Assembly: GCF_038002345.1 (NCBI RefSeq)
Contig: NZ_JBBOCJ010000001.1
Coordinates: 4,278,001-4,342,000, forward strand
Direction: 5' to 3'
DNA length: 64,000 nucleotides
DNA from: Paenibacillus sp. FSL M7-0420
Lineage (GTDB): Bacteria > Bacillota > Bacilli > Paenibacillales > Paenibacillaceae
Below, in pieces: positions 1 to 64,000 of this stretch (its first letter is position 1; the number at the start of each line of letters is the position of its first letter). The notes beneath the pieces are model-generated. The model was not told the DNA's origin and made no database searches. It was given only the letters and a program-made list of their open reading frames with translations. A program made the position numbers and the translations under genes.

Positions 1-648
1 CAAAACACTTCAATAACCTTATTAAATGAAAAAAAAGAATCCATAAAATTCAATACAGAAAATATAAAATGGCAAATTTATGATCCTAAATTGTTAGAAG
101 AAGGATTTTCTGTAAGACTAGTTTCTAACAATATATTAGATTTAAAAGAATCATTACTTAATAAAGTTTTAATTGAACACAGAGATAATAAAAAAATAAA
201 AAAGAATATCAATCCAATTTATTTACAATTTTATTCTGGCAAGCAAAACGGTCTCTCTATAATGGAATCACCATTTGCACCCAAAAACAAAATAGAAATA
301 GGAAAGGAATACTCTTACGCATATAAAATTTTAGATTCTAATAAAATTATAACTAATGATATTCGATCAGAAATTATTTATCCTGATGAAGCAAGAGAAT
401 TTATTGAGATTATTAATGTTAATGTTACTCGTGATGAATATTCAGAGGATCAAATTAAAGAGGAATTTAAAGATAGTGTAGATGAAAAAAAATTAGAAAA
501 TATTGCAGTCTATGAAGTTCTATGTACATATATTATTAAGAAACGAGGAAATATTGTTTTCCAACCAGAAATCAAGCTCTTTTTTGATCAAAAAGAACAG
601 AGTTTGGCCCCTTTTGAACCAATTTGTTTTTTTAATTTTAATGAATAA
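1..648 (+). CDS. Hypothetical protein, 5' end outside window
   Basis: The reading frame is open from the first base to the TAA at 646-648, so the gene begins upstream of the window and at least 215 residues are visible. I do not recognise the family. The protein is rich in Lys, Glu, Asn and Ile and shows no signal peptide or membrane segment in the visible part; the C-terminal half alternates short strands and charged turns, as a soluble beta-rich protein would. It lies 31 bp before a lipoprotein gene on the same strand. Its base composition is far more AT-rich than genes after about 1.5 kb, which suggests horizontal acquisition. A TTG at 91 is an internal codon, not a convincing start. Confidence 0.6.
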   Translation, partial: QNTSITLLNEKKESIKFNTENIKWQIYDPKLLEEGFSVRLVSNNILDLKESLLNKVLIEHRDNKKIKKNINPIYLQFYSGKQNGLSIMESPFAPKNKIEIGKEYSYAYKILDSNKIITNDIRSEIIYPDEAREFIEIINVNVTRDEYSEDQIKEEFKDSVDEKKLENIAVYEVLCTYIIKKRGNIVFQPEIKLFFDQKEQSLAPFEPICFFNFNE

Positions 649-679
649 TCAAAATAAAATAAAATTGGAGAAGATAAAT

Positions 680-1102
680 ATGTCATTTATTAAGAAGTTT
701 TCTATAATTTTAATATCTTTAACATTGTTTTCAGGGTGTGAAGGTAAAAACTCTGATTCACCAAATAATAAAACTTTAAATGATGAAGAGTATAATTTGA
801 CAATTACTAATAACAGCCCATTATTTTTGAAAAGTGTAGTTGTGACTGTAGATGAAAAAGACGACACACACATTAATTCTCAAATTGATAGTAATATTAA
901 TGTTGGTGAAGTCGCAAAGTTCAGGATCAAGAATGGGAATCATAATTTCAAGATCACACTCAATCCGAAAAAGAACTACTCCGTAAGTAAAGAAGTCAGT
1001 GATAAATTCGAACAAGGTAAAGTAATCAATTATCAAGTAGAAATCGATAGAAATGAAGTCACAATTAATAAACAAACCGACAATGGGACATCTGGAGAGT
1101 AA
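680..1102 (+). CDS. Small putative lipoprotein
   Basis: This 140-residue protein has a Lys-containing N terminus, a hydrophobic stretch and a lipobox ending LFSGC, so the Cys near residue 20 is probably lipidated and the protein anchored on the outer face of the membrane. The start at ATG 680 is chosen because GGAG lies about 10 bases upstream and because it places the signal peptide at the N terminus; the longer frame from 503 overlaps the previous gene. The mature part is beta-rich (NLTITNNSPLF, KSVVVTVDE) and could be a single Ig-like domain. No known family is recognised. Base composition is AT-rich like the gene before it, so both probably arrived together. Confidence 0.6.
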   Translation: MSFIKKFSIILISLTLFSGCEGKNSDSPNNKTLNDEEYNLTITNNSPLFLKSVVVTVDEKDDTHINSQIDSNINVGEVAKFRIKNGNHNFKITLNPKKNYSVSKEVSDKFEQGKVINYQVEIDRNEVTINKQTDNGTSGE

Positions 1103-1123
1103 CCCAAGTTAGCGGAGGTAAGA

Positions 1124-1642
1124 ATGTTAGAATTTAAGGAAATAGGAATCAGTGCAGTTAAATACGCACTCCTGAATTTTGTTCTGGTCATAACAAACTT
1201 ATTGTTATATGCTTCAGGACCAAATGGGGGCGGAACCGGGGACCGGGAGGAAGGGCTGATGTTCTATCAGATGTACTTGATCTGCCTGATTGCGGGATTT
1301 GCCATCTAAGGGGTATGGTCCATTACAGCAGGTAGATATGAGAAAAAAACAAGAGGTCTAACTGCTATTCCTGTGTTATTATCCTCAGTTTTTATCACCA
1401 GTGTATTAATTTATGCTAACCGTAGGTACAAGAACCTGTATGATGGCGAGTTTGTGAATGACGCAGGGTCCAAGGTCCTGACACTCTACGCCGACACTTC
1501 CCTGTACCTCGTGTACTTCCTTCTGCTCTTCGCTGTTTGCATCAGCGTGCTTGGAATTGTTAAGCGGAACAAATTATCTATACTGGGGCTGCTGCTGAAT
1601 CTATCGCTGCTAATACTCATAAACCTAATACAATTTGTATAA
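1124..1642 (+). pseudogene. Multi-pass membrane protein split by an in-frame stop
   Basis: The start at 1124 has a good ribosome site (GCGGAGG). The frame runs to a TAA at 1307-1309 and then stays open in the same frame to 1642, giving 172 codons with one internal stop. Hydrophobic segments occur on both sides: near codons 12-30, 46-64, 82-100, 120-140 and 150-170. The stop falls inside the second segment, between GFAI and GVWSITAG, so the natural product should have about five membrane segments. No family is recognised. A single sense-to-ochre mutation or a sequencing error would explain it; re-initiation at the leucine- and serine-rich downstream part is possible but no ribosome site is obvious. 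Confidence 0.65.
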
Positions 1643-1722
1643 AACAATACTCTCCATTCTCGCAGAAATCATGGCATGCTACGATGAAGCTATGATGATC
1701 CGGAGTCAAGGAGGTGTACAAA

Positions 1723-2253
1723 ATGTATATGGAACAAGGAAACTTGATCATACGGGAAGCAACTATGGCCGATACAGAGCTGTTATGCAACTGGTGGAAC
1801 GACGGAGAAGTCATGGCGCATGCCGGATTTCCTGAGGGCTTAGGAATCACTGAACAAGAGGTGTTAATCCAATTGCAGACCGGGACAGATTCTGAACGTA
1901 AAGGACGTCTGATTCTGGAAATCGATGGTACTCCTGCAGGAGAAATGAGCTACAGTGCGGTTTCTGGACATGTGGCGGAGATTGGTATCAAAATCTGTGA
2001 TTTCAACCAACAAAACAAAGGGATAGGCACACGATGTTTGGGAATGCTGATCCGCTATTTGTTTGAAGCACAGGGGTTTCACAAGATCATACTGGATACG
2101 AATCTTAAGAACACCAGAGCACAGCATGTATATGAGAAATTCGGCTTCCGGAAAATAGCGGTACGAAAGAATGCCTGGGCAGATCAGCATGGTGAATTAC
2201 AGACTTTTATTGACTATGAGCTATCCCTAACGGAATGGACTCAAAATTCCTGA
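1723..2253 (+). CDS. GNAT family N-acetyltransferase
   Basis: The 176-residue protein matches the RimJ/RimL-like branch of GNAT enzymes, which move an acetyl group from acetyl-CoA to an amine. The acetyl-CoA loop region reads NQQNKGIGTRCLGML, followed by the typical strand-helix LDTNLKNTRAQHVYEKFGF. ATG 1723 is chosen because AAGGAGGT ends 7 bases upstream; the frame is also open from GTG 1714, but that codon overlaps the ribosome site. Base composition is closer to the rest of the window than to the AT-rich genes before it. The substrate cannot be told from sequence; resistance to an aminoglycoside-like compound or protein acetylation are both possible. Confidence 0.85.
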   Translation: MYMEQGNLIIREATMADTELLCNWWNDGEVMAHAGFPEGLGITEQEVLIQLQTGTDSERKGRLILEIDGTPAGEMSYSAVSGHVAEIGIKICDFNQQNKGIGTRCLGMLIRYLFEAQGFHKIILDTNLKNTRAQHVYEKFGFRKIAVRKNAWADQHGELQTFIDYELSLTEWTQNS

Positions 2254-2289
2254 ACGTGACTGGTCACGTTGTGTTCGGTTTTTCGCATA

Positions 2290-2330
2290 CAAAAAAACGC
2301 CAACAGATGCATCCCTGCATTCGTTGACGT
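2290..2330 (-). terminator. Rho-independent terminator of the ABC exporter operon
   Basis: On the minus strand an imperfect stem (arms around CGTCAACGAATGCA and TGCATCTGTTGGCG, with G-U and mismatched positions) is followed by seven T residues. It lies just after the stop of the permease gene that ends at 2346. Confidence 0.75.
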
Positions 2331-2345
2331 ATTACCGAACCAGAC

Positions 2346-3158
2346 TTACGTCCGGCGCATATACGCACGTACGGTAATCGGAGCGAAGACCGCCACAATC
2401 ACAGCGGCTCCGATCAGGGAGTAGACCAGATCACTGCCTACCGTTCCATGGTTGACCAGTTCACGGACAGCAGTAACCAGATGCGAGATCGGATTGTTAT
2501 TCACGAACCACTGAAGCCATTTCGGCATCGTATCAACCGGCACGAAGGCATTCGAGAGGAAGGTTAGCGGGAATAACACAATCATTGAGATCCCCTGTAC
2601 ACTGGAAGCCGTGCGGGCGATCACACCGAAAAAGGCAAAGATCCAGCTGATGGCCCAGGAGCATCCGATGACCAGAACCGCTGCCAGGGCAACCCCGCCG
2701 ATGCCGCCTTCCGGCCGTAAGCCCATGATGTAGCCCATTACGAAGGTGAGTACCGTAGCAATCGTGTAACGTATAGTATCTGCTAACAGTGCTCCAGCGA
2801 GAGGGGCAATCCGGGCAATCGGCAGCGATTTGAAGCGGTCGAACACCCCTTTCTCCATGTCCTCCCGCAGCTGGACACCGGTGACGACAGAGGTCGTGAT
2901 TACGGTCTGCACCAAAATTCCCGGAATGATTACCGGCAGATAACTGGCCACATCACCGGCAATCGCCCCGCCGAAAATATACGTGAACATCAAAGTGAAA
3001 ATAATCGGCTGAAACGTGACGTCAAACAATTGCTCCGGTGTACGCCGGATCTTGAGCAGTCCTCTGTAGGCCATCGTAAAGGAATTACGTACCACTTGGC
3101 CGAAGCTGGTATGGTTTTTCAAATTACGGACTGCACCCGGCTTAATTAAAGTACTCAT
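2346..3158 (-). CDS. ABC-2 type transporter permease (DrrB-like)
   Basis: This 270-residue membrane protein has six hydrophobic segments (about residues 50-70, 75-100, 125-150, 155-180, 185-210 and 240-262) and the ABC-2 signature region around EDMEKGVFDRFKSLPIAR, typical of daunorubicin-resistance DrrB permeases. It pairs with the ATPase encoded immediately upstream, whose stop overlaps its start by 4 bp (3155-3158), so translation is probably coupled. Together they should form a drug or lipid exporter in the cytoplasmic membrane. The substrate is unknown. It is the last gene of a two-gene operon closed by a terminator at 2290-2330. Confidence 0.88.
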   Translation of the reverse strand: MSTLIKPGAVRNLKNHTSFGQVVRNSFTMAYRGLLKIRRTPEQLFDVTFQPIIFTLMFTYIFGGAIAGDVASYLPVIIPGILVQTVITTSVVTGVQLREDMEKGVFDRFKSLPIARIAPLAGALLADTIRYTIATVLTFVMGYIMGLRPEGGIGGVALAAVLVIGCSWAISWIFAFFGVIARTASSVQGISMIVLFPLTFLSNAFVPVDTMPKWLQWFVNNNPISHLVTAVRELVNHGTVGSDLVYSLIGAAVIVAVFAPITVRAYMRRT

Positions 3159-4177
3159 GCTAATACTCCCTCCTTCTTCTGTGTACTATCCGGGATAAAC
3201 CCCGCGTCTTCCTTGACACCATGGCCGGTTAGGGTCAGGAATACTTCATCCAGCGTTGGCTTCTGCACACTCATCTCAAGCAGCGGTATGCCTGCCTCAC
3301 GAAGGGCGATCAAGAGATCGGTTACCCGGTCCACGTTCCCCATCGGTGCGATAATTTTGGCTGCTTCTGCAGACAGGTTAGAGCGTACCTGAAGCACCTG
3401 CTCCACAATCTGCCGTGCCTTCAGCAACTGCTGCGGTTGGACCACCTTCAGGTGAAGCGAGGAGTTGCCCACCGAGCTCTTGAGTTCATCAACTGTTCCC
3501 TCTGCAACCACCTTACCGGTATCAATAACGGCAATCCGGTCCGCTAGCTGATCTGCTTCTTCAAGATATTGGGTCGTCAGCAGGACCGTTGATCCCGTAT
3601 TCACCAGCCTGCGGATCGTCTCCCACATCTGATTGCGCGTCCGGGGATCAAGCCCTGTTGTCGGCTCATCCAGGAAAATGAGCGGCGGCTGCGCAATTAG
3701 ACTGGCTGCCAGATCCAGCCGCCGGCGCATCCCGCCGGAGAAATTCTTCAGCGGGCGCTTCGCCGCTTCCGTCAAGCCGAATTCCTCCAGCAGGTCAGAA
3801 GCCTTGCTGCGCGACTCCGCACGTCCCAGGCCATGCAGCCTGGAGAAGATCACCAGGTTCTCCGTTGCGCTAAGCGATTCATCCACCGATGCATATTGAC
3901 CCGTCACTCCGATTAACTGACGCACGATCTGCGGTTCTTTTGCCACATCATGTCCGAAGATACGCGCCGAACCTGCGTCAGGCCGAAGCAGGGTCGCCAG
4001 CATGCGAATTACGGTTGTCTTCCCGGCACCATTGGGACCCAGCACCCCATAGATCATTCCTGTGCCTACTTTGAGATCCACACCATCCACGGCCCGGTTA
4101 CTCCCGTAGATTTTGACCAATCCTTGCGCTTCAATGGCGTAGCTGCCGCTCTGGCCTGCTGATTGTGTCTGCTTCAT
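3155..4177 (-). CDS. ABC transporter ATP-binding protein (DrrA-like)
   Basis: The 340-residue protein carries Walker A GPNGAGKTT at residues 47-55, the ABC signature as NFSGGMRRRLDLA, Walker B LIFLDEPTTGLD and an H-loop equivalent in LLTTQYLEEAD, where Gln replaces the usual His as in many DrrA proteins. A C-terminal extension of about 100 residues ending in a PTLDEVFLTLTG motif is the hallmark of the daunorubicin-type ATPase. It energises the permease encoded just downstream. The start has AGGAGG 9 bases upstream. No regulator is adjacent; an AT-rich palindromic stretch upstream may be part of the promoter. Confidence 0.9.
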   Translation of the reverse strand: MKQTQSAGQSGSYAIEAQGLVKIYGSNRAVDGVDLKVGTGMIYGVLGPNGAGKTTVIRMLATLLRPDAGSARIFGHDVAKEPQIVRQLIGVTGQYASVDESLSATENLVIFSRLHGLGRAESRSKASDLLEEFGLTEAAKRPLKNFSGGMRRRLDLAASLIAQPPLIFLDEPTTGLDPRTRNQMWETIRRLVNTGSTVLLTTQYLEEADQLADRIAVIDTGKVVAEGTVDELKSSVGNSSLHLKVVQPQQLLKARQIVEQVLQVRSNLSAEAAKIIAPMGNVDRVTDLLIALREAGIPLLEMSVQKPTLDEVFLTLTGHGVKEDAGFIPDSTQKKEGVLA

Positions 4178-4226
4178 GCTTTATTCCTCCTTGATTGCTG
4201 AATCTATAAGGATAGTAACCGACATA

Positions 4227-4243
4227 TTTAAACTGAATTTAAA
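4227..4243. promoter_or_regulatory. TTTAAA-CTGAA-TTTAAA dyad upstream of the exporter operon
   Basis: Two TTTAAA half-sites are separated by five bases, about 50 bp before the ATPase start. It could be an operator or a promoter element; no known consensus is matched. Confidence 0.3.
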
Positions 4244-4288
4244 CCTCCTTATACTCTGTCCGGTTGCTGTTACCCTATCCCATTAAAC

Positions 4289-4313
4289 CAAAAATCCGAT
4301 CCTTTGGGATCGG
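4289..4313 (-). terminator. Rho-independent terminator of the 4360-4896 lipoprotein gene
   Basis: On the minus strand TCCGATCC-CAAA-GGATCGGA forms a perfect 8-bp stem with a 4-base loop followed by a run of five T residues. Confidence 0.85.
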
Positions 4314-4359
4314 ACTTGCGGAGTACGCTTGCAGTCGTACACTCTATATGCTGTTCTCC

Positions 4360-4896
4360 TTAATCATAGCCGCCTTCAGCTTCGGGTAATGCCTGGTACT
4401 CTTCTTTACCTGCTACAATGTCTGCAATGAAATTCCGCAGCTCCAGCAGCTGCTCTGCATCTTCCGTTAGCTCACAATTCTCGCCAGACCAGGACCAATT
4501 CCGTGTGAAGCCGTTGACGGTGATCCTCCAGCTGTCTTCCTGGTAAGGTACCCTCGCGCAGCTCTGCTTGAGGGGTACAAGCTCCAGCTTCCCCATGATG
4601 TGAATGCCTCTCATCCGCTCATAGATGCTGCGCATTTCATCTTCAGTCAGCGTAATATCCGCCGTGGCCGTTCCGTTCATGATCAGATCTTTGACCACGG
4701 TATCCTGATACGTATTGATCTCATTCTTAGTGACCTCCCCATACCCGTAACGGACGAGAAAATCGAAATCCGCAGGCATCTCTTCAGGCATTTCTCCCAA
4801 TACCTCCGGCTGCTCCGGAGCGGGATGTGCATCCTTATTGGTGCTACAGCCAACTATGAGCAGTACGGCCAGCAGCAAGTAATATATGGGCCTCAC
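4360..4896 (-). CDS. Putative lipoprotein of unknown function
   Basis: The 178-residue product has a signal peptide with hydrophobic core YYLLLAVLLIV and lipobox LIVGC, predicting an outer-face lipoprotein. GTG 4896 is chosen as start because GGAGG ends 8 bases before it; the frame also reads from TTG 4911, but that codon overlaps the ribosome site. After the lipidated Cys comes a Pro/Glu-rich linker, then a compact domain with two Cys residues (in KQSCARVPY and GENCELT) that could form a disulfide outside the cell. It resembles hypothetical lipoproteins of paenibacilli but I cannot assign a function. It is a single-gene unit with its own terminator. Confidence 0.75.
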   Translation of the reverse strand: MRPIYYLLLAVLLIVGCSTNKDAHPAPEQPEVLGEMPEEMPADFDFLVRYGYGEVTKNEINTYQDTVVKDLIMNGTATADITLTEDEMRSIYERMRGIHIMGKLELVPLKQSCARVPYQEDSWRITVNGFTRNWSWSGENCELTEDAEQLLELRNFIADIVAGKEEYQALPEAEGGYD

Positions 4897-4969
4897 GTTG
4901 GTCACCTCCAATATGTCTATTAATACTGTATGTAATTAACAGAATGATTACGAATTAAGCTTATATGGC

Positions 4970-5000
4970 AAAAAAGCCGGGGCCACAGTCACCTGTGTCC
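4970..5000 (-). terminator. Rho-independent terminator after the DUF2314/DUF2185 gene
   Basis: On the minus strand GGACACAG-GTGA-CTGTGGCC forms a stem with one mismatch, followed by CCGGC and six T residues. Confidence 0.7.
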
Positions 5001-5020
5001 GCCAGCCTAGTATATCATGC

Positions 5021-5641
5021 TCACCGCCAATTCTTCACTTCTACCCACGCGGCACCCGGTCCGCTCCGTTCAAACGCTGTACCCACAGCTCCTTTAAAAG
5101 GCTCCAGCAAGCTCGGGTCCCGGTCGATCAGATCATACACATTCATGATGGCCGTATTCTTCGGGTCGCTCAGATAAGCGTTATCTTCTTCTCCGGTGAA
5201 CAGCCGCCAGCCGCTGTCCTCCTCACGGGTAGGGGCCTCCCGGTACATCCAGCGCACACCGCTGCCTGGCGTCAGGCATTGTCTGGTGATCATAGCCGCC
5301 TTCTCTCCGGCTTCCACCCATGCAGGGTCTCCTTGTCGCAGGATGGTCTGCGCGATATGTCTGGGTTCGAACTCTACCGGATCTCCGAGCTGGAGCGACT
5401 GGATAACCCCCGGTGTATTGGTCAACAGCCCCGTGTACCGCCCGGTAAGCGGATCTCTCCCGGTGATCTCCACCCACATCCGTTCAGCCCGTGGCTGCCC
5501 TTCAGCCGGATGGGTCAGCATGAAGTGCAATCGCACCATTCTCCCCGTGCCCTGCGCTTCCCGCTCCTGTCTGGAGGGAATAAAAAACGACTCAGGATGC
5601 AGCCTGCTCGTCTCTTCCACATCTTCCAAAGTCCATTCCAT
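5021..5641 (-). CDS. DUF2314 plus DUF2185 (Imm33-like) two-domain protein
   Basis: The 206-residue cytosolic protein appears to join two small domains. Residues about 35-105 (VEITGRDPLTGRYTGLL, LQLGDPVEF) resemble DUF2314. Residues about 125-205 (GWRLFTGEEDNAYL, DPSLLEPFKGAVGTAFER) resemble DUF2185, the Imm33-like fold found among immunity proteins of polymorphic toxin systems. No toxin gene lies nearby, so it could be an orphan immunity protein or a housekeeping protein of unknown role. The start has AGGAGG 9 bases upstream. Domain names are from memory of these families and were not searched. Confidence 0.7.
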   Translation of the reverse strand: MEWTLEDVEETSRLHPESFFIPSRQEREAQGTGRMVRLHFMLTHPAEGQPRAERMWVEITGRDPLTGRYTGLLTNTPGVIQSLQLGDPVEFEPRHIAQTILRQGDPAWVEAGEKAAMITRQCLTPGSGVRWMYREAPTREEDSGWRLFTGEEDNAYLSDPKNTAIMNVYDLIDRDPSLLEPFKGAVGTAFERSGPGAAWVEVKNWR

Positions 5642-5748
5642 GAAGTACGCCTCCTAGTCAGTTATACTAGACTACCATTACCCGATTGTAGGAGACACTA
5701 TTCATTCTGTTAGGAAGACCTGTTCGCTCCGGCTGTATACCTGCACCG

Positions 5749-6630
5749 TTAAGGGCGCTTTGCTTCCCGCACCGGAATCCATATTTCACTTTTAAAGGTT
5801 GGCGAGTGGGTATCCTTGCTTTCATTCCACAGCAGCTCCGGCCCTTCGACCTGCTCGTAATTGGAGGAGGGGAACCATTCGGAATAGATCCGGCCCCAGA
5901 CATTCTGGAGCGTACCCGGAAAGGGACCCGCCACTTCGAACACAGCCCATGCAGATGCTGGAACCTCAAGCTTGGCGTAGGACGGCGGACATTCCTGCGT
6001 GGTAGCTACTCCGATATAATGATCCAGCTCCCCGCGTTCATCCATCCGTCCTTCCGAGAAATTCACGGATGCGCTGATCATCCCGGCCGGAATGATATTC
6101 GACAGCTCCTTCAGCTCCCCTATCATCTCCATGCTCAGACTCTGCCACATGGCAGCAATCTCCGGGTTCACCCCGCTGAACTGGATAGCTACCCTTTTCT
6201 TGAGTCCAACGATCCGAAAACTCTCTTTCTCCTCAATACGGTAATTCATTTCACTGCCTCCTCTGATGGTTAACTGAAAAGTCATTCGAGGAAAGGCCTT
6301 CAGGGGTGTCCCTGCCGTTCTTGCTTCTGAAGGCGTTACGCCATGAAGCTGCTGAAAGGCTTTTGTGAATGCATCCGGCGAAGTGTATCCATACTCCAGG
6401 GCAACATCAATAATCCGGTGCTGGCTTCCCTGCAGCTTGAAGGCAGCCAGCGTAAGACGTCTGCGGCGGATATATTCCGAGAGCGGGATACCGGCCAGGA
6501 AGGAGAACATCCGTGTAAAATGATACTCCGAGCATAATGCGTAACCCGCAGCCACTTTTACATCGATCTCTTCCTCCAGATGCTCTTCAATGTAGAAGAG
6601 TGCAGCATTCATATCTTCCAGCAGGTTCAC
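5749..6630 (-). CDS. AraC family regulator with GyrI-like effector domain
   Basis: Two helix-turn-helix motifs of the AraC/XylS type fill residues about 5-105 ([35 protein letters not shown]). The C-terminal 150 residues form an effector-binding domain of the GyrI/Rob type, ending in the typical SEIWIPV. Such proteins sense small, often cationic drugs or stress ligands. GTG 6630 is preferred because a GGGTGG site lies 6 bases upstream and the family usually begins just before the first helix; an ATG at 6654 in frame lacks a site. No target operon is evident next to it, so it may regulate itself or distant genes. Confidence 0.85.
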
Positions 6631-6822
6631 CGTGCACCACCCTTTCCTCACCATCAGATTAACAGCTACGCAGGGAATGCATCCGACAGTTCCTGCACCA
6701 TATTAACGGGTACTTTCTTATTTAAAGACAATCCGCAAATTTAGAGGCATAATGAAGCATAGAATATATACGAATAAGCTAAACAGGAAATCCCCATTAC
6801 ATGGTTAAAAAGGGAGGTTGCC

Positions 6823-7344
6823 ATGAAGCTTGTCCCCAACTGCATCACGCTCAGCCGGATCGCACTGGCTCTTCTGCTGCTGTACCTGGCGCCGCTGGGC
6901 ACGGGCTTCACTATAGTCTACCTCCTGTGCGGAATTACCGATCTGCTGGATGGCCCTATTGCCCGAATGACCGGTACGGATAGCAACCTCGGTGCCAAAC
7001 TCGATTCCCTGGCCGACATGACACTGGCAGGCACTGCACTCTATACCTTATATCCGTTCCTTGGTCTTACCCTCGGCCTCATCCTGTGGGTCGTGCTGAT
7101 TGCCGTCATCCGGGGAACCTCCATCCTGACCGCGCTGTGCAAATTCAGCACCTACGGCAGCATTCATACCTACGGTAACAAGCTTGCCGGATTGCTGCTA
7201 TTCCTTACACCGATGCTGCTTCCCTATGTGAATCAGGCGATCTGGACAATAATTGTATGCTTAGTGGCCACTCTATCTGCAATCGAGGAACTGATCCTGC
7301 TTCTAATCTCAAGTGAGCTGCAGTTGGACCGCAAGGGACTGTAG
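6823..7344 (+). CDS. CDP-alcohol phosphatidyltransferase family membrane enzyme
   Basis: The 173-residue membrane protein holds the complete family signature: D40-xx-D43-G44-xx-A47-R48, eight residues, G57-xxx-D61-xxx-D65. These acidic residues bind the divalent metals and the CDP group when a phosphatidyl group is transferred from CDP-diacylglycerol to an alcohol such as glycerol phosphate. Hydrophobic segments fill residues 10-38, 70-105 and 120-165. It is close in size to PgsA but shorter, and the acceptor is not certain. GGGAGG lies 7 bases before ATG. It is flanked by convergent genes and is probably transcribed alone. Confidence 0.85.
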   Translation: MKLVPNCITLSRIALALLLLYLAPLGTGFTIVYLLCGITDLLDGPIARMTGTDSNLGAKLDSLADMTLAGTALYTLYPFLGLTLGLILWVVLIAVIRGTSILTALCKFSTYGSIHTYGNKLAGLLLFLTPMLLPYVNQAIWTIIVCLVATLSAIEELILLLISSELQLDRKGL

Positions 7345-7355
7345 TGCGGCGTTGA

Positions 7356-7868
7356 TTAGCATTCTGCATAGCGATGAAGCAACTCCTTGACCTGCCGCCT
7401 TGTATTTACGATCAGCACTTGCTGGTGAGCTCCGGCCTGCTTGAGCCTCTCCAAGGTAGTAGCACGGCTACGTGCCTTATAGTTCCAGACCCATTTCACA
7501 AAAGCCCAATCCAGCTTCTCTGGGCAGCCTTCATTCATATCCGGCCGGGTCTGGTTATGGTACATGACACGACGCTTCACAATCCGGTAAATACATAATA
7601 AACGGGGTAAATCCAGAAAAATAATGACCTCCGCACGCCTCAGTCTGCTATCCATGGTCCTTGAATAATTACCATCTATAATCCATTGCTCCTGATTTGT
7701 ATATTGCCGTACCAGTTCATCCCACTCTTCATCTGGCTTAGGGACCCAGCCCGGGTTCCAGAAAAGGGTATCCAGATGTACAACCGGCAGATGTAGAAGA
7801 GCACCAAGCTGACGGGCCAGGGTAGACTTGCCTGATCCTCCTGATCCGAGAATTAAAATCCGGTTCAT
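7356..7868 (-). CDS. P-loop kinase, FlaR/adenylate kinase-like
   Basis: The 170-residue protein has a P-loop GSGGSGKSTLA near the N terminus, a PVVHLDTLFWNPGW segment and WIIDGNYSRTMDSRL. These three together mark the small AAA-type kinases often annotated as topology modulation protein or adenylate kinase-like. ATG 7868 is preferred because AAGGAG sits 6 bases upstream; a 14-residue extension to 7910 would overlap the previous gene. It probably phosphorylates a nucleotide or small molecule, but the substrate is unknown. It follows the amidase gene by 38 bp and may share its transcript. Confidence 0.8.
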   Translation of the reverse strand: MNRILILGSGGSGKSTLARQLGALLHLPVVHLDTLFWNPGWVPKPDEEWDELVRQYTNQEQWIIDGNYSRTMDSRLRRAEVIIFLDLPRLLCIYRIVKRRVMYHNQTRPDMNEGCPEKLDWAFVKWVWNYKARSRATTLERLKQAGAHQQVLIVNTRRQVKELLHRYAEC

Positions 7869-7906
7869 AGGCTTCTCCTTGTGCATTTTGACATCATAGT
7901 GATCCA

Positions 7907-8647
7907 TCACTCCAGCCCCAGATACTCCCTAACGGCATCCACAACAGCAGAGGCCACGCTCTCCTGGAACCCGGAGGTCCACATCTTCGCCTCGTCGCCG
8001 GGATTCGTTAAATAGCCCAGCTCCAGCAGCACCGACGGCATTACCGTATCGCGCAGAACGAAGTAATTCCCTTTCTTCACGCCGCGGTCTTTGAGACCGG
8101 TAGCTTGAATGACATGCTTATGTATTGTCTCGGCCCAAGCCAAGGATTCTTCATGATAATAAAAGGTTTCTGTACCAGATGCTGATACCTCCTCATAGGT
8201 ATTGCCATGAATGGAAATGAACAGGTCTGCGGGCAGGTTATTGGCGAACTGGGGCCGGAACAGCTCTTGTGAAGAGATAAAAGCATCCCCGGTCCGGGTA
8301 AGCCGGATCTCAATCTGCGGGTCCTGCTCCACCTGGGCTGCGATTTTCTCTGACAAGCTCAGATTGAAATCCTTCTCCAGCCGTCCGCTGACGGAGACTG
8401 CCCCGGGATCTTCCCCGCCGTGTCCCGGATCTACCACAACCTTATAGACCCTGCCGAGGTAGGGTTGGCTGCTGCTCTGCGGTTGACCCGTACTTCCGGG
8501 TACACGAATGACCGAATCCTCTGCCGGGGCTGCACTTAGACCTGTATCGGCAAGCTTCCCGCCAGAACCGCTGCCGGCGCCATCGCTACATGCCGCCAGC
8601 AGCAATAGGCTGAGCCATACGGCGGCTATCAGGTACGTTTTCCTCAT
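7907..8647 (-). CDS. N-acetylmuramoyl-L-alanine amidase lipoprotein (Amidase_3)
   Basis: The 246-residue precursor has a lipoprotein signal ending LLAAC (Cys20) and a Gly/Ser-rich linker. The Amidase_3 domain begins at VVVDPGHGGEDPG; the conserved zinc ligands are His in DPGHGG, the Glu in GRLEKDF and His in FISIHGN, and the catalytic Glu lies in SVLLELGYLTN. It should cut the bond between muramic acid and the stem peptide in peptidoglycan, acting outside the membrane during growth, separation or sporulation. AAGGAG precedes the ATG by 9 bases. No cell-wall binding repeats are present, so the lipid anchor probably positions it. Confidence 0.9.
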   Translation of the reverse strand: MRKTYLIAAVWLSLLLLAACSDGAGSGSGGKLADTGLSAAPAEDSVIRVPGSTGQPQSSSQPYLGRVYKVVVDPGHGGEDPGAVSVSGRLEKDFNLSLSEKIAAQVEQDPQIEIRLTRTGDAFISSQELFRPQFANNLPADLFISIHGNTYEEVSASGTETFYYHEESLAWAETIHKHVIQATGLKDRGVKKGNYFVLRDTVMPSVLLELGYLTNPGDEAKMWTSGFQESVASAVVDAVREYLGLE

Positions 8648-8725
8648 TCCGGTTGCTCCTTCTCGCTCACTTCCTGCACGTTGCCTACTTCCATTTCAGC
8701 ATACCGGAGGCTTGATAAGCAAGAC

Positions 8726-9082
8726 CTAATTCTCAGCAGCTTCAGGGGCGTTTTCCCCGCCAGCCTTATCCGGTGAATTCAGCAGCACCAGCCCCCCGAT
8801 AATGATCAGCAGACTTATGCCGGTGAGCAGATTGAACGGATCATTCCAGATCAGGATGCCGATCAGTGCTGTCAGCGCTGTCCCCACGCCAGACCAGATG
8901 GCATAAGCCAGGCTCAGAGGTATGGTGCGAAGACTGATCGATAAGCAGTAAAAAGCCAGGCCCATTCCAAGCACTACTCCGATCGACGGCAGCACACTGC
9001 TGAATCCATCGGAGAGCTTAAGCATAGTCGTACCGAAGATTTCTGAAATAATAGCAATGCTTAACGCTAAGTAACCTCTCAT
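8726..9082 (-). CDS. SMR family efflux transporter subunit (second of pair)
   Basis: The 118-residue protein has four hydrophobic helices and the small multidrug resistance signature: Glu14 in AIISEIFGTTMLK and the LAYAIWSGVGTALTALIG motif. It starts 2 bp after the stop of a related subunit (9085-9408), the arrangement typical of paired SMR pumps such as EbrAB, YkkCD and YvdRS, which work as antiparallel heterodimers exporting cationic drugs by proton exchange. The acidic tail after residue 105 (AGGENAPEAAEN) is longer than in its partner. Expression is probably under the TetR regulator encoded first in the operon. Confidence 0.9.
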   Translation of the reverse strand: MRGYLALSIAIISEIFGTTMLKLSDGFSSVLPSIGVVLGMGLAFYCLSISLRTIPLSLAYAIWSGVGTALTALIGILIWNDPFNLLTGISLLIIIGGLVLLNSPDKAGGENAPEAAEN

Positions 9083-9084
9083 CT

Positions 9085-9408
9085 CTACACCCCCGTTGAC
9101 AGCTTCAGCAGAACCACACCGCCAATGATGAGGATTAAGCCTGCTATTTTTCGCACATTCAGACGTTCCTTATAGACCAGCACGCCAACCAATGCGGTTA
9201 ACGCCGTTCCCACGCCAGACCAGATGGCATAAGCTGTCCCGAGAGGGATTTCTTTCAGCGCCAGTGACAGATTGAAGAACGCCAGGCCCATGCCAGCGAC
9301 CACTGCAATGGAGGGAAGCAGCTTTTTGAAACCGTTCGATGCCTTAAGCATAGAGCTGCCGAAGACCTCACTCACAATGGCTAAGGATAGTAACACATAA
9401 GCATTCAA
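9085..9408 (-). CDS. SMR family efflux transporter subunit (first of pair)
   Basis: The 107-residue protein is a four-helix SMR subunit with Glu14 in AIVSEVFGSSMLK and TAYAIWSGVGTALTALVG. The Glu is the proton- and drug-binding residue of the family. It is encoded between the TetR gene (13 bp upstream) and its paralogue (2 bp downstream), so all three are one operon. The ribosome site is GGAGG before ATG 9408. The two subunits differ in loop charge, as expected for a pair whose members insert in opposite orientations; this would need checking by counting loop Lys and Arg. The ligand is unknown, probably a hydrophobic cation or guanidinium-like compound. Confidence 0.92.
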   Translation of the reverse strand: MNAYVLLSLAIVSEVFGSSMLKASNGFKKLLPSIAVVAGMGLAFFNLSLALKEIPLGTAYAIWSGVGTALTALVGVLVYKERLNVRKIAGLILIIGGVVLLKLSTGV

Positions 9409-9421
9409 TGGGGTTGCCTCC

Positions 9422-9955
9422 TTAATGAATCATTTCATATAATTTCCGGATGACCTTATCACGCATGTCATCGCTGATCTCGCCGATCCCGAATACCTCC
9501 GATAACCACAGGCCGTCTACAGCCAGCCGGACAATGGAGCCAATTACCGGGTCCAGCCCATCATTCTCGATGTTCTCTTGCCAGACGGTGTAATGCTTCC
9601 TTAATTCATCCAGCAATTCACCGTTTGTAAAAAGCGCTGCGTTAAGAGCAACATTCATGTCCTGCCCATCCTGATCAGCTTCCACGGTAGACTGCAAATA
9701 AGCACGGCTCCACTTCCCTTGCTCCCGCGTATCCTGGGCCGCCCTCTTCTGGACATCTGCAACGAAATCATTTGTGATGCCCGAAACCATACTGTAGATT
9801 AATGCGTCTTTACTCGGAAAATGGTGCAGCAGACCGCCCTTGCTCACTCCTGCTTCAGCAGCCACCGCTTCAAGTGTAAGCTTCTCAATTCCGCTATTCC
9901 TAACAATCGTTGAAGCTGCAGCCAGAATCAGACTGCGTTTGGAATTACTGTTCAC
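9422..9955 (-). CDS. TetR family repressor of the SMR pump
   Basis: The 177-residue protein has an N-terminal TetR helix-turn-helix (LTLEAVAAEAGVSKGGLLHHF) and a C-terminal ligand domain of the TetR_C_6 kind. GTG 9955 is chosen because GAGG ends about 9 bases upstream; ATG 9961 and GTG 9964 would overlap that site. It is the first gene of an operon with the two SMR subunits, so it probably represses its own operon and is released by a pump substrate. A perfect inverted repeat lies inside its promoter and is the likely operator. Confidence 0.88.
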   Translation of the reverse strand: MNSNSKRSLILAAASTIVRNSGIEKLTLEAVAAEAGVSKGGLLHHFPSKDALIYSMVSGITNDFVADVQKRAAQDTREQGKWSRAYLQSTVEADQDGQDMNVALNAALFTNGELLDELRKHYTVWQENIENDGLDPVIGSIVRLAVDGLWLSEVFGIGEISDDMRDKVIRKLYEMIH

Positions 9956-9974
9956 AATCATCACCTCGTCATTT

Positions 9975-10004
9975 ACTATACCGTCCAGACGGTTTGTTTG
10001 TCAA
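9975..10004 (-). promoter_or_regulatory. SigA-type promoter of the tetR-SMR operon
   Basis: On the minus strand TTGACA (9999-10004) and TATAGT (9975-9980) are separated by 18 bases. The predicted start of transcription falls at about 9968, only a few bases before the ribosome site, so the leader would be very short. Confidence 0.7.
9980..9993. promoter_or_regulatory. Candidate TetR operator ACCGTC-CA-GACGGT
   Basis: A perfect 6-2-6 inverted repeat lies in the promoter spacer and touches the -10 box, where a bound repressor would block RNA polymerase. It is the only dyad of this quality in the regulator's promoter. Confidence 0.65.
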
Positions 10005-10024
10005 GCAGATGAATTGCAGCACAA

Positions 10025-10048
10025 AGCGCTCATCAGCTGATGAGCGCT
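10025..10048. terminator. 24-bp perfect palindrome, probable terminator stem
   Basis: The half-site AGCGCTCATCAG is followed at once by its exact reverse complement. It lies between the SGNH hydrolase stop and the tetR promoter. As RNA it would form a hairpin on the minus strand followed by TTTGTG, a weak U tract, so termination is plausible but a protein site is not excluded. Confidence 0.5.
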
Positions 10049-10086
10049 CCCGCAACTTATACTGTTCAATGGATATGCCGTTACAG

Positions 10087-11223
10087 TTAAGACCCTGACA
10101 AAAGTCCGCGGATATAGCCGCTTAATTCCCCGGCAGTCTGCTCATGCGCAGGCAGCCCCGGATGGGTCCGCGCGCCCATCGTCTCATTCGTCACATTCGG
10201 CAGCTGGAACACCGACACATTCTTGTCGCCCGTGGATCTCATATATTCATCCACCGCACGGTATATCGTTGGCATCAAAGAGAGGCCCAGCATTCCATAC
10301 ACCCAGAGAAGATGCGCTTCGGGATTATAGCTTCTCAGCTTCGCCAGGAACCTCGTGACTGCGGCCTCGAAGGCGGCCAGATCCTCCTCATGATAGCTTC
10401 CGTCTTCATTCAGCCGCTGCTTATAGATACGTCCGGTGTCCTCATCCAGCCACTCGGGGGAGTTGAACGCGCCGTCATCATTGGTGCCCAGGTTGACTAC
10501 TACCACATCCGGCTGCCAGGCCGCAAAATCATTCATCGCATGCGCCCCAAGCGCTTCATTACGGGAGCCGGTCAGCAGACCGCAGACCTGCTCGTAGATG
10601 TCAGGGATATTGCCTCGCGGATTGTTGTCCCAGCTGGAAAGCACACCCCATCCGCTCTGAGAGATTACCCGGAATTCAGCCTGCACGGCATCGGCAGTGA
10701 TCGCTGTATAGTTATGCACGCCGCTGAACCAGGCGGGAATCCAGTCCTCTTCGCTCTTGGAACCGATGACTCCTTCACCTGAAGTGATACTGTCACCGAT
10801 GAACTCCAGCCGGTACGGCTTTGCTTCAACAGGCAGGAAGCTGCCGTCTGTGCGGACCGCATGGTACTGAAGATAAGAGCCGGGATCGCCGCTCATCGCC
10901 TGGACCTCTTTTACAATCCGGATATTCTTTACCAGCTCAGGGTTCATTCCTCTGAATACGCAGATCCAGTGCCTTCCGGCATTCACCATCTGTCTGCTGA
11001 CGGGAACGGAGTTGATCAGCACACTGATCCAGGACTCGTGATGATCGTAACCGGATTCTACTTCAAGCCACAGCTCGGCGGCCCGGAGGTTCACCTCTAT
11101 CGCACTGCCCGTCCAGAATAACGTCAGGGGGTTAAGCGCTCCGGTCGTTCTGCCATGAATCTTCAGATGCTTGATCTCTGTCAAAGGCTGTACCTGTAAC
11201 TGCAAATGGGAATAGCTGCTCAT
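10087..11223 (-). CDS. SGNH/GDSL hydrolase, carbohydrate esterase-like
   Basis: The 378-residue protein has an N-terminal beta-sandwich of about 125 residues and a C-terminal SGNH hydrolase. The hydrolase blocks are visible: GDSIT (nucleophile Ser), Gly in SGWGVLSS, GTNDDG with the Asn, and a C-terminal THPGLPAHEQ with the catalytic Asp/His region. This two-domain layout matches family 2 carbohydrate esterases, which remove acetyl groups from polysaccharides. No signal peptide is seen, so it probably acts on imported or intracellular oligosaccharides. ATG 11223 has AGGAGGG 7 bases upstream. Its start overlaps the stop of the small gene before it by 4 bp. Confidence 0.85.
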   Translation of the reverse strand: MSSYSHLQLQVQPLTEIKHLKIHGRTTGALNPLTLFWTGSAIEVNLRAAELWLEVESGYDHHESWISVLINSVPVSRQMVNAGRHWICVFRGMNPELVKNIRIVKEVQAMSGDPGSYLQYHAVRTDGSFLPVEAKPYRLEFIGDSITSGEGVIGSKSEEDWIPAWFSGVHNYTAITADAVQAEFRVISQSGWGVLSSWDNNPRGNIPDIYEQVCGLLTGSRNEALGAHAMNDFAAWQPDVVVVNLGTNDDGAFNSPEWLDEDTGRIYKQRLNEDGSYHEEDLAAFEAAVTRFLAKLRSYNPEAHLLWVYGMLGLSLMPTIYRAVDEYMRSTGDKNVSVFQLPNVTNETMGARTHPGLPAHEQTAGELSGYIRGLLSGS

Positions 11224-11474
11224 TCTAATCCCTCCTGTTTGGCGGCAATCGAGAAGCTGCGGACCTTCATCCACTTCCCGCCCACCCATTCGTCGACGGT
11301 GCCCTTCCGCGTTCTAACACAGAACTTATGCGAGGTCCCGCGGTCAAAGCCCGTTGCTTCATATAACAGGTCTTCTCCCTGCTGTCCCTTGAAATACACC
11401 TGCTTCAGGCCGAGTCTGTTCAATAATTCCTGCTTCACACTGTCTGTATATTGGCGCGAGAATTCTTTTGTCAT
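11220..11474 (-). CDS. Small protein translationally coupled to the esterase
   Basis: The 84-residue protein is basic and soluble, with an N-terminal helix (QYTDSVKQELLNRLG) and a beta-rich C-terminal half (KFCVRTRKGTVDEWVGGKW). I do not recognise it. ATG 11474 is preferred because GGAGG lies 7 bases upstream; the longer frame to 11573 has no site. Its TGA overlaps the ATG of the SGNH hydrolase, so the two are made together, which suggests a shared role. Confidence 0.7.
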   Translation of the reverse strand: MTKEFSRQYTDSVKQELLNRLGLKQVYFKGQQGEDLLYEATGFDRGTSHKFCVRTRKGTVDEWVGGKWMKVRSFSIAAKQEGLE

Positions 11475-11590
11475 GGTTGTTCCTCCTGCTTCGTTTATCA
11501 ACGGTTCAACTTCCCGGATGCTTCTTAGAGAATAACGTATATGCGGCGAATTTTCACCTTTATTTTTCACCAAACCGCCCTTAAATCCGG

Positions 11591-11620
11591 TTGATTTTGA
11601 ACTCGGCCCTGTAATAGAAT
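11591..11620 (+). promoter_or_regulatory. Possible SigA promoter of the lipoteichoic acid synthase gene
   Basis: TTGATT (11591-11596) and TAGAAT (11615-11620) are 18 bases apart, about 35 bp before the start codon. Confidence 0.4.
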
Positions 11621-11654
11621 TAATGGATTATATAGAAAAGGATGCGCATACGCA

Positions 11655-13535
11655 ATGCCTTACAAGGAATCACGTCCGCTTCGAAAAAGGTCGATTCTGT
11701 TCTTCTCGCTGATCATGCTGGTGAAGAGTTATTTCGCCTGGTATTACTTATTCGAGGACGGTCCAACCTGGACCACCTGGCTGAAGGAAATCCCGTTCGT
11801 GCTGCTGCTGTTCTGCCTCATTGAATGGTTCGCCACGAAGCACAAGGTCGCGATCTATCTGTTCGTCAATCTGCTCATTACCGTCCTGTTCTTCTCTCTC
11901 ATCGTCTATCATAATCATTTTGGAATGATTGCTACGTCCCAAGTCTTCGGTCAGGTCAAGCAGGTAGGCGCCGTCAAAAAAAGTATATTCGCTGTCGTGC
12001 ATCCGCAATATATGCTTATCTTCGTAGACATCATTATCATCAGCCTGATCATGCTCAGACGGAAGAAAGCGCTGGCCTGGAAGCATTCCATGTCCCGCCC
12101 CAGCAACCGCAAGGCGGTAGCTATCCTGTTCTGTATCTCGCTTACGCTGTGCATGATGAATATCTTCCCCAATAAAGCCAGTATGAACGAGAATGTCAAG
12201 GCAGAGCAGATGGGCATTCTCAATTATGAAGCTTACGCCCTGCTGCGTGAACCCGCAGAGGAGCCTATGGACCCTGCGCAAATCTCTCAGGCTGGTATCG
12301 ATAGGACAAAGGGCATTCAGCAGAAGGCTGATCCAGTCCTGTTCGGAGCTGCCAAGGGCAAGAATCTGATCATCCTGCAGATGGAGTCGCTCCAGAACTT
12401 CCTGATCAACCTGTCGGTGGACGGAACCGAAATCACGCCGAACCTGAATAAGCTGGCTGGCGGGAGCTACTATTTCCCCCGGTTCTTTCAGCAGGTAGGC
12501 CAGGGCAATACCTCGGATGCCGAATTCATCGTCAACACTTCTTTTTATGTGCCGCCGGACGGTCCAGCCACAGATAAGTATGCTCCGAAGGAGCTGCCGA
12601 GTCTGCCGAAGCTGCTGGAGGCACAGGGGTATGATACCGCGACTTTTCATACCAATAATGTAGAGTTCTGGAACCGCGGGGAGCTGTATAAGGCGCTGGG
12701 CTTCAATCAATATTATGACAAAACCTACTTCGGTGAAGAGGATGCCGTCTTCTACGGCTCCTCGGATGAAGTTCTGTACCGAAAGACCTCTGCGGAGCTT
12801 GCGCGGATGGATCAGCGTGAACAGCCCTTCTATGCCCATGTCATCTCGATGTCGTCACATAATCCGTTCTCGATCCCGGAGAGCAAATACAAGATGACCT
12901 TGCCGGAACGGTATGAGGGGACACTGGTCGGCGACTATATCCGGGCGGAGAATTATGCCGATTATGCCCTTGGCCAGTTCATAGAAGAGCTTAAGGGCAG
13001 CGGGGTATGGGACAATAGTGTAATCGTACTCTACGGCGATCACCGGGGACTGCCGATTTTCTCACTGAAGGAAGAGGATAAAGTCCTGCTGCAGGAAATC
13101 CTGGAGCATGAGTATAATGAGCGTGACCTGATTAATATACCGCTGATCATCTCAGCCACCGGCGTTACGGCACCGGCACTGAAGGAGCAATTAGGCGGCC
13201 AGGTGGACATTCTGCCGACCGTTGCCAATCTGCTTGGTGTCCCGCTGGACTATCATATCCACTTCGGACAGGATCTGCTCAACCAGACAGCGTATAACCT
13301 GCTGCCGCAGCGCTATTACCTGCCTACGGGTTCATTCGTTAATAATGAAGAGCTGTTCCTGTCAGGCAGCGGGTTCGAGGACGGCCAGCATTATACGTTA
13401 TCCGGTGACGGGACGGATCTGCTTCAATCGACAGAGGATGAATTCACCCGGGCGCTGGAGCTGCTGCGCATGTCCGACAGTTATGTTACTCAGCTGCCTG
13501 ACCGGGTAGTTGAAGGTCCGCCGGAGGGCGAATAA
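11655..13535 (+). CDS. LtaS-family lipoteichoic acid synthase (sulfatase fold)
   Basis: The 626-residue protein has about five N-terminal membrane helices (residues 12-150) and an extracellular sulfatase-type domain from about residue 235. The metal-binding Glu244 (LQMESLQ), the nucleophile Thr286 (GNTSDAEF) and the GDHRG metal ligands near residue 460 correspond to E255, T300 and D475/H476 of S. aureus LtaS. It should transfer glycerol phosphate from phosphatidylglycerol to build lipoteichoic acid on the membrane surface. Paenibacilli carry several paralogues, and it could instead be a primase or stress version. The ribosome site (AAAGGA) is a little far from ATG. A strong terminator follows. 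Confidence 0.9.
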   Translation: MPYKESRPLRKRSILFFSLIMLVKSYFAWYYLFEDGPTWTTWLKEIPFVLLLFCLIEWFATKHKVAIYLFVNLLITVLFFSLIVYHNHFGMIATSQVFGQVKQVGAVKKSIFAVVHPQYMLIFVDIIIISLIMLRRKKALAWKHSMSRPSNRKAVAILFCISLTLCMMNIFPNKASMNENVKAEQMGILNYEAYALLREPAEEPMDPAQISQAGIDRTKGIQQKADPVLFGAAKGKNLIILQMESLQNFLINLSVDGTEITPNLNKLAGGSYYFPRFFQQVGQGNTSDAEFIVNTSFYVPPDGPATDKYAPKELPSLPKLLEAQGYDTATFHTNNVEFWNRGELYKALGFNQYYDKTYFGEEDAVFYGSSDEVLYRKTSAELARMDQREQPFYAHVISMSSHNPFSIPESKYKMTLPERYEGTLVGDYIRAENYADYALGQFIEELKGSGVWDNSVIVLYGDHRGLPIFSLKEEDKVLLQEILEHEYNERDLINIPLIISATGVTAPALKEQLGGQVDILPTVANLLGVPLDYHIHFGQDLLNQTAYNLLPQRYYLPTGSFVNNEELFLSGSGFEDGQHYTLSGDGTDLLQSTEDEFTRALELLRMSDSYVTQLPDRVVEGPPEGE

Positions 13536-13565
13536 GAACTGAATAGGCACCATCCTTCACACAGC

Positions 13566-13607
13566 AAAGCCCGGTTCGGAGTCCTGTCTCTGAACCGGGC
13601 TTCTTTA
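13566..13607 (+). terminator. Rho-independent terminator after the ltaS-like gene
   Basis: AAGCCCGGTTC and GAACCGGGCTT form an 11-bp stem followed by TTCTTTAT. It may also stop transcription from the converging hydrolase gene, though the opposite side has fewer T residues. Confidence 0.85.
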
Positions 13608-13621
13608 TATGCTTGGTAGGG

Positions 13622-14497
13622 TTAGCGCTGCTTGTCCAGAAAATCCCGCACAGCCTGACCCGCCTGAAGCGGAAGCTGCATCCAGACATACGCATGAAGC
13701 GAATCCGGGATCAGCGCAATTTCATAGCTGTCCAGCAGCTCTGCGAAGGCATTCAGACTGCTGCGGACCCGTTCATCGTTCCATTCCGCTTCGCTGGGCA
13801 GGAACAGGACCGGACATTGTATTGTCTGATAATAGTGTTCAAAGGACAGCTCCCAATACTTCTCTATGTATTCGATTCTGACACGGTTCGGACAACAATA
13901 GGTATACTTGCCGTCTGGATGCTGCTCCAGGCTATGCGTATAGAACGCACAGAAATATTCATTCCACAGGCCCTCCGCTGTCAGCTCATCCTTCTGCCCG
14001 GCTACATACAATTCAAGGCTGTCATAGCACGGTTCCTTCCATTCCTCCAGTTCTGCCCGGAGCTGCGCTTTCTTCTGATTCATCTCTTCCGCCGTACCGT
14101 TAAATATACCGTATTCTCCAAATTCGTTATTCAGCGCACCTTCACACACCAGGGATGCTACAAGCTCCGGATGAGCTGCTGCCAGACTGACCGCTACCTG
14201 CGCTCCCATGGAGCTTCCTACTACGTGGCACTTCTCCACCTGCAAATGCCTCAGTAACTGATACATATCCTCTGCCATCTCGTCAATATGATAGCCAGTC
14301 TCCGGCTTGTCCGAACGGCCATGCCCCCGGAGATCCGGTGCAAGGATGCTGTAGTCCTGCTCCAGTTGCGGGAGAACTCCATCCCACATATGCAGGTTCC
14401 CGCCGCTGAAATGAAGCAACAGGACGACAGGCTTGTCATTTAAAGAAAACTTGGCGTTTATGCTTAAATTCTTCAAAGGAATACGTTCCTCAATCAT
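13622..14497 (-). CDS. Alpha/beta hydrolase
   Basis: The 291-residue protein shows the alpha/beta hydrolase plan: oxyanion loop VVLLLHFSGGN, DLRGHGRSD, the nucleophile elbow GSSMGA with Ser96, and the catalytic His in PDSLHAYVW. It lacks a signal peptide and should be a cytosolic esterase or related enzyme. ATG 14497 is chosen because GGAGGAGG lies 8 bases upstream; two earlier in-frame ATGs overlap that site. The substrate is not predictable. In the oxyanion loop the usual HG is HF, which is uncommon. It is transcribed alone, convergent with the ltaS-like gene. Confidence 0.85.
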   Translation of the reverse strand: MIEERIPLKNLSINAKFSLNDKPVVLLLHFSGGNLHMWDGVLPQLEQDYSILAPDLRGHGRSDKPETGYHIDEMAEDMYQLLRHLQVEKCHVVGSSMGAQVAVSLAAAHPELVASLVCEGALNNEFGEYGIFNGTAEEMNQKKAQLRAELEEWKEPCYDSLELYVAGQKDELTAEGLWNEYFCAFYTHSLEQHPDGKYTYCCPNRVRIEYIEKYWELSFEHYYQTIQCPVLFLPSEAEWNDERVRSSLNAFAELLDSYEIALIPDSLHAYVWMQLPLQAGQAVRDFLDKQR

Positions 14498-14667
14498 TTC
14501 CATTTCCTCCTCCATTCCCGCAATCCCTTGCGTTTGCTTTACCTTATATGTATTTGGCAGACAATGGATTAATTATATACGCGGTCCTTCTATGCTGTCA
14601 CCAGACGAATAGGCACCAATCCCGCCTTCTGATCATACACAGATAGAAAAGAAGGGCGGGATGCGGA

Positions 14668-15465
14668 ATGAATAACAGGACAGATGAAGAAGAGTGGGCG
14701 ATCTTCCTGGCGGCTGTCTGCGGACAGACCTATACTCAATTTGCCAATGCAGAGGGTGCATTCGTGGTGCCGGCGGACTTCTCGGCCGTGCACAGCTTTC
14801 AGGCGAAATCGATGGGAAATGTCCGGGAGCTGTTCGGCTTCATTCTGGAATCCCCGCAGGAGATCATTGTGGCCTGGCGTGGCAGCATCTCCACAAATGA
14901 TTGGCTCTCCAACATGAATGCCGCGCAAAAACCGTTCCAATACATTAAAGAGCCCTGCCTGACCCATCGGGGGTTCACCGATATCTATGCATCCGCTCGG
15001 GAGGCCATTCTCTCCGTGCTTGGCACTCTGTCCCCGGAGAAGACGCTATTTGTAACGGGCCATAGCCTTGGCGGGGCACTGGCCACTCTGTGTGCGCTGG
15101 ATGTTGCTGCCAATTCTGCCTTCACCGCCCCGCGGCTGTATACCTACGGGTCTCCGCGTGTCGGGGACCCGGATTTTGCCAAGGCCTTCAGCCGTTACGT
15201 GCGCAGCAGCTACCGCTATGCCAATCTTTTTGACGTCACGACGTATGTTCCGCCAACCGTCTACAAGCTGCCCAAGCAGAAGACCAAATACTATTACACT
15301 CATGTTCAGACCCTTAAATCCCTCTCCTTCCAGAATGGCAGCCCTGAGCTGAACCATGTCATCCGTAGTTATTTCGCTGTGCTGAGGAAAACCCGGCCAG
15401 ACTTCACCACTGCTCTGTGCGCTGCGAACCCCGGGTTCTGTCCGGTCCCGGAGCTGGTCACCTGA
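14668..15465 (+). CDS. Class 3 lipase family protein
   Basis: The 265-residue protein has the class 3 lipase elbow GHSLGGALA with Ser133, the strand EIIVAWRGS and YGSPRVGDPDFA, where the Asp of the triad lies nearby in LFDVTTYVPP, and a C-terminal His in YTHVQ or LNHVIRS. The family hydrolyses acylglycerols or other esters. There is no export signal, so it is probably intracellular, as for several bacterial class 3 enzymes. GGGCGGG lies close upstream of ATG. It is divergent from the alpha/beta hydrolase and convergent with the GH2 gene. Confidence 0.87.
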   Translation: MNNRTDEEEWAIFLAAVCGQTYTQFANAEGAFVVPADFSAVHSFQAKSMGNVRELFGFILESPQEIIVAWRGSISTNDWLSNMNAAQKPFQYIKEPCLTHRGFTDIYASAREAILSVLGTLSPEKTLFVTGHSLGGALATLCALDVAANSAFTAPRLYTYGSPRVGDPDFAKAFSRYVRSSYRYANLFDVTTYVPPTVYKLPKQKTKYYYTHVQTLKSLSFQNGSPELNHVIRSYFAVLRKTRPDFTTALCAANPGFCPVPELVT

Positions 15466-15489
15466 TCTCCGCTCTGAGGATAGACCTTT

Positions 15490-17247
15490 CTACCGGTTGA
15501 TCTTACGAATCTCGTCCAGCGGAATCTTCGGGGTCCGGTCCGCATTCAGCAGTCCGTTCACTTCCTGCTGCACATCCGTAACCTGAGTGTAGCAGTATCC
15601 GCAGATGTACGGGGTGTCCTTGATCGCCTGCGTGATGCTGCGGAACCGTTCAATGAAGGCTTCCGTGCTGCTGACCTGCTCCCCATAGCCCCACCCTTCG
15701 CCGGTGTCGAAGGCAATGCCGCCGAATTCACTGACTATGACAGGCTGACCCCGGTACTCGTAGCCCTGGGCCATCGCGAATTTCCAGTTATTGAACGAGG
15801 AGCTGCCGCCAAGCACGCTGCCGGAATCTGCATAACGCTCTAGCAAGACCGCTCCACTCTCCTCATAATCATGCAGGGTAATAATGTCGCTGACCGTATG
15901 CTCCCAGCCGTCATTCACAATAACCGGACGGTTCGGGTCGATGGCCTTGGTCAGATGATAGATGCCTTCCGTGAATTTCTGCTGCCGCTTGTTCGTGTAG
16001 ATCTGCGGGATGCCCCAGGATTCGTTGAAAGGCACCCACGTAATGACCGAAGGATGGTTATATTGCTGCCGGACAATCTCGGTCCATTCGTTCGTGAACT
16101 GCTCCACTGCCTCATCATTGAACTCATAGGTGGCCGCCATCTCCGACCAGACCAGCAGCCCCTTCACATCACACCAGTACAGGAAGCGCGCATCTTCAAT
16201 CTTCATATGCTTGCGGACACCGTTGTAGCCCATCGCGAGAATCGCGTCAATATCGGCAATCAGCGCCTCCTCCGAAGGCGGGGTCAGGTGGCTGTCCGGC
16301 CAATAGCCCTGATCCAGAATCAGCTTCTGATACACCGGCGTGTTGTTGAGCAGCACCTTGCCTTGTTCGATGGAGATTTTGCGGAGTCCGAAGTAGGAAT
16401 AGACCTGGTCGATCACCTTGTCCCCCTCGTACAGAAGGAACTCTACCTCATACAGCACCGGCGAAGCGGGCGACCACGACTGGAGCTTCCACGGGCCATT
16501 CGCTTCATGGGTCAGCTCTACATCCAGCTGCTGCCAAGACCGGTCGATATGCAGCGAGACCTGCTTGAAGGTCTTCTCCTGCGTGCTGATCCGGGTCTCC
16601 AGGCGGAGATTCGGGGCTGCCACCTGGGCCTCGTATTCGAAGCGGACCGAGCGGTTATCGAGATCCGGGGTGATTTTGACAGACTTGAGATACGAAGGGG
16701 ATACATACTCCAGCCACACACTTTGCCAGATTCCCGTCGTCTGCACGTAGAAGCACTCGAAATTGTCATCCACCCAGCGCTGCTTGCCCCGGGGCTGTGT
16801 GCAGCTCTGGCTGTCCTCTGCCTTGACGGTCAGACGGTTCACCGCTCCGGCACCCGTGTTCAGATAATCGGTAATATCCAGCGAGAACGCCGCATACCCG
16901 CCGCGGTGCCCCCCGGCATAGCTGCCGTTCACCCACACCTTCGCCACGTGGTCTACCGCCTGGAAGTTCAGCAGGACCCGCTTGTTGCCCATGCCCTCTT
17001 GCAGCTGCAATTCCCGCTCATACCATACATACGGATGGAACACGGTCTCACCGATTCCGCTGGCCTCCGTCTCATACGTGAATGGAACCTGAATCTTCAG
17101 ATCACCCTTCAGCGCCTCGTACCACTTCTTCCGTTCACCGGCGTTGTCATCGTCATACCGGAAATCCCATTCCCCGTTCAAGCTCTGCCAGGCATCACGG
17201 ACGAACTGCGGCCGCGGATAATCCTTGATATAGTGCCGGGTTGTCAT
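15490..17247 (-). CDS. Glycoside hydrolase family 2 (beta-galactosidase/glucuronidase-like)
   Basis: The 585-residue protein has the three-domain GH2 core: a jelly-roll sugar-binding domain (residues 10-175), an Ig-like domain (175-270) and a TIM barrel. The acid/base Glu is in WVPFNESWG and the nucleophile Glu in PVIVSEFGG. It lacks a signal peptide, so it should cleave beta-linked sugars taken up by transporters. Specificity (galactoside, glucuronide or mannoside) cannot be set from these motifs. ATG 17247 is preferred, 13 bases after AAGGAG. The upstream region is AT-rich and contains a perfect dyad, likely the operator, and a sugar-type regulator is encoded next on the same strand. Confidence 0.87.
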   Translation of the reverse strand: MTTRHYIKDYPRPQFVRDAWQSLNGEWDFRYDDDNAGERKKWYEALKGDLKIQVPFTYETEASGIGETVFHPYVWYERELQLQEGMGNKRVLLNFQAVDHVAKVWVNGSYAGGHRGGYAAFSLDITDYLNTGAGAVNRLTVKAEDSQSCTQPRGKQRWVDDNFECFYVQTTGIWQSVWLEYVSPSYLKSVKITPDLDNRSVRFEYEAQVAAPNLRLETRISTQEKTFKQVSLHIDRSWQQLDVELTHEANGPWKLQSWSPASPVLYEVEFLLYEGDKVIDQVYSYFGLRKISIEQGKVLLNNTPVYQKLILDQGYWPDSHLTPPSEEALIADIDAILAMGYNGVRKHMKIEDARFLYWCDVKGLLVWSEMAATYEFNDEAVEQFTNEWTEIVRQQYNHPSVITWVPFNESWGIPQIYTNKRQQKFTEGIYHLTKAIDPNRPVIVNDGWEHTVSDIITLHDYEESGAVLLERYADSGSVLGGSSSFNNWKFAMAQGYEYRGQPVIVSEFGGIAFDTGEGWGYGEQVSSTEAFIERFRSITQAIKDTPYICGYCYTQVTDVQQEVNGLLNADRTPKIPLDEIRKINR

Positions 17248-17284
17248 GGTAATACGCACGCTCCTTATGAACAATAATTTTGTT

Positions 17285-17307
17285 TTAATACAATAAATAT
17301 GTATTAA
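17285..17307. promoter_or_regulatory. Candidate operator TTAATACA-N7-TGTATTAA before the GH2 gene
   Basis: A perfect 8-7-8 inverted repeat sits about 40 bp upstream of the GH2 start in an AT-rich promoter region. The ArsR-like regulator encoded next is the natural candidate to bind it. Confidence 0.55.
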
Positions 17308-17342
17308 TTATTACAGAATCCGCTGAGATGTCAATGGCGACG

Positions 17343-17378
17343 CAAAAAAAGAACCGAAGCCAAAGCTCCAGGTTCTTC
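17343..17378 (-). terminator. Terminator after the ArsR-like regulator gene
   Basis: On the minus strand AAGAACC and GGTTCTT enclose a loop with a short inner AGC/GCT stem, followed by seven T residues. Confidence 0.75.
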
Positions 17379-17400
17379 GCTAATCCCTATGTTATTCATC

Positions 17401-18339
17401 CTAAGGCTCCACGCTATAAAAAATCTTCATCACCAGGTCCTGCTCATAATCGCCGAACTTTTTGCCGAACAGGTTCATGCCGCCCTTGAAGACTGCATTC
17501 TCCTTCACGCCCAGCCGCAGATCCACGTGGTTCTGCCTTGTGAGACCTAACTGTTCCAGATTAACAGCGGATAGCTCCTGGTGGTCGATGGTACTGCGTG
17601 TGTCATCTACACTCCAGGTCTTGAGTGCGCCGAACTGGGTTCCCGTATCAATCCACCACGAGGGATTCAGCTTCCCGCATCTGCCGCCGAAGTCGCCGGG
17701 CGAGGTCCAGGTCCCCACCTCCACCTGGTTAATCCAGAGCGTAATATCCGAAGGCCAGTCATTCTCGTAATTCGGTGCCTCCGAGCAGATCTCCATGGAG
17801 AACTGAATCCGGTGAAGCACCGCTCCTTGCGGAATTTCCAGCGGATAGCGGTATTCGAGATAACCTTTGCGCAGCCAGAGCAGCTGGGCCTGCACCCGGT
17901 CCGGATGAAAAAATCCCGCCGGTGAATCCTCCGAAATAATCGGACCGTTCTCACTGACCATCCCGCAGGTAGGCGCCACTTCGCAGGCTGTGAAATTGCC
18001 GATCGGCATGGATATCTCATAGCAATATTCGCCTTGACCGGCTTGCAGGCGGCGCTGCGGAGCATTGATCGTGATCTTGATGTCATCATAAATCCGGCTG
18101 CATACCTTCATCGCCCCGCGTGAAGCGGGCAACAGCTCCGTCTCAATCAGCCCTGCCTGCTCAAGCACCTTCACATTGGAGGCTGCCGTAGATACAGGAA
18201 TCTCCAGCGCCTCCGCCAGCTCCGCCACATTCATTCTCCGCGTGTTAAGCAGCGCCAGCATTCTGAGTCTTAGCTCCGTAGAGAGCGCGTGTGTCACCTT
18301 CACCAGCTCATCCGCATGCTCCATGGACAACTCCAGCAT
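17401..18339 (-). CDS. ArsR/DeoR-like winged-helix regulator with large C-terminal domain
   Basis: The N-terminal 80 residues form an ArsR-type winged helix (RLRMLALLNTRRMNVAELA; VSTAASNVKVLEQAGL). The remaining 230 residues are beta-rich with several Cys and Trp residues and probably bind a ligand; this long partner domain is common in paenibacilli but has no function I can name. ATG 18339 is chosen because GGGGTG lies 6 bases upstream. It precedes the GH2 gene on the same strand, with a terminator and a dyad between them, so it may control that gene. The 312-residue length is about three times a classical ArsR. Confidence 0.75.
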   Translation of the reverse strand: MLELSMEHADELVKVTHALSTELRLRMLALLNTRRMNVAELAEALEIPVSTAASNVKVLEQAGLIETELLPASRGAMKVCSRIYDDIKITINAPQRRLQAGQGEYCYEISMPIGNFTACEVAPTCGMVSENGPIISEDSPAGFFHPDRVQAQLLWLRKGYLEYRYPLEIPQGAVLHRIQFSMEICSEAPNYENDWPSDITLWINQVEVGTWTSPGDFGGRCGKLNPSWWIDTGTQFGALKTWSVDDTRSTIDHQELSAVNLEQLGLTRQNHVDLRLGVKENAVFKGGMNLFGKKFGDYEQDLVMKIFYSVEP

Positions 18340-18375
18340 ATCTTTCACCCCATTTAGCTGTCCGTAATTACATAT

Positions 18376-18505
18376 CCTGCACGAATTGCAACATTCCCCG
18401 GATCGAACTCCCGCTAACCCGAGAATATTGCATAAAATGCAGCAATTCCTTCGCATAAGGCAGTTATTCCGGACAATTCCTGCAATCTGTGCAACAATTC
18501 TCCCA
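18376..18505. repeat. Phased dyad array A: three TGCA-N5-TGCA copies at 51-52 bp
   Basis: The cores start at 18378 (spacer CGAAT), 18429 (TAAAA) and 18481 (ATCTG). Each is TGCA, five bases, TGCA, and is followed by RCAATTCC or a near form. Spacings are 51 and 52 bp, close to five helical turns. The array fills the region upstream of the ArsR-like regulator and is unlike any coding frame. Confidence 0.6.
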
Positions 18506-18530
18506 ACGGTGCCGCTGCTGAGATATCAAA

Positions 18531-18547
18531 GTTGTAAAACTTACAAC
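18531..18547. promoter_or_regulatory. Perfect dyad GTTGTAA-AAC-TTACAAC
   Basis: A perfect 7-3-7 inverted repeat lies about 190 bp upstream of the ArsR-like regulator and 70 bp after the MOSC stop. It looks like an operator, and a TATACT on the minus strand overlaps its edge. The binding protein is unknown. Confidence 0.45.
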
Positions 18548-18617
18548 AGTATAGTCGCTAAAGACATTATGTAGGTGACCGCTCACCTTTGGCAAGAGCG
18601 TAGGACTTCTGTCCAGC

Positions 18618-19343
18618 TTAGCTATCCAGCATCACTACTTGATCGCCCAGCCGGACCTCTCCCGGAGTGATAACGGAAGCGTAGACGCCGAACTGCTGCT
18701 TAAGCTCTTTGTATACTTGCTTCAGCAGCGAGCTGTCCCGCTCCAGCGTATCCGGGTCGGTCGTAATCATCACGCAGCGCTCACAATAGCTATCCACTTG
18801 CAGCACTGTACTGCCAATCGACAGACGGCGGCCGAGCCACTCTTCCTCCCCCAGCGAGTCCTCACTCACTTCCACCAGGAAGTTGCCCCGGAAGCGGCGC
18901 TGGTCTACAGGCTTTCCCCACATGGCTTCAAGGTTCTTCAGACTCTTGTCGGTTACCAGCAGTATGCTGGCCGCGTCTACAGACAGCAGCTGAGGATACT
19001 GTTCCTCCGGGTGCGGCGCCTTGAACGCAGACATCGTAATTTCCGTCCGGGTCAGACTCTGAATTTCCCTAAGCAGCTCCTCGTCCCAGCCGAATAAGCG
19101 GCCATCCGCAGCCGTTACACGGATATCTTCCCCTGTATATTCCGCCTTATAAGACATCATCTTCGGAATCTTGCGGGCAGTGATATACTGGGACCAGTCT
19201 TTTTTAGTCATATCATAAAAGGAACAATACCGGTCCCCCTCCACTCCGTAAGATACAACCTTACAGGCCTCCAGTGCCTCTCCTGCAAAGGATTTTACCG
19301 GATAACGGTTAATCGATTTAATCTCCCCAACTGTAACTGACAC
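18618..19343 (-). CDS. MOSC domain protein with N-terminal beta-barrel
   Basis: The 241-residue protein begins with the MOSC_N barrel (IKSINRYPVKSFAGE) and continues with a MOSC domain whose conserved Cys lies in DSYCERCVMIT. MOSC proteins bind the molybdenum cofactor or carry sulfur, as in YiiM/YcbX and mARC enzymes that reduce N-hydroxylated compounds. It is stand-alone, lacking a fused ferredoxin domain, so a separate electron donor would be required. The start has GGTGGGG about 7 bases upstream. No molybdopterin genes are nearby. Confidence 0.85.
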   Translation of the reverse strand: MSVTVGEIKSINRYPVKSFAGEALEACKVVSYGVEGDRYCSFYDMTKKDWSQYITARKIPKMMSYKAEYTGEDIRVTAADGRLFGWDEELLREIQSLTRTEITMSAFKAPHPEEQYPQLLSVDAASILLVTDKSLKNLEAMWGKPVDQRRFRGNFLVEVSEDSLGEEEWLGRRLSIGSTVLQVDSYCERCVMITTDPDTLERDSSLLKQVYKELKQQFGVYASVITPGEVRLGDQVVMLDS

Positions 19344-19385
19344 GCCCCCACCTCTTCTGTCTATAATCTGATAGCTCTGCTACTT

Positions 19386-20315
19386 TTACTGTAGCGGCTT
19401 TAACTTCTGAATCTCTTCTACGGAAAGCCCTGTTGCCTCGGCGATAACAGATAGCTCGATACCTAGAGCAAGCAGTTTATGAGCTGTTTCCTTCTGAGCG
19501 TCGGCCTTCCCTTCTGCTATTCCCTTTGCTATTCCCTTTGCTATTCCCTTAGCCATTCCCTCGGCCATACCCTTAGCCTCACCTTCAGACCATCCCTTGG
19601 CCTCGGCTACCTTAGCCGCTTCATACATCGACGCCTCGTCATGCAAATACCGCTGGCGTGCTTCGTATTGTCTGCGGGCCTCCTCGTTCTGACTCAGAAA
19701 CTCCAGTGTGTCCATGGCTTTCTTCAGCACAGGTTCGTTCATCGTAAGCACCTCCCATTTGGATTGGTCTGCTCCCTTCAGGAATAGCAGCCAGTTTACC
19801 AGTCCGCCTTGTTCTAAGGACACCGCCTTTTCATCCAGCTTCGGCAATTCCAGAAAGTGAATCTCAATGTCGTCAAGCAAAGGAATTCCCGTGCGGTCCT
19901 CCCGCAAGTGAAAGACGTTATGGTATAGAGTATTCGGCAGCAGAGCAAAGTTTATAATGTTGATCGTCACGCATCGCTTTAACTGGTTATACGGCTGGCT
20001 CTCTTGCAACTGAGAGGAATACTGTTTGCTCCAATAATAGAGGGTCCGTTTCTCTGTATCGTATTTGTTGAACAACTGCATCTCTACATTGATAATTTCG
20101 CCCTCAGTCGTCTTGGCCCGAATGTCGAGAATGGACTGCTTATCCCGAGGAGAGTCCTTGTCGGTGTAAGGATTCAGGAGAATAATGTCACTTAGAGGGG
20201 GCTTACCCGCTTCGGCAAAGGTTCGGTTCAGAAAAGCCAGCAGTACATCACGGTTCTCTTCACTTCCAAATATCCGTTTAAACAAGAAATCATTTCGGGG
20301 ATCAAGCAGCTCCAT
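19386..20315 (-). CDS. Rpn family recombination-promoting nuclease/putative transposase
   Basis: The 309-residue protein matches the Rpn (PDDEXK_2) family: LDPRNDFLFKRIFGSEEN at the N terminus and the nuclease core LDIRAKT-xx-GEIINVEMQ with the Asp, Glu and Gln of the catalytic fold. The middle is FLELPKL-like, and the C-terminal part is a helical stretch with repeated four-residue units (GMAEGMAKGIAKGIAK). ATG 20315 has GGAGG 9 bases upstream. Rpn proteins cut DNA and raise RecA-independent recombination; many copies occur per genome. It is not a true transposon here: no inverted repeats or target duplication are visible. Confidence 0.87.
   Translation of the reverse strand: MELLDPRNDFLFKRIFGSEENRDVLLAFLNRTFAEAGKPPLSDIILLNPYTDKDSPRDKQSILDIRAKTTEGEIINVEMQLFNKYDTEKRTLYYWSKQYSSQLQESQPYNQLKRCVTINIINFALLPNTLYHNVFHLREDRTGIPLLDDIEIHFLELPKLDEKAVSLEQGGLVNWLLFLKGADQSKWEVLTMNEPVLKKAMDTLEFLSQNEEARRQYEARQRYLHDEASMYEAAKVAEAKGWSEGEAKGMAEGMAKGIAKGIAKGIAEGKADAQKETAHKLLALGIELSVIAEATGLSVEEIQKLKPLQ
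19514..19586. repeat. 12-bp tandem repeat inside the Rpn gene
   Basis: GCTATTCCCTTT is repeated three times without change and continues in three weaker copies. It codes for the GIAK/GMAE units, so unit gain or loss keeps the reading frame. Confidence 0.8.
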
Positions 20316-20422
20316 CCAGTCCAGCCTCCGTTTCGGTCTTATTATACCATTATCGCTGCCTGTTTTGCGTAAGGCAAGAGCTGAACCCTTATGAACTTGC
20401 AACAATATAATTACATACACGC

Positions 20423-20453
20423 AAAAAGAAAAGGACAGCCCCAAGGCTATCCT
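20423..20453 (-). terminator. Rho-independent terminator of the Bce-type transporter genes
   Basis: On the minus strand GGATAGCC-TTGG-GGCTGTCC is followed by TTTTCTTTTT. Confidence 0.85.
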
Positions 20454-20468
20454 CTTCATTGCATATAA

Positions 20469-22412
20469 TTACAGGGATTCCCGGATTACCCGCTTGTAAT
20501 ACAGGACCGACAGAAGGCCGAAGATGGAATACAGCACGGTATACAGCCCCATAACGACGAACATCGGAGTAAGCATCTCGGTCCCGAAGAAGAACCAGCC
20601 GGATTTTACCGCAAAATAACTGTGGCACAGGCCGATTACCAGCGGAATACCGAAATTGAACAGCTGCTTGAACCGAATGCCGCTCAGGAGATCCCCTTGG
20701 GTGAAGCCCAGCTTGCGCAGGATCGTATATCCCTCCCGCTCCTCCTCGCTCTCATCCATCTGCTTGAAATAGAGAATACAGCCGGAGGTGATCAGGAACG
20801 TCAGGCCCAGGAATCCGACAATGAACATAATGAGGCCCATATTGGTCCGCTGGTTGAACTCAAATTCATATTGCGAGAAGCTTTGCAGCTCCGGCTTGTG
20901 CTGTGTATAAATCTCATAAGCCTGCTTGGCCTGCGAGGACCCGGTAAGATTGATACCGTAATAGATTCCTTCGCCGCTCACTCTTTTTTGCTCATCCGGA
21001 TCTTTATGCTGAAGCAATTCCTGGAAGACTGAATCATCCACCACGAACACCCCCAGGATCCCTCCGCCAAAATAATACGGCAGCACAGACTGCTCAGACA
21101 AACCTGTAAGCTGCTGCTTAATGACCCCACCCTTGATATACAAGTCCAATTCACCGCGATCCTTCAGCTTCAGCATGGTTTGCTTCGTAGTTGTGTAACC
21201 CATAATCCGTACCTCGCCCGGCTGCAAATCCATGTTTTTCAGACTGCTCTCACTAATCACGGTAGCCAATAGACTGGTGTCATTGTTGGAGAAATTTTTA
21301 GTATCCACGACCTCCTTAAGATCCACCTCTACCTGCACCGTTGGAATCTCCAGCGTGGTATAACCTATGCCGGCCTGATCCAGCGCCTCCCGGAATCCTG
21401 CCTCATCGGCCTTCTGAAGGAAGCCGTAATCATGCGGCGAGCTCTCACGCGCGGAGGACTCCACCGAATAATATGAGATATAGCTCAGAGAGAGCAGGCC
21501 GATCGCCAGCGCGGATACCGTGGTGATGACCGTCAGCAGCAGGGCATTCGATTTCATCCGGAACATAATGGAAGAGAGTGATAACACCTGCCGAATGGAC
21601 AGGTAGCCCTTCTTCCTGCGGCGGATGAGATTGAAGAGAAAGCTGACTGAGCCTTTGTAGAACAGATAGGTTCCGATAATCACCAGGGCGAGGATGGCAA
21701 TCATCGCATACATCAGCCCGTTCATACCCGTGAATCTGCCGCTGAACAGCTCCCCGGACACATAATACCCTCCGCAGATGCTGCCAATCCCGAGCAGGCC
21801 GATCACAACCTCCCACAGCGACATTCTCTGAATACGCGTCTGGGAAGTCGCCGTAGCCTTGAACAGCGACAGAATGCTCTGCGCCCGGATGAAGGTGTAA
21901 TTCATGATCATAATCAGCATATACACGGCGGCAAAAACCAGCACCGTCCGCCGCAGGGCCTCGGGGGAGAAGCGCAGCGCAGCGACCTGATCGACCTCCA
22001 GGATTTTGAACAGAATCATCAGGATCAGCCGTGACATCACGAACCCTGCACCGATCCCCGCGAACATCGATCCGAAATATAGAATCAGATTCTCGGCGCT
22101 CAGCAGCACGAAGATTCTGCTCTTGGTCAGCCCGATCAGCTGGAACAGCCCGATCTCCTTACTGCGGCGCTTGATGAAGATGGTGTTCGCATACAGCAGG
22201 AAGATGGCCACAATCGCAACCAGCAGGACGGAGGACGCGCCGATGGCAGCCCCGCCTTTGATCGAACCGCTGACCTCGTGCATGGCCGGGTCGAACTGCA
22301 GCGTCACGAAGGAGAAGTACAGGGCCACACTGAAAATAAGCGCGAACACGTAGAGATAATAGTTCTTAATGTTCTTTTTGAGGTTCCGCAGGATAATATA
22401 ATTCAGACTCAT
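20469..22412 (-). CDS. Bce-type ABC transporter permease
   Basis: The 647-residue permease has ten hydrophobic segments and a large extracellular domain between segments seven and eight (about residues 310-520), the layout of BceB/VraE permeases. FtsX-like regions flank it. These transporters remove antimicrobial peptides such as bacitracin from lipid II-cycle targets and also act as the sensor for their own histidine kinase. Its start overlaps the ATPase stop by 4 bp. It ends a four-gene module: response regulator, kinase, ATPase, permease. The exact peptide ligand depends on the extracellular domain and cannot be read here. Confidence 0.9.
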
Positions 22413-23164
22413 TGTGTGACACCGCCAAGTACGCCCTGAGTGCTGATAATATCACCCAAGAAGGATTGCCGCGATTCCTCCCCCTTGTTCAGCTGGGTGT
22501 AGATTTGCCCGTCCCGGATGAAGACGACACGGCTGCAGTAGCTTGCGGCCACAGCATCATGCGTAACCATGACAATGGTGGCTTCACGCTTGCTGTTCAT
22601 GGCGGCCAGCTTGTTCAGCAGATCGGACGCAGATTTGGAATCCAAGGCTCCTGTAGGCTCATCGGCAAAAATAATGCTCGGATCATGCACGAATGCCCGC
22701 GCCGCCGATGTACGCTGCTTCTGCCCGCCGGAGATTTCCGCCGGATATTTGTCCTTCAGCTCATAGATTCCCAGCTCGCCCGCTACCTGGTCGAATTTCT
22801 GGTGCGCCTCCTTCTTGGACATGCCTGTAATCGACAGCGGCAGCATGATGTTCTCCTTGACGGTCAAGGTGTCGAGCAGATTGTAATCCTGGAAAATAAA
22901 CCCGAGATGATGCTTGCGGAACTCGGCGAGCTGCTTCTCCTTCATCCCGGTGAATTCCTTGCCCTCAATTTCGATTGTGCCCTTGCTTACCCGGTCAATG
23001 GAGGACAATACGTTCAGAAGCGTCGTTTTGCCGGACCCGGACGGACCCATGATTCCGACGAATTCGCCCTTGTCCACCTGAAGATCAATGCCCCTCAGGA
23101 CTTCCTGTTTATTGAATTTGTTACCATAGGTTTTATAGATTTTGTTAGCCTGCATAATAAGCAT
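22409..23164 (-). CDS. Bce-type ABC transporter ATP-binding protein
   Basis: The 251-residue ATPase has Walker [11 protein letters not shown]-loop [13 protein letters not shown], signature [14 protein letters not shown], Walker [14 protein letters not shown] and H-loop VTHD. It belongs to the MacB/LolD-like group that serves BceB permeases. ATG 23164 follows GGAG by about 10 bases. A gap of 98 bp separates it from the kinase gene and contains a perfect BceR-type dyad and a TATGAT -10-like box. The transporter genes thus probably have their own inducible promoter, separate from the regulator genes. Confidence 0.92.
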
Positions 23165-23248
23165 CTGTTCCCCACTCCTTTTCTATAGCTCTATCATAAG
23201 CGGGTGGATGATTATTCTCCTGCGCTTCGCCGAACAAATGGAACAGGC

Positions 23249-23268
23249 ATGTGACACTATTGTCACAT
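23249..23268. promoter_or_regulatory. BceR-type operator ATGTGACA-CTAT-TGTCACAT
   Basis: A perfect 8-4-8 inverted repeat contains TGACA-N4-TGTCA, fitting the TNACA-N4-TGTNA pattern I know for BceR-like regulators. It lies about 70 bp before the likely start of transporter transcription (minus-strand TATGAT at 23193-23198) and overlaps the stop codon of the kinase gene. Confidence 0.7.
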
Positions 23269-24267
23269 ACCTGTCAGCCGCTGAAAGTCATTTTCCCTTG
23301 GAAAAGTCAGCGTAAATACACTCCCCTGCCCAAGCACGGAAGCAGCGTGAAGTCTAATCAGCAGCGGCTCCGCAACCTGCCGGGTCAGGTACAGCCCCAT
23401 GCCGGTAGCTGCCCCCTCCTGGCGGAATCGCGATGAGGTGAAGCCCTTATCGTAGATCCGCAGCAGATCCCTGGGGTCAATTCCCTGTCCGCTGTCTTCA
23501 ATGACAAGCACAACATGGCCGCCCTCCTCACTGCTCCGGATGAAGATATCGGAGGCTTCGCTGTATTTCACAGCATTGGTCAGGAGCTGCCGCAGCATGA
23601 AGGCCAGCCATTTACCGTCTGTCAGTACCGTTTCAGCTTCAAGCTCCACATCGAACCCGATGCGTTTGGAGATGCACCAGGATTTCAATGCCCGGATCTC
23701 CTTATTAAGAATAGGAGCAAGACCGACCTTCTCAATGAACAGATCATTGCGGATGAAGGGAATCCGCTTCTGGTGCAGCTGCTGGTCGAGCAGATGGTGA
23801 ATCCGCAGCCATTCGTACATCATCTGTCTTTGCAGGGTCTCGTCCGGCAAGCGCTCTATCATCAGCTGCATAGCAGTCAGCGGAGTCTTGACCTCATGTA
23901 TCCAGGCCAGCAGCTCGTCCTTCTCCGATTCCAGCAGCCCGACATTCACGGAGGATTCGCGCTTGTAACGGTCCGTCTGGGCGCTCACCGCCTCGTGGAC
24001 GAGCCGCTCCATCGGACTGCCCGGCTCCAGGACCGCCTGCAGCTCATAGATCTGATCCCAAGAGGCAAGGCTCTTGTAGAACCGGGTCTCCCGGGAATAC
24101 CTCAGGAAGACGAAGGCCAGGCAAAGCAGCGTATTGAGGAGCACAATGTACAGGACCGGCAGCAGCGGGATGGCAGAATCAATATAGGCCACGAATATAA
24201 TAATCAGCTGGAGGGCGGCCAGCAGGAGCAGCCAGCTCCGCTTCTCGGTGATGTATTTCCTTATCAT
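23263..24267 (-). CDS. Bce-type intramembrane-sensing histidine kinase
   Basis: The 334-residue kinase has two membrane helices (about residues 12-30 and 35-55) with almost no extracellular loop, so it cannot bind ligand itself and relies on the BceAB transporter, as in BceS. The phosphorylated His124 is in WIHEVKTPLTA. The ATP-binding boxes are LLTNAVKYS (N), VIEDSGQGID (G1) and TGMGLYLTRQV (G2). It overlaps the regulator gene stop by 4 bp. The partner regulator is encoded upstream and the transporter downstream, a complete detoxification module. Confidence 0.92.
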   Translation of the reverse strand: MIRKYITEKRSWLLLLAALQLIIIFVAYIDSAIPLLPVLYIVLLNTLLCLAFVFLRYSRETRFYKSLASWDQIYELQAVLEPGSPMERLVHEAVSAQTDRYKRESSVNVGLLESEKDELLAWIHEVKTPLTAMQLMIERLPDETLQRQMMYEWLRIHHLLDQQLHQKRIPFIRNDLFIEKVGLAPILNKEIRALKSWCISKRIGFDVELEAETVLTDGKWLAFMLRQLLTNAVKYSEASDIFIRSSEEGGHVVLVIEDSGQGIDPRDLLRIYDKGFTSSRFRQEGAATGMGLYLTRQVAEPLLIRLHAASVLGQGSVFTLTFPRENDFQRLTGM

Positions 24268-24953
24268 TCTGCCGCCTCTTCAGTCGCCATATACCCTTGC
24301 CCCACCTTAGTCTCTATGTAGGCATCCAGACCGAGCGGCTCCAGCTTCTTGCGCAGCCGGTTCACATTCACAGTCAGTGTATTATCGCTGACAAAATGCT
24401 CGTTGTCCCACAGGCTGGTGATGATCTCCTCACGCTCTACAATAGTGTTTTTACGCTCCAGCAGGATTTTGAGAATCAGCATCTCATTCTTGGTCAGCAG
24501 AGCCGCTCCCCCGCTGCCCGTGACTGTATTCTTCACGAACTCAATTGCCGCTCCGCGCCAGGTCTTCAGCTCCGTGCCTTCCTTGGCATAATTATAGACC
24601 CGGCGGAGGATGGCCTGAATCTTGGCAATCAGCACCTCGAAGTGGAACGGCTTCTGAATGAAATCATCGGCCCCAAGCTGCATCGACATCACCATATCGC
24701 TTGGATGGTCCCGGGAGGAGAGGAAGATAATCGGCACCTTGGAGTGGCTTCGCAGAATCCGGCACCAATGGAAGCCGTCGAACTGCGGCAGCTGGATATC
24801 AATCACCACCAGATCGGGCTTTACCTCCGAGAACTCCTGCAGTACCTTACCGAAATTTGTAATTCCGTACACCTCATAGGACCATTGGGCAAGTCTCTCC
24901 CTGATCTCCCCGAACAGGGTGATATCATCTTCGATTAGCATTATTTTGAACAC
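24264..24953 (-). CDS. Bce-type OmpR-family response regulator
   Basis: The 229-residue protein has a receiver domain with the acidic pair ED (residues 8-9), phospho-acceptor Asp52 (VVIDIQLPQFDG) and Lys in IQKPFHF, then an OmpR winged helix (DNTLTVNVNRLRKKLE). It is the partner of the kinase encoded 4 bp within its end. It should bind the dyad at 23249-23268 and switch on the transporter genes when the pump is busy with peptide. The start context is weak but the length matches the family. Confidence 0.92.
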   Translation of the reverse strand: MFKIMLIEDDITLFGEIRERLAQWSYEVYGITNFGKVLQEFSEVKPDLVVIDIQLPQFDGFHWCRILRSHSKVPIIFLSSRDHPSDMVMSMQLGADDFIQKPFHFEVLIAKIQAILRRVYNYAKEGTELKTWRGAAIEFVKNTVTGSGGAALLTKNEMLILKILLERKNTIVEREEIITSLWDNEHFVSDNTLTVNVNRLRKKLEPLGLDAYIETKVGQGYMATEEAAE

Positions 24954-25084
24954 AAAGGACTCTCCTTCAGAAGAAATACTATCGGACTATTATACTTCAC
25001 GTTTATTATATTTGTGAAACCTCCCCTTAACCAAGTAACGTATTAGATACAAACGGCGACAAATTTGAACCTACCGAGGAGCTG

Positions 25085-25333
25085 ATGATCATCGAAACTT
25101 TTAGCGCAATCTTCATCTTGTTATTTGGAATTGCAGTTAACTTATTTAGCTTATATGTGCGCAAAAACCCTACCTTCACCTGGCAGGCGAGTGAAAGCTG
25201 GAAAATGAAAGGTGATAGTGAACCCAGTGACGCCTATATCAGCTCCATGCGCTTCAGAGGGGCCGTGGGCTTATGGATGGGATCTTTCGTGATGGTGATG
25301 GGGATATTGACACTGTGGAGTTCTCTTAGTTAA
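25085..25333 (+). CDS. Small membrane protein, DUF6199-like
   Basis: The 82-residue protein has two membrane helices (residues 3-23 and 60-80) joined by a loop with PTFTWQASESWKMKGDSEPSDAYI. That loop resembles the DUF6199 family as I remember it (WKxKGDxEPSDxYI), a group of unknown function. GAGGAG lies very close to the ATG, a short spacing of 3 bases. It is divergent from the Bce regulator gene and 83 bp before the LysE gene. Confidence 0.65.
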   Translation: MIIETFSAIFILLFGIAVNLFSLYVRKNPTFTWQASESWKMKGDSEPSDAYISSMRFRGAVGLWMGSFVMVMGILTLWSSLS

Positions 25334-25416
25334 AGGAATAGCGGACTGCAATAATGTACTATAGCGATTCGCAGCCCCGGTGTATATTCATGGAACTACT
25401 TTCACCGGAGGTCTTC

Positions 25417-25998
25417 ATGAATATCCTTTCCTTTATCATCTATTGTATTGTGGTTACCTTCACACCCGGCCCGACCAATATTGTGATCCTCTCCTCTGTG
25501 CAACACCATGGGGCCAGGAAAACAATGGGATACGTCCTCGGAGCCACACTCGCCTTCGGACTGCTCCTTGCCGCATCCGCTCTGCTGAACCGCTTGCTTG
25601 CTGACATCCTTCCGCATATTCTCGGTGTCATGCAGATCATCGGCAGCCTGTATATGCTCTACCTCGCTTATCAGGTGTACAGGATGGGCCGTTCTGAAGC
25701 GGCAGGCCAGCAGGCCTCAGGCTTCCTCTCCGGGCTGCTGATGCAGTTCGCCAATCCGAAGGTACTGCTGTTCACGCTGACGGTTATCCCGGGTTATGTC
25801 ATGCCCTACTATAGCTCGCCCGCAGCTTCCTCCATCTTCGTCATCGTCATTACGGTGATCGGTTTCCTGGCCTTCACAGCCTGGGTCGTCTTCGGCTCCG
25901 TATTCAAGAGCTTTTTGGAGCGGCATCAGATGCTGATGAATAGTATAATGGCTCTGTTTCTAGTATACTCTGCTGTAATGGTATCCGGAATTTTATAG
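25417..25998 (+). CDS. LysE family exporter
   Basis: The 193-residue protein has six hydrophobic helices and the LysE/RhtB signature at the N terminus, TFTPGPTNIVILSS, plus the FANPKVLLF motif. The family exports amino acids or related small molecules from the cytoplasm. ATG 25417 has GGAGG 5 bases upstream, so the longer frame from 25354 is not used. An AraC-type regulator starts 16 bp after its stop on the same strand, a common pairing in which the regulator senses the exported amino acid. Confidence 0.88.
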   Translation: MNILSFIIYCIVVTFTPGPTNIVILSSVQHHGARKTMGYVLGATLAFGLLLAASALLNRLLADILPHILGVMQIIGSLYMLYLAYQVYRMGRSEAAGQQASGFLSGLLMQFANPKVLLFTLTVIPGYVMPYYSSPAASSIFVIVITVIGFLAFTAWVVFGSVFKSFLERHQMLMNSIMALFLVYSAVMVSGIL

Positions 25999-26014
25999 AA
26001 CGGCGGTGGTCAGG

Positions 26015-26791
26015 ATGGAGCAATTCAATTACAGGAAGTCTGCCGAGATCCTCGCCTTATCGGCCAGCATGACGGATTTCACCTACAAAAAACATTGCCA
26101 CGAAGAATACGCCGTCGGCGTTACCCTGCGTGGCATTCAGCAATATACACTGGACGGCACCCGGCAGGCTTCGCACAGGAATGGTGTCATGCTGTTTAAC
26201 CCGGAGCAGGTTCATGACGGCAGCTCTTATGACCGGGCAGGCATTGACTACATCATGCTGTATATCAAGCCGGACCTGATGACAGAGATTGTGGGCCAAC
26301 AGGAACTTCGCTTCGCCACTCCTATCGTCTATGACAGGGAGCTGGCGCATTGTATCTGTAATCTCAGTCACGCTGTCCAGAGCGGTGCCGATGAATCACT
26401 TAGCAGCGAACTGCTTATCCAGCTCGCCAACCGCTTGTCCCATACGGAAATACAGACCGCACGGCGGATGAACAATGCTTTTGCCACCAAAGCCAAAGAA
26501 ATGATGTACTGCAGCCTGGACCATGTACTGAAACTCGACGATCTCGCGCGCGAGTTCAATCTATCCAAATACCAGTTCATCCGCGAGTTCAAAGCTCATA
26601 CCGGAACCTCGCCCTATCAATTCTTCCTGAACTGCAAGGTCGAGCATGCCAAGCAATTTATCGAGAAGAATAAGGATATCTATGCCGCTGTGGCCGAATT
26701 CGGCTTCACGGACCTGACCCATCTGAACCGGCATTTCAAAAGTGTGTATGGCATCACGGCCCATGAGTATAGGCTGCATCTGCAAAATTAA
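26015..26791 (+). CDS. AraC family regulator with N-terminal cupin
   Basis: The 258-residue protein has an AraC_binding cupin (HEEYAVGVTLRGIQQYT; FNPEQVHDG) and a C-terminal pair of helix-turn-helix motifs (LKLDDLAREFNLSKYQFIREF; IYAAVAEFGFTDLTHLNRHF). ATG 26015 has GGCGGTGG 5 bases upstream; GTG 26006 is less well placed. It lies 16 bp after the LysE exporter gene and probably shares its transcript, so it is expected to control export in answer to an amino acid ligand. Confidence 0.88.
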   Translation: MEQFNYRKSAEILALSASMTDFTYKKHCHEEYAVGVTLRGIQQYTLDGTRQASHRNGVMLFNPEQVHDGSSYDRAGIDYIMLYIKPDLMTEIVGQQELRFATPIVYDRELAHCICNLSHAVQSGADESLSSELLIQLANRLSHTEIQTARRMNNAFATKAKEMMYCSLDHVLKLDDLAREFNLSKYQFIREFKAHTGTSPYQFFLNCKVEHAKQFIEKNKDIYAAVAEFGFTDLTHLNRHFKSVYGITAHEYRLHLQN

Positions 26792-26834
26792 GCCGGAGCC
26801 CATACGAAAGATCATCTGATGAAGCATTCCAATA

Positions 26835-26888
26835 AAAGAAGGGCTGCCCCCGTCATCCTCATGACTTGGACAGCCCTTCCTTATTTAT
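26835..26888. terminator. Bidirectional terminator between the AraC and SLH genes
   Basis: AAGGGCTG and CAGCCCTT flank an inner GTCAT/ATGAC stem. T-rich tracts follow on the plus strand (TCCTTATTTATTT) and A-rich DNA precedes it, giving TCTTTTATT on the minus strand. Confidence 0.8.
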
Positions 26889-29800
26889 TTATGGCTTGAT
26901 CATCATCTCGCCGCCTTCCGGCCGGCTTGTGTAGTTATGATCCCGTGAAGCTTCCTCAATCTGATGGAACGCCCAGTGGATCATCGGCACATCGGACCAT
27001 ACTGGCACGGTCTCACCGTACAGCGGCCCTCTTTCCAGAATCCGGTTGAACACAGTTACCCCCTCGGCACGGGTCAAGGCTTTGTCCGGCTGGAAGCTGC
27101 CATTCAGCATCCCTTCCATATAACCGGCCTCTTTCGTTTGGCCGATTGCCTTCTCCGCCCAATGGCCAAGAGCATCGTTATAGCTGTGTTCTCCTGTACC
27201 TGAGAGTGCTTTCCAGCGCGCAATGATGACTGCCATTTCCGCTCTGGTGATGCTCTGCTCCGGTCTGAAGCTTCCGTCTGTCATGCCCTTCATTAGTCCG
27301 GCACCTGTAACCTGACGGATAGCTTCTGCTGCCCAGTGGCTGCCTGAGACATCCGAATATGGGGCTGCGTCTGCACCTTGCAGCGCCAGCACCCGGTAGA
27401 GAATCATGGCTACCTGTGCTCTGGTCAGCGCGTTCTCCGGCTTAAACGTTCCGTCCGGCATACCGACCATATAAGCGCGGTGGCTTCCGTCTGCTCCGTT
27501 GTCCAGATTAAGAATAGTGAAGGTGCTGAACTTCCCGATTGGGAAAGTCAGGCCCAGCTTGTTGTCCCCGTAAGCTACAACTGCGGGCTTCACCAATTCC
27601 CGTTCTCCGTCACTGTGCTCAATGAACACAGCCAGCTTCGACAGATAAGCTTCTCTTGCACGTGCCTCTGCCGGTACATGACTGCTGTCGAGCGGCAGGG
27701 TGATTGTTACCGGGCGGCTTGTCATATTGGTTTCAATCGTTATTGGACGATCTACTACATAGACGTTGCCATTGTTCAGTGCCTTGCGGACAATCTGCTC
27801 CGTTCTGGCCCGTTCTTCTACCTGCTTGCGCTCGCTTTCCTGTTTGACAGGAATCAGGTGGAAATACAGGTTCGGATTCAGGCCGCTGAGCGAGGCATTC
27901 GGAATGGTAATCATGCCGTTATCAGTATAGATTTCCAGGTTTAGGCCAGCGTCTTGTACAGCCTTCACTGCCGCATCCGGCAGCTCCACACGGACATCTT
28001 TTACGATATCCTGTTTGTCCGGAATAAGAATACGTACGCTTGGCGAATGGGCTGCCAAGGTCTTTTCAACCGCTTCAAGAGCTTTGGCCGTTGTAAACGT
28101 CACTTTATCGCTCTTGCTGCCATCGTTGTTTGTCGTTCTTTCAATTTCTGTTTTGGCAACAATTCCATAGCCTATGGCCTCAACATCTACTGTTATTCTC
28201 TCTATTACCGGTAAGACCGGTGTAGGTGTATTAGAAGGGACATAAGGTGTCTGAGAAGGCTCATTAGGCGCGGCTTGGCGTCTCACGGTAACCGTGTACG
28301 TTTTTTCGCTGCCATCCGTTTCCCGAACTACGATGGTTACGGTATTATCGCCTACATTCAGAGTCACCGCAGCACTAGCTTGCCCCGTCCCGGCCGCCTG
28401 GCCGTTAACCGTAATGGCTGCGTCCGGATGAGCGGCTGCCAATGTCAGTTGAAGCTCGGAGACCTTGTACTCCACATTAAGACTGTACTCGTACACGCTC
28501 GCCGTCACATTGGGTTGAATCGCACCAGCCGATGGCGTAATGCTTGCCAGACCGCTCTTGGGAACCAATGCCCGGTAAGCCGCCTGCAATGCTTCCAGTG
28601 CAGTGTCCACTTCCGCCTGCGTGGCAGTGGCGCTTGCCAGTACTGCTTGCGCGTCGGTCAGCATGGACTCGTAGCTCGCCCAGCTTGCTGGCGTGTAGGT
28701 CTCCTTGTCCAGAATAGCGGACAAGTCCACTTCCGCTTGCAGCTTGCTCTTGTCCACCACTGGTACCACAGGCACTTCCACCAGCGCTTCACGTGCTGCT
28801 GTCAGCTCCGCCAGTGCTGTATCTACTTCGGCCTGCGTAGCAGTTGGACTCGACAGCACCGCTTGCGCGGTGGTTAGCTTGGACTCGTATTCCGTCCAGC
28901 TTCCAGGTGTGTAGTCTTCCTCGGCCAGCGTGGAAGACAAGTCCACTTCCGCTTGCAGCTTGCTCTTGTCCACCACTGGTTTCAGCACCAGCGCTTCACG
29001 CGCTGCGGTCAGCTCCGCCAGCGCCGTGTCCACTTCGGCTTGCGTAGCCGTGGCGTTACCGAGCACCGCTTGCGCGGTGGTCAGCTTGGATTCGTAACTC
29101 GTCCAGCTTCCAGGTGTGTAGTCTTCCTCGTCCAATGTGGAAGACACATCCACTTCCGCTTGCAGCTTGCTCTTGTCCACCACTGGCTTCAGCACCAGTG
29201 CTTCACGCGCTGCGGTCAGCTCTGCTAGCGCCGTGTCCACTTCCGCTTGTGTAGCCGTGGAACTCGTAAGCACCGCTTGCGCAGTCGTCAGCTTGGACTC
29301 GTAACTCGTCCAGCTTCCAGTTGTGTAGTCTTCCTCATCCAATGTGGAAGACACATCCACTTCCGCTTGCAGCTTACTCTTGTCTGGCTTCAGCACCAGC
29401 GCTTCGCGCGCTGCGGTCAGCTCTGCCAGTGCCGTGTCCACTTCCGCTTGTGTAGCCGTGGAACTCGTAAGCACCGCTTGCGCGGTAGTCAGCTTGGACT
29501 CGTAACTCGTCCAGCTTCCAGGTGTATAGTCTTCCTCATTCAATGTGGAAGACAAATTCACTTCCGCTTGCAGCTTACTCTTGTCTGGCTTCAGCACCAG
29601 CGCTTCGCGCGCTGCTGTCAGCTCCGCCAGCGCCGTGTCCACTTCGGCCTGCGTGGCCGTGGAGCTCGTAAGCACTGCTTGCGCAGTCGTCAGCTTGGAC
29701 TCGTAATTCGTCCAGCTTCCAGGTGTGTAGTCTTCCTCGGCCAGCGTGGAAGACAAGTCCACTTCCGCTTGCAGCTTGCTCTTGTCCACCACTGGTTTTA

Positions 29801-32615
29801 GCACCAGCGCTTCGCGCGCTGCGGTCAGCTCTGCCAGTGCCGTGTCCACTTCCGCTTGTGTAGCCGTGGAACTCGTAAGCACCGCTTGCGCGGTGGTCAG
29901 CTTGGACTCGTAATTCGTCCAGCTTCCAGGTGTGTAGTCTTCCTCATCCAATGTGGAAGACACATCCACTTCCGCTTGAAGCTTGCTCTTGTCTGGTTTC
30001 AGCACCAGTGCTTCACGTGCTGCGGTCAGCTCCGCCAGTGCCGTGTCCACTTCCGCTTGTGTAGCCGTGGAACTCGTAAGCACCGCTTGCGCGGTAGTCA
30101 GCTTGGACTCGTATTCCGTCCAGCTTCCAGGTGTGTAGTCTTCCTCGGCCAGCGTGGAAGACAAGTCCACTTCCGCTTGCAGCTTGCTCTTGTCCACCAC
30201 TGGTTTCAGCACCAGCGCTTCACGTGCTGCGGTCAGCTCCGCCAGTGCCGTGTCCACTTCCGCTTGTGTAGCCGTGGAACTCGTAAGCACCGCTTGCGCG
30301 GTAGTCAGCTTGGACTCGTATTCCGTCCAGCTTCCAGGTGTGTAGTCTTCCTCGGCCAGCGTGGAAGACAAGTCCACTTCCGCTTGCAGCTTGCTCTTGT
30401 CTACTACAGTAATCGTTTTGGAGGCCATGTTGGTTTTTCCGTTTTTGGCCGAAGTCACTTCTACCGTGTATTTGCCATACGGCAGTGCCGCTTCCGGCTT
30501 AAAGCTCCATGTGCCATCCGCATTCACAGTAACTGTGGGAGTTCCGATGGTTTTACCGTCCTCATCTTTGATGACTGCCGTTACTGTAGCTCCAGGATCT
30601 GTCGTTCCCTGGAACTCCGGCTTGGGATCGGTTACCGTCTCTCCGCCCGGAGCTGTGACCTCAATTGCGGGCACTGGAAGATTAACCGTAATCCCCTTGG
30701 TGGCAACTGCAGATTTCACACCTTTGGTTGCTGTCGCCTCAACGGTGTACTCCCCATCGTGTAAGTCGCTGCCCGGGGTGAACGACCATGTCCCGTCTGC
30801 TTCGACGACAGCATTTCCGCCTGCGCCAGTTACGATCTGTCCATCTTTATCCCTGATTACAATTGCTACGGCAGAACCCTCTTCAGCCTCTCCTGTAATC
30901 TCAGGTTTAGGTACATTGACCGGACTTCCCGCAGGCTGGGTGATCTTAAGTGAATCAATGAATTGATCCCTTGGACTGACCGCAAACGGCTTAGCAGGGG
31001 CTCCGTAAGTGCTCTTGAGCGAACCCGTGCCATCATAGGACACGTTCACCGTTTTCCCTTTAACATCCGTACCCTCAGGCAGCGTCAAAATCAGCTTCTT
31101 GGAATCGGCAGAGTCCACTCTGTAGGTGAGGCTGCTTATAGGCACGGCTGTGCCTCCAATCTCAACAATGAAGCCTGCCAGATTGTCCGTGGTCATCTCC
31201 TGGTCGAAGGCCAGCACGATCTCATGTCCATCCTCCGCAATTTGTTCCAGCAGAGAGTTCTGAAGCTCAGGAGCCTCTGCCGCAAAAGTGAAGTATTGCC
31301 CATCCTTGAGCGTCACCTTCGCAGCATAGTGAGCTTTATTGGCAAGTGTGATTGAACTGAGCTCATACTCAGTGGCTTGTGCGAAGTCCGTGTCCGTATC
31401 GCTCACCAGCAGCTTTACGGCTCCCGGGGCAGCCGATGCAGGAATGGCGATTTCCACCTCTCCTACAGTCCCATTATTCTGAACCTTCCAGATCCGCTGG
31501 GCCAGATACCAATCCGTCGAGCCAAGCTGTTCAGTGAATTTAACAGGTTTGCCATTATCGCCCCAGATGAGGTATTGCTTATCCGCAAGCGCAGCCGTAT
31601 TTCCGCTGTTTGCTTCAGCAAGTCCGCCCAGACCGATTGCGACTTGTGTGTCTTTATTAATGCTTCGGCTTTGCTTCTGGTCCAGCTCCTCCAGAATGTC
31701 TTTGCCAAGGCCCGCCACATTGTGATGATACGCCGAGTTGGCCGTCTTGCTCCACAGGAGAGTACCATCCGTACCAATGTAGTCATGGTCTAAAGTGATG
31801 CCGTATTTTACAGCAAGATATGTCTCAATCTTCGCTGCATCAGCACTTGTGATGGTGTCATATAAAATAATTTCCGCTACTTCCGCATTCAGACCGGACC
31901 AGTTATACTGGGCAGGCGCATTAGTCGCTCCAATAGACGGGGTGAAGGAGAAGGCTGGAAAAACACTCCTTGTAACAGTTGTATTTTTCCCGTCAATACT
32001 GGCGGTATGGCCCGGTGCTCCTATTTGATAATTTACAAGCTGGTGCCTGTCCCGAATCGTCGAAGCGACATAAGTGTATACATTTGTTTCACCCGGACCT
32101 GTACTTACACTGTTACCATAGCCGCCCATAACAATTACACCGTTGGAAGACTTTTGATCCGAGCTGCCAACGAGAGCCCCTGCACTTCCATCCTCCGGCC
32201 ATTTGTACACCGTATACCCTGACCGGAATGTAATCGCTTTGTCACCCAGCAGCTTCGCCGACGAACTATAATGATACGCGCCTAAAGGATTGGCAAACTT
32301 CACACTCGGATTAAAATTCACTCCGCTTTCATTGTACTGCGGAACTTTTGCCCCATTAGGAAGGTCGAGCGTGAACGCCACAGGGTTAGGAGAACGATCC
32401 TGCCAGCCTGTCAATCCTCCATTTGCAGCCGCTGCGCCATCATCCGCCTTCAGCCATAATACCGGCGCCTGAAGACTTCCGCCTGGAGTTCCGCTGGCCG
32501 CGTGCACCTTCGATGTCACAACTGCCGAAGAGAAACCGCTAGCCACCAGTGTCAGCGACAGCAAGGCTTTCGCCGGCCTGCTCCACCAGCCTTTTCGTTT
32601 TGCATGAGATTCCAT
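26889..32615 (-). CDS. Large S-layer-homology surface protein with FIVAR repeats
   Basis: The 1908-residue precursor has a signal peptide ending near VHA-AS. Residues 50-285 resemble a laminin-G/concanavalin-like domain (VLWLKADDG, AEIILYD, YLAVKYGITLD). Next is a SwmB-like Ig domain (FDQEMTTDNLAGF), then two Ig-like repeats ending DGTWSF. Nine FIVAR-type three-helix units follow (about residues 735-1355), then a cadherin-like beta-sandwich (SASAAVTLNVGDN-like), a mixed domain, and three SLH domains at the C terminus that bind pyruvylated wall polymer. It probably acts in adhesion or glycan binding at the cell surface. GGAAGG precedes ATG. Domain names are from family knowledge, not a search. 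Confidence 0.9.
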   Translation of the reverse strand: MESHAKRKGWWSRPAKALLSLTLVASGFSSAVVTSKVHAASGTPGGSLQAPVLWLKADDGAAAANGGLTGWQDRSPNPVAFTLDLPNGAKVPQYNESGVNFNPSVKFANPLGAYHYSSSAKLLGDKAITFRSGYTVYKWPEDGSAGALVGSSDQKSSNGVIVMGGYGNSVSTGPGETNVYTYVASTIRDRHQLVNYQIGAPGHTASIDGKNTTVTRSVFPAFSFTPSIGATNAPAQYNWSGLNAEVAEIILYDTITSADAAKIETYLAVKYGITLDHDYIGTDGTLLWSKTANSAYHHNVAGLGKDILEELDQKQSRSINKDTQVAIGLGGLAEANSGNTAALADKQYLIWGDNGKPVKFTEQLGSTDWYLAQRIWKVQNNGTVGEVEIAIPASAAPGAVKLLVSDTDTDFAQATEYELSSITLANKAHYAAKVTLKDGQYFTFAAEAPELQNSLLEQIAEDGHEIVLAFDQEMTTDNLAGFIVEIGGTAVPISSLTYRVDSADSKKLILTLPEGTDVKGKTVNVSYDGTGSLKSTYGAPAKPFAVSPRDQFIDSLKITQPAGSPVNVPKPEITGEAEEGSAVAIVIRDKDGQIVTGAGGNAVVEADGTWSFTPGSDLHDGEYTVEATATKGVKSAVATKGITVNLPVPAIEVTAPGGETVTDPKPEFQGTTDPGATVTAVIKDEDGKTIGTPTVTVNADGTWSFKPEAALPYGKYTVEVTSAKNGKTNMASKTITVVDKSKLQAEVDLSSTLAEEDYTPGSWTEYESKLTTAQAVLTSSTATQAEVDTALAELTAAREALVLKPVVDKSKLQAEVDLSSTLAEEDYTPGSWTEYESKLTTAQAVLTSSTATQAEVDTALAELTAAREALVLKPDKSKLQAEVDVSSTLDEEDYTPGSWTNYESKLTTAQAVLTSSTATQAEVDTALAELTAAREALVLKPVVDKSKLQAEVDLSSTLAEEDYTPGSWTNYESKLTTAQAVLTSSTATQAEVDTALAELTAAREALVLKPDKSKLQAEVNLSSTLNEEDYTPGSWTSYESKLTTAQAVLTSSTATQAEVDTALAELTAAREALVLKPDKSKLQAEVDVSSTLDEEDYTTGSWTSYESKLTTAQAVLTSSTATQAEVDTALAELTAAREALVLKPVVDKSKLQAEVDVSSTLDEEDYTPGSWTSYESKLTTAQAVLGNATATQAEVDTALAELTAAREALVLKPVVDKSKLQAEVDLSSTLAEEDYTPGSWTEYESKLTTAQAVLSSPTATQAEVDTALAELTAAREALVEVPVVPVVDKSKLQAEVDLSAILDKETYTPASWASYESMLTDAQAVLASATATQAEVDTALEALQAAYRALVPKSGLASITPSAGAIQPNVTASVYEYSLNVEYKVSELQLTLAAAHPDAAITVNGQAAGTGQASAAVTLNVGDNTVTIVVRETDGSEKTYTVTVRRQAAPNEPSQTPYVPSNTPTPVLPVIERITVDVEAIGYGIVAKTEIERTTNNDGSKSDKVTFTTAKALEAVEKTLAAHSPSVRILIPDKQDIVKDVRVELPDAAVKAVQDAGLNLEIYTDNGMITIPNASLSGLNPNLYFHLIPVKQESERKQVEERARTEQIVRKALNNGNVYVVDRPITIETNMTSRPVTITLPLDSSHVPAEARAREAYLSKLAVFIEHSDGERELVKPAVVAYGDNKLGLTFPIGKFSTFTILNLDNGADGSHRAYMVGMPDGTFKPENALTRAQVAMILYRVLALQGADAAPYSDVSGSHWAAEAIRQVTGAGLMKGMTDGSFRPEQSITRAEMAVIIARWKALSGTGEHSYNDALGHWAEKAIGQTKEAGYMEGMLNGSFQPDKALTRAEGVTVFNRILERGPLYGETVPVWSDVPMIHWAFHQIEEASRDHNYTSRPEGGEMMIKP
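28555..30415 (-). repeat. Nine near-identical FIVAR-coding units of 201 or 207 bp
   Basis: Each unit codes for 67 or 69 residues beginning DKSKLQAEV and ending AAREALVLKP. Units 3, 5 and 6 (counted from the protein N terminus) lack the VV linker, giving 201 instead of 207 bp. Units 1-8 differ at few positions; unit 9 (next to the SLH side) is the most diverged. This points to expansion by unequal crossing-over. Confidence 0.85.
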
Positions 32616-33169
32616 CTTTCACCTTCCGCCCCTTCTATAGTCCTTGTTTGAAACTCGAAGAGATAAAAAGGCAGACGGTTCCTTTGTGTTAATCGCCATC
32701 TCGAGCTCCAAACAGAACTCTTTGTAGTAGTAAATACAAATCCGGCAACTTCAACTCTGCTAACCTCTGAATCCTTACAGCAAGCTCAGCGTTCTTCCGT
32801 CCATGGCAATACCGCCATGCTTCAGCAGCAGCACTTCAAGATCGCTCTGATGAATCCCTCCTTTGACCTGCTGTTTTAAGAACTGCTGACAATGGGTCAG
32901 ACTGCTCAGGGGAAGAACGCAGACGGTCACACATGCATTTAACTTAACCCGTTCCCGGACCTAAGCCATACTGGCACACAGAATAGTGCCTCCAATCATG
33001 TTAATAAGCGCATGTGAACAAAATCTGAACATTTTCGACAAATTGGTGATTTTTTCATACAAAAATCTCGTATCCCCCTATAAAATATGCGCTAAAACAC
33101 TAGGCTATGGTTCGAATTTTATTTTCGTCATTTATTTTTGTCACATCTGCTGATAAAGCTTTTTACAGA
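32616..33169. other. Gene-poor leader region upstream of the SLH gene
   Basis: This 554-bp stretch holds no convincing gene. It contains a TTTGTA-N8-TACAAA dyad at 32721-32740, about 110 bp before the SLH start, and a 51-codon open frame on the minus strand (GTG 32930 to TAA 32775) without a ribosome site. The outer part (33000-33165) is AT-rich and probably holds the promoter. No known riboswitch consensus was recognised. Confidence 0.45.
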
Positions 33170-33210
33170 CAAAAACTCCGGCAGTCCGCATAACTGCAGA
33201 GCCGGAGTCT
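33170..33210 (-). terminator. Rho-independent terminator of the 33277-33957 gene
   Basis: On the minus strand ACTCCGGC and GCCGGAGT flank an inner CTGCAGTTATGCGGACT loop, and five T residues follow. Confidence 0.85.
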
Positions 33211-33276
33211 TCATTATTCTTCCATATCATAAATACCAGGACTAATCACTCTACGCCAATCCTATACATGAATGGT

Positions 33277-33957
33277 TCACTTGCTTGAATCTATTGTCCC
33301 ACTGTCCCGGACATCTGTAATAACCTTGGTAGCAATAATCTTCCCGGCCTGATCCAGTCCTTCGATTTTGAACGGAACGCCCGCCGTCGCCGCTTGAAAA
33401 GCAAACCAAATCGTCCGGCCCTGCGACGTCTGAATCAGCTTTGCCTCGGACTTATCGGTCCCGGTCTGCTTTTGCTGAACGATAATCTGCTGAATAGACG
33501 GGTCCAGCACCTCACCGAACACCATAGGAAACGGAGTGGAGATTTGCTCCAGCTCAGGCAGCCTCATATAATTCATTGCCGACACGGAAGGGTCTCCGTC
33601 CATCCCGTAGCCCGCCCCCCAGACCCACTTCCAGCCGATCCAGGTTTTGCGGACATATTCGACTTGAAGATTGCTGCGGTCCTGATCACCCGAACGGGTC
33701 AGAAAAACAAGCTTCCCCCTGCCAACAGTCTCCTCATGTACCACCGTCATGGAATCAGACTCACGGAATAACCGTACGGCCTCCTCCGGACTTGAGCCCA
33801 GAGGAATCTGGAGCGACTGATTCATTCCCAATGAGCGGGACATCCGCTGGTCCGACCACCCGCCGGGTCTTTCATACATATATAACAATAAATAGAGTAC
33901 CGCTACAGAAGCCAGAATCACTCCCGCAGCCATCCCCCATCTCCGTGTAGTTTTCAT
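33277..33957 (-). CDS. Membrane-anchored protein of unknown function
   Basis: The 226-residue protein has one N-terminal membrane helix (residues 8-28) and an extracellular domain. The body holds two parts: residues 55-130, with GKLVFLTRSGD and WIGWKWVWGAGYG, and a C-terminal beta-rich part with QGRTIWFAF and VPFKIEGLDQAG. I know similar hypothetical proteins in Bacillaceae that share such a tail, but no function. AGGAG lies 8 bases before ATG and a strong terminator follows, so it is a single-gene unit. Confidence 0.7.
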   Translation of the reverse strand: MKTTRRWGMAAGVILASVAVLYLLLYMYERPGGWSDQRMSRSLGMNQSLQIPLGSSPEEAVRLFRESDSMTVVHEETVGRGKLVFLTRSGDQDRSNLQVEYVRKTWIGWKWVWGAGYGMDGDPSVSAMNYMRLPELEQISTPFPMVFGEVLDPSIQQIIVQQKQTGTDKSEAKLIQTSQGRTIWFAFQAATAGVPFKIEGLDQAGKIIATKVITDVRDSGTIDSSK

Positions 33958-34052
33958 GAGTGCATCTCCTGTCCCGATTGTTTGCGCTTACAACAGCTTC
34001 CATTTAACTATAGATGATTTCGGTCCAGATTACAAAATCCCCCCATACCATA

Positions 34053-34097
34053 TAAAAAGCCTGTAGCGCAAGCCCCTCCGGGACCCTGTCTACAGGC
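34053..34097 (-). terminator. Rho-independent terminator of the 34141-34695 lipoprotein gene
   Basis: On the minus strand GCCTGTAG and CTACAGGC form a perfect stem with an internally paired loop, followed by five T residues. Confidence 0.88.
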
Positions 34098-34140
34098 GGT
34101 ATTTCCTTATAGTAATTGAATGGATTCCAATATACTTATT

Positions 34141-34695
34141 TTATTTAACTTCTGTAGCTCCGGTTACTTTACCTTCAAGCACAGCCGTTGCCTTCACATC
34201 TTCGCTGGAGAAGTACAGGTTGCCGTCGATTGTAGCATCCTTATACAGGTTGAAGCCGTTAGCTTCTACATATACATCACCTTTGATCGTACCGCCTTGA
34301 ACGCGGAAGTTCTCGCTCTGTACAGTTACTTTTGGTGCTGTAAGGGTGTAAGTAGCTGTAACTTTGTGGTCTGCATCCTGTGCGTACAGGGCCAGCTTAC
34401 GGTAGATTGGCTTAGCTGTATCGTTCTTGTCGTGGAATTCGCCTGCTACCACTACATCCTTGTCCACAGTCAGATCATTCAGAATAGCAACGATCCAGGT
34501 TCCTTTGTCGCTCACTGCACTAATGAAAGCATCTGCCTGGTTCACGATTGAAGCGGAGGTAACTGCATCTGCCTGTTCTGTTGCTGGTGCCGTTGTCGCT
34601 GCTGCCCCTTTGTCTGCATTGTTTTTATCCGATCCACAACCCGACAACAAAGCTACCGATACCCCTGCAACTACTAATACTTTAAATAATTTCAT
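34141..34695 (-). CDS. Lipoprotein with beta-helix-like C-terminal part
   Basis: The 184-residue protein has a lipobox LLSGC (Cys20) and a Thr/Ala-rich linker of about 30 residues. The remaining part shows regularly spaced strands (KDVVVAGEFHD, GTIKGDVYVEANGFNL, ATIDGNLYFSSEDVK, AVLEGKVTGA), which resemble the stacked turns of polymer-forming bactofilin or pectate-lyase-like helices. It would be anchored on the outer membrane face. The codon use (many GTAGC/ACTTCT-type codons) looks adapted for high expression. The ribosome site GGGGG is 9 bases before ATG. Function unknown. Confidence 0.78.
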   Translation of the reverse strand: MKLFKVLVVAGVSVALLSGCGSDKNNADKGAAATTAPATEQADAVTSASIVNQADAFISAVSDKGTWIVAILNDLTVDKDVVVAGEFHDKNDTAKPIYRKLALYAQDADHKVTATYTLTAPKVTVQSENFRVQGGTIKGDVYVEANGFNLYKDATIDGNLYFSSEDVKATAVLEGKVTGATEVK

Positions 34696-34727
34696 TTTAA
34701 TTCCCCCTGTTTCTTTAAGTTAACTTT

Positions 34728-34755
34728 ATTATATATTAAAATTTTATGAATACAA
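34728..34755 (-). promoter_or_regulatory. SigA-type promoter of the lipoprotein gene
   Basis: On the minus strand TTGTAT (34750-34755) and TATAAT (34728-34733) are separated by 16 bases, about 35 bp before the start codon. Confidence 0.6.
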
Positions 34756-34771
34756 CGTGATAATTTTCACG
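34756..34771. promoter_or_regulatory. Dyad CGTGA-N6-TCACG touching the lipoprotein -35 box
   Basis: A perfect 5-6-5 inverted repeat sits directly upstream of the -35 hexamer, where an activator would bind. The regulator is unknown. Confidence 0.45.
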
Positions 34772-34802
34772 AATTTGTGTCTTTTTTCACAAACATTCAT
34801 AT

Positions 34803-35345
34803 TTACTCTCTCAACGTATCCTCCCACTCCTCTCTAAGCAGCCCCATTCGGATAGAATCATAGTATATTCCGTTATAATAACGGCATTTTCTAAGCCTGG
34901 CCTCCATCGTCATGCCCAGCTTCATTCCTGCCTTCATCATTCGCTCATTCCCGGACCAGGTGGTGTAGCCGACACGGACTAGCGGAAGGGTAGTGAATAA
35001 ATGACCAATCCACAGCTTGAGAGCCCTAGTCCCATAACCGCTGCTCCAATAGGCAGGATCATAGATGACAATCCCCATTTCCAGCCAGTATGACGGCTCA
35101 TGCTCCCAGTAGTAGCTGACATCACCTATAACAACTCCCTCTACTTCTATTACCCAATTGTTCACACAGCCAATAATTTCGGCTCGCTTCCTGTAATACG
35201 TCTCCCATGTAATTCGTTTGTGTTCATAATAAGGCGCATCCCATTTCTTCCATTCCGGCGCTTCCTCTTTATATGCGAGTTCCCACAGCCTGGGCAGATC
35301 CCCTTCAGCTATTGGACGAATCTGCAGTTCATGATCCTGAATCAT
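34803..35345 (-). CDS. GNAT family N-acetyltransferase
   Basis: The 180-residue protein is a RimJ/RimL-type GNAT: N-terminal LQIRPIAEGDLPRLWEL, acetyl-CoA loop YWSSGYGTRALKLW, and the C-terminal strand-helix GNERMMKAGMKLGMTME. GGAGGG lies 5 bases before ATG. The substrate is unknown; similar proteins are annotated as ribosomal-protein alanine acetyltransferase or as antibiotic resistance enzymes without proof. It is followed by the lipoprotein promoter, and no terminator of its own is visible. Confidence 0.87.
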   Translation of the reverse strand: MIQDHELQIRPIAEGDLPRLWELAYKEEAPEWKKWDAPYYEHKRITWETYYRKRAEIIGCVNNWVIEVEGVVIGDVSYYWEHEPSYWLEMGIVIYDPAYWSSGYGTRALKLWIGHLFTTLPLVRVGYTTWSGNERMMKAGMKLGMTMEARLRKCRYYNGIYYDSIRMGLLREEWEDTLRE

Positions 35346-35516
35346 ACAATCCCTCCGTAACAGTTAATATGTTGCCAACTAATCTTATAATAACTGACTA
35401 GAGGAAGCCCCGGCTGGTAATGAATGTGTATAAGCAAATTGGACATCCCGGCGGCAGATTGAGATAATACAGAGGAATTCAACGAGCGAGTACACAGACA
35501 TTTAAGTCATAAGTCA

Positions 35517-35702
35517 TAGTTGTATTACGTGCAATTAAAAACAGTAAAAAAGACGCCTTCACACTTATAATTGTAGTCTGTGCAACTAAATCTTCCCTAA
35601 TGGGTTCGAACTAAAGCAGGTAGGCCATTTTAATTGTACGAAGTACAGCTAAACCGATCAGCGGTGGTAAAAGGAGCGTTTTAGTTGTACAAAATACAAT
35701 TA
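35517..35702. repeat. Phased dyad array B: four TARTTGTA-N5-TRCARYTA copies
   Basis: The cores TGTA-N5-TRCA are centred near 35527 (spacer TTACG), 35578 (GTCTG), 35641 (CGAAG) and 35692 (CAAAA). Distances between centres are 51, 63 and 51 bp, close to five, six and five helical turns. The copies lie between the GNAT and serine hydrolase genes. Flanking bases differ between copies, so only the 21-bp dyad is conserved. Confidence 0.65.
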
Positions 35703-35794
35703 AGCCTGCCGCATGTACCATAATCGTTAGGGTCACGGCCACTATTCACGTTTTGGCCGTGCCTATATACGTATAAACAGAAAGGATAATCCCA

Positions 35795-36742
35795 ATGAAC
35801 CTGTCCACCCTATCGGCCGCGCTTGCGCCGTTGAATCTGCGGAGCTGCCTGATTCAGCAGCAAGGCAGGCTGATCTTCGAATATTATAGAGATCCGCGCA
35901 CGGCCTCCGAGCTGGCGAAGATCAATTCCTGCACCAAGAGCATCCTCTCTGCCCTGATCTGCATCGCCATGGACCAGGGGCTGCTGCCCGGCCCTGAGGC
36001 TCCGCTCAGCGAATTCTTCCCCCAACTCCGGCGCGATAAGGATGCGCGGAAACAGGACATTACGCTCGAACAGCTGCTGACCATGTCAGCAGGCTTCCGC
36101 TGGACGGAATTCGGCGGGGCCAATTCCTTCCCGAAGATGACCCGTTCCCCCCACTGGGTGAATTATGTGCTGGAGCAGCCGATTGCGGATGAGCCGGGTA
36201 CCCGGATGGAATACAATTCGGGAATCTCGCAATTGCTGTCTTCGATTCTGGTACAAGCCACAGGACAGAGCACAGCCAGCTATGCCGAACAGTTCCTCTT
36301 CGGACCGCTCGGCATCCGCGACTATGAATGGGAATCGGACCCCCAGGGCATCCATACCGGCGGCTTCGGGCTGAAGCTGCGGCCTGTAGATCTGCTGAAC
36401 TTCGGACAGCTCTTTTTGCAGACGGGGGTATGGAAGGATTCGCAGATCATCTCCGGCAGTTGGGCTGCGCGTTCGGTACAGCCAGTCATGCACACAGAGC
36501 CTCCCCGCCACGGAGGGTATGGCTGGCATTGGTGGACCGATGCCCTGACCTGCAGCTCAGCCGCCGGAGAATCCAGTCTGGTAGACTACTATTACGCCCG
36601 CGGGTATGCCGGACAATTCATATATGTAGTGCCGGAGCTTCAGCTTGTTATTGTGCTGACCCAGGATAACAAACGCGGGAAGAATAATCCTCCGGTGGAT
36701 GTGTTCCGTGACTATATCGTGCCTGTACTGGGATCTATTTAA
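35795..36742 (+). CDS. Serine hydrolase, class C beta-lactamase-like
   Basis: The 315-residue protein has the serine-beta-lactamase/penicillin-binding fold: SCTK at residues 45-48 (SxxK, nucleophile Ser45), YNS at 140-142 and, near the C terminus, GYAGQ in place of the KTG/HTG box. The latter variant is typical of the esterase/aminopeptidase-like members rather than true beta-lactamases. No signal peptide is present, so it is likely cytosolic. The AAAGGA before ATG is moderate. Its stop lies 8 bp inside the converging germination gene. Confidence 0.85.
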   Translation: MNLSTLSAALAPLNLRSCLIQQQGRLIFEYYRDPRTASELAKINSCTKSILSALICIAMDQGLLPGPEAPLSEFFPQLRRDKDARKQDITLEQLLTMSAGFRWTEFGGANSFPKMTRSPHWVNYVLEQPIADEPGTRMEYNSGISQLLSSILVQATGQSTASYAEQFLFGPLGIRDYEWESDPQGIHTGGFGLKLRPVDLLNFGQLFLQTGVWKDSQIISGSWAARSVQPVMHTEPPRHGGYGWHWWTDALTCSSAAGESSLVDYYYARGYAGQFIYVVPELQLVIVLTQDNKRGKNNPPVDVFRDYIVPVLGSI

Positions 36743-37808
36743 GCTTGCTCCTGACCCTGCTGGCAACATACCACAAGAGCGGACACAACAAGTTGAAGAA
36801 GAATACATTGAGATACCAGACTTCATTCAGCTCGGCAACCACCGAGGGATTATCCCAGACATTCATCGCTAAGGGTATGGAGACCAGCGCCATGGGGATC
36901 AGCAGTCCCTTATAATGCTTAATTCCGAACAATTCAGCGCAGCCATGAGCTGAGACGAAGAGGGTAAGAATCAGCCGGTAAAAAATGACCATGAACCAGA
37001 TGATCGTAACGATTGTCTCAATCCGCTCATAGAATCCGCCTATCGTTACCGTTTTGGCCGCGAACTGGCTGACATAAGGCATATTGGGCGGCAGGCTTTC
37101 TCCCAGCACCGCAATAATCAGCACCGTCAGCAGGAGCAAGGCGACACAGGTAATCCAAGTGCTGTGGACGAGCGCTTTTTGATAAGAGGCTTTGTCCTTA
37201 ATGAATGGAACCAGGAACAAGCTTAAGGCCACCTCGCTGCTTGGATAACCCAGGAACATAACTGTGCCCTGGAATACAGGCTGAACCCCCTTCTCAAAGA
37301 GGGGCAGGAAGTTAGACCATTCCGCACCGTACAGCAGGGACAGCAGGAACAGCAGCAGCAGGAACATTGCAACCGGGAACGTAATTTCAGCAGACCGGCC
37401 GACCGCAATAATCCCTTTATACAGACAATAGACCAAGGCGAACAGAATCAGGACATATATTGCAGATGGCGGAGTCTCTATAAACAGGTCGTTGCTGGTA
37501 AAGTCCCCGAGGCTGCGGAGCGTCAGGACAAAGATAAGAAAGGGGACACAGAATATATACAGGGCCAGCATGATTTTACCGCCCGCCTTCCCCAGAACAC
37601 GGCTTAGAAATTGTCCCAGGGAATCGCCGCTCATCTGGGTGTATAGCGCCACGAATAACCGGATGATCAGCAGTTGAACCAGCATGCCCAGCAGGATTGG
37701 TGCCCAGGAATCCCTACCGGACAGCCCGATGACCATAGAAGGCAGCCCCAGCAGCGCACTTCCCCAATAATGCAGCGTCAGCAGCATCATTAACTGGCGG
37801 GAGCTCAT
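36735..37808 (-). CDS. GerAB-type spore germination permease (B subunit)
   Basis: The 357-residue protein has about ten membrane helices and resembles the endospore germination permease family within the APC superfamily (LTLHYWGSALLGLPSMVIG at the N terminus; ETIVTIIWFMVIFYRLIL). It should lie in the inner spore membrane and help sense germinants together with the A and C subunits encoded upstream. It ends the operon, 35 bp after a small membrane protein gene. Its last 8 bp overlap the end of the converging serine hydrolase gene. Confidence 0.9.
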   Translation of the reverse strand: MSSRQLMMLLTLHYWGSALLGLPSMVIGLSGRDSWAPILLGMLVQLLIIRLFVALYTQMSGDSLGQFLSRVLGKAGGKIMLALYIFCVPFLIFVLTLRSLGDFTSNDLFIETPPSAIYVLILFALVYCLYKGIIAVGRSAEITFPVAMFLLLLFLLSLLYGAEWSNFLPLFEKGVQPVFQGTVMFLGYPSSEVALSLFLVPFIKDKASYQKALVHSTWITCVALLLLTVLIIAVLGESLPPNMPYVSQFAAKTVTIGGFYERIETIVTIIWFMVIFYRLILTLFVSAHGCAELFGIKHYKGLLIPMALVSIPLAMNVWDNPSVVAELNEVWYLNVFFFNLLCPLLWYVASRVRSKLK

Positions 37809-37843
37809 CTGTCCATCCCCTCCTTTATTAAGTCTACCCCCAG

Positions 37844-38068
37844 TTAGCCTAGAATGCCGCCCGGCTTCAAGAATTGCAGCAGGTTAATGAACGGCCGCAG
37901 CAGATCCGGGGTGAACCCGTCTTTAGCCGACACAATATTTAAGCCCAGTGCTATCGCGTACAGAGCATACACCAGCGTTTTCTCCCGGAGTCTGCCCCGT
38001 TTCTTGCGGTACCGGCTGAATTGCCACATCCATAACAGCATATTGATTGAGATTAGAAAAGCATTCAT
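37844..38068 (-). CDS. Small membrane protein of the germination operon (D-like)
   Basis: The 74-residue protein has one N-terminal hydrophobic helix (NAFLISINMLLWMWQF), a basic stretch (RYRKKRGRLREK) and a second helix (TLVYALYAIALGLNIV). Small two-helix proteins called D subunits occur in some ger operons and modulate receptor function; the size and place here fit, but the identity is inferred. Its ATG overlaps the stop of the C-subunit gene by 4 bp, so the two are coupled. Confidence 0.75.
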   Translation of the reverse strand: MNAFLISINMLLWMWQFSRYRKKRGRLREKTLVYALYAIALGLNIVSAKDGFTPDLLRPFINLLQFLKPGGILG

Positions 38069-39267
38069 GCATCCGGTTCCTTAAATGGCGGATTTACGAT
38101 TCTTCCTCTGCCCTTAATGATGTATTCCACAACCACCTTCACATCCATCCTGCTGAATTTCTCATTCCATTGATCCTTCCATTGACTCCAGTACCGGGGA
38201 TGCTTCTGATGGAATTTGGTGCCGAAGCCAAAAATATCGACACCAAAATGGTTCTGCACATCCCTGATTCCAGTCGCAATCAGCGCCTCCGTCCGTGCAA
38301 TAGCCATCACCTTCATCTTCTCCAGCGTCTCCCGGCTGTTCAAATCAAGGTTACATCCCACCTCTCCCACATTCGCCTCAATTCTTACCTTGACAGTGGC
38401 CGAGGGCTCCCCGTTTCGCACCTCAGGCTTAATGGAGGTCTTGGCATCCAGTACCTCCATTACAAAATCCCCGTCCTTGTCCGGGCAGTCCACCTTACCC
38501 ACTGTCGATTTCACTTTACCCGTCACATAGTTATAGGCTTTGCTGTCTCCTTCATTCAGCCAGCCAAGCAGGATGTCATCCTTCATCACTCCGATGCCCC
38601 GATACTCAAATTTGAGCGGGCTGTTAATGGAATCTACATTTTCCTTCGTCTTCCCCTTCTCCAGATCGCCCACCAGTTTCAGACCGGTCAATACAGCCTC
38701 CTGGCCATCCAGATCAAACCATTTCATCAGGTCAAGCAGGCGTACCGCCGAAGTCGGTGCCCAATTCTTCTGCGACCCGTTCAGCGAATCATAGAGGTCT
38801 CTCGCCGGCAGCCGTTCCAGAGGTGTCATGATCGACAAGGCATCGTAAGCCGTCCCCTCCCGGACGATGGCCACATCGAAATCCGGCCGGACCTCGTGAT
38901 CCCTGAACAGGAAATCCAGCGGCTTGCGGATGCCTTCCCTGGCCACAGCCTCGTCCAGCAGCAGCATGCTCAGATGGGATAGATAGACCTTACGCGGCAG
39001 CATGGTGGTCAATTTACGCAGAGCTTCCATAATCGTTGCCGACTCCGTGGCAACGACAAGGGCAGGCGGTCCTCCCGCGCCGCCGCTGCTGGCAGCCGCC
39101 AGACTGGGCGCAACAATCTGGACGGTTACCCGGTAGCCCTTGTCCGTACGGTCAATGCCAAGACCGATGGCGACCGCCAAATCGCCCAGCTCCTTGCGGC
39201 TCCAGCAGCCCGTTAACGGCATACTCATCAGAACCAGTGCGCAGATCAGGATGACCGTCCTTCTCAT
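38065..39267 (-). CDS. Ger(x)C family spore germination lipoprotein (C subunit)
   Basis: The 400-residue precursor has a lipobox MPLTGCW (Cys21) followed by RKELGDLAVAIGLGIDR, the signature start of GerAC-type proteins, and the central VYLSHLSMLLLDEAVAREGI and C-terminal GFGTKFHQKHPRYW segments of the family. It is lipidated and lies on the outer face of the inner spore membrane as part of the germinant receptor. It starts 2 bp after the A-subunit stop. All four genes run in one direction, A-C-D-B. Confidence 0.92.
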   Translation of the reverse strand: MRRTVILICALVLMSMPLTGCWSRKELGDLAVAIGLGIDRTDKGYRVTVQIVAPSLAAASSGGAGGPPALVVATESATIMEALRKLTTMLPRKVYLSHLSMLLLDEAVAREGIRKPLDFLFRDHEVRPDFDVAIVREGTAYDALSIMTPLERLPARDLYDSLNGSQKNWAPTSAVRLLDLMKWFDLDGQEAVLTGLKLVGDLEKGKTKENVDSINSPLKFEYRGIGVMKDDILLGWLNEGDSKAYNYVTGKVKSTVGKVDCPDKDGDFVMEVLDAKTSIKPEVRNGEPSATVKVRIEANVGEVGCNLDLNSRETLEKMKVMAIARTEALIATGIRDVQNHFGVDIFGFGTKFHQKHPRYWSQWKDQWNEKFSRMDVKVVVEYIIKGRGRIVNPPFKEPDA

Positions 39268-39269
39268 GG

Positions 39270-40769
39270 CTAGGCCCCATTCCTGGTGCGTTTATTCCGC
39301 GAGCTGGACCAATAAGGACTTCGGAAGACACCGTCTACCTGTTCGTTCTTCAGATAAGGCGCATAAGGCCGCATGTATGGAACTCCCGCAGACTCCAGGC
39401 TGCAGATATGCACGGTCAGAATGACGAACCCTACAGTAATCCCGTATATGCCGAACGAAGCCGCCGCACCCATGAACAGAAACCGGATGAGCCGGATGGG
39501 GATCGACATATTATAGGCAGGAATGACGAAGCTTGAGATCCCGGTGATCGCCACCACGATAACCATCCCGGCGGAGACAATCCCAGCGTCTACCGCGGCC
39601 TGTCCCACAATGAGAGTTCCCACAATGGATACCGCCTGACCGATGTTGCGGGGCATGCGGATTCCCGCTTCGCGTATGATTTCGAAGGTGATCTCCATCA
39701 GCGTTGCTTCAACGAATGCCGGGAACGGCACGCCCTCGCGCTGGAACATAATGCTCAGCAGCAGCCGGGTGGGCAGCAGATCCTGATGGAACGTTGTTAT
39801 GGCGATGTATAGTCCGGGAGCAAAGATACTGACGATTACAGCGGTAAGCCGCAAGATCCGAATCAGACTGGAGAACAGATAAGGCTGGTAGCTGTCCTCT
39901 GCCGACTGGATGAAATCCAGGAACAGGGAGGGAACAATCATGACAAAGGGGGTTCCGTCCACCATAATGGCTACCCTGCCTTCTGCCAGCCCTGCCGTGA
40001 TGCTATCCGGACGTTCTGTGTTCAGTACAGTCGGAAACACCGTGTATTTATTGCTCTGCAGATATTCTTCAATGAATTCGCCTTCCAGTACGGTCTTCAG
40101 TCCGATCTGATCGAACATCTCCGAGACCCGGTTCAGCACCTGCTGATCGGCCAGCCCTTCGATGTAGAGGATTGAAATATCCGTCTGCGTGACCTGCCCT
40201 ACGGTGCGGGTTACAATTCTCAGACGCTCATCCTTCATTTTCCTGCGTATCATCGTAATATTAGTGCGCAGATCATCCGTGAAGCCTTCCTGCGGCCCCC
40301 GGATCACCGTTTCCGTCTTGGTTTCGTCGATACTCTTCTTCTCATAGCCCTGAATGGCAAGCGCAAGCGCCTCTTCGCAGCCGTCAATCAGCACCAGGAC
40401 ACAGCCGGATAAAATATCCTTGACCGCTCCGCTCAGGTCCCCGGTCGTTCGGACCTGTCCTGCACTCAGGATGTGGTTGCTGAAATAGTCCAGCAGGCTG
40501 AGCCCGTCCGGGGCGGGCTGTGCGGACTGAATCGCCGGAATGAACGACTCCTCCAGGACCTGATTGTTCACCATCCCGTCCAGGAAGATTAACTGAATGA
40601 TTGTTTCCCGCTGTACACCGGCCCAATCCAGACGAAGCGACCGGACGCTAACATCCGAGCTATTTCCCAGTCTGCGGCTGATCAGCTCCGTATTGATGTG
40701 AGACTCCCGGCTCAGTCGCTGTGGATGCTCATTATCCAAGTGACCGGGATGTTGTTCATGAAATTTCAT
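39270..40769 (-). CDS. GerA family spore germination protein (A subunit)
   Basis: The 499-residue protein has a soluble N-terminal half with two small domains (residues about 35-260), then five membrane helices (about 290-450), including the family region YIAITTFHQDLLPTRLLLS and PGRSDSITAGLAEGRVAIM-like segments. It is the main ligand-responsive subunit of a nutrient germinant receptor and, with B, may form an ion channel. ATG 40769 is preferred because GGGAGAG lies 7 bases upstream. A 5' region with a hairpin-like GTGGGTTT/AAACCAC dyad at 40828-40849 precedes it and is a possible regulatory site for forespore expression. Confidence 0.92.
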   Translation of the reverse strand: MKFHEQHPGHLDNEHPQRLSRESHINTELISRRLGNSSDVSVRSLRLDWAGVQRETIIQLIFLDGMVNNQVLEESFIPAIQSAQPAPDGLSLLDYFSNHILSAGQVRTTGDLSGAVKDILSGCVLVLIDGCEEALALAIQGYEKKSIDETKTETVIRGPQEGFTDDLRTNITMIRRKMKDERLRIVTRTVGQVTQTDISILYIEGLADQQVLNRVSEMFDQIGLKTVLEGEFIEEYLQSNKYTVFPTVLNTERPDSITAGLAEGRVAIMVDGTPFVMIVPSLFLDFIQSAEDSYQPYLFSSLIRILRLTAVIVSIFAPGLYIAITTFHQDLLPTRLLLSIMFQREGVPFPAFVEATLMEITFEIIREAGIRMPRNIGQAVSIVGTLIVGQAAVDAGIVSAGMVIVVAITGISSFVIPAYNMSIPIRLIRFLFMGAAASFGIYGITVGFVILTVHICSLESAGVPYMRPYAPYLKNEQVDGVFRSPYWSSSRNKRTRNGA

Positions 40770-40864
40770 GTGTAGTCTCTCCCTGCTGTATCGTCGCATA
40801 GTTATGTATCCAGTGTTGCCTAAGTGGGTTTATTTCTAAACCACGAAGCAGCGGCTTTTCCAGT

Positions 40865-40906
40865 CAAAAAAAAGCCCTTCCCCCTGGCCAAGAGAGAAAG
40901 AGCTTA
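40865..40906 (-). terminator. Terminator upstream of the germination operon
   Basis: On the minus strand AGCTCTTTCTC and GGGGAAGGGCT pair over 11 positions with G-U pairs, followed by nine T residues. It lies about 100 bp before gerA, so it must end a transcript that begins in the gap further upstream. Confidence 0.75.
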
Positions 40907-41116
40907 TTATATACAGACGCACAAATCCCCGCTGCCTGATTGCTTAAGGCCCGGGGATTCATGTGTTGATTACGCTATTCAATTCAATCATTTCCTCCAA
41001 GTAACAAAAGCCATATCCCTGACATGGTGATTGTTCTCAATTTCATGTTCACTTCATGCTTCCGTGTTGCCCGTTCGCTCCATTCCGGAGTGTTGCTCCA
41101 TGTCCTGCATATGGGG

Positions 41117-41380
41117 TGGATTCCCGCGTACACGATTTCACGAAAAACGTTTTCACGGACGTTTTCCCTACTGTGAGGAATCGCAGTTGTACGCTTCGCT
41201 AACCTTTTTCATTGGAATCACGCTCTTTCTTCCGCAAGAGACTTCTCCTGCTTGAATGATAAGCTTCGTTCTTCTTCTAAAAAAGATTTGTTCCTGGATT
41301 CCCGCATACCCACGATCTGCCAGAAGATGTTATCATCCACCTTCTTCATCAGCAGCCGATTCCGGCATGCTTCGCTAACG
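41117..41380. repeat. Degenerate tandem duplication, period about 177 bp
   Basis: TGGATTCCCGC(G/A)TAC at 41117 returns at 41295 (178 bp), and CTTCGCTAAC at 41194 returns at 41370 (176 bp). Between these anchors the two copies align loosely (CGAT.T..., AATCG/CGATTCC). No frame is conserved across both copies. Confidence 0.5.
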
Positions 41381-41434
41381 CTAGTACATCGGGGCTCTCT
41401 CCTTTCCTTCATTCATTGCTAAATTTAGGAATGA

Positions 41435-41501
41435 GACCATCACCTGCGGTACCACTTGTAATGCTTGGTGCTCTTGATGCTGTGGTTCCTGTGGTGATGT
41501 C
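41435..41501. other. Long hairpin at the start of a putative non-coding transcript
   Basis: GACCATCACC-TGC-GGTACCAC pairs with GTGGTTCC-TGT-GGTGATGTC across a 26-base loop, leaving a symmetric 3-base internal loop and one mismatch. On the minus strand the predicted transcript begins at this hairpin. AGTGGTACCGCAGG resembles the T-box antiterminator motif, but no stem I or specifier loop is visible. Confidence 0.5.
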
Positions 41502-41504
41502 TAC

Positions 41505-41533
41505 ATTATACCTGAGAAACGCTTAAATTTAAA
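41505..41533 (-). promoter_or_regulatory. SigA-like promoter reading into the gene-poor region
   Basis: On the minus strand TTTAAA (41528-41533) and TATAAT (41505-41510) are separated by exactly 17 bases. No gene start follows; the transcript would run through the hairpin and the duplication to the terminator at 40865-40906. Confidence 0.5.
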
Positions 41534-41729
41534 CTTTCAAAAACCTGCATATCCCCGCAGAATCTGCGATATTCCAGTAGGATTGCAAATAAAATGCCCA
41601 TCTCTAAACATTGCTCCGTTTACGGATTATTTGCTCCTGTTAGCTGCTAATTTTTATGTATGCGCTATCATTTCACATGAAAATGAATGGCCAGCCTGAG
41701 GAATTCCTTCCCCGGACTGGCCGGTATGT

Positions 41730-42488
41730 CTACAGGGTGAGACTATGATTTCTATGCTTGCGGCTGAATACCACCAGCAGATAAATTCCATAGAGCAAAT
41801 ACAGAATATTAAGAATGGAGACGATGAGTACCTCATGCTCGAGATTCTCATTGCTGACCATGGCCAGTGCATCGTAGATAAAATGGAACGCGATCAGCGG
41901 AACAATATTCCGGCCTGTCTCCATCAGCAAGGCGAGCACACAGCCCAGCAGCAGCGCATTGATAACCTGGAGAATCGTATGTATGATATCATTTCCGCCA
42001 AAGGCGTTGGCCATATGCAGAACCCCGAAGAAGATGGAGGAGAACACAATATAAAAGACCGGCCCTTTGGATTTCAGAACATTCCAGATCACACCTCTGA
42101 AAATAGCTTCCTCGGTATAGCCCACCAGCAGGGTCATAATGACGATACTGATGATTTCAGGCGCTCCCAGTTCAACGTTGATTCCATTCATCAGCGGCTG
42201 GGCCACCGCAATAATAAGCAGCGGGATGTAGAACAGCACCGCCCGGGACGGACCGGCCTCAAGCCTGCGGAAGCCGAAGCTGACGAGCGAAGAATCCTTT
42301 CTTTTCATATAAAGGGTTACAATAATGCCCATAACCAGGAAGGCGCAGGCCTGGGCATTCCGTATCCCCATATCGCCGAATTCCATAATCGTGGCTACAG
42401 CGGAGGCAACGGATACAGCCAGAGTCAGGACCACTCCCCATACCAGCGAGTATACGAGCGGATGTCCTTGTGCAGCAGTGTTTTTCAT
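41730..42488 (-). CDS. CPBP family intramembrane metalloprotease
   Basis: The 252-residue membrane protein has about seven helices and the three CPBP motifs: EEAIFRG with Glu126, Glu127 and Arg131, then FGVLHMAN with a His, and FHFIYD with a second His. The family includes CAAX-type prenyl proteases and bacteriocin self-immunity proteins. Its target is unknown. It is a single gene; a GGCCAG/CTGGCC stem at 41689-41722 may end it, though the T tract is poor. Confidence 0.87.
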   Translation of the reverse strand: MKNTAAQGHPLVYSLVWGVVLTLAVSVASAVATIMEFGDMGIRNAQACAFLVMGIIVTLYMKRKDSSLVSFGFRRLEAGPSRAVLFYIPLLIIAVAQPLMNGINVELGAPEIISIVIMTLLVGYTEEAIFRGVIWNVLKSKGPVFYIVFSSIFFGVLHMANAFGGNDIIHTILQVINALLLGCVLALLMETGRNIVPLIAFHFIYDALAMVSNENLEHEVLIVSILNILYLLYGIYLLVVFSRKHRNHSLTL

Positions 42489-42655
42489 TTCAGATCTCCT
42501 TTATAGTAGGCTAACGTATTGCCGCTTCAGGACAATAATGGTCTAATTGTATGCTATGATGCCAAATTATACGATATCTATATAATCTTCCAGTGGGCAT
42601 TGCGGTCTGTACATGCTATAATCTCTGAATCCTGCAATGAGAATGGAACAACAAC

Positions 42656-43024
42656 ATGAACAGTCCTATCAAGATCTTCAAAGTGACCGTGCAGCTGGAA
42701 AAGGATGAATATGGTCTTGAGGTCAGCCATTGGCGTCTGCTGGTGGAAACGAACCGCTATTACGAGATCAAGCCGGAGAGCGGACCGGTTAAACGGATCT
42801 ACAAAGAAAAATTGAATACGGTAATGGATGACACCAAATCCTATACAGACGGCTATCTGGCCTGTTCAGCGTTCTGTAACGAGGACCGTATAGATGATAT
42901 GCATACTGAAATGCTGCATGCGCTCCAGATGAAAATCAAGGCGTATATGGCGGAGCTTCATTTGAACCAGCAGGCCATAGAGCTGCAGTTCAAGAGTCCA
43001 AGGTCTATCAGAGGCTGGAAGTAG
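42656..43024 (+). CDS. Hypothetical small cytosolic protein
   Basis: The 122-residue protein is highly charged and without membrane segments. The N-terminal half is a short beta-rich part (FKVTVQLEKDEYGLEVSHWRLLVET), the C-terminal part an amphipathic helix (MHTEMLHALQMKIKAYMAEL). Two Cys residues (ACSAFCNED) sit close together. No family is recognised. The ribosome site before ATG is weak (AATGGAAC). A strong bidirectional terminator follows, so it forms its own unit between convergent neighbours. Confidence 0.6.
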   Translation: MNSPIKIFKVTVQLEKDEYGLEVSHWRLLVETNRYYEIKPESGPVKRIYKEKLNTVMDDTKSYTDGYLACSAFCNEDRIDDMHTEMLHALQMKIKAYMAELHLNQQAIELQFKSPRSIRGWK

Positions 43025-43051
43025 ACACCTGTCTCGCCTTCGCCTACAACA

Positions 43052-43101
43052 CAAAAAACCGGAGAAGTCCGCAGGCTACTGCAACTTTTCCGGTTTTTTT
43101 G
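43052..43101. terminator. Bidirectional terminator between the small gene and cheA
   Basis: AAACCGGA and TCCGGTTT form a stem with an inner AAGT/ACTT pair; seven T residues follow on the plus strand and six on the minus strand. Confidence 0.85.
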
Positions 43102-43159
43102 GCCTTGCTATTCCGTTACAGCAGTCCTGCGTTCTTCATCGCGTGTTCCCGGCCAGTAA

Positions 43160-45154
43160 TCAATGGCTAACGAGATAAGAAGCATCCAGAATCAGGGCGA
43201 CCCGGCCGTTGCCCAGGATCGTTGCCCCGGACAGATGATTCATCGTCCCCAGATACGCGCCCAGGGACTTGATGACCACCTCCTGGTTGCCGATGATCTC
43301 ATCGACTGCGAACGCAGCGATCCGGTCAACAGATCTTACAATCACGAGCGGAATCGTCTTGGAACGCCGCTCTGTGCGCGGGTAATGCAGCTTGTCTCTG
43401 AGCCAGGAGAGCGGAACAATCCGCCCGTGGTTGATAATCGCCTGCTCCCCTTGAACGACCTGTATCTCTTCGGGGGAGATCCGCACAATCTCAGCCACAT
43501 TATACATCGGTAGAATCAGAACACGCCCGGACACCTTGACCAGCAGCCCCTTGATAATAGCCAGTGTAAGCGGCAGACGGATTGTAAACAGAGTCCCTAC
43601 CCCCGGCTCGGTCTGAATATCTATGATTCCGTTGAGACGTCCAATCTGACTGCGGACAATATCCATCCCCACACCCCGCCCAGACACTTCACTGACCTCG
43701 GAGGCTGTGGAGAAGCCTGGCTCGAAGATCAGACTAACAGCTTCCTGCGCGGTTAAATACCCTGCCTGCTCTTCTGTAATGATCCCTTTGCTGAGCGCAG
43801 AGGCTGTAATCCGGGCGGCATCGATGCCCTGTCCGTCATCCTCCAGACGAATCACGACCTGGTTCTCCTCATGAAAAGAAGTAAGCGTAATTCTGCCCTT
43901 CGGAGCCTTGCCCTGCTGCACGCGCACCTCTGGACTCTCGATTCCATGATCGGCGCTGTTACGGATCAAGTGGATTAGCGGATCACTCAGCTCTTCAATG
44001 ATCATCCGGTCCAGCTCGGTCTCGCCTCCCTGAATCTGCAGCTCAATGTCCTTGCCCAGCTTCTGGGCCAGATCTCTGACCAGCCGCGGGAAACGGTTGA
44101 ACAGCTGGTCGATCGGCAGCATCCGGGTCTTCATGACCCCTTCCTGGAGCTCCTTAATAATCCCGCCCATATGATCCGATATAGAGCCGATATCAGGCAG
44201 AACCTTGGCGGGATCCGTACGTTGTCCATTAGCGCTCAGATCGGCCAGAGAGGTCTGCTCGATCAGCAGCTCCCCCACCAGATTCATCAGATGGTCCAGC
44301 CGCTCCACACTCACCCGGACGGTTGACTGTACCTCATGGGATTTCCCCTTGCCTGGAGTAGAGGACGGAGGTTCTGCAGACACCGGTCCGGCCGTGGTCT
44401 GGACGCCAGTTCCGGCAGCAGGTGCGGGCACGAATGGCGTAATGACAATGCTCTCGACATCGGTCTCCCCTGCCAGCTGCTCGGACACCTGCCGGAGCTC
44501 GCGCGGGGAAGCAGCGACTACAGCAAATTGGCTGTAGCGGGCATCTTCATCGGCTCCCGGCGCCGCCGGGGGCGCCAGGGCAGCAGCAATCACCGGCCCG
44601 CAGACCTCTTCGATACGCTGCAAGAGGATATAATGCCGGGCCGCCTTCATCTGGCAGTCCTCTCTCAAGGTGACTACCAGAGCCAGCAGCGAGTAGCCCG
44701 CTGCCATGGCCTCTTCCGCCTGAAGCAGCTCCGCTGCATTTAAGACCGGAAGCAGCACCGGCTGAAGTTCAGCCGGCTTATTAATCAGCGCCTTGATCTC
44801 CGCAACCACAGCTGAGCAGTCTGTAAAGCTCTCCCCGCTGACATACTGAGTGCGCAGCAGCTTCATCGCATCCAGCGCCCGGAAGAGCGTATCAATCAGA
44901 TGGCCGGTAATCTCCGGCTTCTTCTCCCGCACCCACTCCAGCGCATACTCCACCTCATGCGTGAGATCGCTCATCTCGCGGAAGCCCATCGTGGAGGCTG
45001 AGCCCTTGATCGTATGGGCTGCGCGGAAGATCGTCTGAATCAGCTCAGCGGTTGGAGCATGCTCCAGCGCAAGCAGGGACTGGTCGATCCGCTCTAATTG
45101 CTCGTTCAGCTCTTCTATGAATATATCGCGGTAAGCCGACAGTTCCATCATCAT
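43160..45154 (-). CDS. cheA: Chemotaxis histidine kinase CheA
   Basis: The 664-residue kinase contains the five CheA parts: an HPt domain with His47 (RAAHTIKGSAS), a spacer region around residues 140-260 that may hold a degenerate P2 domain, a dimerisation segment (SVERLDHLMNLVGELLIEQ), the ATPase domain (LIRNSADHGIE; RLEDDGQGID; GRGVGMDIV) and a C-terminal CheW-like domain. It autophosphorylates when receptors are active and passes phosphate to CheY and CheB. It lies 15 bp after cheW in a receptor-cheW-cheA operon. No cheY, cheB or cheR is present nearby. Confidence 0.92.
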   Translation of the reverse strand: MMMELSAYRDIFIEELNEQLERIDQSLLALEHAPTAELIQTIFRAAHTIKGSASTMGFREMSDLTHEVEYALEWVREKKPEITGHLIDTLFRALDAMKLLRTQYVSGESFTDCSAVVAEIKALINKPAELQPVLLPVLNAAELLQAEEAMAAGYSLLALVVTLREDCQMKAARHYILLQRIEEVCGPVIAAALAPPAAPGADEDARYSQFAVVAASPRELRQVSEQLAGETDVESIVITPFVPAPAAGTGVQTTAGPVSAEPPSSTPGKGKSHEVQSTVRVSVERLDHLMNLVGELLIEQTSLADLSANGQRTDPAKVLPDIGSISDHMGGIIKELQEGVMKTRMLPIDQLFNRFPRLVRDLAQKLGKDIELQIQGGETELDRMIIEELSDPLIHLIRNSADHGIESPEVRVQQGKAPKGRITLTSFHEENQVVIRLEDDGQGIDAARITASALSKGIITEEQAGYLTAQEAVSLIFEPGFSTASEVSEVSGRGVGMDIVRSQIGRLNGIIDIQTEPGVGTLFTIRLPLTLAIIKGLLVKVSGRVLILPMYNVAEIVRISPEEIQVVQGEQAIINHGRIVPLSWLRDKLHYPRTERRSKTIPLVIVRSVDRIAAFAVDEIIGNQEVVIKSLGAYLGTMNHLSGATILGNGRVALILDASYLVSH

Positions 45155-45169
45155 TGCTTGTTCCCCTTT

Positions 45170-45595
45170 TTACCCGCCCAATATTTCTTCGAGCTTCAGA
45201 ATACCGATCAGCTGGTCATCCCGCTGCCCCACTCCGTGGAACACCGCATCGCGGCTGCGGTTATGTCCGCCTGCCGGCGGATGAATCTCGGCGTACGTAG
45301 TCACCTTGTTCACCTTATCTACAATCAGTCCGACGAATTCCTCGCGGTAGTTAACCACAATAATTCTTGTGCTCCGGGTATAAGGCTCATCCGCCATTCC
45401 CAGCAGATTGCGCAGGCTCATGACACAGACCACCTTGCCGCGCAGATTGACTACACCTTTGACTTCATTCCGGCTGAAGGGGATATCTGTAATGCTGAGC
45501 ATTTTGATAATCTCATGAATCTCTTCAATCCGGATGGCACAGGTCTCGGCTCCTACCGCAAGCTCGATGTATTGTTCCTTCTGTAAGGATGACAT
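45170..45595 (-). CDS. cheW: Chemotaxis coupling protein CheW
   Basis: The 141-residue protein is a single SH3-like CheW domain with IELAVGAETCAIRIEEIHEI at the N terminus, the NEVKGVVNLRGKVV motif and a VDKVNKVTTY stretch. It bridges receptors and CheA in the signalling array. GGAAGG precedes ATG by 6 bases. Its neighbours are a receptor 23 bp upstream and cheA 15 bp downstream, so the three probably form one transcript. Confidence 0.92.
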   Translation of the reverse strand: MSSLQKEQYIELAVGAETCAIRIEEIHEIIKMLSITDIPFSRNEVKGVVNLRGKVVCVMSLRNLLGMADEPYTRSTRIIVVNYREEFVGLIVDKVNKVTTYAEIHPPAGGHNRSRDAVFHGVGQRDDQLIGILKLEEILGG

Positions 45596-45618
45596 GGCTT
45601 CACCTTCCGTCTGTTGAA

Positions 45619-47208
45619 TTAATGGGTCTTGAATGCGGCAGCGGACTTGGCCAGATCCTCGGATAACAGCGCCAGGGCCTGGCAGGTAGCCGCCGTCTCT
45701 TCAGAAGCCGCTGCTGATTCCTCGCTGGAGGCCGCAATGGATTGAACCGAGTCCATCACCTCAGCAGCCTGTGCTGATTCCTCTTCGCAGGCGGCAGCAA
45801 TCTCGTTGACCTTAAGTGAGGAGGTGTTGACCATCTTAATAATCTGCTCGAAGGCCTGGCTGGTCATCGAAGACTGCTCTACGCTCTCAGCGACTGCCCT
45901 CACACTCTGCTTCGTATTCTCCTGCATGACCTTGATAATCTTCGTAATCTCCTTCGTGGCATCGCTGCTGCGTTCGGCCAGCTTGCGGACCTCGTCCGCC
46001 ACCACGGCGAAGCCGCGCCCCTGTTCTCCGGCACGCGCCGCTTCAATCGCTGCGTTCAGGGCCAGGAGATTGGTCTGCTCGGCGATATCGTCGATCACTT
46101 CGATGATATCCCCGATTTTGCTGGAATCGTCTTCAAGCTGCTTCATCTGGTGATTCACCGTCTGCATTCCTTGCAGCGAAGTCTCCACCACATATCCGCC
46201 TTCCCGGGCGGTCCGCACGGTATCATTGGAGAGCTCTGCCGCTTCCTCGGCACTGGAGGCCACAGAATCAATCGCCAGCGACAGCTCCTTGAACAGCTCG
46301 GTGATATTGGTCGCTGCCGCCGACTGATTGGTGCTGGTGCTCGCAATCTCCTGGGTGCTGGCTGAGATCTGTTCGGAAGAGGCTGCAACGCTCTGTGAAT
46401 TCATCACAATTCCATTGATTAGATCCTTCAGGTTATGAACCATCCGGTTCAGGGCTGTGGCAAGCTGTCCGACTTCATCCTTAGTAGATATATCCGCTTG
46501 CTGCGTCAGATTTCCATTAGCCACTTCTGTAGCTACATGCAGCATCTGCATCAGGGGTCTGGAGATCGATCTTGCGATCAGGTAGCCGATCATAATACTG
46601 AGGATAACCGCCGCAATGACTACCGAGATTGTAAGGATGAACGCCGAGGAATAAGCGGATTGTGAATGGTTGTTCGCCTCATCTGCCAGCTCAACATTCA
46701 CTTTGATCAGACCATCCAGATTGTTCAGCACATTCTGCCCCTGGACGGTCAACTGTGTAGTCAGAAATGTATTGAAAGCAGCCGCATCATCTTGCTCCGC
46801 CAGAACCAGTGCCTGATCGAACAGCTTCTCATAGCTTGCATACTCCTGGTCAAACGAGGCCAGCAGCTCCTTTTCACGGGCAGTGGTCGCCAGTGGACGG
46901 TAGTTATCCACCTTCTGGACAATTTCCTGACGGCCTGAGGCAATCTTTTGCTTATAATCGGTAATTTTATCTGTATCTGTTGTATTGCTCATATCCCGTG
47001 TATAGACCCGGTTAAGCTGATAGCTGATCTCGGCGGCAGACAAATCTCTGACCGAGATCAGGTTATTGCTGTACATTTCCTTCATATTCTGATTGCTGGT
47101 GCGCAGGGATAAGACCGAATAGACTCCAAGTCCTGCCAGGATTAAAGAGACGATCAAAAAAGCGGAGACGATCTTTGTAGCTGTTTTCAAATTCCCGAAC
47201 CATTTCAT
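45619..47208 (-). CDS. Methyl-accepting chemotaxis receptor
   Basis: The 529-residue receptor has a membrane helix (residues 12-32), a helical extracellular domain with repeated LxxY and [20 protein letters not shown] segments (4HB_MCP-type), a second membrane helix (about 190-210), a HAMP domain ([19 protein letters not shown]) and the cytoplasmic signalling tip [24 protein letters not shown] segment. The C-terminal part lacks an obvious CheR-binding pentapeptide. ATG 47208 is preferred because GGGGG lies 7 bases upstream. It feeds CheW and CheA of the same operon. Its ligand is unknown. Confidence 0.9.
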
Positions 47209-47429
47209 AGTGCTTCCCCCTGTAGTTACAACATCGTGTCCATCTTGTCGGCGGTATCCTAACACTCCCCCATCAGCCGGCGGGACATCATTAGCTATAT
47301 TTCGACATTTTATATCAAAAAAATTATATTCTAATTTGTGTTTTTCATATTTTTTTCATCAAACTCAGTGCAATCCTCCTCTTCACAAATTGAAATGTTC
47401 ACTATTCCGTAGCTTGATGCAGAATCCGC

Positions 47430-47457
47430 TTGACAGAACATAGAAATAAGTTATAAA
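47430..47457 (+). promoter_or_regulatory. SigA promoter of the symporter gene
   Basis: TTGACA (47430-47435) and TATAAA (47452-47457) are 16 bases apart, in an AT-rich divergent region of 307 bp between the chemoreceptor and the symporter gene. The rest of that gap holds no gene. Confidence 0.6.
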
Positions 47458-47515
47458 TAGACATAATTAGCAATCGATTCATTCCCATTTTATCCCCCGC
47501 GAAAAGAGGCTTGTC

Positions 47516-48853
47516 ATGTCAGCAAAAGTACCTGTGGCCGAAAAACTGGTGTACTCAGGCGGTCTGCTGGGCCAGAATATGCTCTACAGCTTCATGTCGA
47601 TGTACATCCTGTTCTTCTATACGGATCTGCTGGGAATTCCGGCAACCACCGCCAGTGTCATTCTGGTCGCAGCAAGTATTATCGATGCTTGTCTTGATCC
47701 GCTCATGGGCATGATTACCGACAAAACACGCTCCAGATGGGGGAAATTCAGGCCTTATCTGCTGTTCGCCCCTTGTCTGATCGCGCTGGCGACCGTCCTC
47801 TGCTTCTGGGACTTCGGCGGTTCCCGGACTGTGACTCTTGTAATCGCTACCGTCTCTTACCTGCTATGGGGAATGCTGTACACGGTCTGTGACACACCGC
47901 TCTGGGCCTTGTCGTCCGTAGTCTCCACCGATCCGGGGGAACGCACCTTATTCGTCACACTGGGCAAAATCGGCGGGACGCTCGGCGCGGTCGTTATCAC
48001 CATCGGCGGTATCCAGCTTCTGCTCGCCTTCGGCGGTGAACGGAATACGCAGGCTTATCTCTACTCGGCAATCATTATCGGGGTCATCGCGGCACTGTCG
48101 ATTGTCCTGACCGGGATGCTCACCAAGGAACGGGTCGTCCCTTCCGCTGAGAAGATCTCATTCCGCCAGAACCTGCAAACGGTGTACAAAAACAAGCCGC
48201 TGCTCACCCTGCTCGCCTCTCTCCTGATTATCAACCTGGTGAACGGCATCCGGCAGAGTATTCAGCTCTATTATGTGGTCTATGTCTGGGGGGACGCGGG
48301 GTATGCCACGCAGGTCGGGATCAGTCTGGTGGCCGGTATGCTGCTGGGGATGATCGCTACGCCGCCGCTGCTGCGCCGCTTCGCCAAGAAGAAGGTATTC
48401 ATTGTCTCCTGCATTCTGGGGAGCGTAGCCTGCATTCTGCCTTATCTGCTGGGTGACCATAACGTATTGAACACCCTGGTGTTCTTTGGGATCAGCTTCT
48501 TTTTCTCCGGCATGACGACGATTGTCAGTACCTCAATGCTGCTCGATACGATAGATTATTCGGAATGGAAGCTGGGCTTCCGGGGCGAGGGCATTGTGTT
48601 CTCAACAAACACATTCATTACCAAGTTCAGCGGAGCGGTATCGCGGATGATTATCGGAGCCAGTCTCGGCCTGCTCAGCTATGTGGAGAATCAGCCGGCA
48701 ACTCCGCAGCTCCAGCATGGTCTCAGCTTCGTGATGTTTCTGCTGCCTGCTCTCTGCTTCCTGGCCGCTATTCTGCCGATTCTCTTCTATAATATAACGG
48801 AGAAGCAGCGGGTGCAGATCCTGAGCGATCTGAATCACAGCCGGTCATTGTAG
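47516..48853 (+). CDS. Sodium/sugar symporter of the GPH (MelB-like) family
   Basis: The 445-residue transporter has about 12 helices and features of the glycoside-pentoside-hexuronide:cation family: Asp in IDACLDPLMGMITDKTRSRWGKFRPYLL region (conserved Asp and Arg of helix II), WGMLYTVCDTPLWAL and the C-terminal IDYSEWKLGFRGEG. It probably imports an oligosaccharide or glycoside with Na+ or H+. AGAGG lies 6 bases before ATG. A PIG-L deacetylase gene follows by about 230 bp, which could point to uptake of N-acetylated or amino sugars, but a repeat array separates them. Confidence 0.87.
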   Translation: MSAKVPVAEKLVYSGGLLGQNMLYSFMSMYILFFYTDLLGIPATTASVILVAASIIDACLDPLMGMITDKTRSRWGKFRPYLLFAPCLIALATVLCFWDFGGSRTVTLVIATVSYLLWGMLYTVCDTPLWALSSVVSTDPGERTLFVTLGKIGGTLGAVVITIGGIQLLLAFGGERNTQAYLYSAIIIGVIAALSIVLTGMLTKERVVPSAEKISFRQNLQTVYKNKPLLTLLASLLIINLVNGIRQSIQLYYVVYVWGDAGYATQVGISLVAGMLLGMIATPPLLRRFAKKKVFIVSCILGSVACILPYLLGDHNVLNTLVFFGISFFFSGMTTIVSTSMLLDTIDYSEWKLGFRGEGIVFSTNTFITKFSGAVSRMIIGASLGLLSYVENQPATPQLQHGLSFVMFLLPALCFLAAILPILFYNITEKQRVQILSDLNHSRSL

Positions 48854-48916
48854 TGGGGCTGTTGGGAGGATGCTTTTCCCTGATGGAATCGTTCCTGGTC
48901 AGGGGTGCGGCTGGGT

Positions 48917-49040
48917 GTAACGGACTCAGTTGCGCTTATTTCTGCCAAAAGCTACGATTGGAGCAAGTTACGGACTCTATGGCCTTTATTGCCGGATTTT
49001 CTGCGCCGTAACATTGATTATGGAGCGAATAAGGGCGCCT
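48917..49040. repeat. Repeat array C: two direct and one inverted copy, 50-bp period
   Basis: CGGACTCAGTTGCGCTTATT at 48921 recurs as CGGACTCTATGGCCTTTATT at 48971, exactly 50 bp later. A third copy, read on the other strand (GGTACTGAGGCGCCCTTATT), lies at about 49025-49047. It fills the intergenic region between the symporter and the PIG-L gene. Confidence 0.55.
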
Positions 49041-49080
49041 CAGTACCCTTACCACAGATTAATAAGGAGGTATTTGGATT

Positions 49081-49836
49081 ATGGATATATCCACACTAGC
49101 GGCGTTGATGTCCCCTCCAGATCTTAGCGGGTGCCGGACGGTATTATGTATACAGCCGCACCCGGACGATAATGAGGTGGGCATGGGCGGCACGATCGCC
49201 GCATTCGCCGAGAGGGGCTGCGAGATTCACTATCTGACGATCACGAACGGGGATTTGGGCGCGGTGAACGAGCAGGTGTCTTCCGCCGAGATCGCTGCCA
49301 TCCGCGCGCTCGAACTGAAAGCCGCCGGACAGAAGCTGGGAGCTGCCGTATTCCACCAGCTCGCCCACGGTGACGGCACGCTGGAGCATATTCCGGCGCT
49401 GGCGGGAGAGATTGCTGAGGTCATCCGTACCGTGCGGCCGGATGTGATCTTCTGCCCTGATCCGTGGCTGAGCTATGAGGCTCATTATGATCATATCGTC
49501 ACAGGCAGAGCCGCTGCCCAAGCGCTTCTGTCTTCCGGTCTCCCCCTCTATCCGAGGGGGACAAGCACCCGCCCCTGGCAGCCGCAGGCGATTGGATTCT
49601 ACTTCACCTCAGAGCCGAACACGGTAATAGACATTACCGCCCACTTCGAGCAGAAGTTCGAGGCCATGGCTCTGCACCGCAGCCAATTCAGCGAGGAGAT
49701 TCTGGCCATGTACCGGATCTATTTCCGCGAGCAAGGCCGTCAGCTTGCCGAAGGCAGGGGCTTCGAGCTGGGTGAAGGCCTGAAGGTGTTGTCACCGCTG
49801 CACCTGCACTGCTTTGTGGATGCCCGGCGGATATGA
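49081..49836 (+). CDS. PIG-L family deacetylase
   Basis: The 251-residue enzyme has the PIG-L/LmbE zinc motif PHPDD (residues 26-30) and the second metal His in AHYDH. Enzymes of this kind remove acetyl groups from N-acetylglucosamine-containing molecules; in Bacillaceae the BshB homologues act in bacillithiol synthesis, while others act on wall or imported glycans. AAGGAGG precedes ATG by 10 bases. The nearby symporter may supply an acetylated glycoside. The specificity is not certain. Confidence 0.87.
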   Translation: MDISTLAALMSPPDLSGCRTVLCIQPHPDDNEVGMGGTIAAFAERGCEIHYLTITNGDLGAVNEQVSSAEIAAIRALELKAAGQKLGAAVFHQLAHGDGTLEHIPALAGEIAEVIRTVRPDVIFCPDPWLSYEAHYDHIVTGRAAAQALLSSGLPLYPRGTSTRPWQPQAIGFYFTSEPNTVIDITAHFEQKFEAMALHRSQFSEEILAMYRIYFREQGRQLAEGRGFELGEGLKVLSPLHLHCFVDARRI

Positions 49837-49926
49837 GGGGAATTAAGCGGGGAATTAAGCGGAGATCTCCGGGCGAGGGAACGGGGGCGGGGATCGCTGA
49901 GGCACGCGCGCCCTTCCATTCATAAA

Positions 49927-50060
49927 ACAAGTGGAAAAACGTATCTTAGTTTTGCGATTTTCAGCATTTGCAGGCAAACAAGTGGAAAAACAGCATCTAA
50001 TTTCATTGTTTTTTCTATTTTATATAATTTGCGTTTAATTAAGTGCTGTTTTTCCAATTG
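49927..50060. repeat. Repeat array D: ACAAGTGGAAAAAC copies at 51 and 64 bp
   Basis: ACAAGTGGAAAAAC occurs at 49927 and 49978 (51 bp apart). An inverted near-copy (GTTTTTCCAATTGT) is centred near 50052, about 64 bp after the second. Spacings match array B (51 then 63 bp). The 450-bp gap holds no gene. Confidence 0.6.
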
Positions 50061-50241
50061 TTGTCGTGACAAGCCTTTTCCGTTCATCAGCAAGTGTACA
50101 AAATCCACCTATTTTTTCTTTCCTGTATTTTGCAGCCAACGGGCTTATCGCTATGCCCCCACATACCGGCCTAAAGCATACTCGCCCAATCCGATTCAGT
50201 ACTTATCCGCAACGGTTCAAACTAATACTGCCCCTTCTTTA

Positions 50242-50284
50242 CAAAAATAGCAGCAAGCCCTCATCTACGGGGATTTGCTGCTCT
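50242..50284 (-). terminator. Rho-independent terminator of the GNAT gene
   Basis: On the minus strand AGCAGCAA and TTGCTGCT form an 8-bp stem, followed by ATTTTTG. Confidence 0.82.
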
Positions 50285-50287
50285 TTC

Positions 50288-51118
50288 TTAAACGGGAAGC
50301 TCGGACAAACGGTAGTAGGGGATGTTCAATAGCGGCTTGAAGCCCAGCTTCTGCGCCAGTCTGTAAGAGCCCACATTCTCTTGGCGGCAGCCCCATACCG
50401 GCTCCAATCCCTGCTCCAGACAGTAATCGATTAACTTACAGCACACTGAGAAGGCAAAATGCTTCCCCCGGTAACCCGGTGCCGATTCGATTCCAATCTC
50501 TAGCATATCCGCTGTCCGGTAAGCCGAGAATGCGCTGGAGGCCTGCTCTCCCTCCCACAATATAGTGTATCCTTTGCCTGAAGCCAGGAAATGCTCCGCG
50601 TCACGCCAGAAATACCGGGGAATGACCGCACCCTCCTGCTCACCGAATCCTTCACCGTTCATCTGGACCATCTCAGCATCCTGCCGGAACCATTGCGCCT
50701 TCGCACGGTTATAGACCTCCGGGTCGAACGTGAAATTCACCCGGGTCTGTATGTACATTCTGCGTGAATCCGCCGCATCAAGCCGTGCATTATGCTCAGT
50801 AAGCATAGCTTCAATCAGCGGGTCCCAGCCCCCTGCCGGATCAGCCTGCAGCCATTCTGCTGAATGCCGGTGCCCCGTCTTGTTCGTAATATAGTCAGAT
50901 AAGCTCCGGTTAAACTCCTCATTGCCCGAATCCCCATAGACCAGCGACATCCCGTATTCATGAGCCACATAGAAGCTACGGGGGTCATTTACAGAATCCA
51001 CATACACACTGCCGGTCGTCTGCCCGCTCAGAACTCCTTCAGCGAACAGCGTGTTGATCTTGACTTCCTTTAACAGCGGCCAGGCAAGGGCGTAATCCCG
51101 ACTGTCTAGCTTCAGCAT
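50288..51118 (-). CDS. GNAT acetyltransferase, two-part
   Basis: The 276-residue protein has an N-terminal half of about 130 residues (NTLFAEGVLSGQTTGSVYVD) and a C-terminal GNAT domain with a glycine-containing acetyl-CoA region (SAPGYRGKHFAFSVCCKLI) and CRQENVGSYRLAQKLGF. This matches the GNAT acetyltransferase family often named after PF12746. ATG 51118 is chosen because GAGGAG lies 6 bases upstream. It lies 17 bp after the MBL-fold gene and probably shares its transcript. Confidence 0.82.
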   Translation of the reverse strand: MLKLDSRDYALAWPLLKEVKINTLFAEGVLSGQTTGSVYVDSVNDPRSFYVAHEYGMSLVYGDSGNEEFNRSLSDYITNKTGHRHSAEWLQADPAGGWDPLIEAMLTEHNARLDAADSRRMYIQTRVNFTFDPEVYNRAKAQWFRQDAEMVQMNGEGFGEQEGAVIPRYFWRDAEHFLASGKGYTILWEGEQASSAFSAYRTADMLEIGIESAPGYRGKHFAFSVCCKLIDYCLEQGLEPVWGCRQENVGSYRLAQKLGFKPLLNIPYYRLSELPV

Positions 51119-51135
51119 GCTTATCTCCTCTTTTC

Positions 51136-52059
51136 TTAGGATTGCATATAGGTATTGAACAGCCAGCGGAAATTCCACTCAAAGATATGAGAGCCCTCCC
51201 ATGTATCAAAAGGCTCCGGGATTCCCTTGGCTATCCAATGCTCTGCACTTTCTCCACTTCGGGCTGCTGCTGCTGCATACTCCTGAATCTCTGCGAGATA
51301 GCGCAGCATGTCAGGGATACTCTCCCGTCCGGCAACCTCCCCATGACCGGGAATCAGCCATGTGAAATCAATCTCCCCGCCAATCCGCTCCACAATAGTT
51401 GTCCAAGCTTCTGGGAACCCATGAAGCATCGCCGGGTGGAATCTGTTCAGAACCAGATCTCCTGCAATCAGCACCTGAACATCTGCAACGTACACCATAG
51501 CATCGCTGAGGGTATGACCGCCGCCATATGTGAACAGATGCAGGGAACGCTCTGAACCGTGAATATCCAGACTATCCTTGAAGGTCATTGCTGCTGTCAC
51601 TCTGCGGATTGTAGGTGTGGCCTCCAGCAACGCCTGTTTGTCCGAGATCTCATAAGCGAGCGCTTGCTGTAGGCGGGAATCCGTAGCAGCATTGCTTATC
51701 TCCTGCAATCCTATGATCTGCTTCTGCAGACCTTCCTGCCATTCCTCCAGTGCAGGTGCCGCGTGGGTTGTCAGTACCTCCCGGGTGAGCTCTGACGATA
51801 GAATGATACTGCCCGGGAATTCCTGATTGCCGTAATGATGATCCCCGTGATAGTGAGTATTAATTATGTATTTGACCGGCCTCCCTGTCAGATTCTCTGC
51901 CGTTTCCCGCAGAAGCCTGGCTGCTGCCGGCAGGTTGAAGGTATCCACTACGACTGTACAATCTCCCAGATCGATGATCGACGCATTGCCTACCGCGCCC
52001 CGGCCCGGAATAACAATTGCGGCCCACACTCCCTGCGTTACTTCCTCTACCCTGAACAT
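51136..52059 (-). CDS. MBL-fold metallohydrolase
   Basis: The 307-residue enzyme has the metal site HYHGDH at residues 69-74, the Gly-rich TYGGGHT strand and the Asp in GDLVLN, all typical of the beta-lactamase-fold hydrolases. It has no signal peptide and is more like the class that acts on small esters or lactones than a true beta-lactamase. GGGAGG precedes ATG by about 6 bases. A GNAT gene follows by 17 bp. A minus-strand TATAAT at 52089-52094 is a candidate -10 box. Confidence 0.87.
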   Translation of the reverse strand: MFRVEEVTQGVWAAIVIPGRGAVGNASIIDLGDCTVVVDTFNLPAAARLLRETAENLTGRPVKYIINTHYHGDHHYGNQEFPGSIILSSELTREVLTTHAAPALEEWQEGLQKQIIGLQEISNAATDSRLQQALAYEISDKQALLEATPTIRRVTAAMTFKDSLDIHGSERSLHLFTYGGGHTLSDAMVYVADVQVLIAGDLVLNRFHPAMLHGFPEAWTTIVERIGGEIDFTWLIPGHGEVAGRESIPDMLRYLAEIQEYAAAAARSGESAEHWIAKGIPEPFDTWEGSHIFEWNFRWLFNTYMQS

Positions 52060-52119
52060 TCAGTTCCTCCCATTTATATTTCCCACTTATTATACCTTAC
52101 TATGTCGCCCATAGAGGAA

Positions 52120-52139
52120 TGAATGTTATAATACATTCA
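52120..52139 (+). promoter_or_regulatory. Dyad TGAATGT-TATAAT-ACATTCA over the asparaginase -10
   Basis: A perfect 7-6-7 inverted repeat encloses TATAAT at 52127-52132, about 60 bp before the start codon. A repressor bound here would cover the -10 box. No -35 box of good fit was found. Confidence 0.55.
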
Positions 52140-52189
52140 ATGTCATGCGAATGACTTGAATCCTGGCTCAACCTGAAAGGAAACGACCT

Positions 52190-53227
52190 ATGATGAATAC
52201 CATTCCCGAAGTGAATTTCGCGGCTTCCCCTTACTATAATCCCGTCCTCAAAAATGTAGTCATCCTCGCCACCGGCGGTACAATTGCCGGCAGCGGCGAA
52301 GCCCATAAAACCTTGAATTACGAGCCTGGCGCTCTGCCCGTGCAGGATCTGCTGGATAGTGTACCGCACCTGGAACGGCTGGCGAACTGCGCCGGGGTTC
52401 AGGTCAGCAATCTGTGCAGCGCCGATATTACCAGCGAACACTGGCTTACCCTGGCAACGTACATTAACACGCTCGCGCTCCGGGAGGATGTGCACGGATT
52501 CGTCATTACACACGGCACCGACACCCTGGATGAGACGTCCTACTTCCTGAACCTGGTGATCAAGACTGACAAGCCGGTAATTATTACCGGATCTATGCGC
52601 CCAGCTACTGCAATCAGCGCCGATGGTCCCCTCAATCTGTATCAGTCCGTAGCACTGGCGGCGAATCCCGAGGCCTCCGGCCAGGGCGTGATGGTTGTCT
52701 TCGCTGAGGGCATCTATAGCGGGCGGGATGTGCAAAAGGTGAACACCTTCAAGGCCAACGCCTTCGATGAGCGCGATTTCGGCTGCCTGGGATATATGCG
52801 TGACAGCCACGCCTTCTTCTATACGCGCACCCTGAAGCGGCATACCACCGCAACCCAGTTCGATGTATCTGTGATTCAGGAGCTGCCGGAAGTGTCCGTA
52901 GCTTATTTCCATGTGGATGCCAATCCCGGGATTCTGGATTATCTGGCTACGGTCTCCAAGGGGATTGTCATTGCCGGAGCAGGCGGAGGGATCTACAGCA
53001 AGCCTTGGATTGACAAGGTGGGTGAGCTGAAGAACAATAACATCCCTGTAGTCCGCTGCTCGCGGATTTCCAGCGGAATTACACTTAAGGATTCCTACAT
53101 TGATCTGTCTGCCAATTCTATTCCCTGCAACAGTCTGGTCCCGCAAAAAGCCAGAATCCTGCTCTCCCTCGCGCTGACGCAAACCACCGGCTACGATGAA
53201 ATTGCCGCAATGTTCAACGAGTATTAA
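52190..53227 (+). CDS. Asparaginase family amidohydrolase
   Basis: The 345-residue protein is an L-asparaginase-type enzyme: the N-terminal ATGGTIAGSG with the catalytic Thr of TGGT, the second block VITHGTDTLDET with Thr and Asp, and GSMRPATAISADGPLN with the Lys/Asp relay region. It should convert asparagine to aspartate and ammonia. No signal peptide is present. ATG 52190 has AAAGGA 9 bases upstream. Its stop overlaps that of the converging kinase gene by 4 bp. Confidence 0.9.
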   Translation: MMNTIPEVNFAASPYYNPVLKNVVILATGGTIAGSGEAHKTLNYEPGALPVQDLLDSVPHLERLANCAGVQVSNLCSADITSEHWLTLATYINTLALREDVHGFVITHGTDTLDETSYFLNLVIKTDKPVIITGSMRPATAISADGPLNLYQSVALAANPEASGQGVMVVFAEGIYSGRDVQKVNTFKANAFDERDFGCLGYMRDSHAFFYTRTLKRHTTATQFDVSVIQELPEVSVAYFHVDANPGILDYLATVSKGIVIAGAGGGIYSKPWIDKVGELKNNNIPVVRCSRISSGITLKDSYIDLSANSIPCNSLVPQKARILLSLALTQTTGYDEIAAMFNEY

Positions 53228-54636
53228 ACGCTGCCCGCAGCTGACGGGAACTCAAAGGTGAAGACTGCACCGCCCTCCGTGCGGTTCCGGGCACTAAGCT
53301 CTCCGCCGCAGCGTTCCACAATAGCACGTGCGATGGCGAGTCCCAGCCCGGATTCGCCATTTTTCCCTTTGACGAACCTGTGAAACAGGCTGGGCAGCAG
53401 CTCCTGCGCAATGCCCGCACCATCGTCAGCGACCGTCAATGTAATCCTTCCCCTGCTTGAATGCACCTGTACATCAATTCGCTTCTCTGCATAACGGACC
53501 GCATTGGATAATACGTTCAGCAGAGCTTGCAGCAGCTTATCCCGGTCTGCTCTTACCATCCCCCCATGGTCCCCGGAGACTGCCGGATACAGCGACAGCT
53601 TCCTTGCTGCCAGCAGCGGATTGACCCGCTCCACCGCCTCGCTCAGCAGCTCCTCCAGATCCGTATCCGCCGCCTGGTAAATATCCTCTTCACTGTCCAG
53701 CTTCGCCAGGAGGGTCATTTCGCTGACCAGATCACGTAAGCGCCCGCTTTCACTCAGAATAATATCCAGTCCTTTACGGACGCCCTCTCCTTCAAATACT
53801 CCGTCCTTAATGCCCTCCGCATAACCGGCTATCGACATCAGCGGAGATTTCAGCTCGTGTGAGGCATTCTGGAAAAACTGCTTCTGCACCCGATTGAACT
53901 GGTGCAGCTCACCGGCCATCTCGTATACCGCCCTGGCGACAGAACCGATTTCACCGCCCGCCCGGATCAGATTCACCTCGGCAAACCGGCGGTTTTTCAC
54001 TTTCCCCAGCTCCTGACGCAGGCTGATGAGCGGATCAATCAGCTTCCGCGTAATAAACAGGCTGAACAGGAGCATCGCTGCCGCACCCGCAGCAAAGACA
54101 AGGATCAGCCGTTTCAGCAGCGACTGCTCAATGGCCTTGATTCTGCTGACAGGAGTCAGCAGGGTGAGCTTGCCTTGGGGAAGCGTGTTGACCTGCACCA
54201 GATAACGCGGATCATTGCCATCCCATAAGCTCTGCAGGCTCCCCTGCTCCATAGCTGTGATATCTACCGTTACCCCGGACTGCATTGGCAGGGCCGGGAG
54301 AATTCCCGAGACCACATTCCCCTGCTGGTCGGTTACGATGGCCTGTACTCCGCTGGAGAGCGTAGGATATGGAGCCGTAAGCGGCTCGCTTTTTCCCAAT
54401 GAGAATGCCCCCCCTTCCGCGAATGGAGGCTGCTGCAGAGTCGCGGTCAGGGAAGCGCCAAGCGTCCTTAATCCCTCTTGCTCCGTGCCGATGAAATGAT
54501 CCATCAGCACATAGTGGATCATCACTCCCGTGATGGACAGGACCAGCAGCAGAGACAGCCCAAAAGCAACGTTGATCTGATGCACCAGCTTCAGCTTTTT
54601 CATCCGCAGGTTTAGCCTTTCCGCCATCCTCTTCAT
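53224..54636 (-). CDS. Sensor histidine kinase
   Basis: The 470-residue kinase has two membrane helices (about residues 22-45 and 175-200) enclosing an extracellular domain of about 130 residues, a HAMP region and the DHp helix with His260 (NASHELKSPLMSIAGYAEG), then the ATPase domain (NVLSNAVRYAEK; VADDGAGI; GLGLAIARAI). Its ATG overlaps the stop of the response regulator gene by 4 bp. The extracellular ligand is unknown. Its stop codon is shared palindromically with the asparaginase stop. Confidence 0.92.
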   Translation of the reverse strand: MKRMAERLNLRMKKLKLVHQINVAFGLSLLLVLSITGVMIHYVLMDHFIGTEQEGLRTLGASLTATLQQPPFAEGGAFSLGKSEPLTAPYPTLSSGVQAIVTDQQGNVVSGILPALPMQSGVTVDITAMEQGSLQSLWDGNDPRYLVQVNTLPQGKLTLLTPVSRIKAIEQSLLKRLILVFAAGAAAMLLFSLFITRKLIDPLISLRQELGKVKNRRFAEVNLIRAGGEIGSVARAVYEMAGELHQFNRVQKQFFQNASHELKSPLMSIAGYAEGIKDGVFEGEGVRKGLDIILSESGRLRDLVSEMTLLAKLDSEEDIYQAADTDLEELLSEAVERVNPLLAARKLSLYPAVSGDHGGMVRADRDKLLQALLNVLSNAVRYAEKRIDVQVHSSRGRITLTVADDGAGIAQELLPSLFHRFVKGKNGESGLGLAIARAIVERCGGELSARNRTEGGAVFTFEFPSAAGSV

Positions 54637-55340
54637 TCCTGCACCCCTCTCATACGGTAGCCGTGGCCCCAGACCGATTCCAGCGGCAGGCCGTCCATTT
54701 TTTTGCGGATGCGCTTGATCAGATGGTCGACAGCACGGTCGCTGCCGAAATAATCCTCTCCCCAGACATGGCCCAGCAGCTCTTCGCGTGTAAAGGCCCG
54801 GTTCGGACTTCCCGCAAACACCATCAGCATCAGGAATTCCTTGCTGGTCAGCTCCACTTCAGCTCCTTGCCAGAAGGATCTTCTCTCCTCGGGATGCAGC
54901 AGCAGACTGCCCAGCTCTATCCCTGAATGCACAGCAGGCAGAACAGCCGCAGACCGGGAAGAGTGAAGGCGTTCCCACCGTTTCAGCTGGCGGTTAATCC
55001 GGGCTACCAGCTCACGGGGACTGAAGGGCTTGACCAGATAATCGTCGCTGCCAAGCTCCAGACCCAGGATTTTATCCACTTCATTATCTTTGGCAGAGAT
55101 CATAATAATCGGCACCTCCGCCTCATCACGGATACGCCTGCACAGTTCATAACCGTCCATTCCCGGAAGCATAATATCAAGCACCCACATGGCGGGAGGA
55201 TCATTCCTCCATAAATCCCACGCCTCCTCGGCACTTCCAAGACCAACTGTCCTGTAATTCTCCTTATGTAAATAAGCTTCCACCAGATTGCGTATATTCT
55301 CGTCATCGTCCACAACAGCAATGACCGTTTGATTGTTCAT
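54633..55340 (-). CDS. OmpR-family response regulator
   Basis: The 235-residue regulator has a receiver with the acidic cluster DDD (residues 11-13), phospho-acceptor Asp55 (VLDIMLPGMDG) and Lys in LVKPFSP, then a winged-helix DNA-binding domain (RAVDHLIKRIRKKM). ATG 55340 is chosen because GGAGG lies 8 bases upstream, which leaves out an unsupported 34-residue extension. It forms a pair with the kinase encoded 4 bp within its end. Its targets are unknown; the divergent exported protein gene at 55498 is a candidate. Confidence 0.92.
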   Translation of the reverse strand: MNNQTVIAVVDDDENIRNLVEAYLHKENYRTVGLGSAEEAWDLWRNDPPAMWVLDIMLPGMDGYELCRRIRDEAEVPIIMISAKDNEVDKILGLELGSDDYLVKPFSPRELVARINRQLKRWERLHSSRSAAVLPAVHSGIELGSLLLHPEERRSFWQGAEVELTSKEFLMLMVFAGSPNRAFTREELLGHVWGEDYFGSDRAVDHLIKRIRKKMDGLPLESVWGHGYRMRGVQE

Positions 55341-55497
55341 CCAGGTAACCTCCGTGATTTGTCTCTTCACCATTATAGCAAGCGGCGGAGCGGGATAGGG
55401 CACTGCCATTGTTTTTCCACATTGCTGACCCTCTCCTGCCACAGAAGCCCGCTATAGTGAGAGCTGTAAGACAAACCACCTGAAGGAGTGTTCGTAC

Positions 55498-56169
55498 ATG
55501 AATCGTCTAATCGTAAAAAGAATGGCTCTATCCACCCTGCTGCTGTCCAGTATCGCCACCCCGGTCTTCGCGGATACGGGAATCACTTCGCCCCCAGTAC
55601 AGGGACCCACTGCCACTATAAGCACGGCCGCTGCATCCACAAATGGCAGTGAGCTGCGCCCCTTGCTTGAACCGCAGGTTCTGGCACTGGTGAACAGCTA
55701 TGCACCGGAAACATCCCAGGACTGGCGGGATACGCTCAGCCGCTACCATGATTTGACAAGCACGAAGGCGCTTAACGTGGTTCTCACCACGCCGATGTCC
55801 GCTGCTCCATGGACAGAACAAGCTGGCATTGTGGATGTGCAATTAGCCATGCCTGGAACATTGACGGACGCAGAAACGACTCCCCTTACAGCTGTGACGG
55901 CAACCGGAATAACAGGGGTCCAAGCTAAGGCAGTCCCTTTTGAATTAGGAGCCGTAAACCTCACATTAGCGGGGCTTAACCATCTGGAATCCGGCAAGCT
56001 TGCCAATGTGGTAACCTTACATGCATCGTATATCGACGGCTTATTCAAAGAGCAGGCTGCACTGGCAGAGGCTGCTCAATCCGCAGATGCAGCAGCCATT
56101 AAGCAGGCACTGTCCGGACTGCTGAGACAGTATAAAGACCTTAACCACAAGCTGGAAGAAGCGAAATAA
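55498..56169 (+). CDS. Exported protein of unknown function
   Basis: The 223-residue precursor has a signal peptide (RLIVKRMALSTLLLSSIATP) with probable cleavage after VFA-D. The mature part is Ala/Thr-rich with a central DWRDTLSRYHDLTSTKAL helix, and a C-terminal helical region with SGLLRQYKDLNHKLEEAK. I do not recognise it. GGAGTG lies before ATG. It is divergent from the response regulator gene with 157 bp between, so it may be a target of that two-component system. A strong terminator follows. Confidence 0.65.
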   Translation: MNRLIVKRMALSTLLLSSIATPVFADTGITSPPVQGPTATISTAAASTNGSELRPLLEPQVLALVNSYAPETSQDWRDTLSRYHDLTSTKALNVVLTTPMSAAPWTEQAGIVDVQLAMPGTLTDAETTPLTAVTATGITGVQAKAVPFELGAVNLTLAGLNHLESGKLANVVTLHASYIDGLFKEQAALAEAAQSADAAAIKQALSGLLRQYKDLNHKLEEAK

Positions 56170-56195
56170 ACCGCGCATACCCTGTATCCATTAGA

Positions 56196-56238
56196 AAAGC
56201 AGGCCAAGGAATTCCTCCCTGGCCTGCTTTTTCTTTTT
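56196..56238 (+). terminator. Rho-independent terminator after the exported protein gene
   Basis: AGCAGGCC and GGCCTGCT form an 8-bp stem followed by TTTTCTTTTT. Confidence 0.9.
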
Positions 56239-56265
56239 AGATCATTAATATAATGTAGCCGCCGC

Positions 56266-56907
56266 CTACCGGCGGGGATACATCGGATAAGGATAGAATG
56301 CTGCGGCGGGCTGCTGGGCTGCGTAGGCGGGCATGCTTTTGGCGGGCGGGCCTATGTTCATTCCCCCGGCAGACCCTGCCACGGTGCAGCCCGGAGGCGG
56401 TCCAAGAATAATCGACTCCTTCAGCGGAGCCACGGCCTTGGCATACTCCTCTTCATTGATGCAATAGGCGCGCTGGATGACCTCTGCGGGAACAGCCTGC
56501 AGGAAGTCTGAACCATACACAATATCCGGTGTCGGTGCATCGAAGATCGCCAGGAAATGGGCCTGTTCACTCTCGGCCAGAATCCAGTGGAACCAGCCCT
56601 GCGGGAAGACAGCAATTTGTCCGGCCTTCAGATGATAGGTCATCAGCTTCTGGGTGAACGGATCGAACACGGAGGCAATCAGCTCTCCGCTAATCACGAA
56701 GATCATCTCTGTCACGTTCGTGTGCCAGTGCGGCTGGACAATGAAGCCCTTGCTCATATGTGCATTGAAGAACCCGTTACGTATCGCCGGCAGCTGCTCG
56801 GCAAAAAGCTGGGTAATATAATTGTTCGCATCCCGCTTATAATTAAGCACCTGGTTAGAATCGGCGGCAAGCTTCAGGTCCGGTGCCTGCAATACTGGAT
56901 CTAGCAT
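56266..56907 (-). CDS. Cupin protein with a Pro/Tyr-rich tail
   Basis: The 213-residue protein has a germin/oxalate decarboxylase-like cupin with metal ligands in PHWHTNVTE (HxH and Glu) and the second His in FHWILAE. Its C-terminal 45 residues are rich in Pro, Ala and Tyr (GPPPGCTVAG, AYAAQQPAAAFYPYPMYPRR), which is unusual for the family and recalls spore coat proteins. ATG 56907 has GAGGAGG about 9 bases upstream. The substrate is unknown; oxalate or another small acid is possible, and a structural role is not excluded. Confidence 0.8.
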   Translation of the reverse strand: MLDPVLQAPDLKLAADSNQVLNYKRDANNYITQLFAEQLPAIRNGFFNAHMSKGFIVQPHWHTNVTEMIFVISGELIASVFDPFTQKLMTYHLKAGQIAVFPQGWFHWILAESEQAHFLAIFDAPTPDIVYGSDFLQAVPAEVIQRAYCINEEEYAKAVAPLKESIILGPPPGCTVAGSAGGMNIGPPAKSMPAYAAQQPAAAFYPYPMYPRR

Positions 56908-57012
56908 GATTTGTTCCTCCTCAGACTGGATTGTAGCCTTAAGTAACACTGGGCATTCGTCCAGATACTATATGCGGAGGAGGAACCTTTTGACACTAGA
57001 GTCAGGTGCGGA

Positions 57013-57879
57013 TTAGATCAGGCGAGCGATACTCTCAATCTCCACGGCGGAGGCTGCAAGCTGCTGCATCGAGGCGGTGATCTCCTCTGTGGCTGCGGCC
57101 TGGCGTTCGCTTTGCGCCAGACAATCCGTAAGCACGGCATCCATCTGGTTAATCTTCTGCTTGATCATCTGCAGAATGCCGGCAATATCCTTCGCCGATG
57201 AAGCACTGGATACCGACATTTTGCGGATCTCCTGGGCCACGATACCGAAGCCCCGTCCATGCTCAGCGGCATGAGCCGCTTCAATCGCTGCATTCAGCCC
57301 GAGCAGATTGGAGTTGTCTGCCACCTTGCGGATGAAATCGAGAATCTCGTCCGTCTGCTGCAGATCCTCAACCACCTTCTGGCCCAGCTCTTTCAGATCC
57401 CCTACAGTATTCGCCAGATCCGAGGCCGTTCCCGCAATCTCTACCGAGGTCGAGCTGATCTCGTCGGAGGTTACCGCCAGAGCATTCGCTGCATCGCTGA
57501 GCGTTACCTGATTACTGAGGCTGATTCCGATCGTGAACACACCTGTCACCACCCCGTTCCGGTCCCGGATCGGCATGGATGACGATTTAAAAGGAATCCC
57601 GTAGATCTCTCTTGGAATCGTAGCGCTGACTTCCTCCCCGCTCTCCAGAGCAGCCCGGATTCCTCCGCTGGGCGGTACTGGAGAACCCAATTCAATCTTG
57701 GCTTTCAATTCCTTCCCTTGCAGATAATAAATGAACTTGTCCCGATCTGCCAAAGCAAACATTACATCCAGCGGGAAAAGCCGCTGCACCAAGGGCAAAG
57801 ATACTTCAAGCGCCTTCCGCAGCTGGTCCATTTCTGATGCTTGTCCTGATTCCTGTTCGGATTCGTGTTCGGTATTCAT
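57013..57879 (-). CDS. Soluble YfmS-like chemoreceptor
   Basis: The 288-residue protein lacks membrane segments. Residues 18-120 form a sensory domain (PLVQRLFPLDVMFALADRDK; SMPIRDRNGVVTGVFTIGIS), and the rest is an MCP signalling helix pair with the tip [19 protein letters not shown]. Size and layout match the cytosolic receptor YfmS of B. subtilis. It could sense redox, an intracellular metabolite or energy state and signal through CheA. It is encoded 57 bp after the kinase-cyclase fusion on the same strand, which may link them. Confidence 0.85.
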   Translation of the reverse strand: MNTEHESEQESGQASEMDQLRKALEVSLPLVQRLFPLDVMFALADRDKFIYYLQGKELKAKIELGSPVPPSGGIRAALESGEEVSATIPREIYGIPFKSSSMPIRDRNGVVTGVFTIGISLSNQVTLSDAANALAVTSDEISSTSVEIAGTASDLANTVGDLKELGQKVVEDLQQTDEILDFIRKVADNSNLLGLNAAIEAAHAAEHGRGFGIVAQEIRKMSVSSASSAKDIAGILQMIKQKINQMDAVLTDCLAQSERQAAATEEITASMQQLAASAVEIESIARLI

Positions 57880-57935
57880 TGCTTCAACAGCTCCCTAATT
57901 CTATTTATTTATGTACATCTCTTATCACTTGAATC

Positions 57936-60900
57936 TTATCGCTCGAACAATGTAACACAGTTGCGCCCTTCCGCCTTGGACTGATACAGTGCATCGTCAC
58001 CCAGCTTGTAGATATCCTCCTCACGCAGACCGTCCACCAGCACGGCGGCTACGCCGATAGAGACGGTAATTCTTCCGTATTCCGGACTTAGGTCATGTTG
58101 TATCCCCAGCTCCGCAACGCTTCGTCTGATCAATTCGGCGAACACACGGGACTCTGGAGGGGTAAGTCCGGCGGCCACAATGCCGAATTCTTCACCACCC
58201 AACCGGAACGCGGTTCCATCCGCCTGTTCAGCCAGCTCCTTCAGTACCCCGCCGATTCTGCGCAGTACCGTATCGCCTTCATAATGTCCGTAGGTATCAT
58301 TGAATTTTTTGAAATAATCAATATCCAGCATCAGGTAGGTTAAATACCGTTTGCCTGCAGCAGCCTTGTCCACCTCATCCAGGAACAGCTTATTGAAGTA
58401 TCTGCGGTTGTACAGCCCGGTTAATTCATCGGTGATCGAGATCTTTTCAATCAGTCCGATATATTTGCTCAGCTCCCCGTTGTTGAACTCCAGCTCCTTC
58501 GTCCGCTCGGCTACCAGTTCCTCCAGATGCTCCTTGTGGCGCCGCAGCTCCTCCTCCGCCTTCTTCCGCTCGGTAATATCCTTGATCGTTCCCTGAATCG
58601 CCGGCTTATCCTGATACATAATCCGGACAACCTTGTGAATGACGATAACTTCATGCGACTTATCCTTATGCAAAAGCCTAGTCTCATACTCTTCCGGTGC
58701 CTGCTTGCCCTCGACTCGTCTGGCATAATAATGCATCACCTTCTCCCGCTCCGGCGGCGTAACGAAATTCCCGAAGGGCTGCTCCAGCATCCCGCCCGGT
58801 TCATAGCCCAGCATCTGCTCCAGCGCCTCATTAACATAGACACACCGCATATCCTGGACCACGAACACCCCGTCCTGCAGGTTGTTGACCAATTGGCGGT
58901 ATTTCTCCTCAGAGCGCTCAAGCTCGTTATACAGACTGGCATTCTCAAGCGAGAAGACCATCTCTCTGGACAGCAGATTGATAATCTTCATCCGTTCCTC
59001 GGTGAATACGCCGGTCACCAGATTATTCTCCAGATAGATGATCGCAATCGTCTTATTCTGGTTAATCAGCGGCATGCAGACCATCGATTTCGGCTGCTGC
59101 CTCACAATATAAGGATCATTCACGAATGGAGTCTCGGAATAGGCATCATTGTAGATCAGACTCTCCCGGCTCTCCTCGACCGCTCTGATGATCGCAGCAG
59201 GCAGATTGTCCAGCTGATGCGACTCATGAATCGCCACAGAGATCCGGTCTGTGTCCGCTTTATATTCTCCTTCGACCAACAGATTGGCCTTGGAGCTCAT
59301 CAGGATACAGCCCCGCTGCGCCCCGGCATTCTTGATCACAATCTCCATCAGCGCTTCCAGCAGGTGGTTCAGCTCAATTTCTTTGGAGATGGCCTGTGAA
59401 GCCAGAATGATGGAATTCAGATCAATGCTCTCAGTATAATCGGTCACCGTCCTGCCGTGCATGAACTCCTTGGTGCTGATTTTCTGGTCCAGAGCAGGGT
59501 ATCGATCCTTGATGAACACGATCTTCTCCTTGGCGCCCCAGACCGAATAATAGTATTCGGATTGTCTGAGCAGATAGGCGGCGAACTCGTTGAAGCCCTT
59601 GTCCATATAGTACCGGGCCGCCAGCTCGTTGCAGAGTGCCTTATAGCGGACGAAGCTTCCCTGCTCGCTGGCCTCAATCGCCAGATCATAATAATAGCCT
59701 GCTCGCGTGCTGTTCCCGGAGATCCGGGCCCATTCGGCCCTCATCAGATATTCATGCTGGCGGAAGGTTCCCGGTGCATTGCTGGCCCATTTGCGTACCC
59801 GGCCGAGCTCCTTGCGCATTTTGGACCTGGCCTTCCGCTTGCCGTTCACACCCAAATCCTTGTAAGCATAAGCGAGATTCAGGAAGGTGTAGAGCGCGAA
59901 TTCTTCCATAAAAGCCGAACCGGCCAGCGTCCCGATAATCGGATAGGCCCGCTCGATATACTCCAGCGCTTCATCATGCTTCTCGTAGAGAAACAGCAGC
60001 TTCATTTTGTAAATATAATAGATCGCAATTCCCGAGTAATACCTCGCTTCCTGCAATTCGTGCAGATAGACCTCTTCACTGAAGGCTTCATTGTTGAAAG
60101 AGGTGCGGTCCGGCAGCTCTCCGGCAAGACTGAGGTAATACTGGCGGGCCAGCTGCGCTGTGGCAAGCGACTCCCTGTACTTCGTGTTCTCGATCATAGA
60201 GATCGTTCGTTCACTTTCCTGAAGCAAAGCCGGGATGTCCATCGACGGATTCCAGAGATTCACATAGAAGGCGGAATGGGCCAGATAGAGCAGATCGCCT
60301 GTCCGCAGACTGGCTTCAATGGAGGTGCCGAACCAGTCCTGTAACGTATCCCAAGGCTCGGTCCAGGCATGGCTGAACAGCGTATACAGGACATGCGCCG
60401 CGCCTTTCCATTGCAGATCATTGAATTTGTCATTAATTCTGATCCCGAGACGTCCATAAGCGAAGGCCCCCCGGGTATCGCCGAAGCCGGACAAGAGCAT
60501 GGCATAGCCGATAAAAGCGAGCGCCGACTCCGGGGAGTTGCCGTATTTCAGCGTCAAGCCCACCTTCTTCAGCACCACCAGACCAAACAGTGAGGTCTCC
60601 CCGGAGATAAATGCAGGCGGTATAAAGTTAATCAGCAGCCGCATAACCAGCTTCATCTCCGGGTCCTGCATCTCCGGCAGTGCAAAAATCGTCTCCGGCG
60701 TTCTCCCCCGCAGCGCAGCCTTAATGACCAGCAGCTCCTTAAGGACGGCGGGCATTCCAACCTTAGCCGGAATCTTAATTCCGAGCGCCTTCAGCCCCCG
60801 TCTCCCTGAAGCAATCGACTCGGGCATCATACCGAGGTACATATAATGATTGGTCTGCATCTCATAGATTTCCGCAATAGCCATCCGCTCCGTAGTTTGC

Positions 60901-63359
60901 TCCAGCAGCAGACGGCAAGCCTGGTCCCCCTGACCGATATGATGAGTGAGATAGCTGCATTCCGCATACAGCCTGTAGATCTCCGCCGCCTGCCCCGGGT
61001 CTGTACTCCAGATCTGCTCCGGGAGCAATTCCATTGCCGCTTCAAGCAGTAAGAAGGCCGAATCATACCCGTATCCTGCTTTGGCCTTATAGGCTGCCCT
61101 CAGATTCAGAGCGACGATCTCACGCGCCTCCGAGCTATCGGTGATTAACTCCAGCCCTTTATTAATATGGGTGGCGATATCGACCAGCTTGTCCTCGATC
61201 TCCTCCTCTCCAAGATTCCGCAGCAGCAGCCGGCCGATACTAAGATGAAGTCTCTTCCCCCGTTCAGGATCAAGCAGCTGGTAGAAGGCCTGCTGAATCC
61301 GGTCATGGGCGAATTTCAGCCGGATGCCTACCTGCGCAGCCTCGCGGCCGGATTCAGCAAGTGTAGCCGAGAATATAGCGTACTTGTGGTCGGCAGGGAC
61401 GATATATTCTTCCTGGACCGCCCGGGTAACCGCAGCCGCAATCACCTCCGGCGCTTCTTCTCCAATCAGCGTCAGCATCCCGTAATCGAACACACTGCCG
61501 GCCGCCGAGCTGAGCATCAGAATATGGCGGACCTCCTCCGGCAGATGCTGCAGCTGTCCAACCAGGAAATCCACCACACTGTCGTGGACCGGCAGCGCCT
61601 CCAGCTCCTCCAGGCTCCAGCTCCATTCCCCGTTCCGCTTATCGAAGTAGATAATCCCGCGCCGGTGAAGATCCTTCAGCATTTCCGTCAGGAAAAAGGA
61701 ATTCCCCTTGGACCGCTTATATAACCGACCGGTAATTCCTTCAACGCGTTCCATGCTGCTATATAGCGTGTCCGCTACAAGGCTTTGTACATCTGTCTCT
61801 TGCAGCGGCTGAAGATGAATACGTCCAACCTCACGGTTTTTGCCGATCTTAACCATCGCGGCGAACAAGGGATGACCTTCATGGATCTCATTCTGCCGGA
61901 AGGAGCAGATTACAAACATCCGCTGCAAATGGTTATCCAGCATCAGCTTCTCCACCAGCTGCAGGCTGGAATAATCCGCCCACTGGACATCATCCAGGAA
62001 GAGAACCAGCGGCCGGTCCGGATACGTTATGGCCTGCACGAACTTGGCAAAGGTCAGGAAGAACCGGTTCGTCTCCTCAGCCGGACTCAGCGGTTCCGGC
62101 TCTGGCTGAATCCCGATCCAGGTAGCAAGCTCAGGGATCAATCCCGTAATTACACCGCCGTTGCCGCCAAGCAATCGGGTAAGCGAACGGCTAATCTCAC
62201 GCTTATACTCCTCATCCGGGCCCTCCAGCAGCTGGCTGACCAGCCTGCGGAAAGCCTGAATGAGCGCACTGTACGGAATATTCTTATTGTACTGGTCGAA
62301 CTTCCCTTCAGCGAACAGCCCCTTCTCCCGGCTGATCGTCCGGTGCAGCTCATGGACCAGCGCGGTTTTGCCAGCACCTGCATCACCGGAGACCAGCATA
62401 ACCTGTGAACTCCCGTTAACGCTGCTGCGGAAGGCCGCCTCCAGGGTGGACAGCTCCTGCTGTCTGCCGACTATTTTTTGCGGAATGCGGAAGGTGTTCA
62501 GGAGGTCCTCCGTTCCAATCACGAAATCCGCCTGCCCGGCCAGGCATCTCTTCAGATCGGCCTTAATGCCGTGAGCGCTGCGGTACCGGTCCTCCGACGA
62601 CTTCTCCATCAGCTTCATAATGACCGCCGACAAGCCCCTGCTGACCCTGCCTCCGGTTGCATTGTAAGGAGAGACGGCTTCCTTCGCAATAATGGAATAG
62701 ATCTGCTCCAGCATCTCGAACGATGGATACGGCATAAGGCCGGTCATCATCTCGTACAGGACGACACCCAGTGAATAGTAGTCACTCCGGTAATCAATAT
62801 TCCGGTTCATCCGGCCGGTCTGTTCCGGTGAGATGTACAGCAGACTGCCCTCCAGCACGCCGCTGTTCTGGAAATCCCGTCTCTCCTTGGACAGCTTCAC
62901 TGCAAGGTCGAAATCAATCACCTGAACAATATCCCGCTCCCGGTTCCAGATGATATTCGACGGCTTGATATCCTTATGGATCACGTTCTGCTCATGTATG
63001 GAGCCGAGAATATCCACAACCTTGACCGCCAGTCTCAGTAAATCCTCTTCCCCCGGCTGCTCCTCCGCCAGAATCCGCTTCAGCGAACGTCCGGCAATAT
63101 CCTCAAGAACCATGACATAGAGGCCGTTCTGCTCCTCGAGCCTCAGGGGACGGATAACCCCTTCTGTGGTGGTGCTAAGCTCAGTAAGCAGCTTATATTC
63201 CTGCTTGAAGCGCATCACCGCTTCGGTTCCGGCAAACTCGGATTTCAACACCTTGAGAATGACCGTTTCCGCAGAGGAAGCCTCCGCGCACCGGTATACG
63301 GCTTTTATAGGATTATCTGAAATGGTCTCCAGGACCTGATAATGGTCATTAGCAATCAT
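57936..63359 (-). CDS. Ser/Thr kinase-AAA ATPase-GAF-PAS-diguanylate cyclase fusion
   Basis: The 1807-residue protein begins with a Hanks-type kinase (residues 7-275): Lys36 as nucleotide Lys, HKD at 128-130 and DFD at 149-151 in place of DFG. A STAND-like AAA ATPase follows with Walker A GDAGAGKT (325-332) and LVLFLDDVQWAD. Then come about 600 residues of helical repeats, a GAF domain (about 1290-1440), a PAS domain (1460-1580), a coiled coil and a GGDEF cyclase with GGEEF at 1721-1725. The cyclase motif is intact, but the usual RxxD inhibitory site reads EQAD. It should make c-di-GMP in answer to multiple inputs. Confidence 0.88.
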   Translation of the reverse strand: MIANDHYQVLETISDNPIKAVYRCAEASSAETVILKVLKSEFAGTEAVMRFKQEYKLLTELSTTTEGVIRPLRLEEQNGLYVMVLEDIAGRSLKRILAEEQPGEEDLLRLAVKVVDILGSIHEQNVIHKDIKPSNIIWNRERDIVQVIDFDLAVKLSKERRDFQNSGVLEGSLLYISPEQTGRMNRNIDYRSDYYSLGVVLYEMMTGLMPYPSFEMLEQIYSIIAKEAVSPYNATGGRVSRGLSAVIMKLMEKSSEDRYRSAHGIKADLKRCLAGQADFVIGTEDLLNTFRIPQKIVGRQQELSTLEAAFRSSVNGSSQVMLVSGDAGAGKTALVHELHRTISREKGLFAEGKFDQYNKNIPYSALIQAFRRLVSQLLEGPDEEYKREISRSLTRLLGGNGGVITGLIPELATWIGIQPEPEPLSPAEETNRFFLTFAKFVQAITYPDRPLVLFLDDVQWADYSSLQLVEKLMLDNHLQRMFVICSFRQNEIHEGHPLFAAMVKIGKNREVGRIHLQPLQETDVQSLVADTLYSSMERVEGITGRLYKRSKGNSFFLTEMLKDLHRRGIIYFDKRNGEWSWSLEELEALPVHDSVVDFLVGQLQHLPEEVRHILMLSSAAGSVFDYGMLTLIGEEAPEVIAAAVTRAVQEEYIVPADHKYAIFSATLAESGREAAQVGIRLKFAHDRIQQAFYQLLDPERGKRLHLSIGRLLLRNLGEEEIEDKLVDIATHINKGLELITDSSEAREIVALNLRAAYKAKAGYGYDSAFLLLEAAMELLPEQIWSTDPGQAAEIYRLYAECSYLTHHIGQGDQACRLLLEQTTERMAIAEIYEMQTNHYMYLGMMPESIASGRRGLKALGIKIPAKVGMPAVLKELLVIKAALRGRTPETIFALPEMQDPEMKLVMRLLINFIPPAFISGETSLFGLVVLKKVGLTLKYGNSPESALAFIGYAMLLSGFGDTRGAFAYGRLGIRINDKFNDLQWKGAAHVLYTLFSHAWTEPWDTLQDWFGTSIEASLRTGDLLYLAHSAFYVNLWNPSMDIPALLQESERTISMIENTKYRESLATAQLARQYYLSLAGELPDRTSFNNEAFSEEVYLHELQEARYYSGIAIYYIYKMKLLFLYEKHDEALEYIERAYPIIGTLAGSAFMEEFALYTFLNLAYAYKDLGVNGKRKARSKMRKELGRVRKWASNAPGTFRQHEYLMRAEWARISGNSTRAGYYYDLAIEASEQGSFVRYKALCNELAARYYMDKGFNEFAAYLLRQSEYYYSVWGAKEKIVFIKDRYPALDQKISTKEFMHGRTVTDYTESIDLNSIILASQAISKEIELNHLLEALMEIVIKNAGAQRGCILMSSKANLLVEGEYKADTDRISVAIHESHQLDNLPAAIIRAVEESRESLIYNDAYSETPFVNDPYIVRQQPKSMVCMPLINQNKTIAIIYLENNLVTGVFTEERMKIINLLSREMVFSLENASLYNELERSEEKYRQLVNNLQDGVFVVQDMRCVYVNEALEQMLGYEPGGMLEQPFGNFVTPPEREKVMHYYARRVEGKQAPEEYETRLLHKDKSHEVIVIHKVVRIMYQDKPAIQGTIKDITERKKAEEELRRHKEHLEELVAERTKELEFNNGELSKYIGLIEKISITDELTGLYNRRYFNKLFLDEVDKAAAGKRYLTYLMLDIDYFKKFNDTYGHYEGDTVLRRIGGVLKELAEQADGTAFRLGGEEFGIVAAGLTPPESRVFAELIRRSVAELGIQHDLSPEYGRITVSIGVAAVLVDGLREEDIYKLGDDALYQSKAEGRNCVTLFER

Positions 63360-63371
63360 TGTACTCCACCT

Positions 63372-64000
63372 TTAGCCTTGTTCTCCCGTAACTTCAATAT
63401 CGGCATCGAATTTAAATACATAGGCAGCGATCAGCCAGATAATCCAGCAATTCAGCCCAAAGAACAGATAACCGAAATAGCCCAGAACCGGCATCTCGGA
63501 GAAAATATGAAATTTGTCCAGATAAGGCACCGAGTATTTCCAGTAATTCGGATTGGTAGGGGCATCGTCATGGAACCACTCACTGCCAAAGTTCCAGAAC
63601 TCCCAGAAGAAGCCGTTGAACAGCGTAGCCAGCCCTACCAGAATCACCTTGGACCAGTCTCCGTTCTTCACCGGGGTGAAGGGGGTCCAGTAACCGGCAA
63701 GCGCCATCGCTGCGGACAGCATTGGAACCAGCGCAACCCACAGCACCCAGAACAGCAGGTACGGATAATAGCCCATGCCGAAGGCCAGGATCAGCCCCAG
63801 AATATAATAGATGATCAGCCACAAGCGTGATATCCTCAGCTTAGGCCCATGGCTGTAACGGTTGCGGAACAGACGGAAGGTCTTGAGGAGTAAGTACCAT
63901 TCGAAGATGGCCGGAAGGACAGTGGTATAAGATAAGGAGAACCAGAACACATTGCCGAAGTTAGAGAACACTTCATTATTAGGGTAATACCAATTCTCCA
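63372..64000 (-). CDS. Multi-pass membrane protein, 5' end outside window
   Basis: The frame is open from beyond the window edge to TAG at 63372, with about 209 residues visible. It shows five to six hydrophobic segments (SLSYTTVLPAIFEWYLLL; LWLIIYYILGLILAFGMGYY; LLFWVLWVALVPMLSAAMAL; WLIAAYVFKFD) and aromatic-rich loops (EWFHDDAP, WKYSVPYLDKF). No family is recognised. It lies 12 bp upstream of the kinase-cyclase fusion on the same strand and probably shares its transcript. Confidence 0.7.
   Translation of the reverse strand, partial: ENWYYPNNEVFSNFGNVFWFSLSYTTVLPAIFEWYLLLKTFRLFRNRYSHGPKLRISRLWLIIYYILGLILAFGMGYYPYLLFWVLWVALVPMLSAAMALAGYWTPFTPVKNGDWSKVILVGLATLFNGFFWEFWNFGSEWFHDDAPTNPNYWKYSVPYLDKFHIFSEMPVLGYFGYLFFGLNCWIIWLIAAYVFKFDADIEVTGEQG

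What the first reader, a model, noticed from the sequence alone, without database searches (positions are those of the whole stretch)
18376..35702. Arrays A and B share one architecture, including the N5 spacer types
Both arrays use TGYA-N5-TRCA cores, and the spacers fall into the same classes: CGAAN, YAAAA and RTCTG. This suggests one family of sites in unrelated gene contexts, which would be a dispersed chromosome-organising or regulatory element not named in the annotation types.
Basis: partly seen in the sequence, partly recalled or inferred. Interest (0 to 1): 0.72.

Follow-up and report, generated by a model that had tools for sequence, protein, structure and literature searches.

The report
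Helically phased paired-site arrays in Paenibacillus
This Paenibacillus-like chromosome carries many small arrays of a 13-base mirror-image DNA site, spaced so exactly by whole turns of the double helix that an unidentified protein probably assembles on them, mostly behind the ends of genes.

Summary
TGYA-N5-TRCA occurs 1129 times in this genome, the reversed pattern 190 times. In the 1.264 Mb examined, neighbouring sites lie 51-52 bp apart 72 times (18 of these in one 19-site array) and 62-63 bp apart 15 times, with one gap (59) in between: five or six helical turns. Arrays A and B share the core and the phasing but are two sub-types: A has sites mostly in one direction, gaps 51/52/52; B is mirror-symmetric, gaps 51/63/51. 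Sites look constrained: between purC and purS, 11 of 30 genomes keep a four-site array with 263 of 264 core bases intact, while mid-spacer columns average 44.5% identity; array A behaves alike against two relatives. Half-sites vary independently within a sub-type, which argues against a hairpin and for a symmetric protein on double-stranded DNA. Arrays are intergenic and mostly avoid divergent promoters. They resemble REP/BIME repeats in placement but lack the GTAG tag and occur without Y1 transposases. Single arrays are often lost. The binding protein and its job remain unknown.

The parts
18378..18390 (+). Array A site 1, TGCACGAATTGCA (type I; flanks ..ATCC / ACATT)
   Evidence: of 26 relatives' loci found with the MOSC protein, L071, L073, L074 keep four exact sites and L075 three; L079/L080 keep the positions
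18429..18441 (+). Array A site 2, TGCATAAAATGCA, 51 bp after site 1
18481..18493 (+). Array A site 3, TGCAATCTGTGCA, 52 bp after site 2
18533..18545 (+). Array A site 4, TGTAAAACTTACA, 52 bp after site 3
17401..18348 (-). Gene that starts about 30 bp left of array A; ArsR-type helix-turn-helix domain (Pfam HTH_20 and HTH_5 over their cut-offs; NCBIfam HTH_metalloreg below its cut-off)
   Evidence: (no family at 1e-8)
18618..19343 (-). MOSC-domain gene that ends 73 bp right of array A; used to find orthologous loci
35521..35533 (+). Array B site 1, TGTATTACGTGCA (type II, mirror-symmetric array)
35572..35584 (+). Array B site 2, TGTAGTCTGTGCA, 51 bp after site 1
35635..35647 (+). Array B site 3, TGTACGAAGTACA, 63 bp after site 2
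35686..35698 (+). Array B site 4, TGTACAAAATACA, 51 bp after site 3
   Evidence: 142-224 bp of the B region match seven other type II places of the sample at 70-75% identity, plus shorter pieces
34803..35345 (-). GNAT acetyltransferase gene, diverging leftward from array B
35795..36742 (+). Beta-lactamase-family (serine hydrolase) gene, diverging rightward from array B; used to find orthologous loci

Best explanation
The arrays are binding platforms for one protein, or a small family of related proteins, that binds double-stranded DNA as a symmetric dimer on the 13-bp dyad TGYA-N5-TRCA plus about 6 bp of sub-type-specific flank on each side. Sites are kept 5 or 6 helical turns apart (51/52, 62/63 bp) so that several dimers, typically four, sit on one face of the helix and assemble cooperatively into one wrapped, looped or bent complex. 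SHOWN here: the sites, the quantised spacing, independence of the two half-sites within a sub-type, conservation of sites and spacing over diverged spacers at two loci, intergenic placement with few arrays between divergent genes, and, in the public scan as far as listed, near-restriction to Paenibacillaceae. INFERRED: that a protein binds, that it is dimeric, and that binding is cooperative. GUESSED: the job. Most likely a local chromosome-architecture or transcription-boundary role behind gene ends (as proposed for BIMEs), useful but dispensable at any one locus.
For: Spacing: own sample, adjacent gaps up to 160 bp are 51 (52), 52 (20), 62 (13), 63 (2), 103 (2), and 59, 73, 94, 104, 105, 113, 144, 149, 150, 160 once each; 100 public loci: 50-53 (218), 61-63 (59), 73-74 (3), 95 (1), 103 (4), 112-115 (4), and 25, 26, 99 once each (these loci were found by a 51/52-spaced pair, so only the other gaps are independent). 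Constraint: purC-purS array in 11 of 30 genomes, gaps 51,62,51 in 9 and one base different in 2 although 44-59 and 54-71 were allowed; core 263 of 264 bases consensus, mean column identity 0.992 against 0.445 in mid-spacer. Array A, compared in register without gaps, G000 against G251: core 23 of 24 identical, spacer 68 of 116, all 5 Y/R changes stay within Y or R, Fisher p=1.7e-4; against G276 22 of 24 and 68 of 116, p=1.2e-3. Half-site independence: type II TA 32, CA 17, TG 16, CG 2; purC-purS TA 18, TG 14, CA 7, CG 5. Placement: 31 of 32 arrays intergenic (the other is a chance-like 59-bp pair); tandem 18, convergent 10, divergent 1 (array B), edge 2; intergenic gaps over 200 bp are 170 tandem, 36 convergent, 75 divergent.
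Against: No binding protein was identified, and no family is common to the neighbouring genes. Arrays are dispensable: the four-site array is missing at purC-purS in 19 of 30 genus genomes and in all 26 further genomes (10 same genus, 16 other genera; G179 keeps one site); A is absent in several near relatives, and B is intact only here. The purC-purS acceptance rule (at most one core mismatch in four sites) favours intact arrays; by eye none of the other 19 holds a full-length decayed array, but several hold fragments, some with decayed sites (e.g. G236, G042, G304). Spacers of five of the eleven arrays are only 39-52% identical to G000, so independent insertion there is possible. Copies are related (70-76% identity and one 93% pair) and near copies exist in G243, so they have spread. 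Best-fit periods of the gaps differ (10.75 own, 10.4 or 10.2 public, 10.2 or 10.5 G243), so the helical period is not sharply fixed. The purC-purS array lies between genes of one pathway in one direction and may be transcribed, so an RNA role there is not excluded. Pooling both sub-types gives an apparent half-site association (odds ratio 4.4 own, 2.8 public), which I attribute to sub-type mixture.
Confidence: 0.66

Rival explanations
1. Miniature mobile elements: each four-site unit is the end structure of a small transposon (two transposase sites per end, mirror-symmetric in type II) moved by a transposase elsewhere, and the sites look conserved because only recently active copies survive.
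For: Type II arrays are dyad-symmetric in spacing and N5 (own sample: slots 1-2 pyrimidine-rich, slots 3-4 purine-rich; weaker in public arrays); copies are homologous; G243 has related copies in a larger dispersed repeat; the L043 array sits inside a repeat with inverted ends, shared at 93% with L037; two DDE transposases among 30 neighbours; the gap at A in G236 and G202 is bounded by a short repeat (TGTCC) that could be read as a target duplication.
Against: Those inverted ends lie within 600 bp of an array only in L037 and L043, plus one three-mismatch match in L025. At A, G172 and G157 keep flank-like sequence on both sides without sites, and partial arrays occur in other relatives, which fits deletion better than insertion (read by eye). 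Sites stay intact at inherited loci while spacers diverge. One type II array has no match in the phage or plasmid collections.
Confidence: 0.2
2. REP/BIME-type hairpins moved or maintained by a RAYT (Y1) transposase, acting as single-stranded DNA or RNA hairpins.
For: Same placement as REPs: downstream of genes, few between divergent genes (PMC3733652, passages seen). Regular spacing is typical of BIMEs (PMC2817692, passages seen).
Against: No GTAG or CGTC tag in the flank profile of 67 type II sites. Y1_Tnp is absent from array-rich G013, G064, G118, G134, G157, G156 and G243, and G000 has one intact copy, of IS605 type with TnpB. Half-sites do not covary within type II or at purC-purS.
Confidence: 0.06
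3. Conventional regulator operators (a local transcription factor acting on the adjacent promoters).
For: A lies about 30 bp upstream of a gene for an ArsR-type regulator; B lies between two divergent genes.
Against: In the sample B is the only array between divergent genes (1 of 32); neighbours share no common function; an extrapolated 175 or so arrays per chromosome is far more than a local operator set.
Confidence: 0.08

Closest known systems
REP / BIME repeats of Gram-negative bacteria (GTAG and CGTC superfamilies)
   Same: High copy, extragenic, palindromic, clustered, preferentially downstream of genes; BIME-2 binds gyrase and the inter-REP part of BIME-1 binds IHF (as stated in PMC2817692, passages).
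   Different: Core is a short split dyad without covariation; no GTAG/CGTC tag; occurs without Y1 transposases; spacing quantised in helical turns; a four-site unit. The word Firmicutes does not occur in PMC3733652 and 'bacillus' occurs twice, not among the passages shown.
MITEs
   Same: Short, dispersed, non-coding, related copies; type II is dyad-symmetric.
   Different: No general terminal inverted repeat and no clear target duplication found; sites conserved at inherited loci.
ComK boxes of Bacillus (recalled, not from any call)
   Same: 4-5-4 dyad geometry (AAAA-N5-TTTT) with boxes separated by whole helical turns.
   Different: Different sequence, promoter location, and two boxes instead of four at 5-6-5 turns.

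Membership tests
REP/RAYT (REPtron) | GTAG or CGTC tag next to the palindrome | tested here: not met
   flank profile of 67 type II sites shows no such conserved tag; type I flanks listed there show none either
REP/RAYT (REPtron) | Cognate Y1 transposase gene | tested here: not met
   PF01797 absent in 7 array-rich genomes among the 24 searched (10 of 24 without a match in all)
REP/RAYT (REPtron) | Base-pairing stem with compensatory changes | tested here: not met
   half-site letters independent within type II and at purC-purS; pooled sub-types show an association
REP/BIME | Extragenic, biased to gene 3' ends | tested here: met
   31 of 32 arrays intergenic, 1 divergent (rough gene calls)
BIME | Binds gyrase or IHF | not testable with these tools
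   needs biochemistry
MITE | Terminal inverted repeats and target-site duplication | tested here: inconclusive
   inverted ends near arrays in L037/L043 and weakly L025; empty-site comparison at A and B ambiguous
Structured RNA family of Rfam | Match at the gathering score | tested here: not met
   0 hits on window 17000-36500; 3 hits on 6 further loci, none on an array

The most novel reading that the evidence does not exclude
Paenibacillaceae possess an undescribed chromosome-organising system: on the order of 175 helically phased arrays per genome, typically of four sites, each folding DNA around one cooperative complex of an unknown dimeric protein. Other arrays of 51-bp pitch, built on unrelated palindromes and found in the same and another genus, may be variants that obey the same five-turn rule.
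Probability: 0.35. Interest if true: 0.85.

Novelty: new variant of a known kind. Interest (0 to 1): 0.7.

Why it matters
If the arrays are protein platforms, they are a genome-scale, helically phased binding system in a large soil genus, conserved at single loci while the surrounding bases drift. That gives a direct handle (pull-down with a known bait, phase-shift mutants) on how Gram-positive chromosomes are organised behind gene ends, a question best studied, as far as I recall, for enterobacterial BIMEs. It also warns against reading such repeats as CRISPR-like or coding repeats.

Tried and rejected
Hairpin/RNA reading of the TGYA sites: disfavoured by independent half-sites and no Rfam match. 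RAYT mobilisation: disfavoured; the single intact Y1_Tnp of G000 lies beside another kind of array (L036) but belongs to an IS605-like element with a TnpB-like gene (TnpB named by eye). One MITE explaining all arrays: rejected, its ends occur beside few arrays. Phage or plasmid origin: no match for the one type II array tried. Literature: the listings of searches showed me nothing on such arrays in Paenibacillus; the library holds only openly licensed PMC papers, so absence there proves little. Passages only (no whole text or section) were read in PMC3733652, PMC2817692 and PMC6006769. An extra type II array in G222 (L152:3147) could not be used as an empty-site test because the neighbouring genomes do not align there. 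A search for the left part of the G243 repeat found 9 places; I did not examine their neighbouring genes for a transposase. Array B was also compared with the pair of sites in G265 (L111): core 15 of 24, spacer 34 of 126, so not recognisably the same array. L123 (G118) has a full four-site array just behind, not in front of, the B-side gene. A first purC-purS table read three loci on the wrong strand; one search replaces it.
Full report
CHECK. In the genome that holds the window (7.67 Mb, two contigs) TGYA-N5-TRCA occurs 1129 times and its reversed control 190 times; some other Bacilli reach a similar ratio (G342, 597 to 100), so the count alone proves little. I took 60 stretches of 20 kb, 59 evenly spaced and one (L068) chosen because one search showed arrays there. 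With the window they hold 218 sites in 1.264 Mb. Pair distances pile up at 51 (52 pairs), 52 (20), 62 (13) and 63 (2); 18 of the 51-52 gaps belong to one 19-site array in L010. Grouping neighbours within 130 bp gives 32 arrays of two or more sites, 127 sites in all. Leaving out the window (2), L068 (2) and a chance-like 59-bp pair, 27 arrays in 1.18 Mb extrapolate to about 175 per chromosome (my arithmetic).

TWO SUB-TYPES. Type I (array A) repeats CCTGCA-N5-TGCAACA, mostly in one direction within an array, with gaps of 51 and 52. Type II (array B) has TTTARTTGYA-N5-TRCAAYTAAA and variants, typically four sites with gaps 51, 62 or 63, 51. In 13 four-slot type II arrays of the own sample the N5 of slots 1-2 is pyrimidine-rich and that of slots 3-4 purine-rich, so the array is mirror-symmetric; 51 public arrays show this more weakly. 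Sharing three N5 words between two arrays happens in 4.6% of random draws.

HELICAL PHASING. In 100 public loci brought in by a 51/52-spaced pair, the other adjacent gaps fall at 61-63 (59), 73-74 (3), 95 (1), 103 (4) and 112-115 (4); 25, 26 and 99 occur once each. In 16 loci of G243, another genus, gaps are 50-52 (25) and 60-62 (14), plus one 113 and one 9. Gaps 2 to 9 bp off these values are thus rare, while one extra turn is tolerated. The best-fit period varies between 10.2 and 10.75 bp with the data set, because few gap classes exist.

INHERITED LOCI. Array A: searching 100 genus genomes with the MOSC protein gave 27 with a match, own included. L071, L073 and L074 keep all four sites and L075 three exact ones; G276 and G251 (L079, L080) keep the positions; others lack the array or keep fragments. 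Compared in register, G251 agrees at 23 of 24 fixed core letters, 3 of 8 Y/R letters (all 5 changes within Y or R), 11 of 20 N5 letters and 68 of 116 spacer letters (p=1.7e-4, core against spacer); G276 at 22 of 24, 4 of 8, 11 of 20 and 68 of 116 (p=1.2e-3). Array B: among 30 loci found with the neighbouring gene the four-site array at that place is intact in G000 only; G126 has one exact site in related sequence, in G222 a remnant is interrupted by another repeat, and G265 has two sites 51 bp apart with unrelated spacers. purC-purS (named by NCBIfam and Pfam): an array in the own genome lies between these genes (L012:5960-6136). Of 30 genus genomes searched with PurC, 11 keep four sites there (G000, G157, G303, G276, G251, G172, G134, G287, G118, G074, G110), 5 keep one or two exact sites (G126, G084, G236, G029, G265) and 14 have none. 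Gaps are 51,62,51 in 9 of 11 and differ by one base in 2. Core letters are consensus at 263 of 264 positions; mean column identity is 0.992 in the core, 0.75 at Y/R, 0.63 in N5, 0.756 in the 6-bp arms and 0.445 in mid-spacer. Spacer identity to G000 is 58-85% in G303, G276, G251, G172 and G287, so vertical descent is the simplest reading there; it is 39-52% in the other five, where independent insertion is possible. In 26 further genomes (10 same genus, 16 of other genera) no four-site array is found at this place.

DOUBLE-STRANDED SITE, NOT A HAIRPIN. Within type II the half-site letters combine as TA 32, CA 17, TG 16, CG 2; at purC-purS TA 18, TG 14, CA 7, CG 5. A hairpin would favour TA and CG over the others beyond independence; it does not. 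Pooling sub-types gives an apparent association, which I put down to type I being mostly CG. No Rfam family matches an array in the stretches scanned.

PLACEMENT AND NEIGHBOURS. With rough gene calls (1005 genes, 81% coding) 31 of 32 arrays are intergenic: 18 tandem, 10 convergent, 1 divergent (array B itself), 2 at an edge; the available intergenic gaps over 200 bp are 170 tandem, 36 convergent and 75 divergent. Thirty of 51 listed neighbouring proteins were scanned: no family is common to most; GNAT acetyltransferases occur in 3, His_Phos_1, Pyr_redox_2 and DDE_Tnp_1 in 2 each, and 5 have no family at 1e-8.

DISTRIBUTION. A type II site pattern is, by my reading of the counts, above control in 26 of 32 same-genus genomes of a 245-genome family sample (weakest G185, 5 and 8 against 1 and 2) and sporadic outside (clearest in G156 and G230 of g13, G243 and G032 of g18, G022 of g4).

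EXPLANATION. The best-supported mechanism is a symmetric protein binding the dyad sites, several copies assembling cooperatively on one face of the DNA. The protein, the cooperativity and the role are inferred. REP/RAYT membership is not met; a mobile-element origin of the units remains a serious rival, since copies are related.

BEYOND THE FINDING. The genome also holds tandem arrays of the same 51/52-bp pitch on other palindromes, described under Noticed in passing. In the sample, identical 7-mers recur at lag 51 4284 times, against 370 and 460 at lags 48 and 54. Those arrays look hairpin-like and may be a different kind of thing that happens to share the pitch.

Noticed in passing
L010:7133-7727, L028:14318-15260, L049:2410-2735, L062:17003-17267 and others: Tandem arrays of 51-bp pitch built on TGTAATCG-RAAAAC-CGATTACA; 264 + 142 matches with up to 2 mismatches in G000 and 125 + 251 in G084, at most 1 in the other 116 of 118 family genomes. 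Related arrays have arms TGTATGC..GCATACA, changed on both sides around the same A-rich centre, as a hairpin would.
   Followed up: partly
L045:11947-12384, L046:17068-17805, L029:16247-16714, L055:2124-2442: 51/52-bp pitch arrays of AGGTGCACTAGTGCACCT and AGGGATAAATCCCT palindromes side by side. The second kind is enriched in part of the genomes that have the TGYA arrays and near background in the six that lack the type II site (41 genomes searched).
   Followed up: partly
60 sampled stretches of G000 and the window: The strand of the A-rich centre of these other arrays follows the replichore (GC skew flips between 3.66 and 3.77 Mb), with L039:16425 as the exception; in 12 convergent gene contexts it does so in 11 (polarity read by eye).
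   Followed up: partly
L370:1240-1467 (G230) and L372:1040-1381 (G156), another genus: The purC-purS gap holds other palindromic arrays, again with a 51-bp pitch.
   Followed up: no
window 49925-50077: Two copies of AAACAAGTGGAAAAAC 51 bp apart, followed by an imperfect inverted copy; a similar element lies at about L044:19270-19420.
   Followed up: no
L036:9197-10771: IS605-like TnpA/TnpB pair close to a 51-bp array; holds the only intact PF01797 match of G000.
   Followed up: partly
L037:1685-2011 and L043:14582-14933: A 93%-identical repeat of 327 bp carrying a type II array; in L043 it is bounded by inverted ends like CTAGTAGAGCATCAGA.
   Followed up: partly
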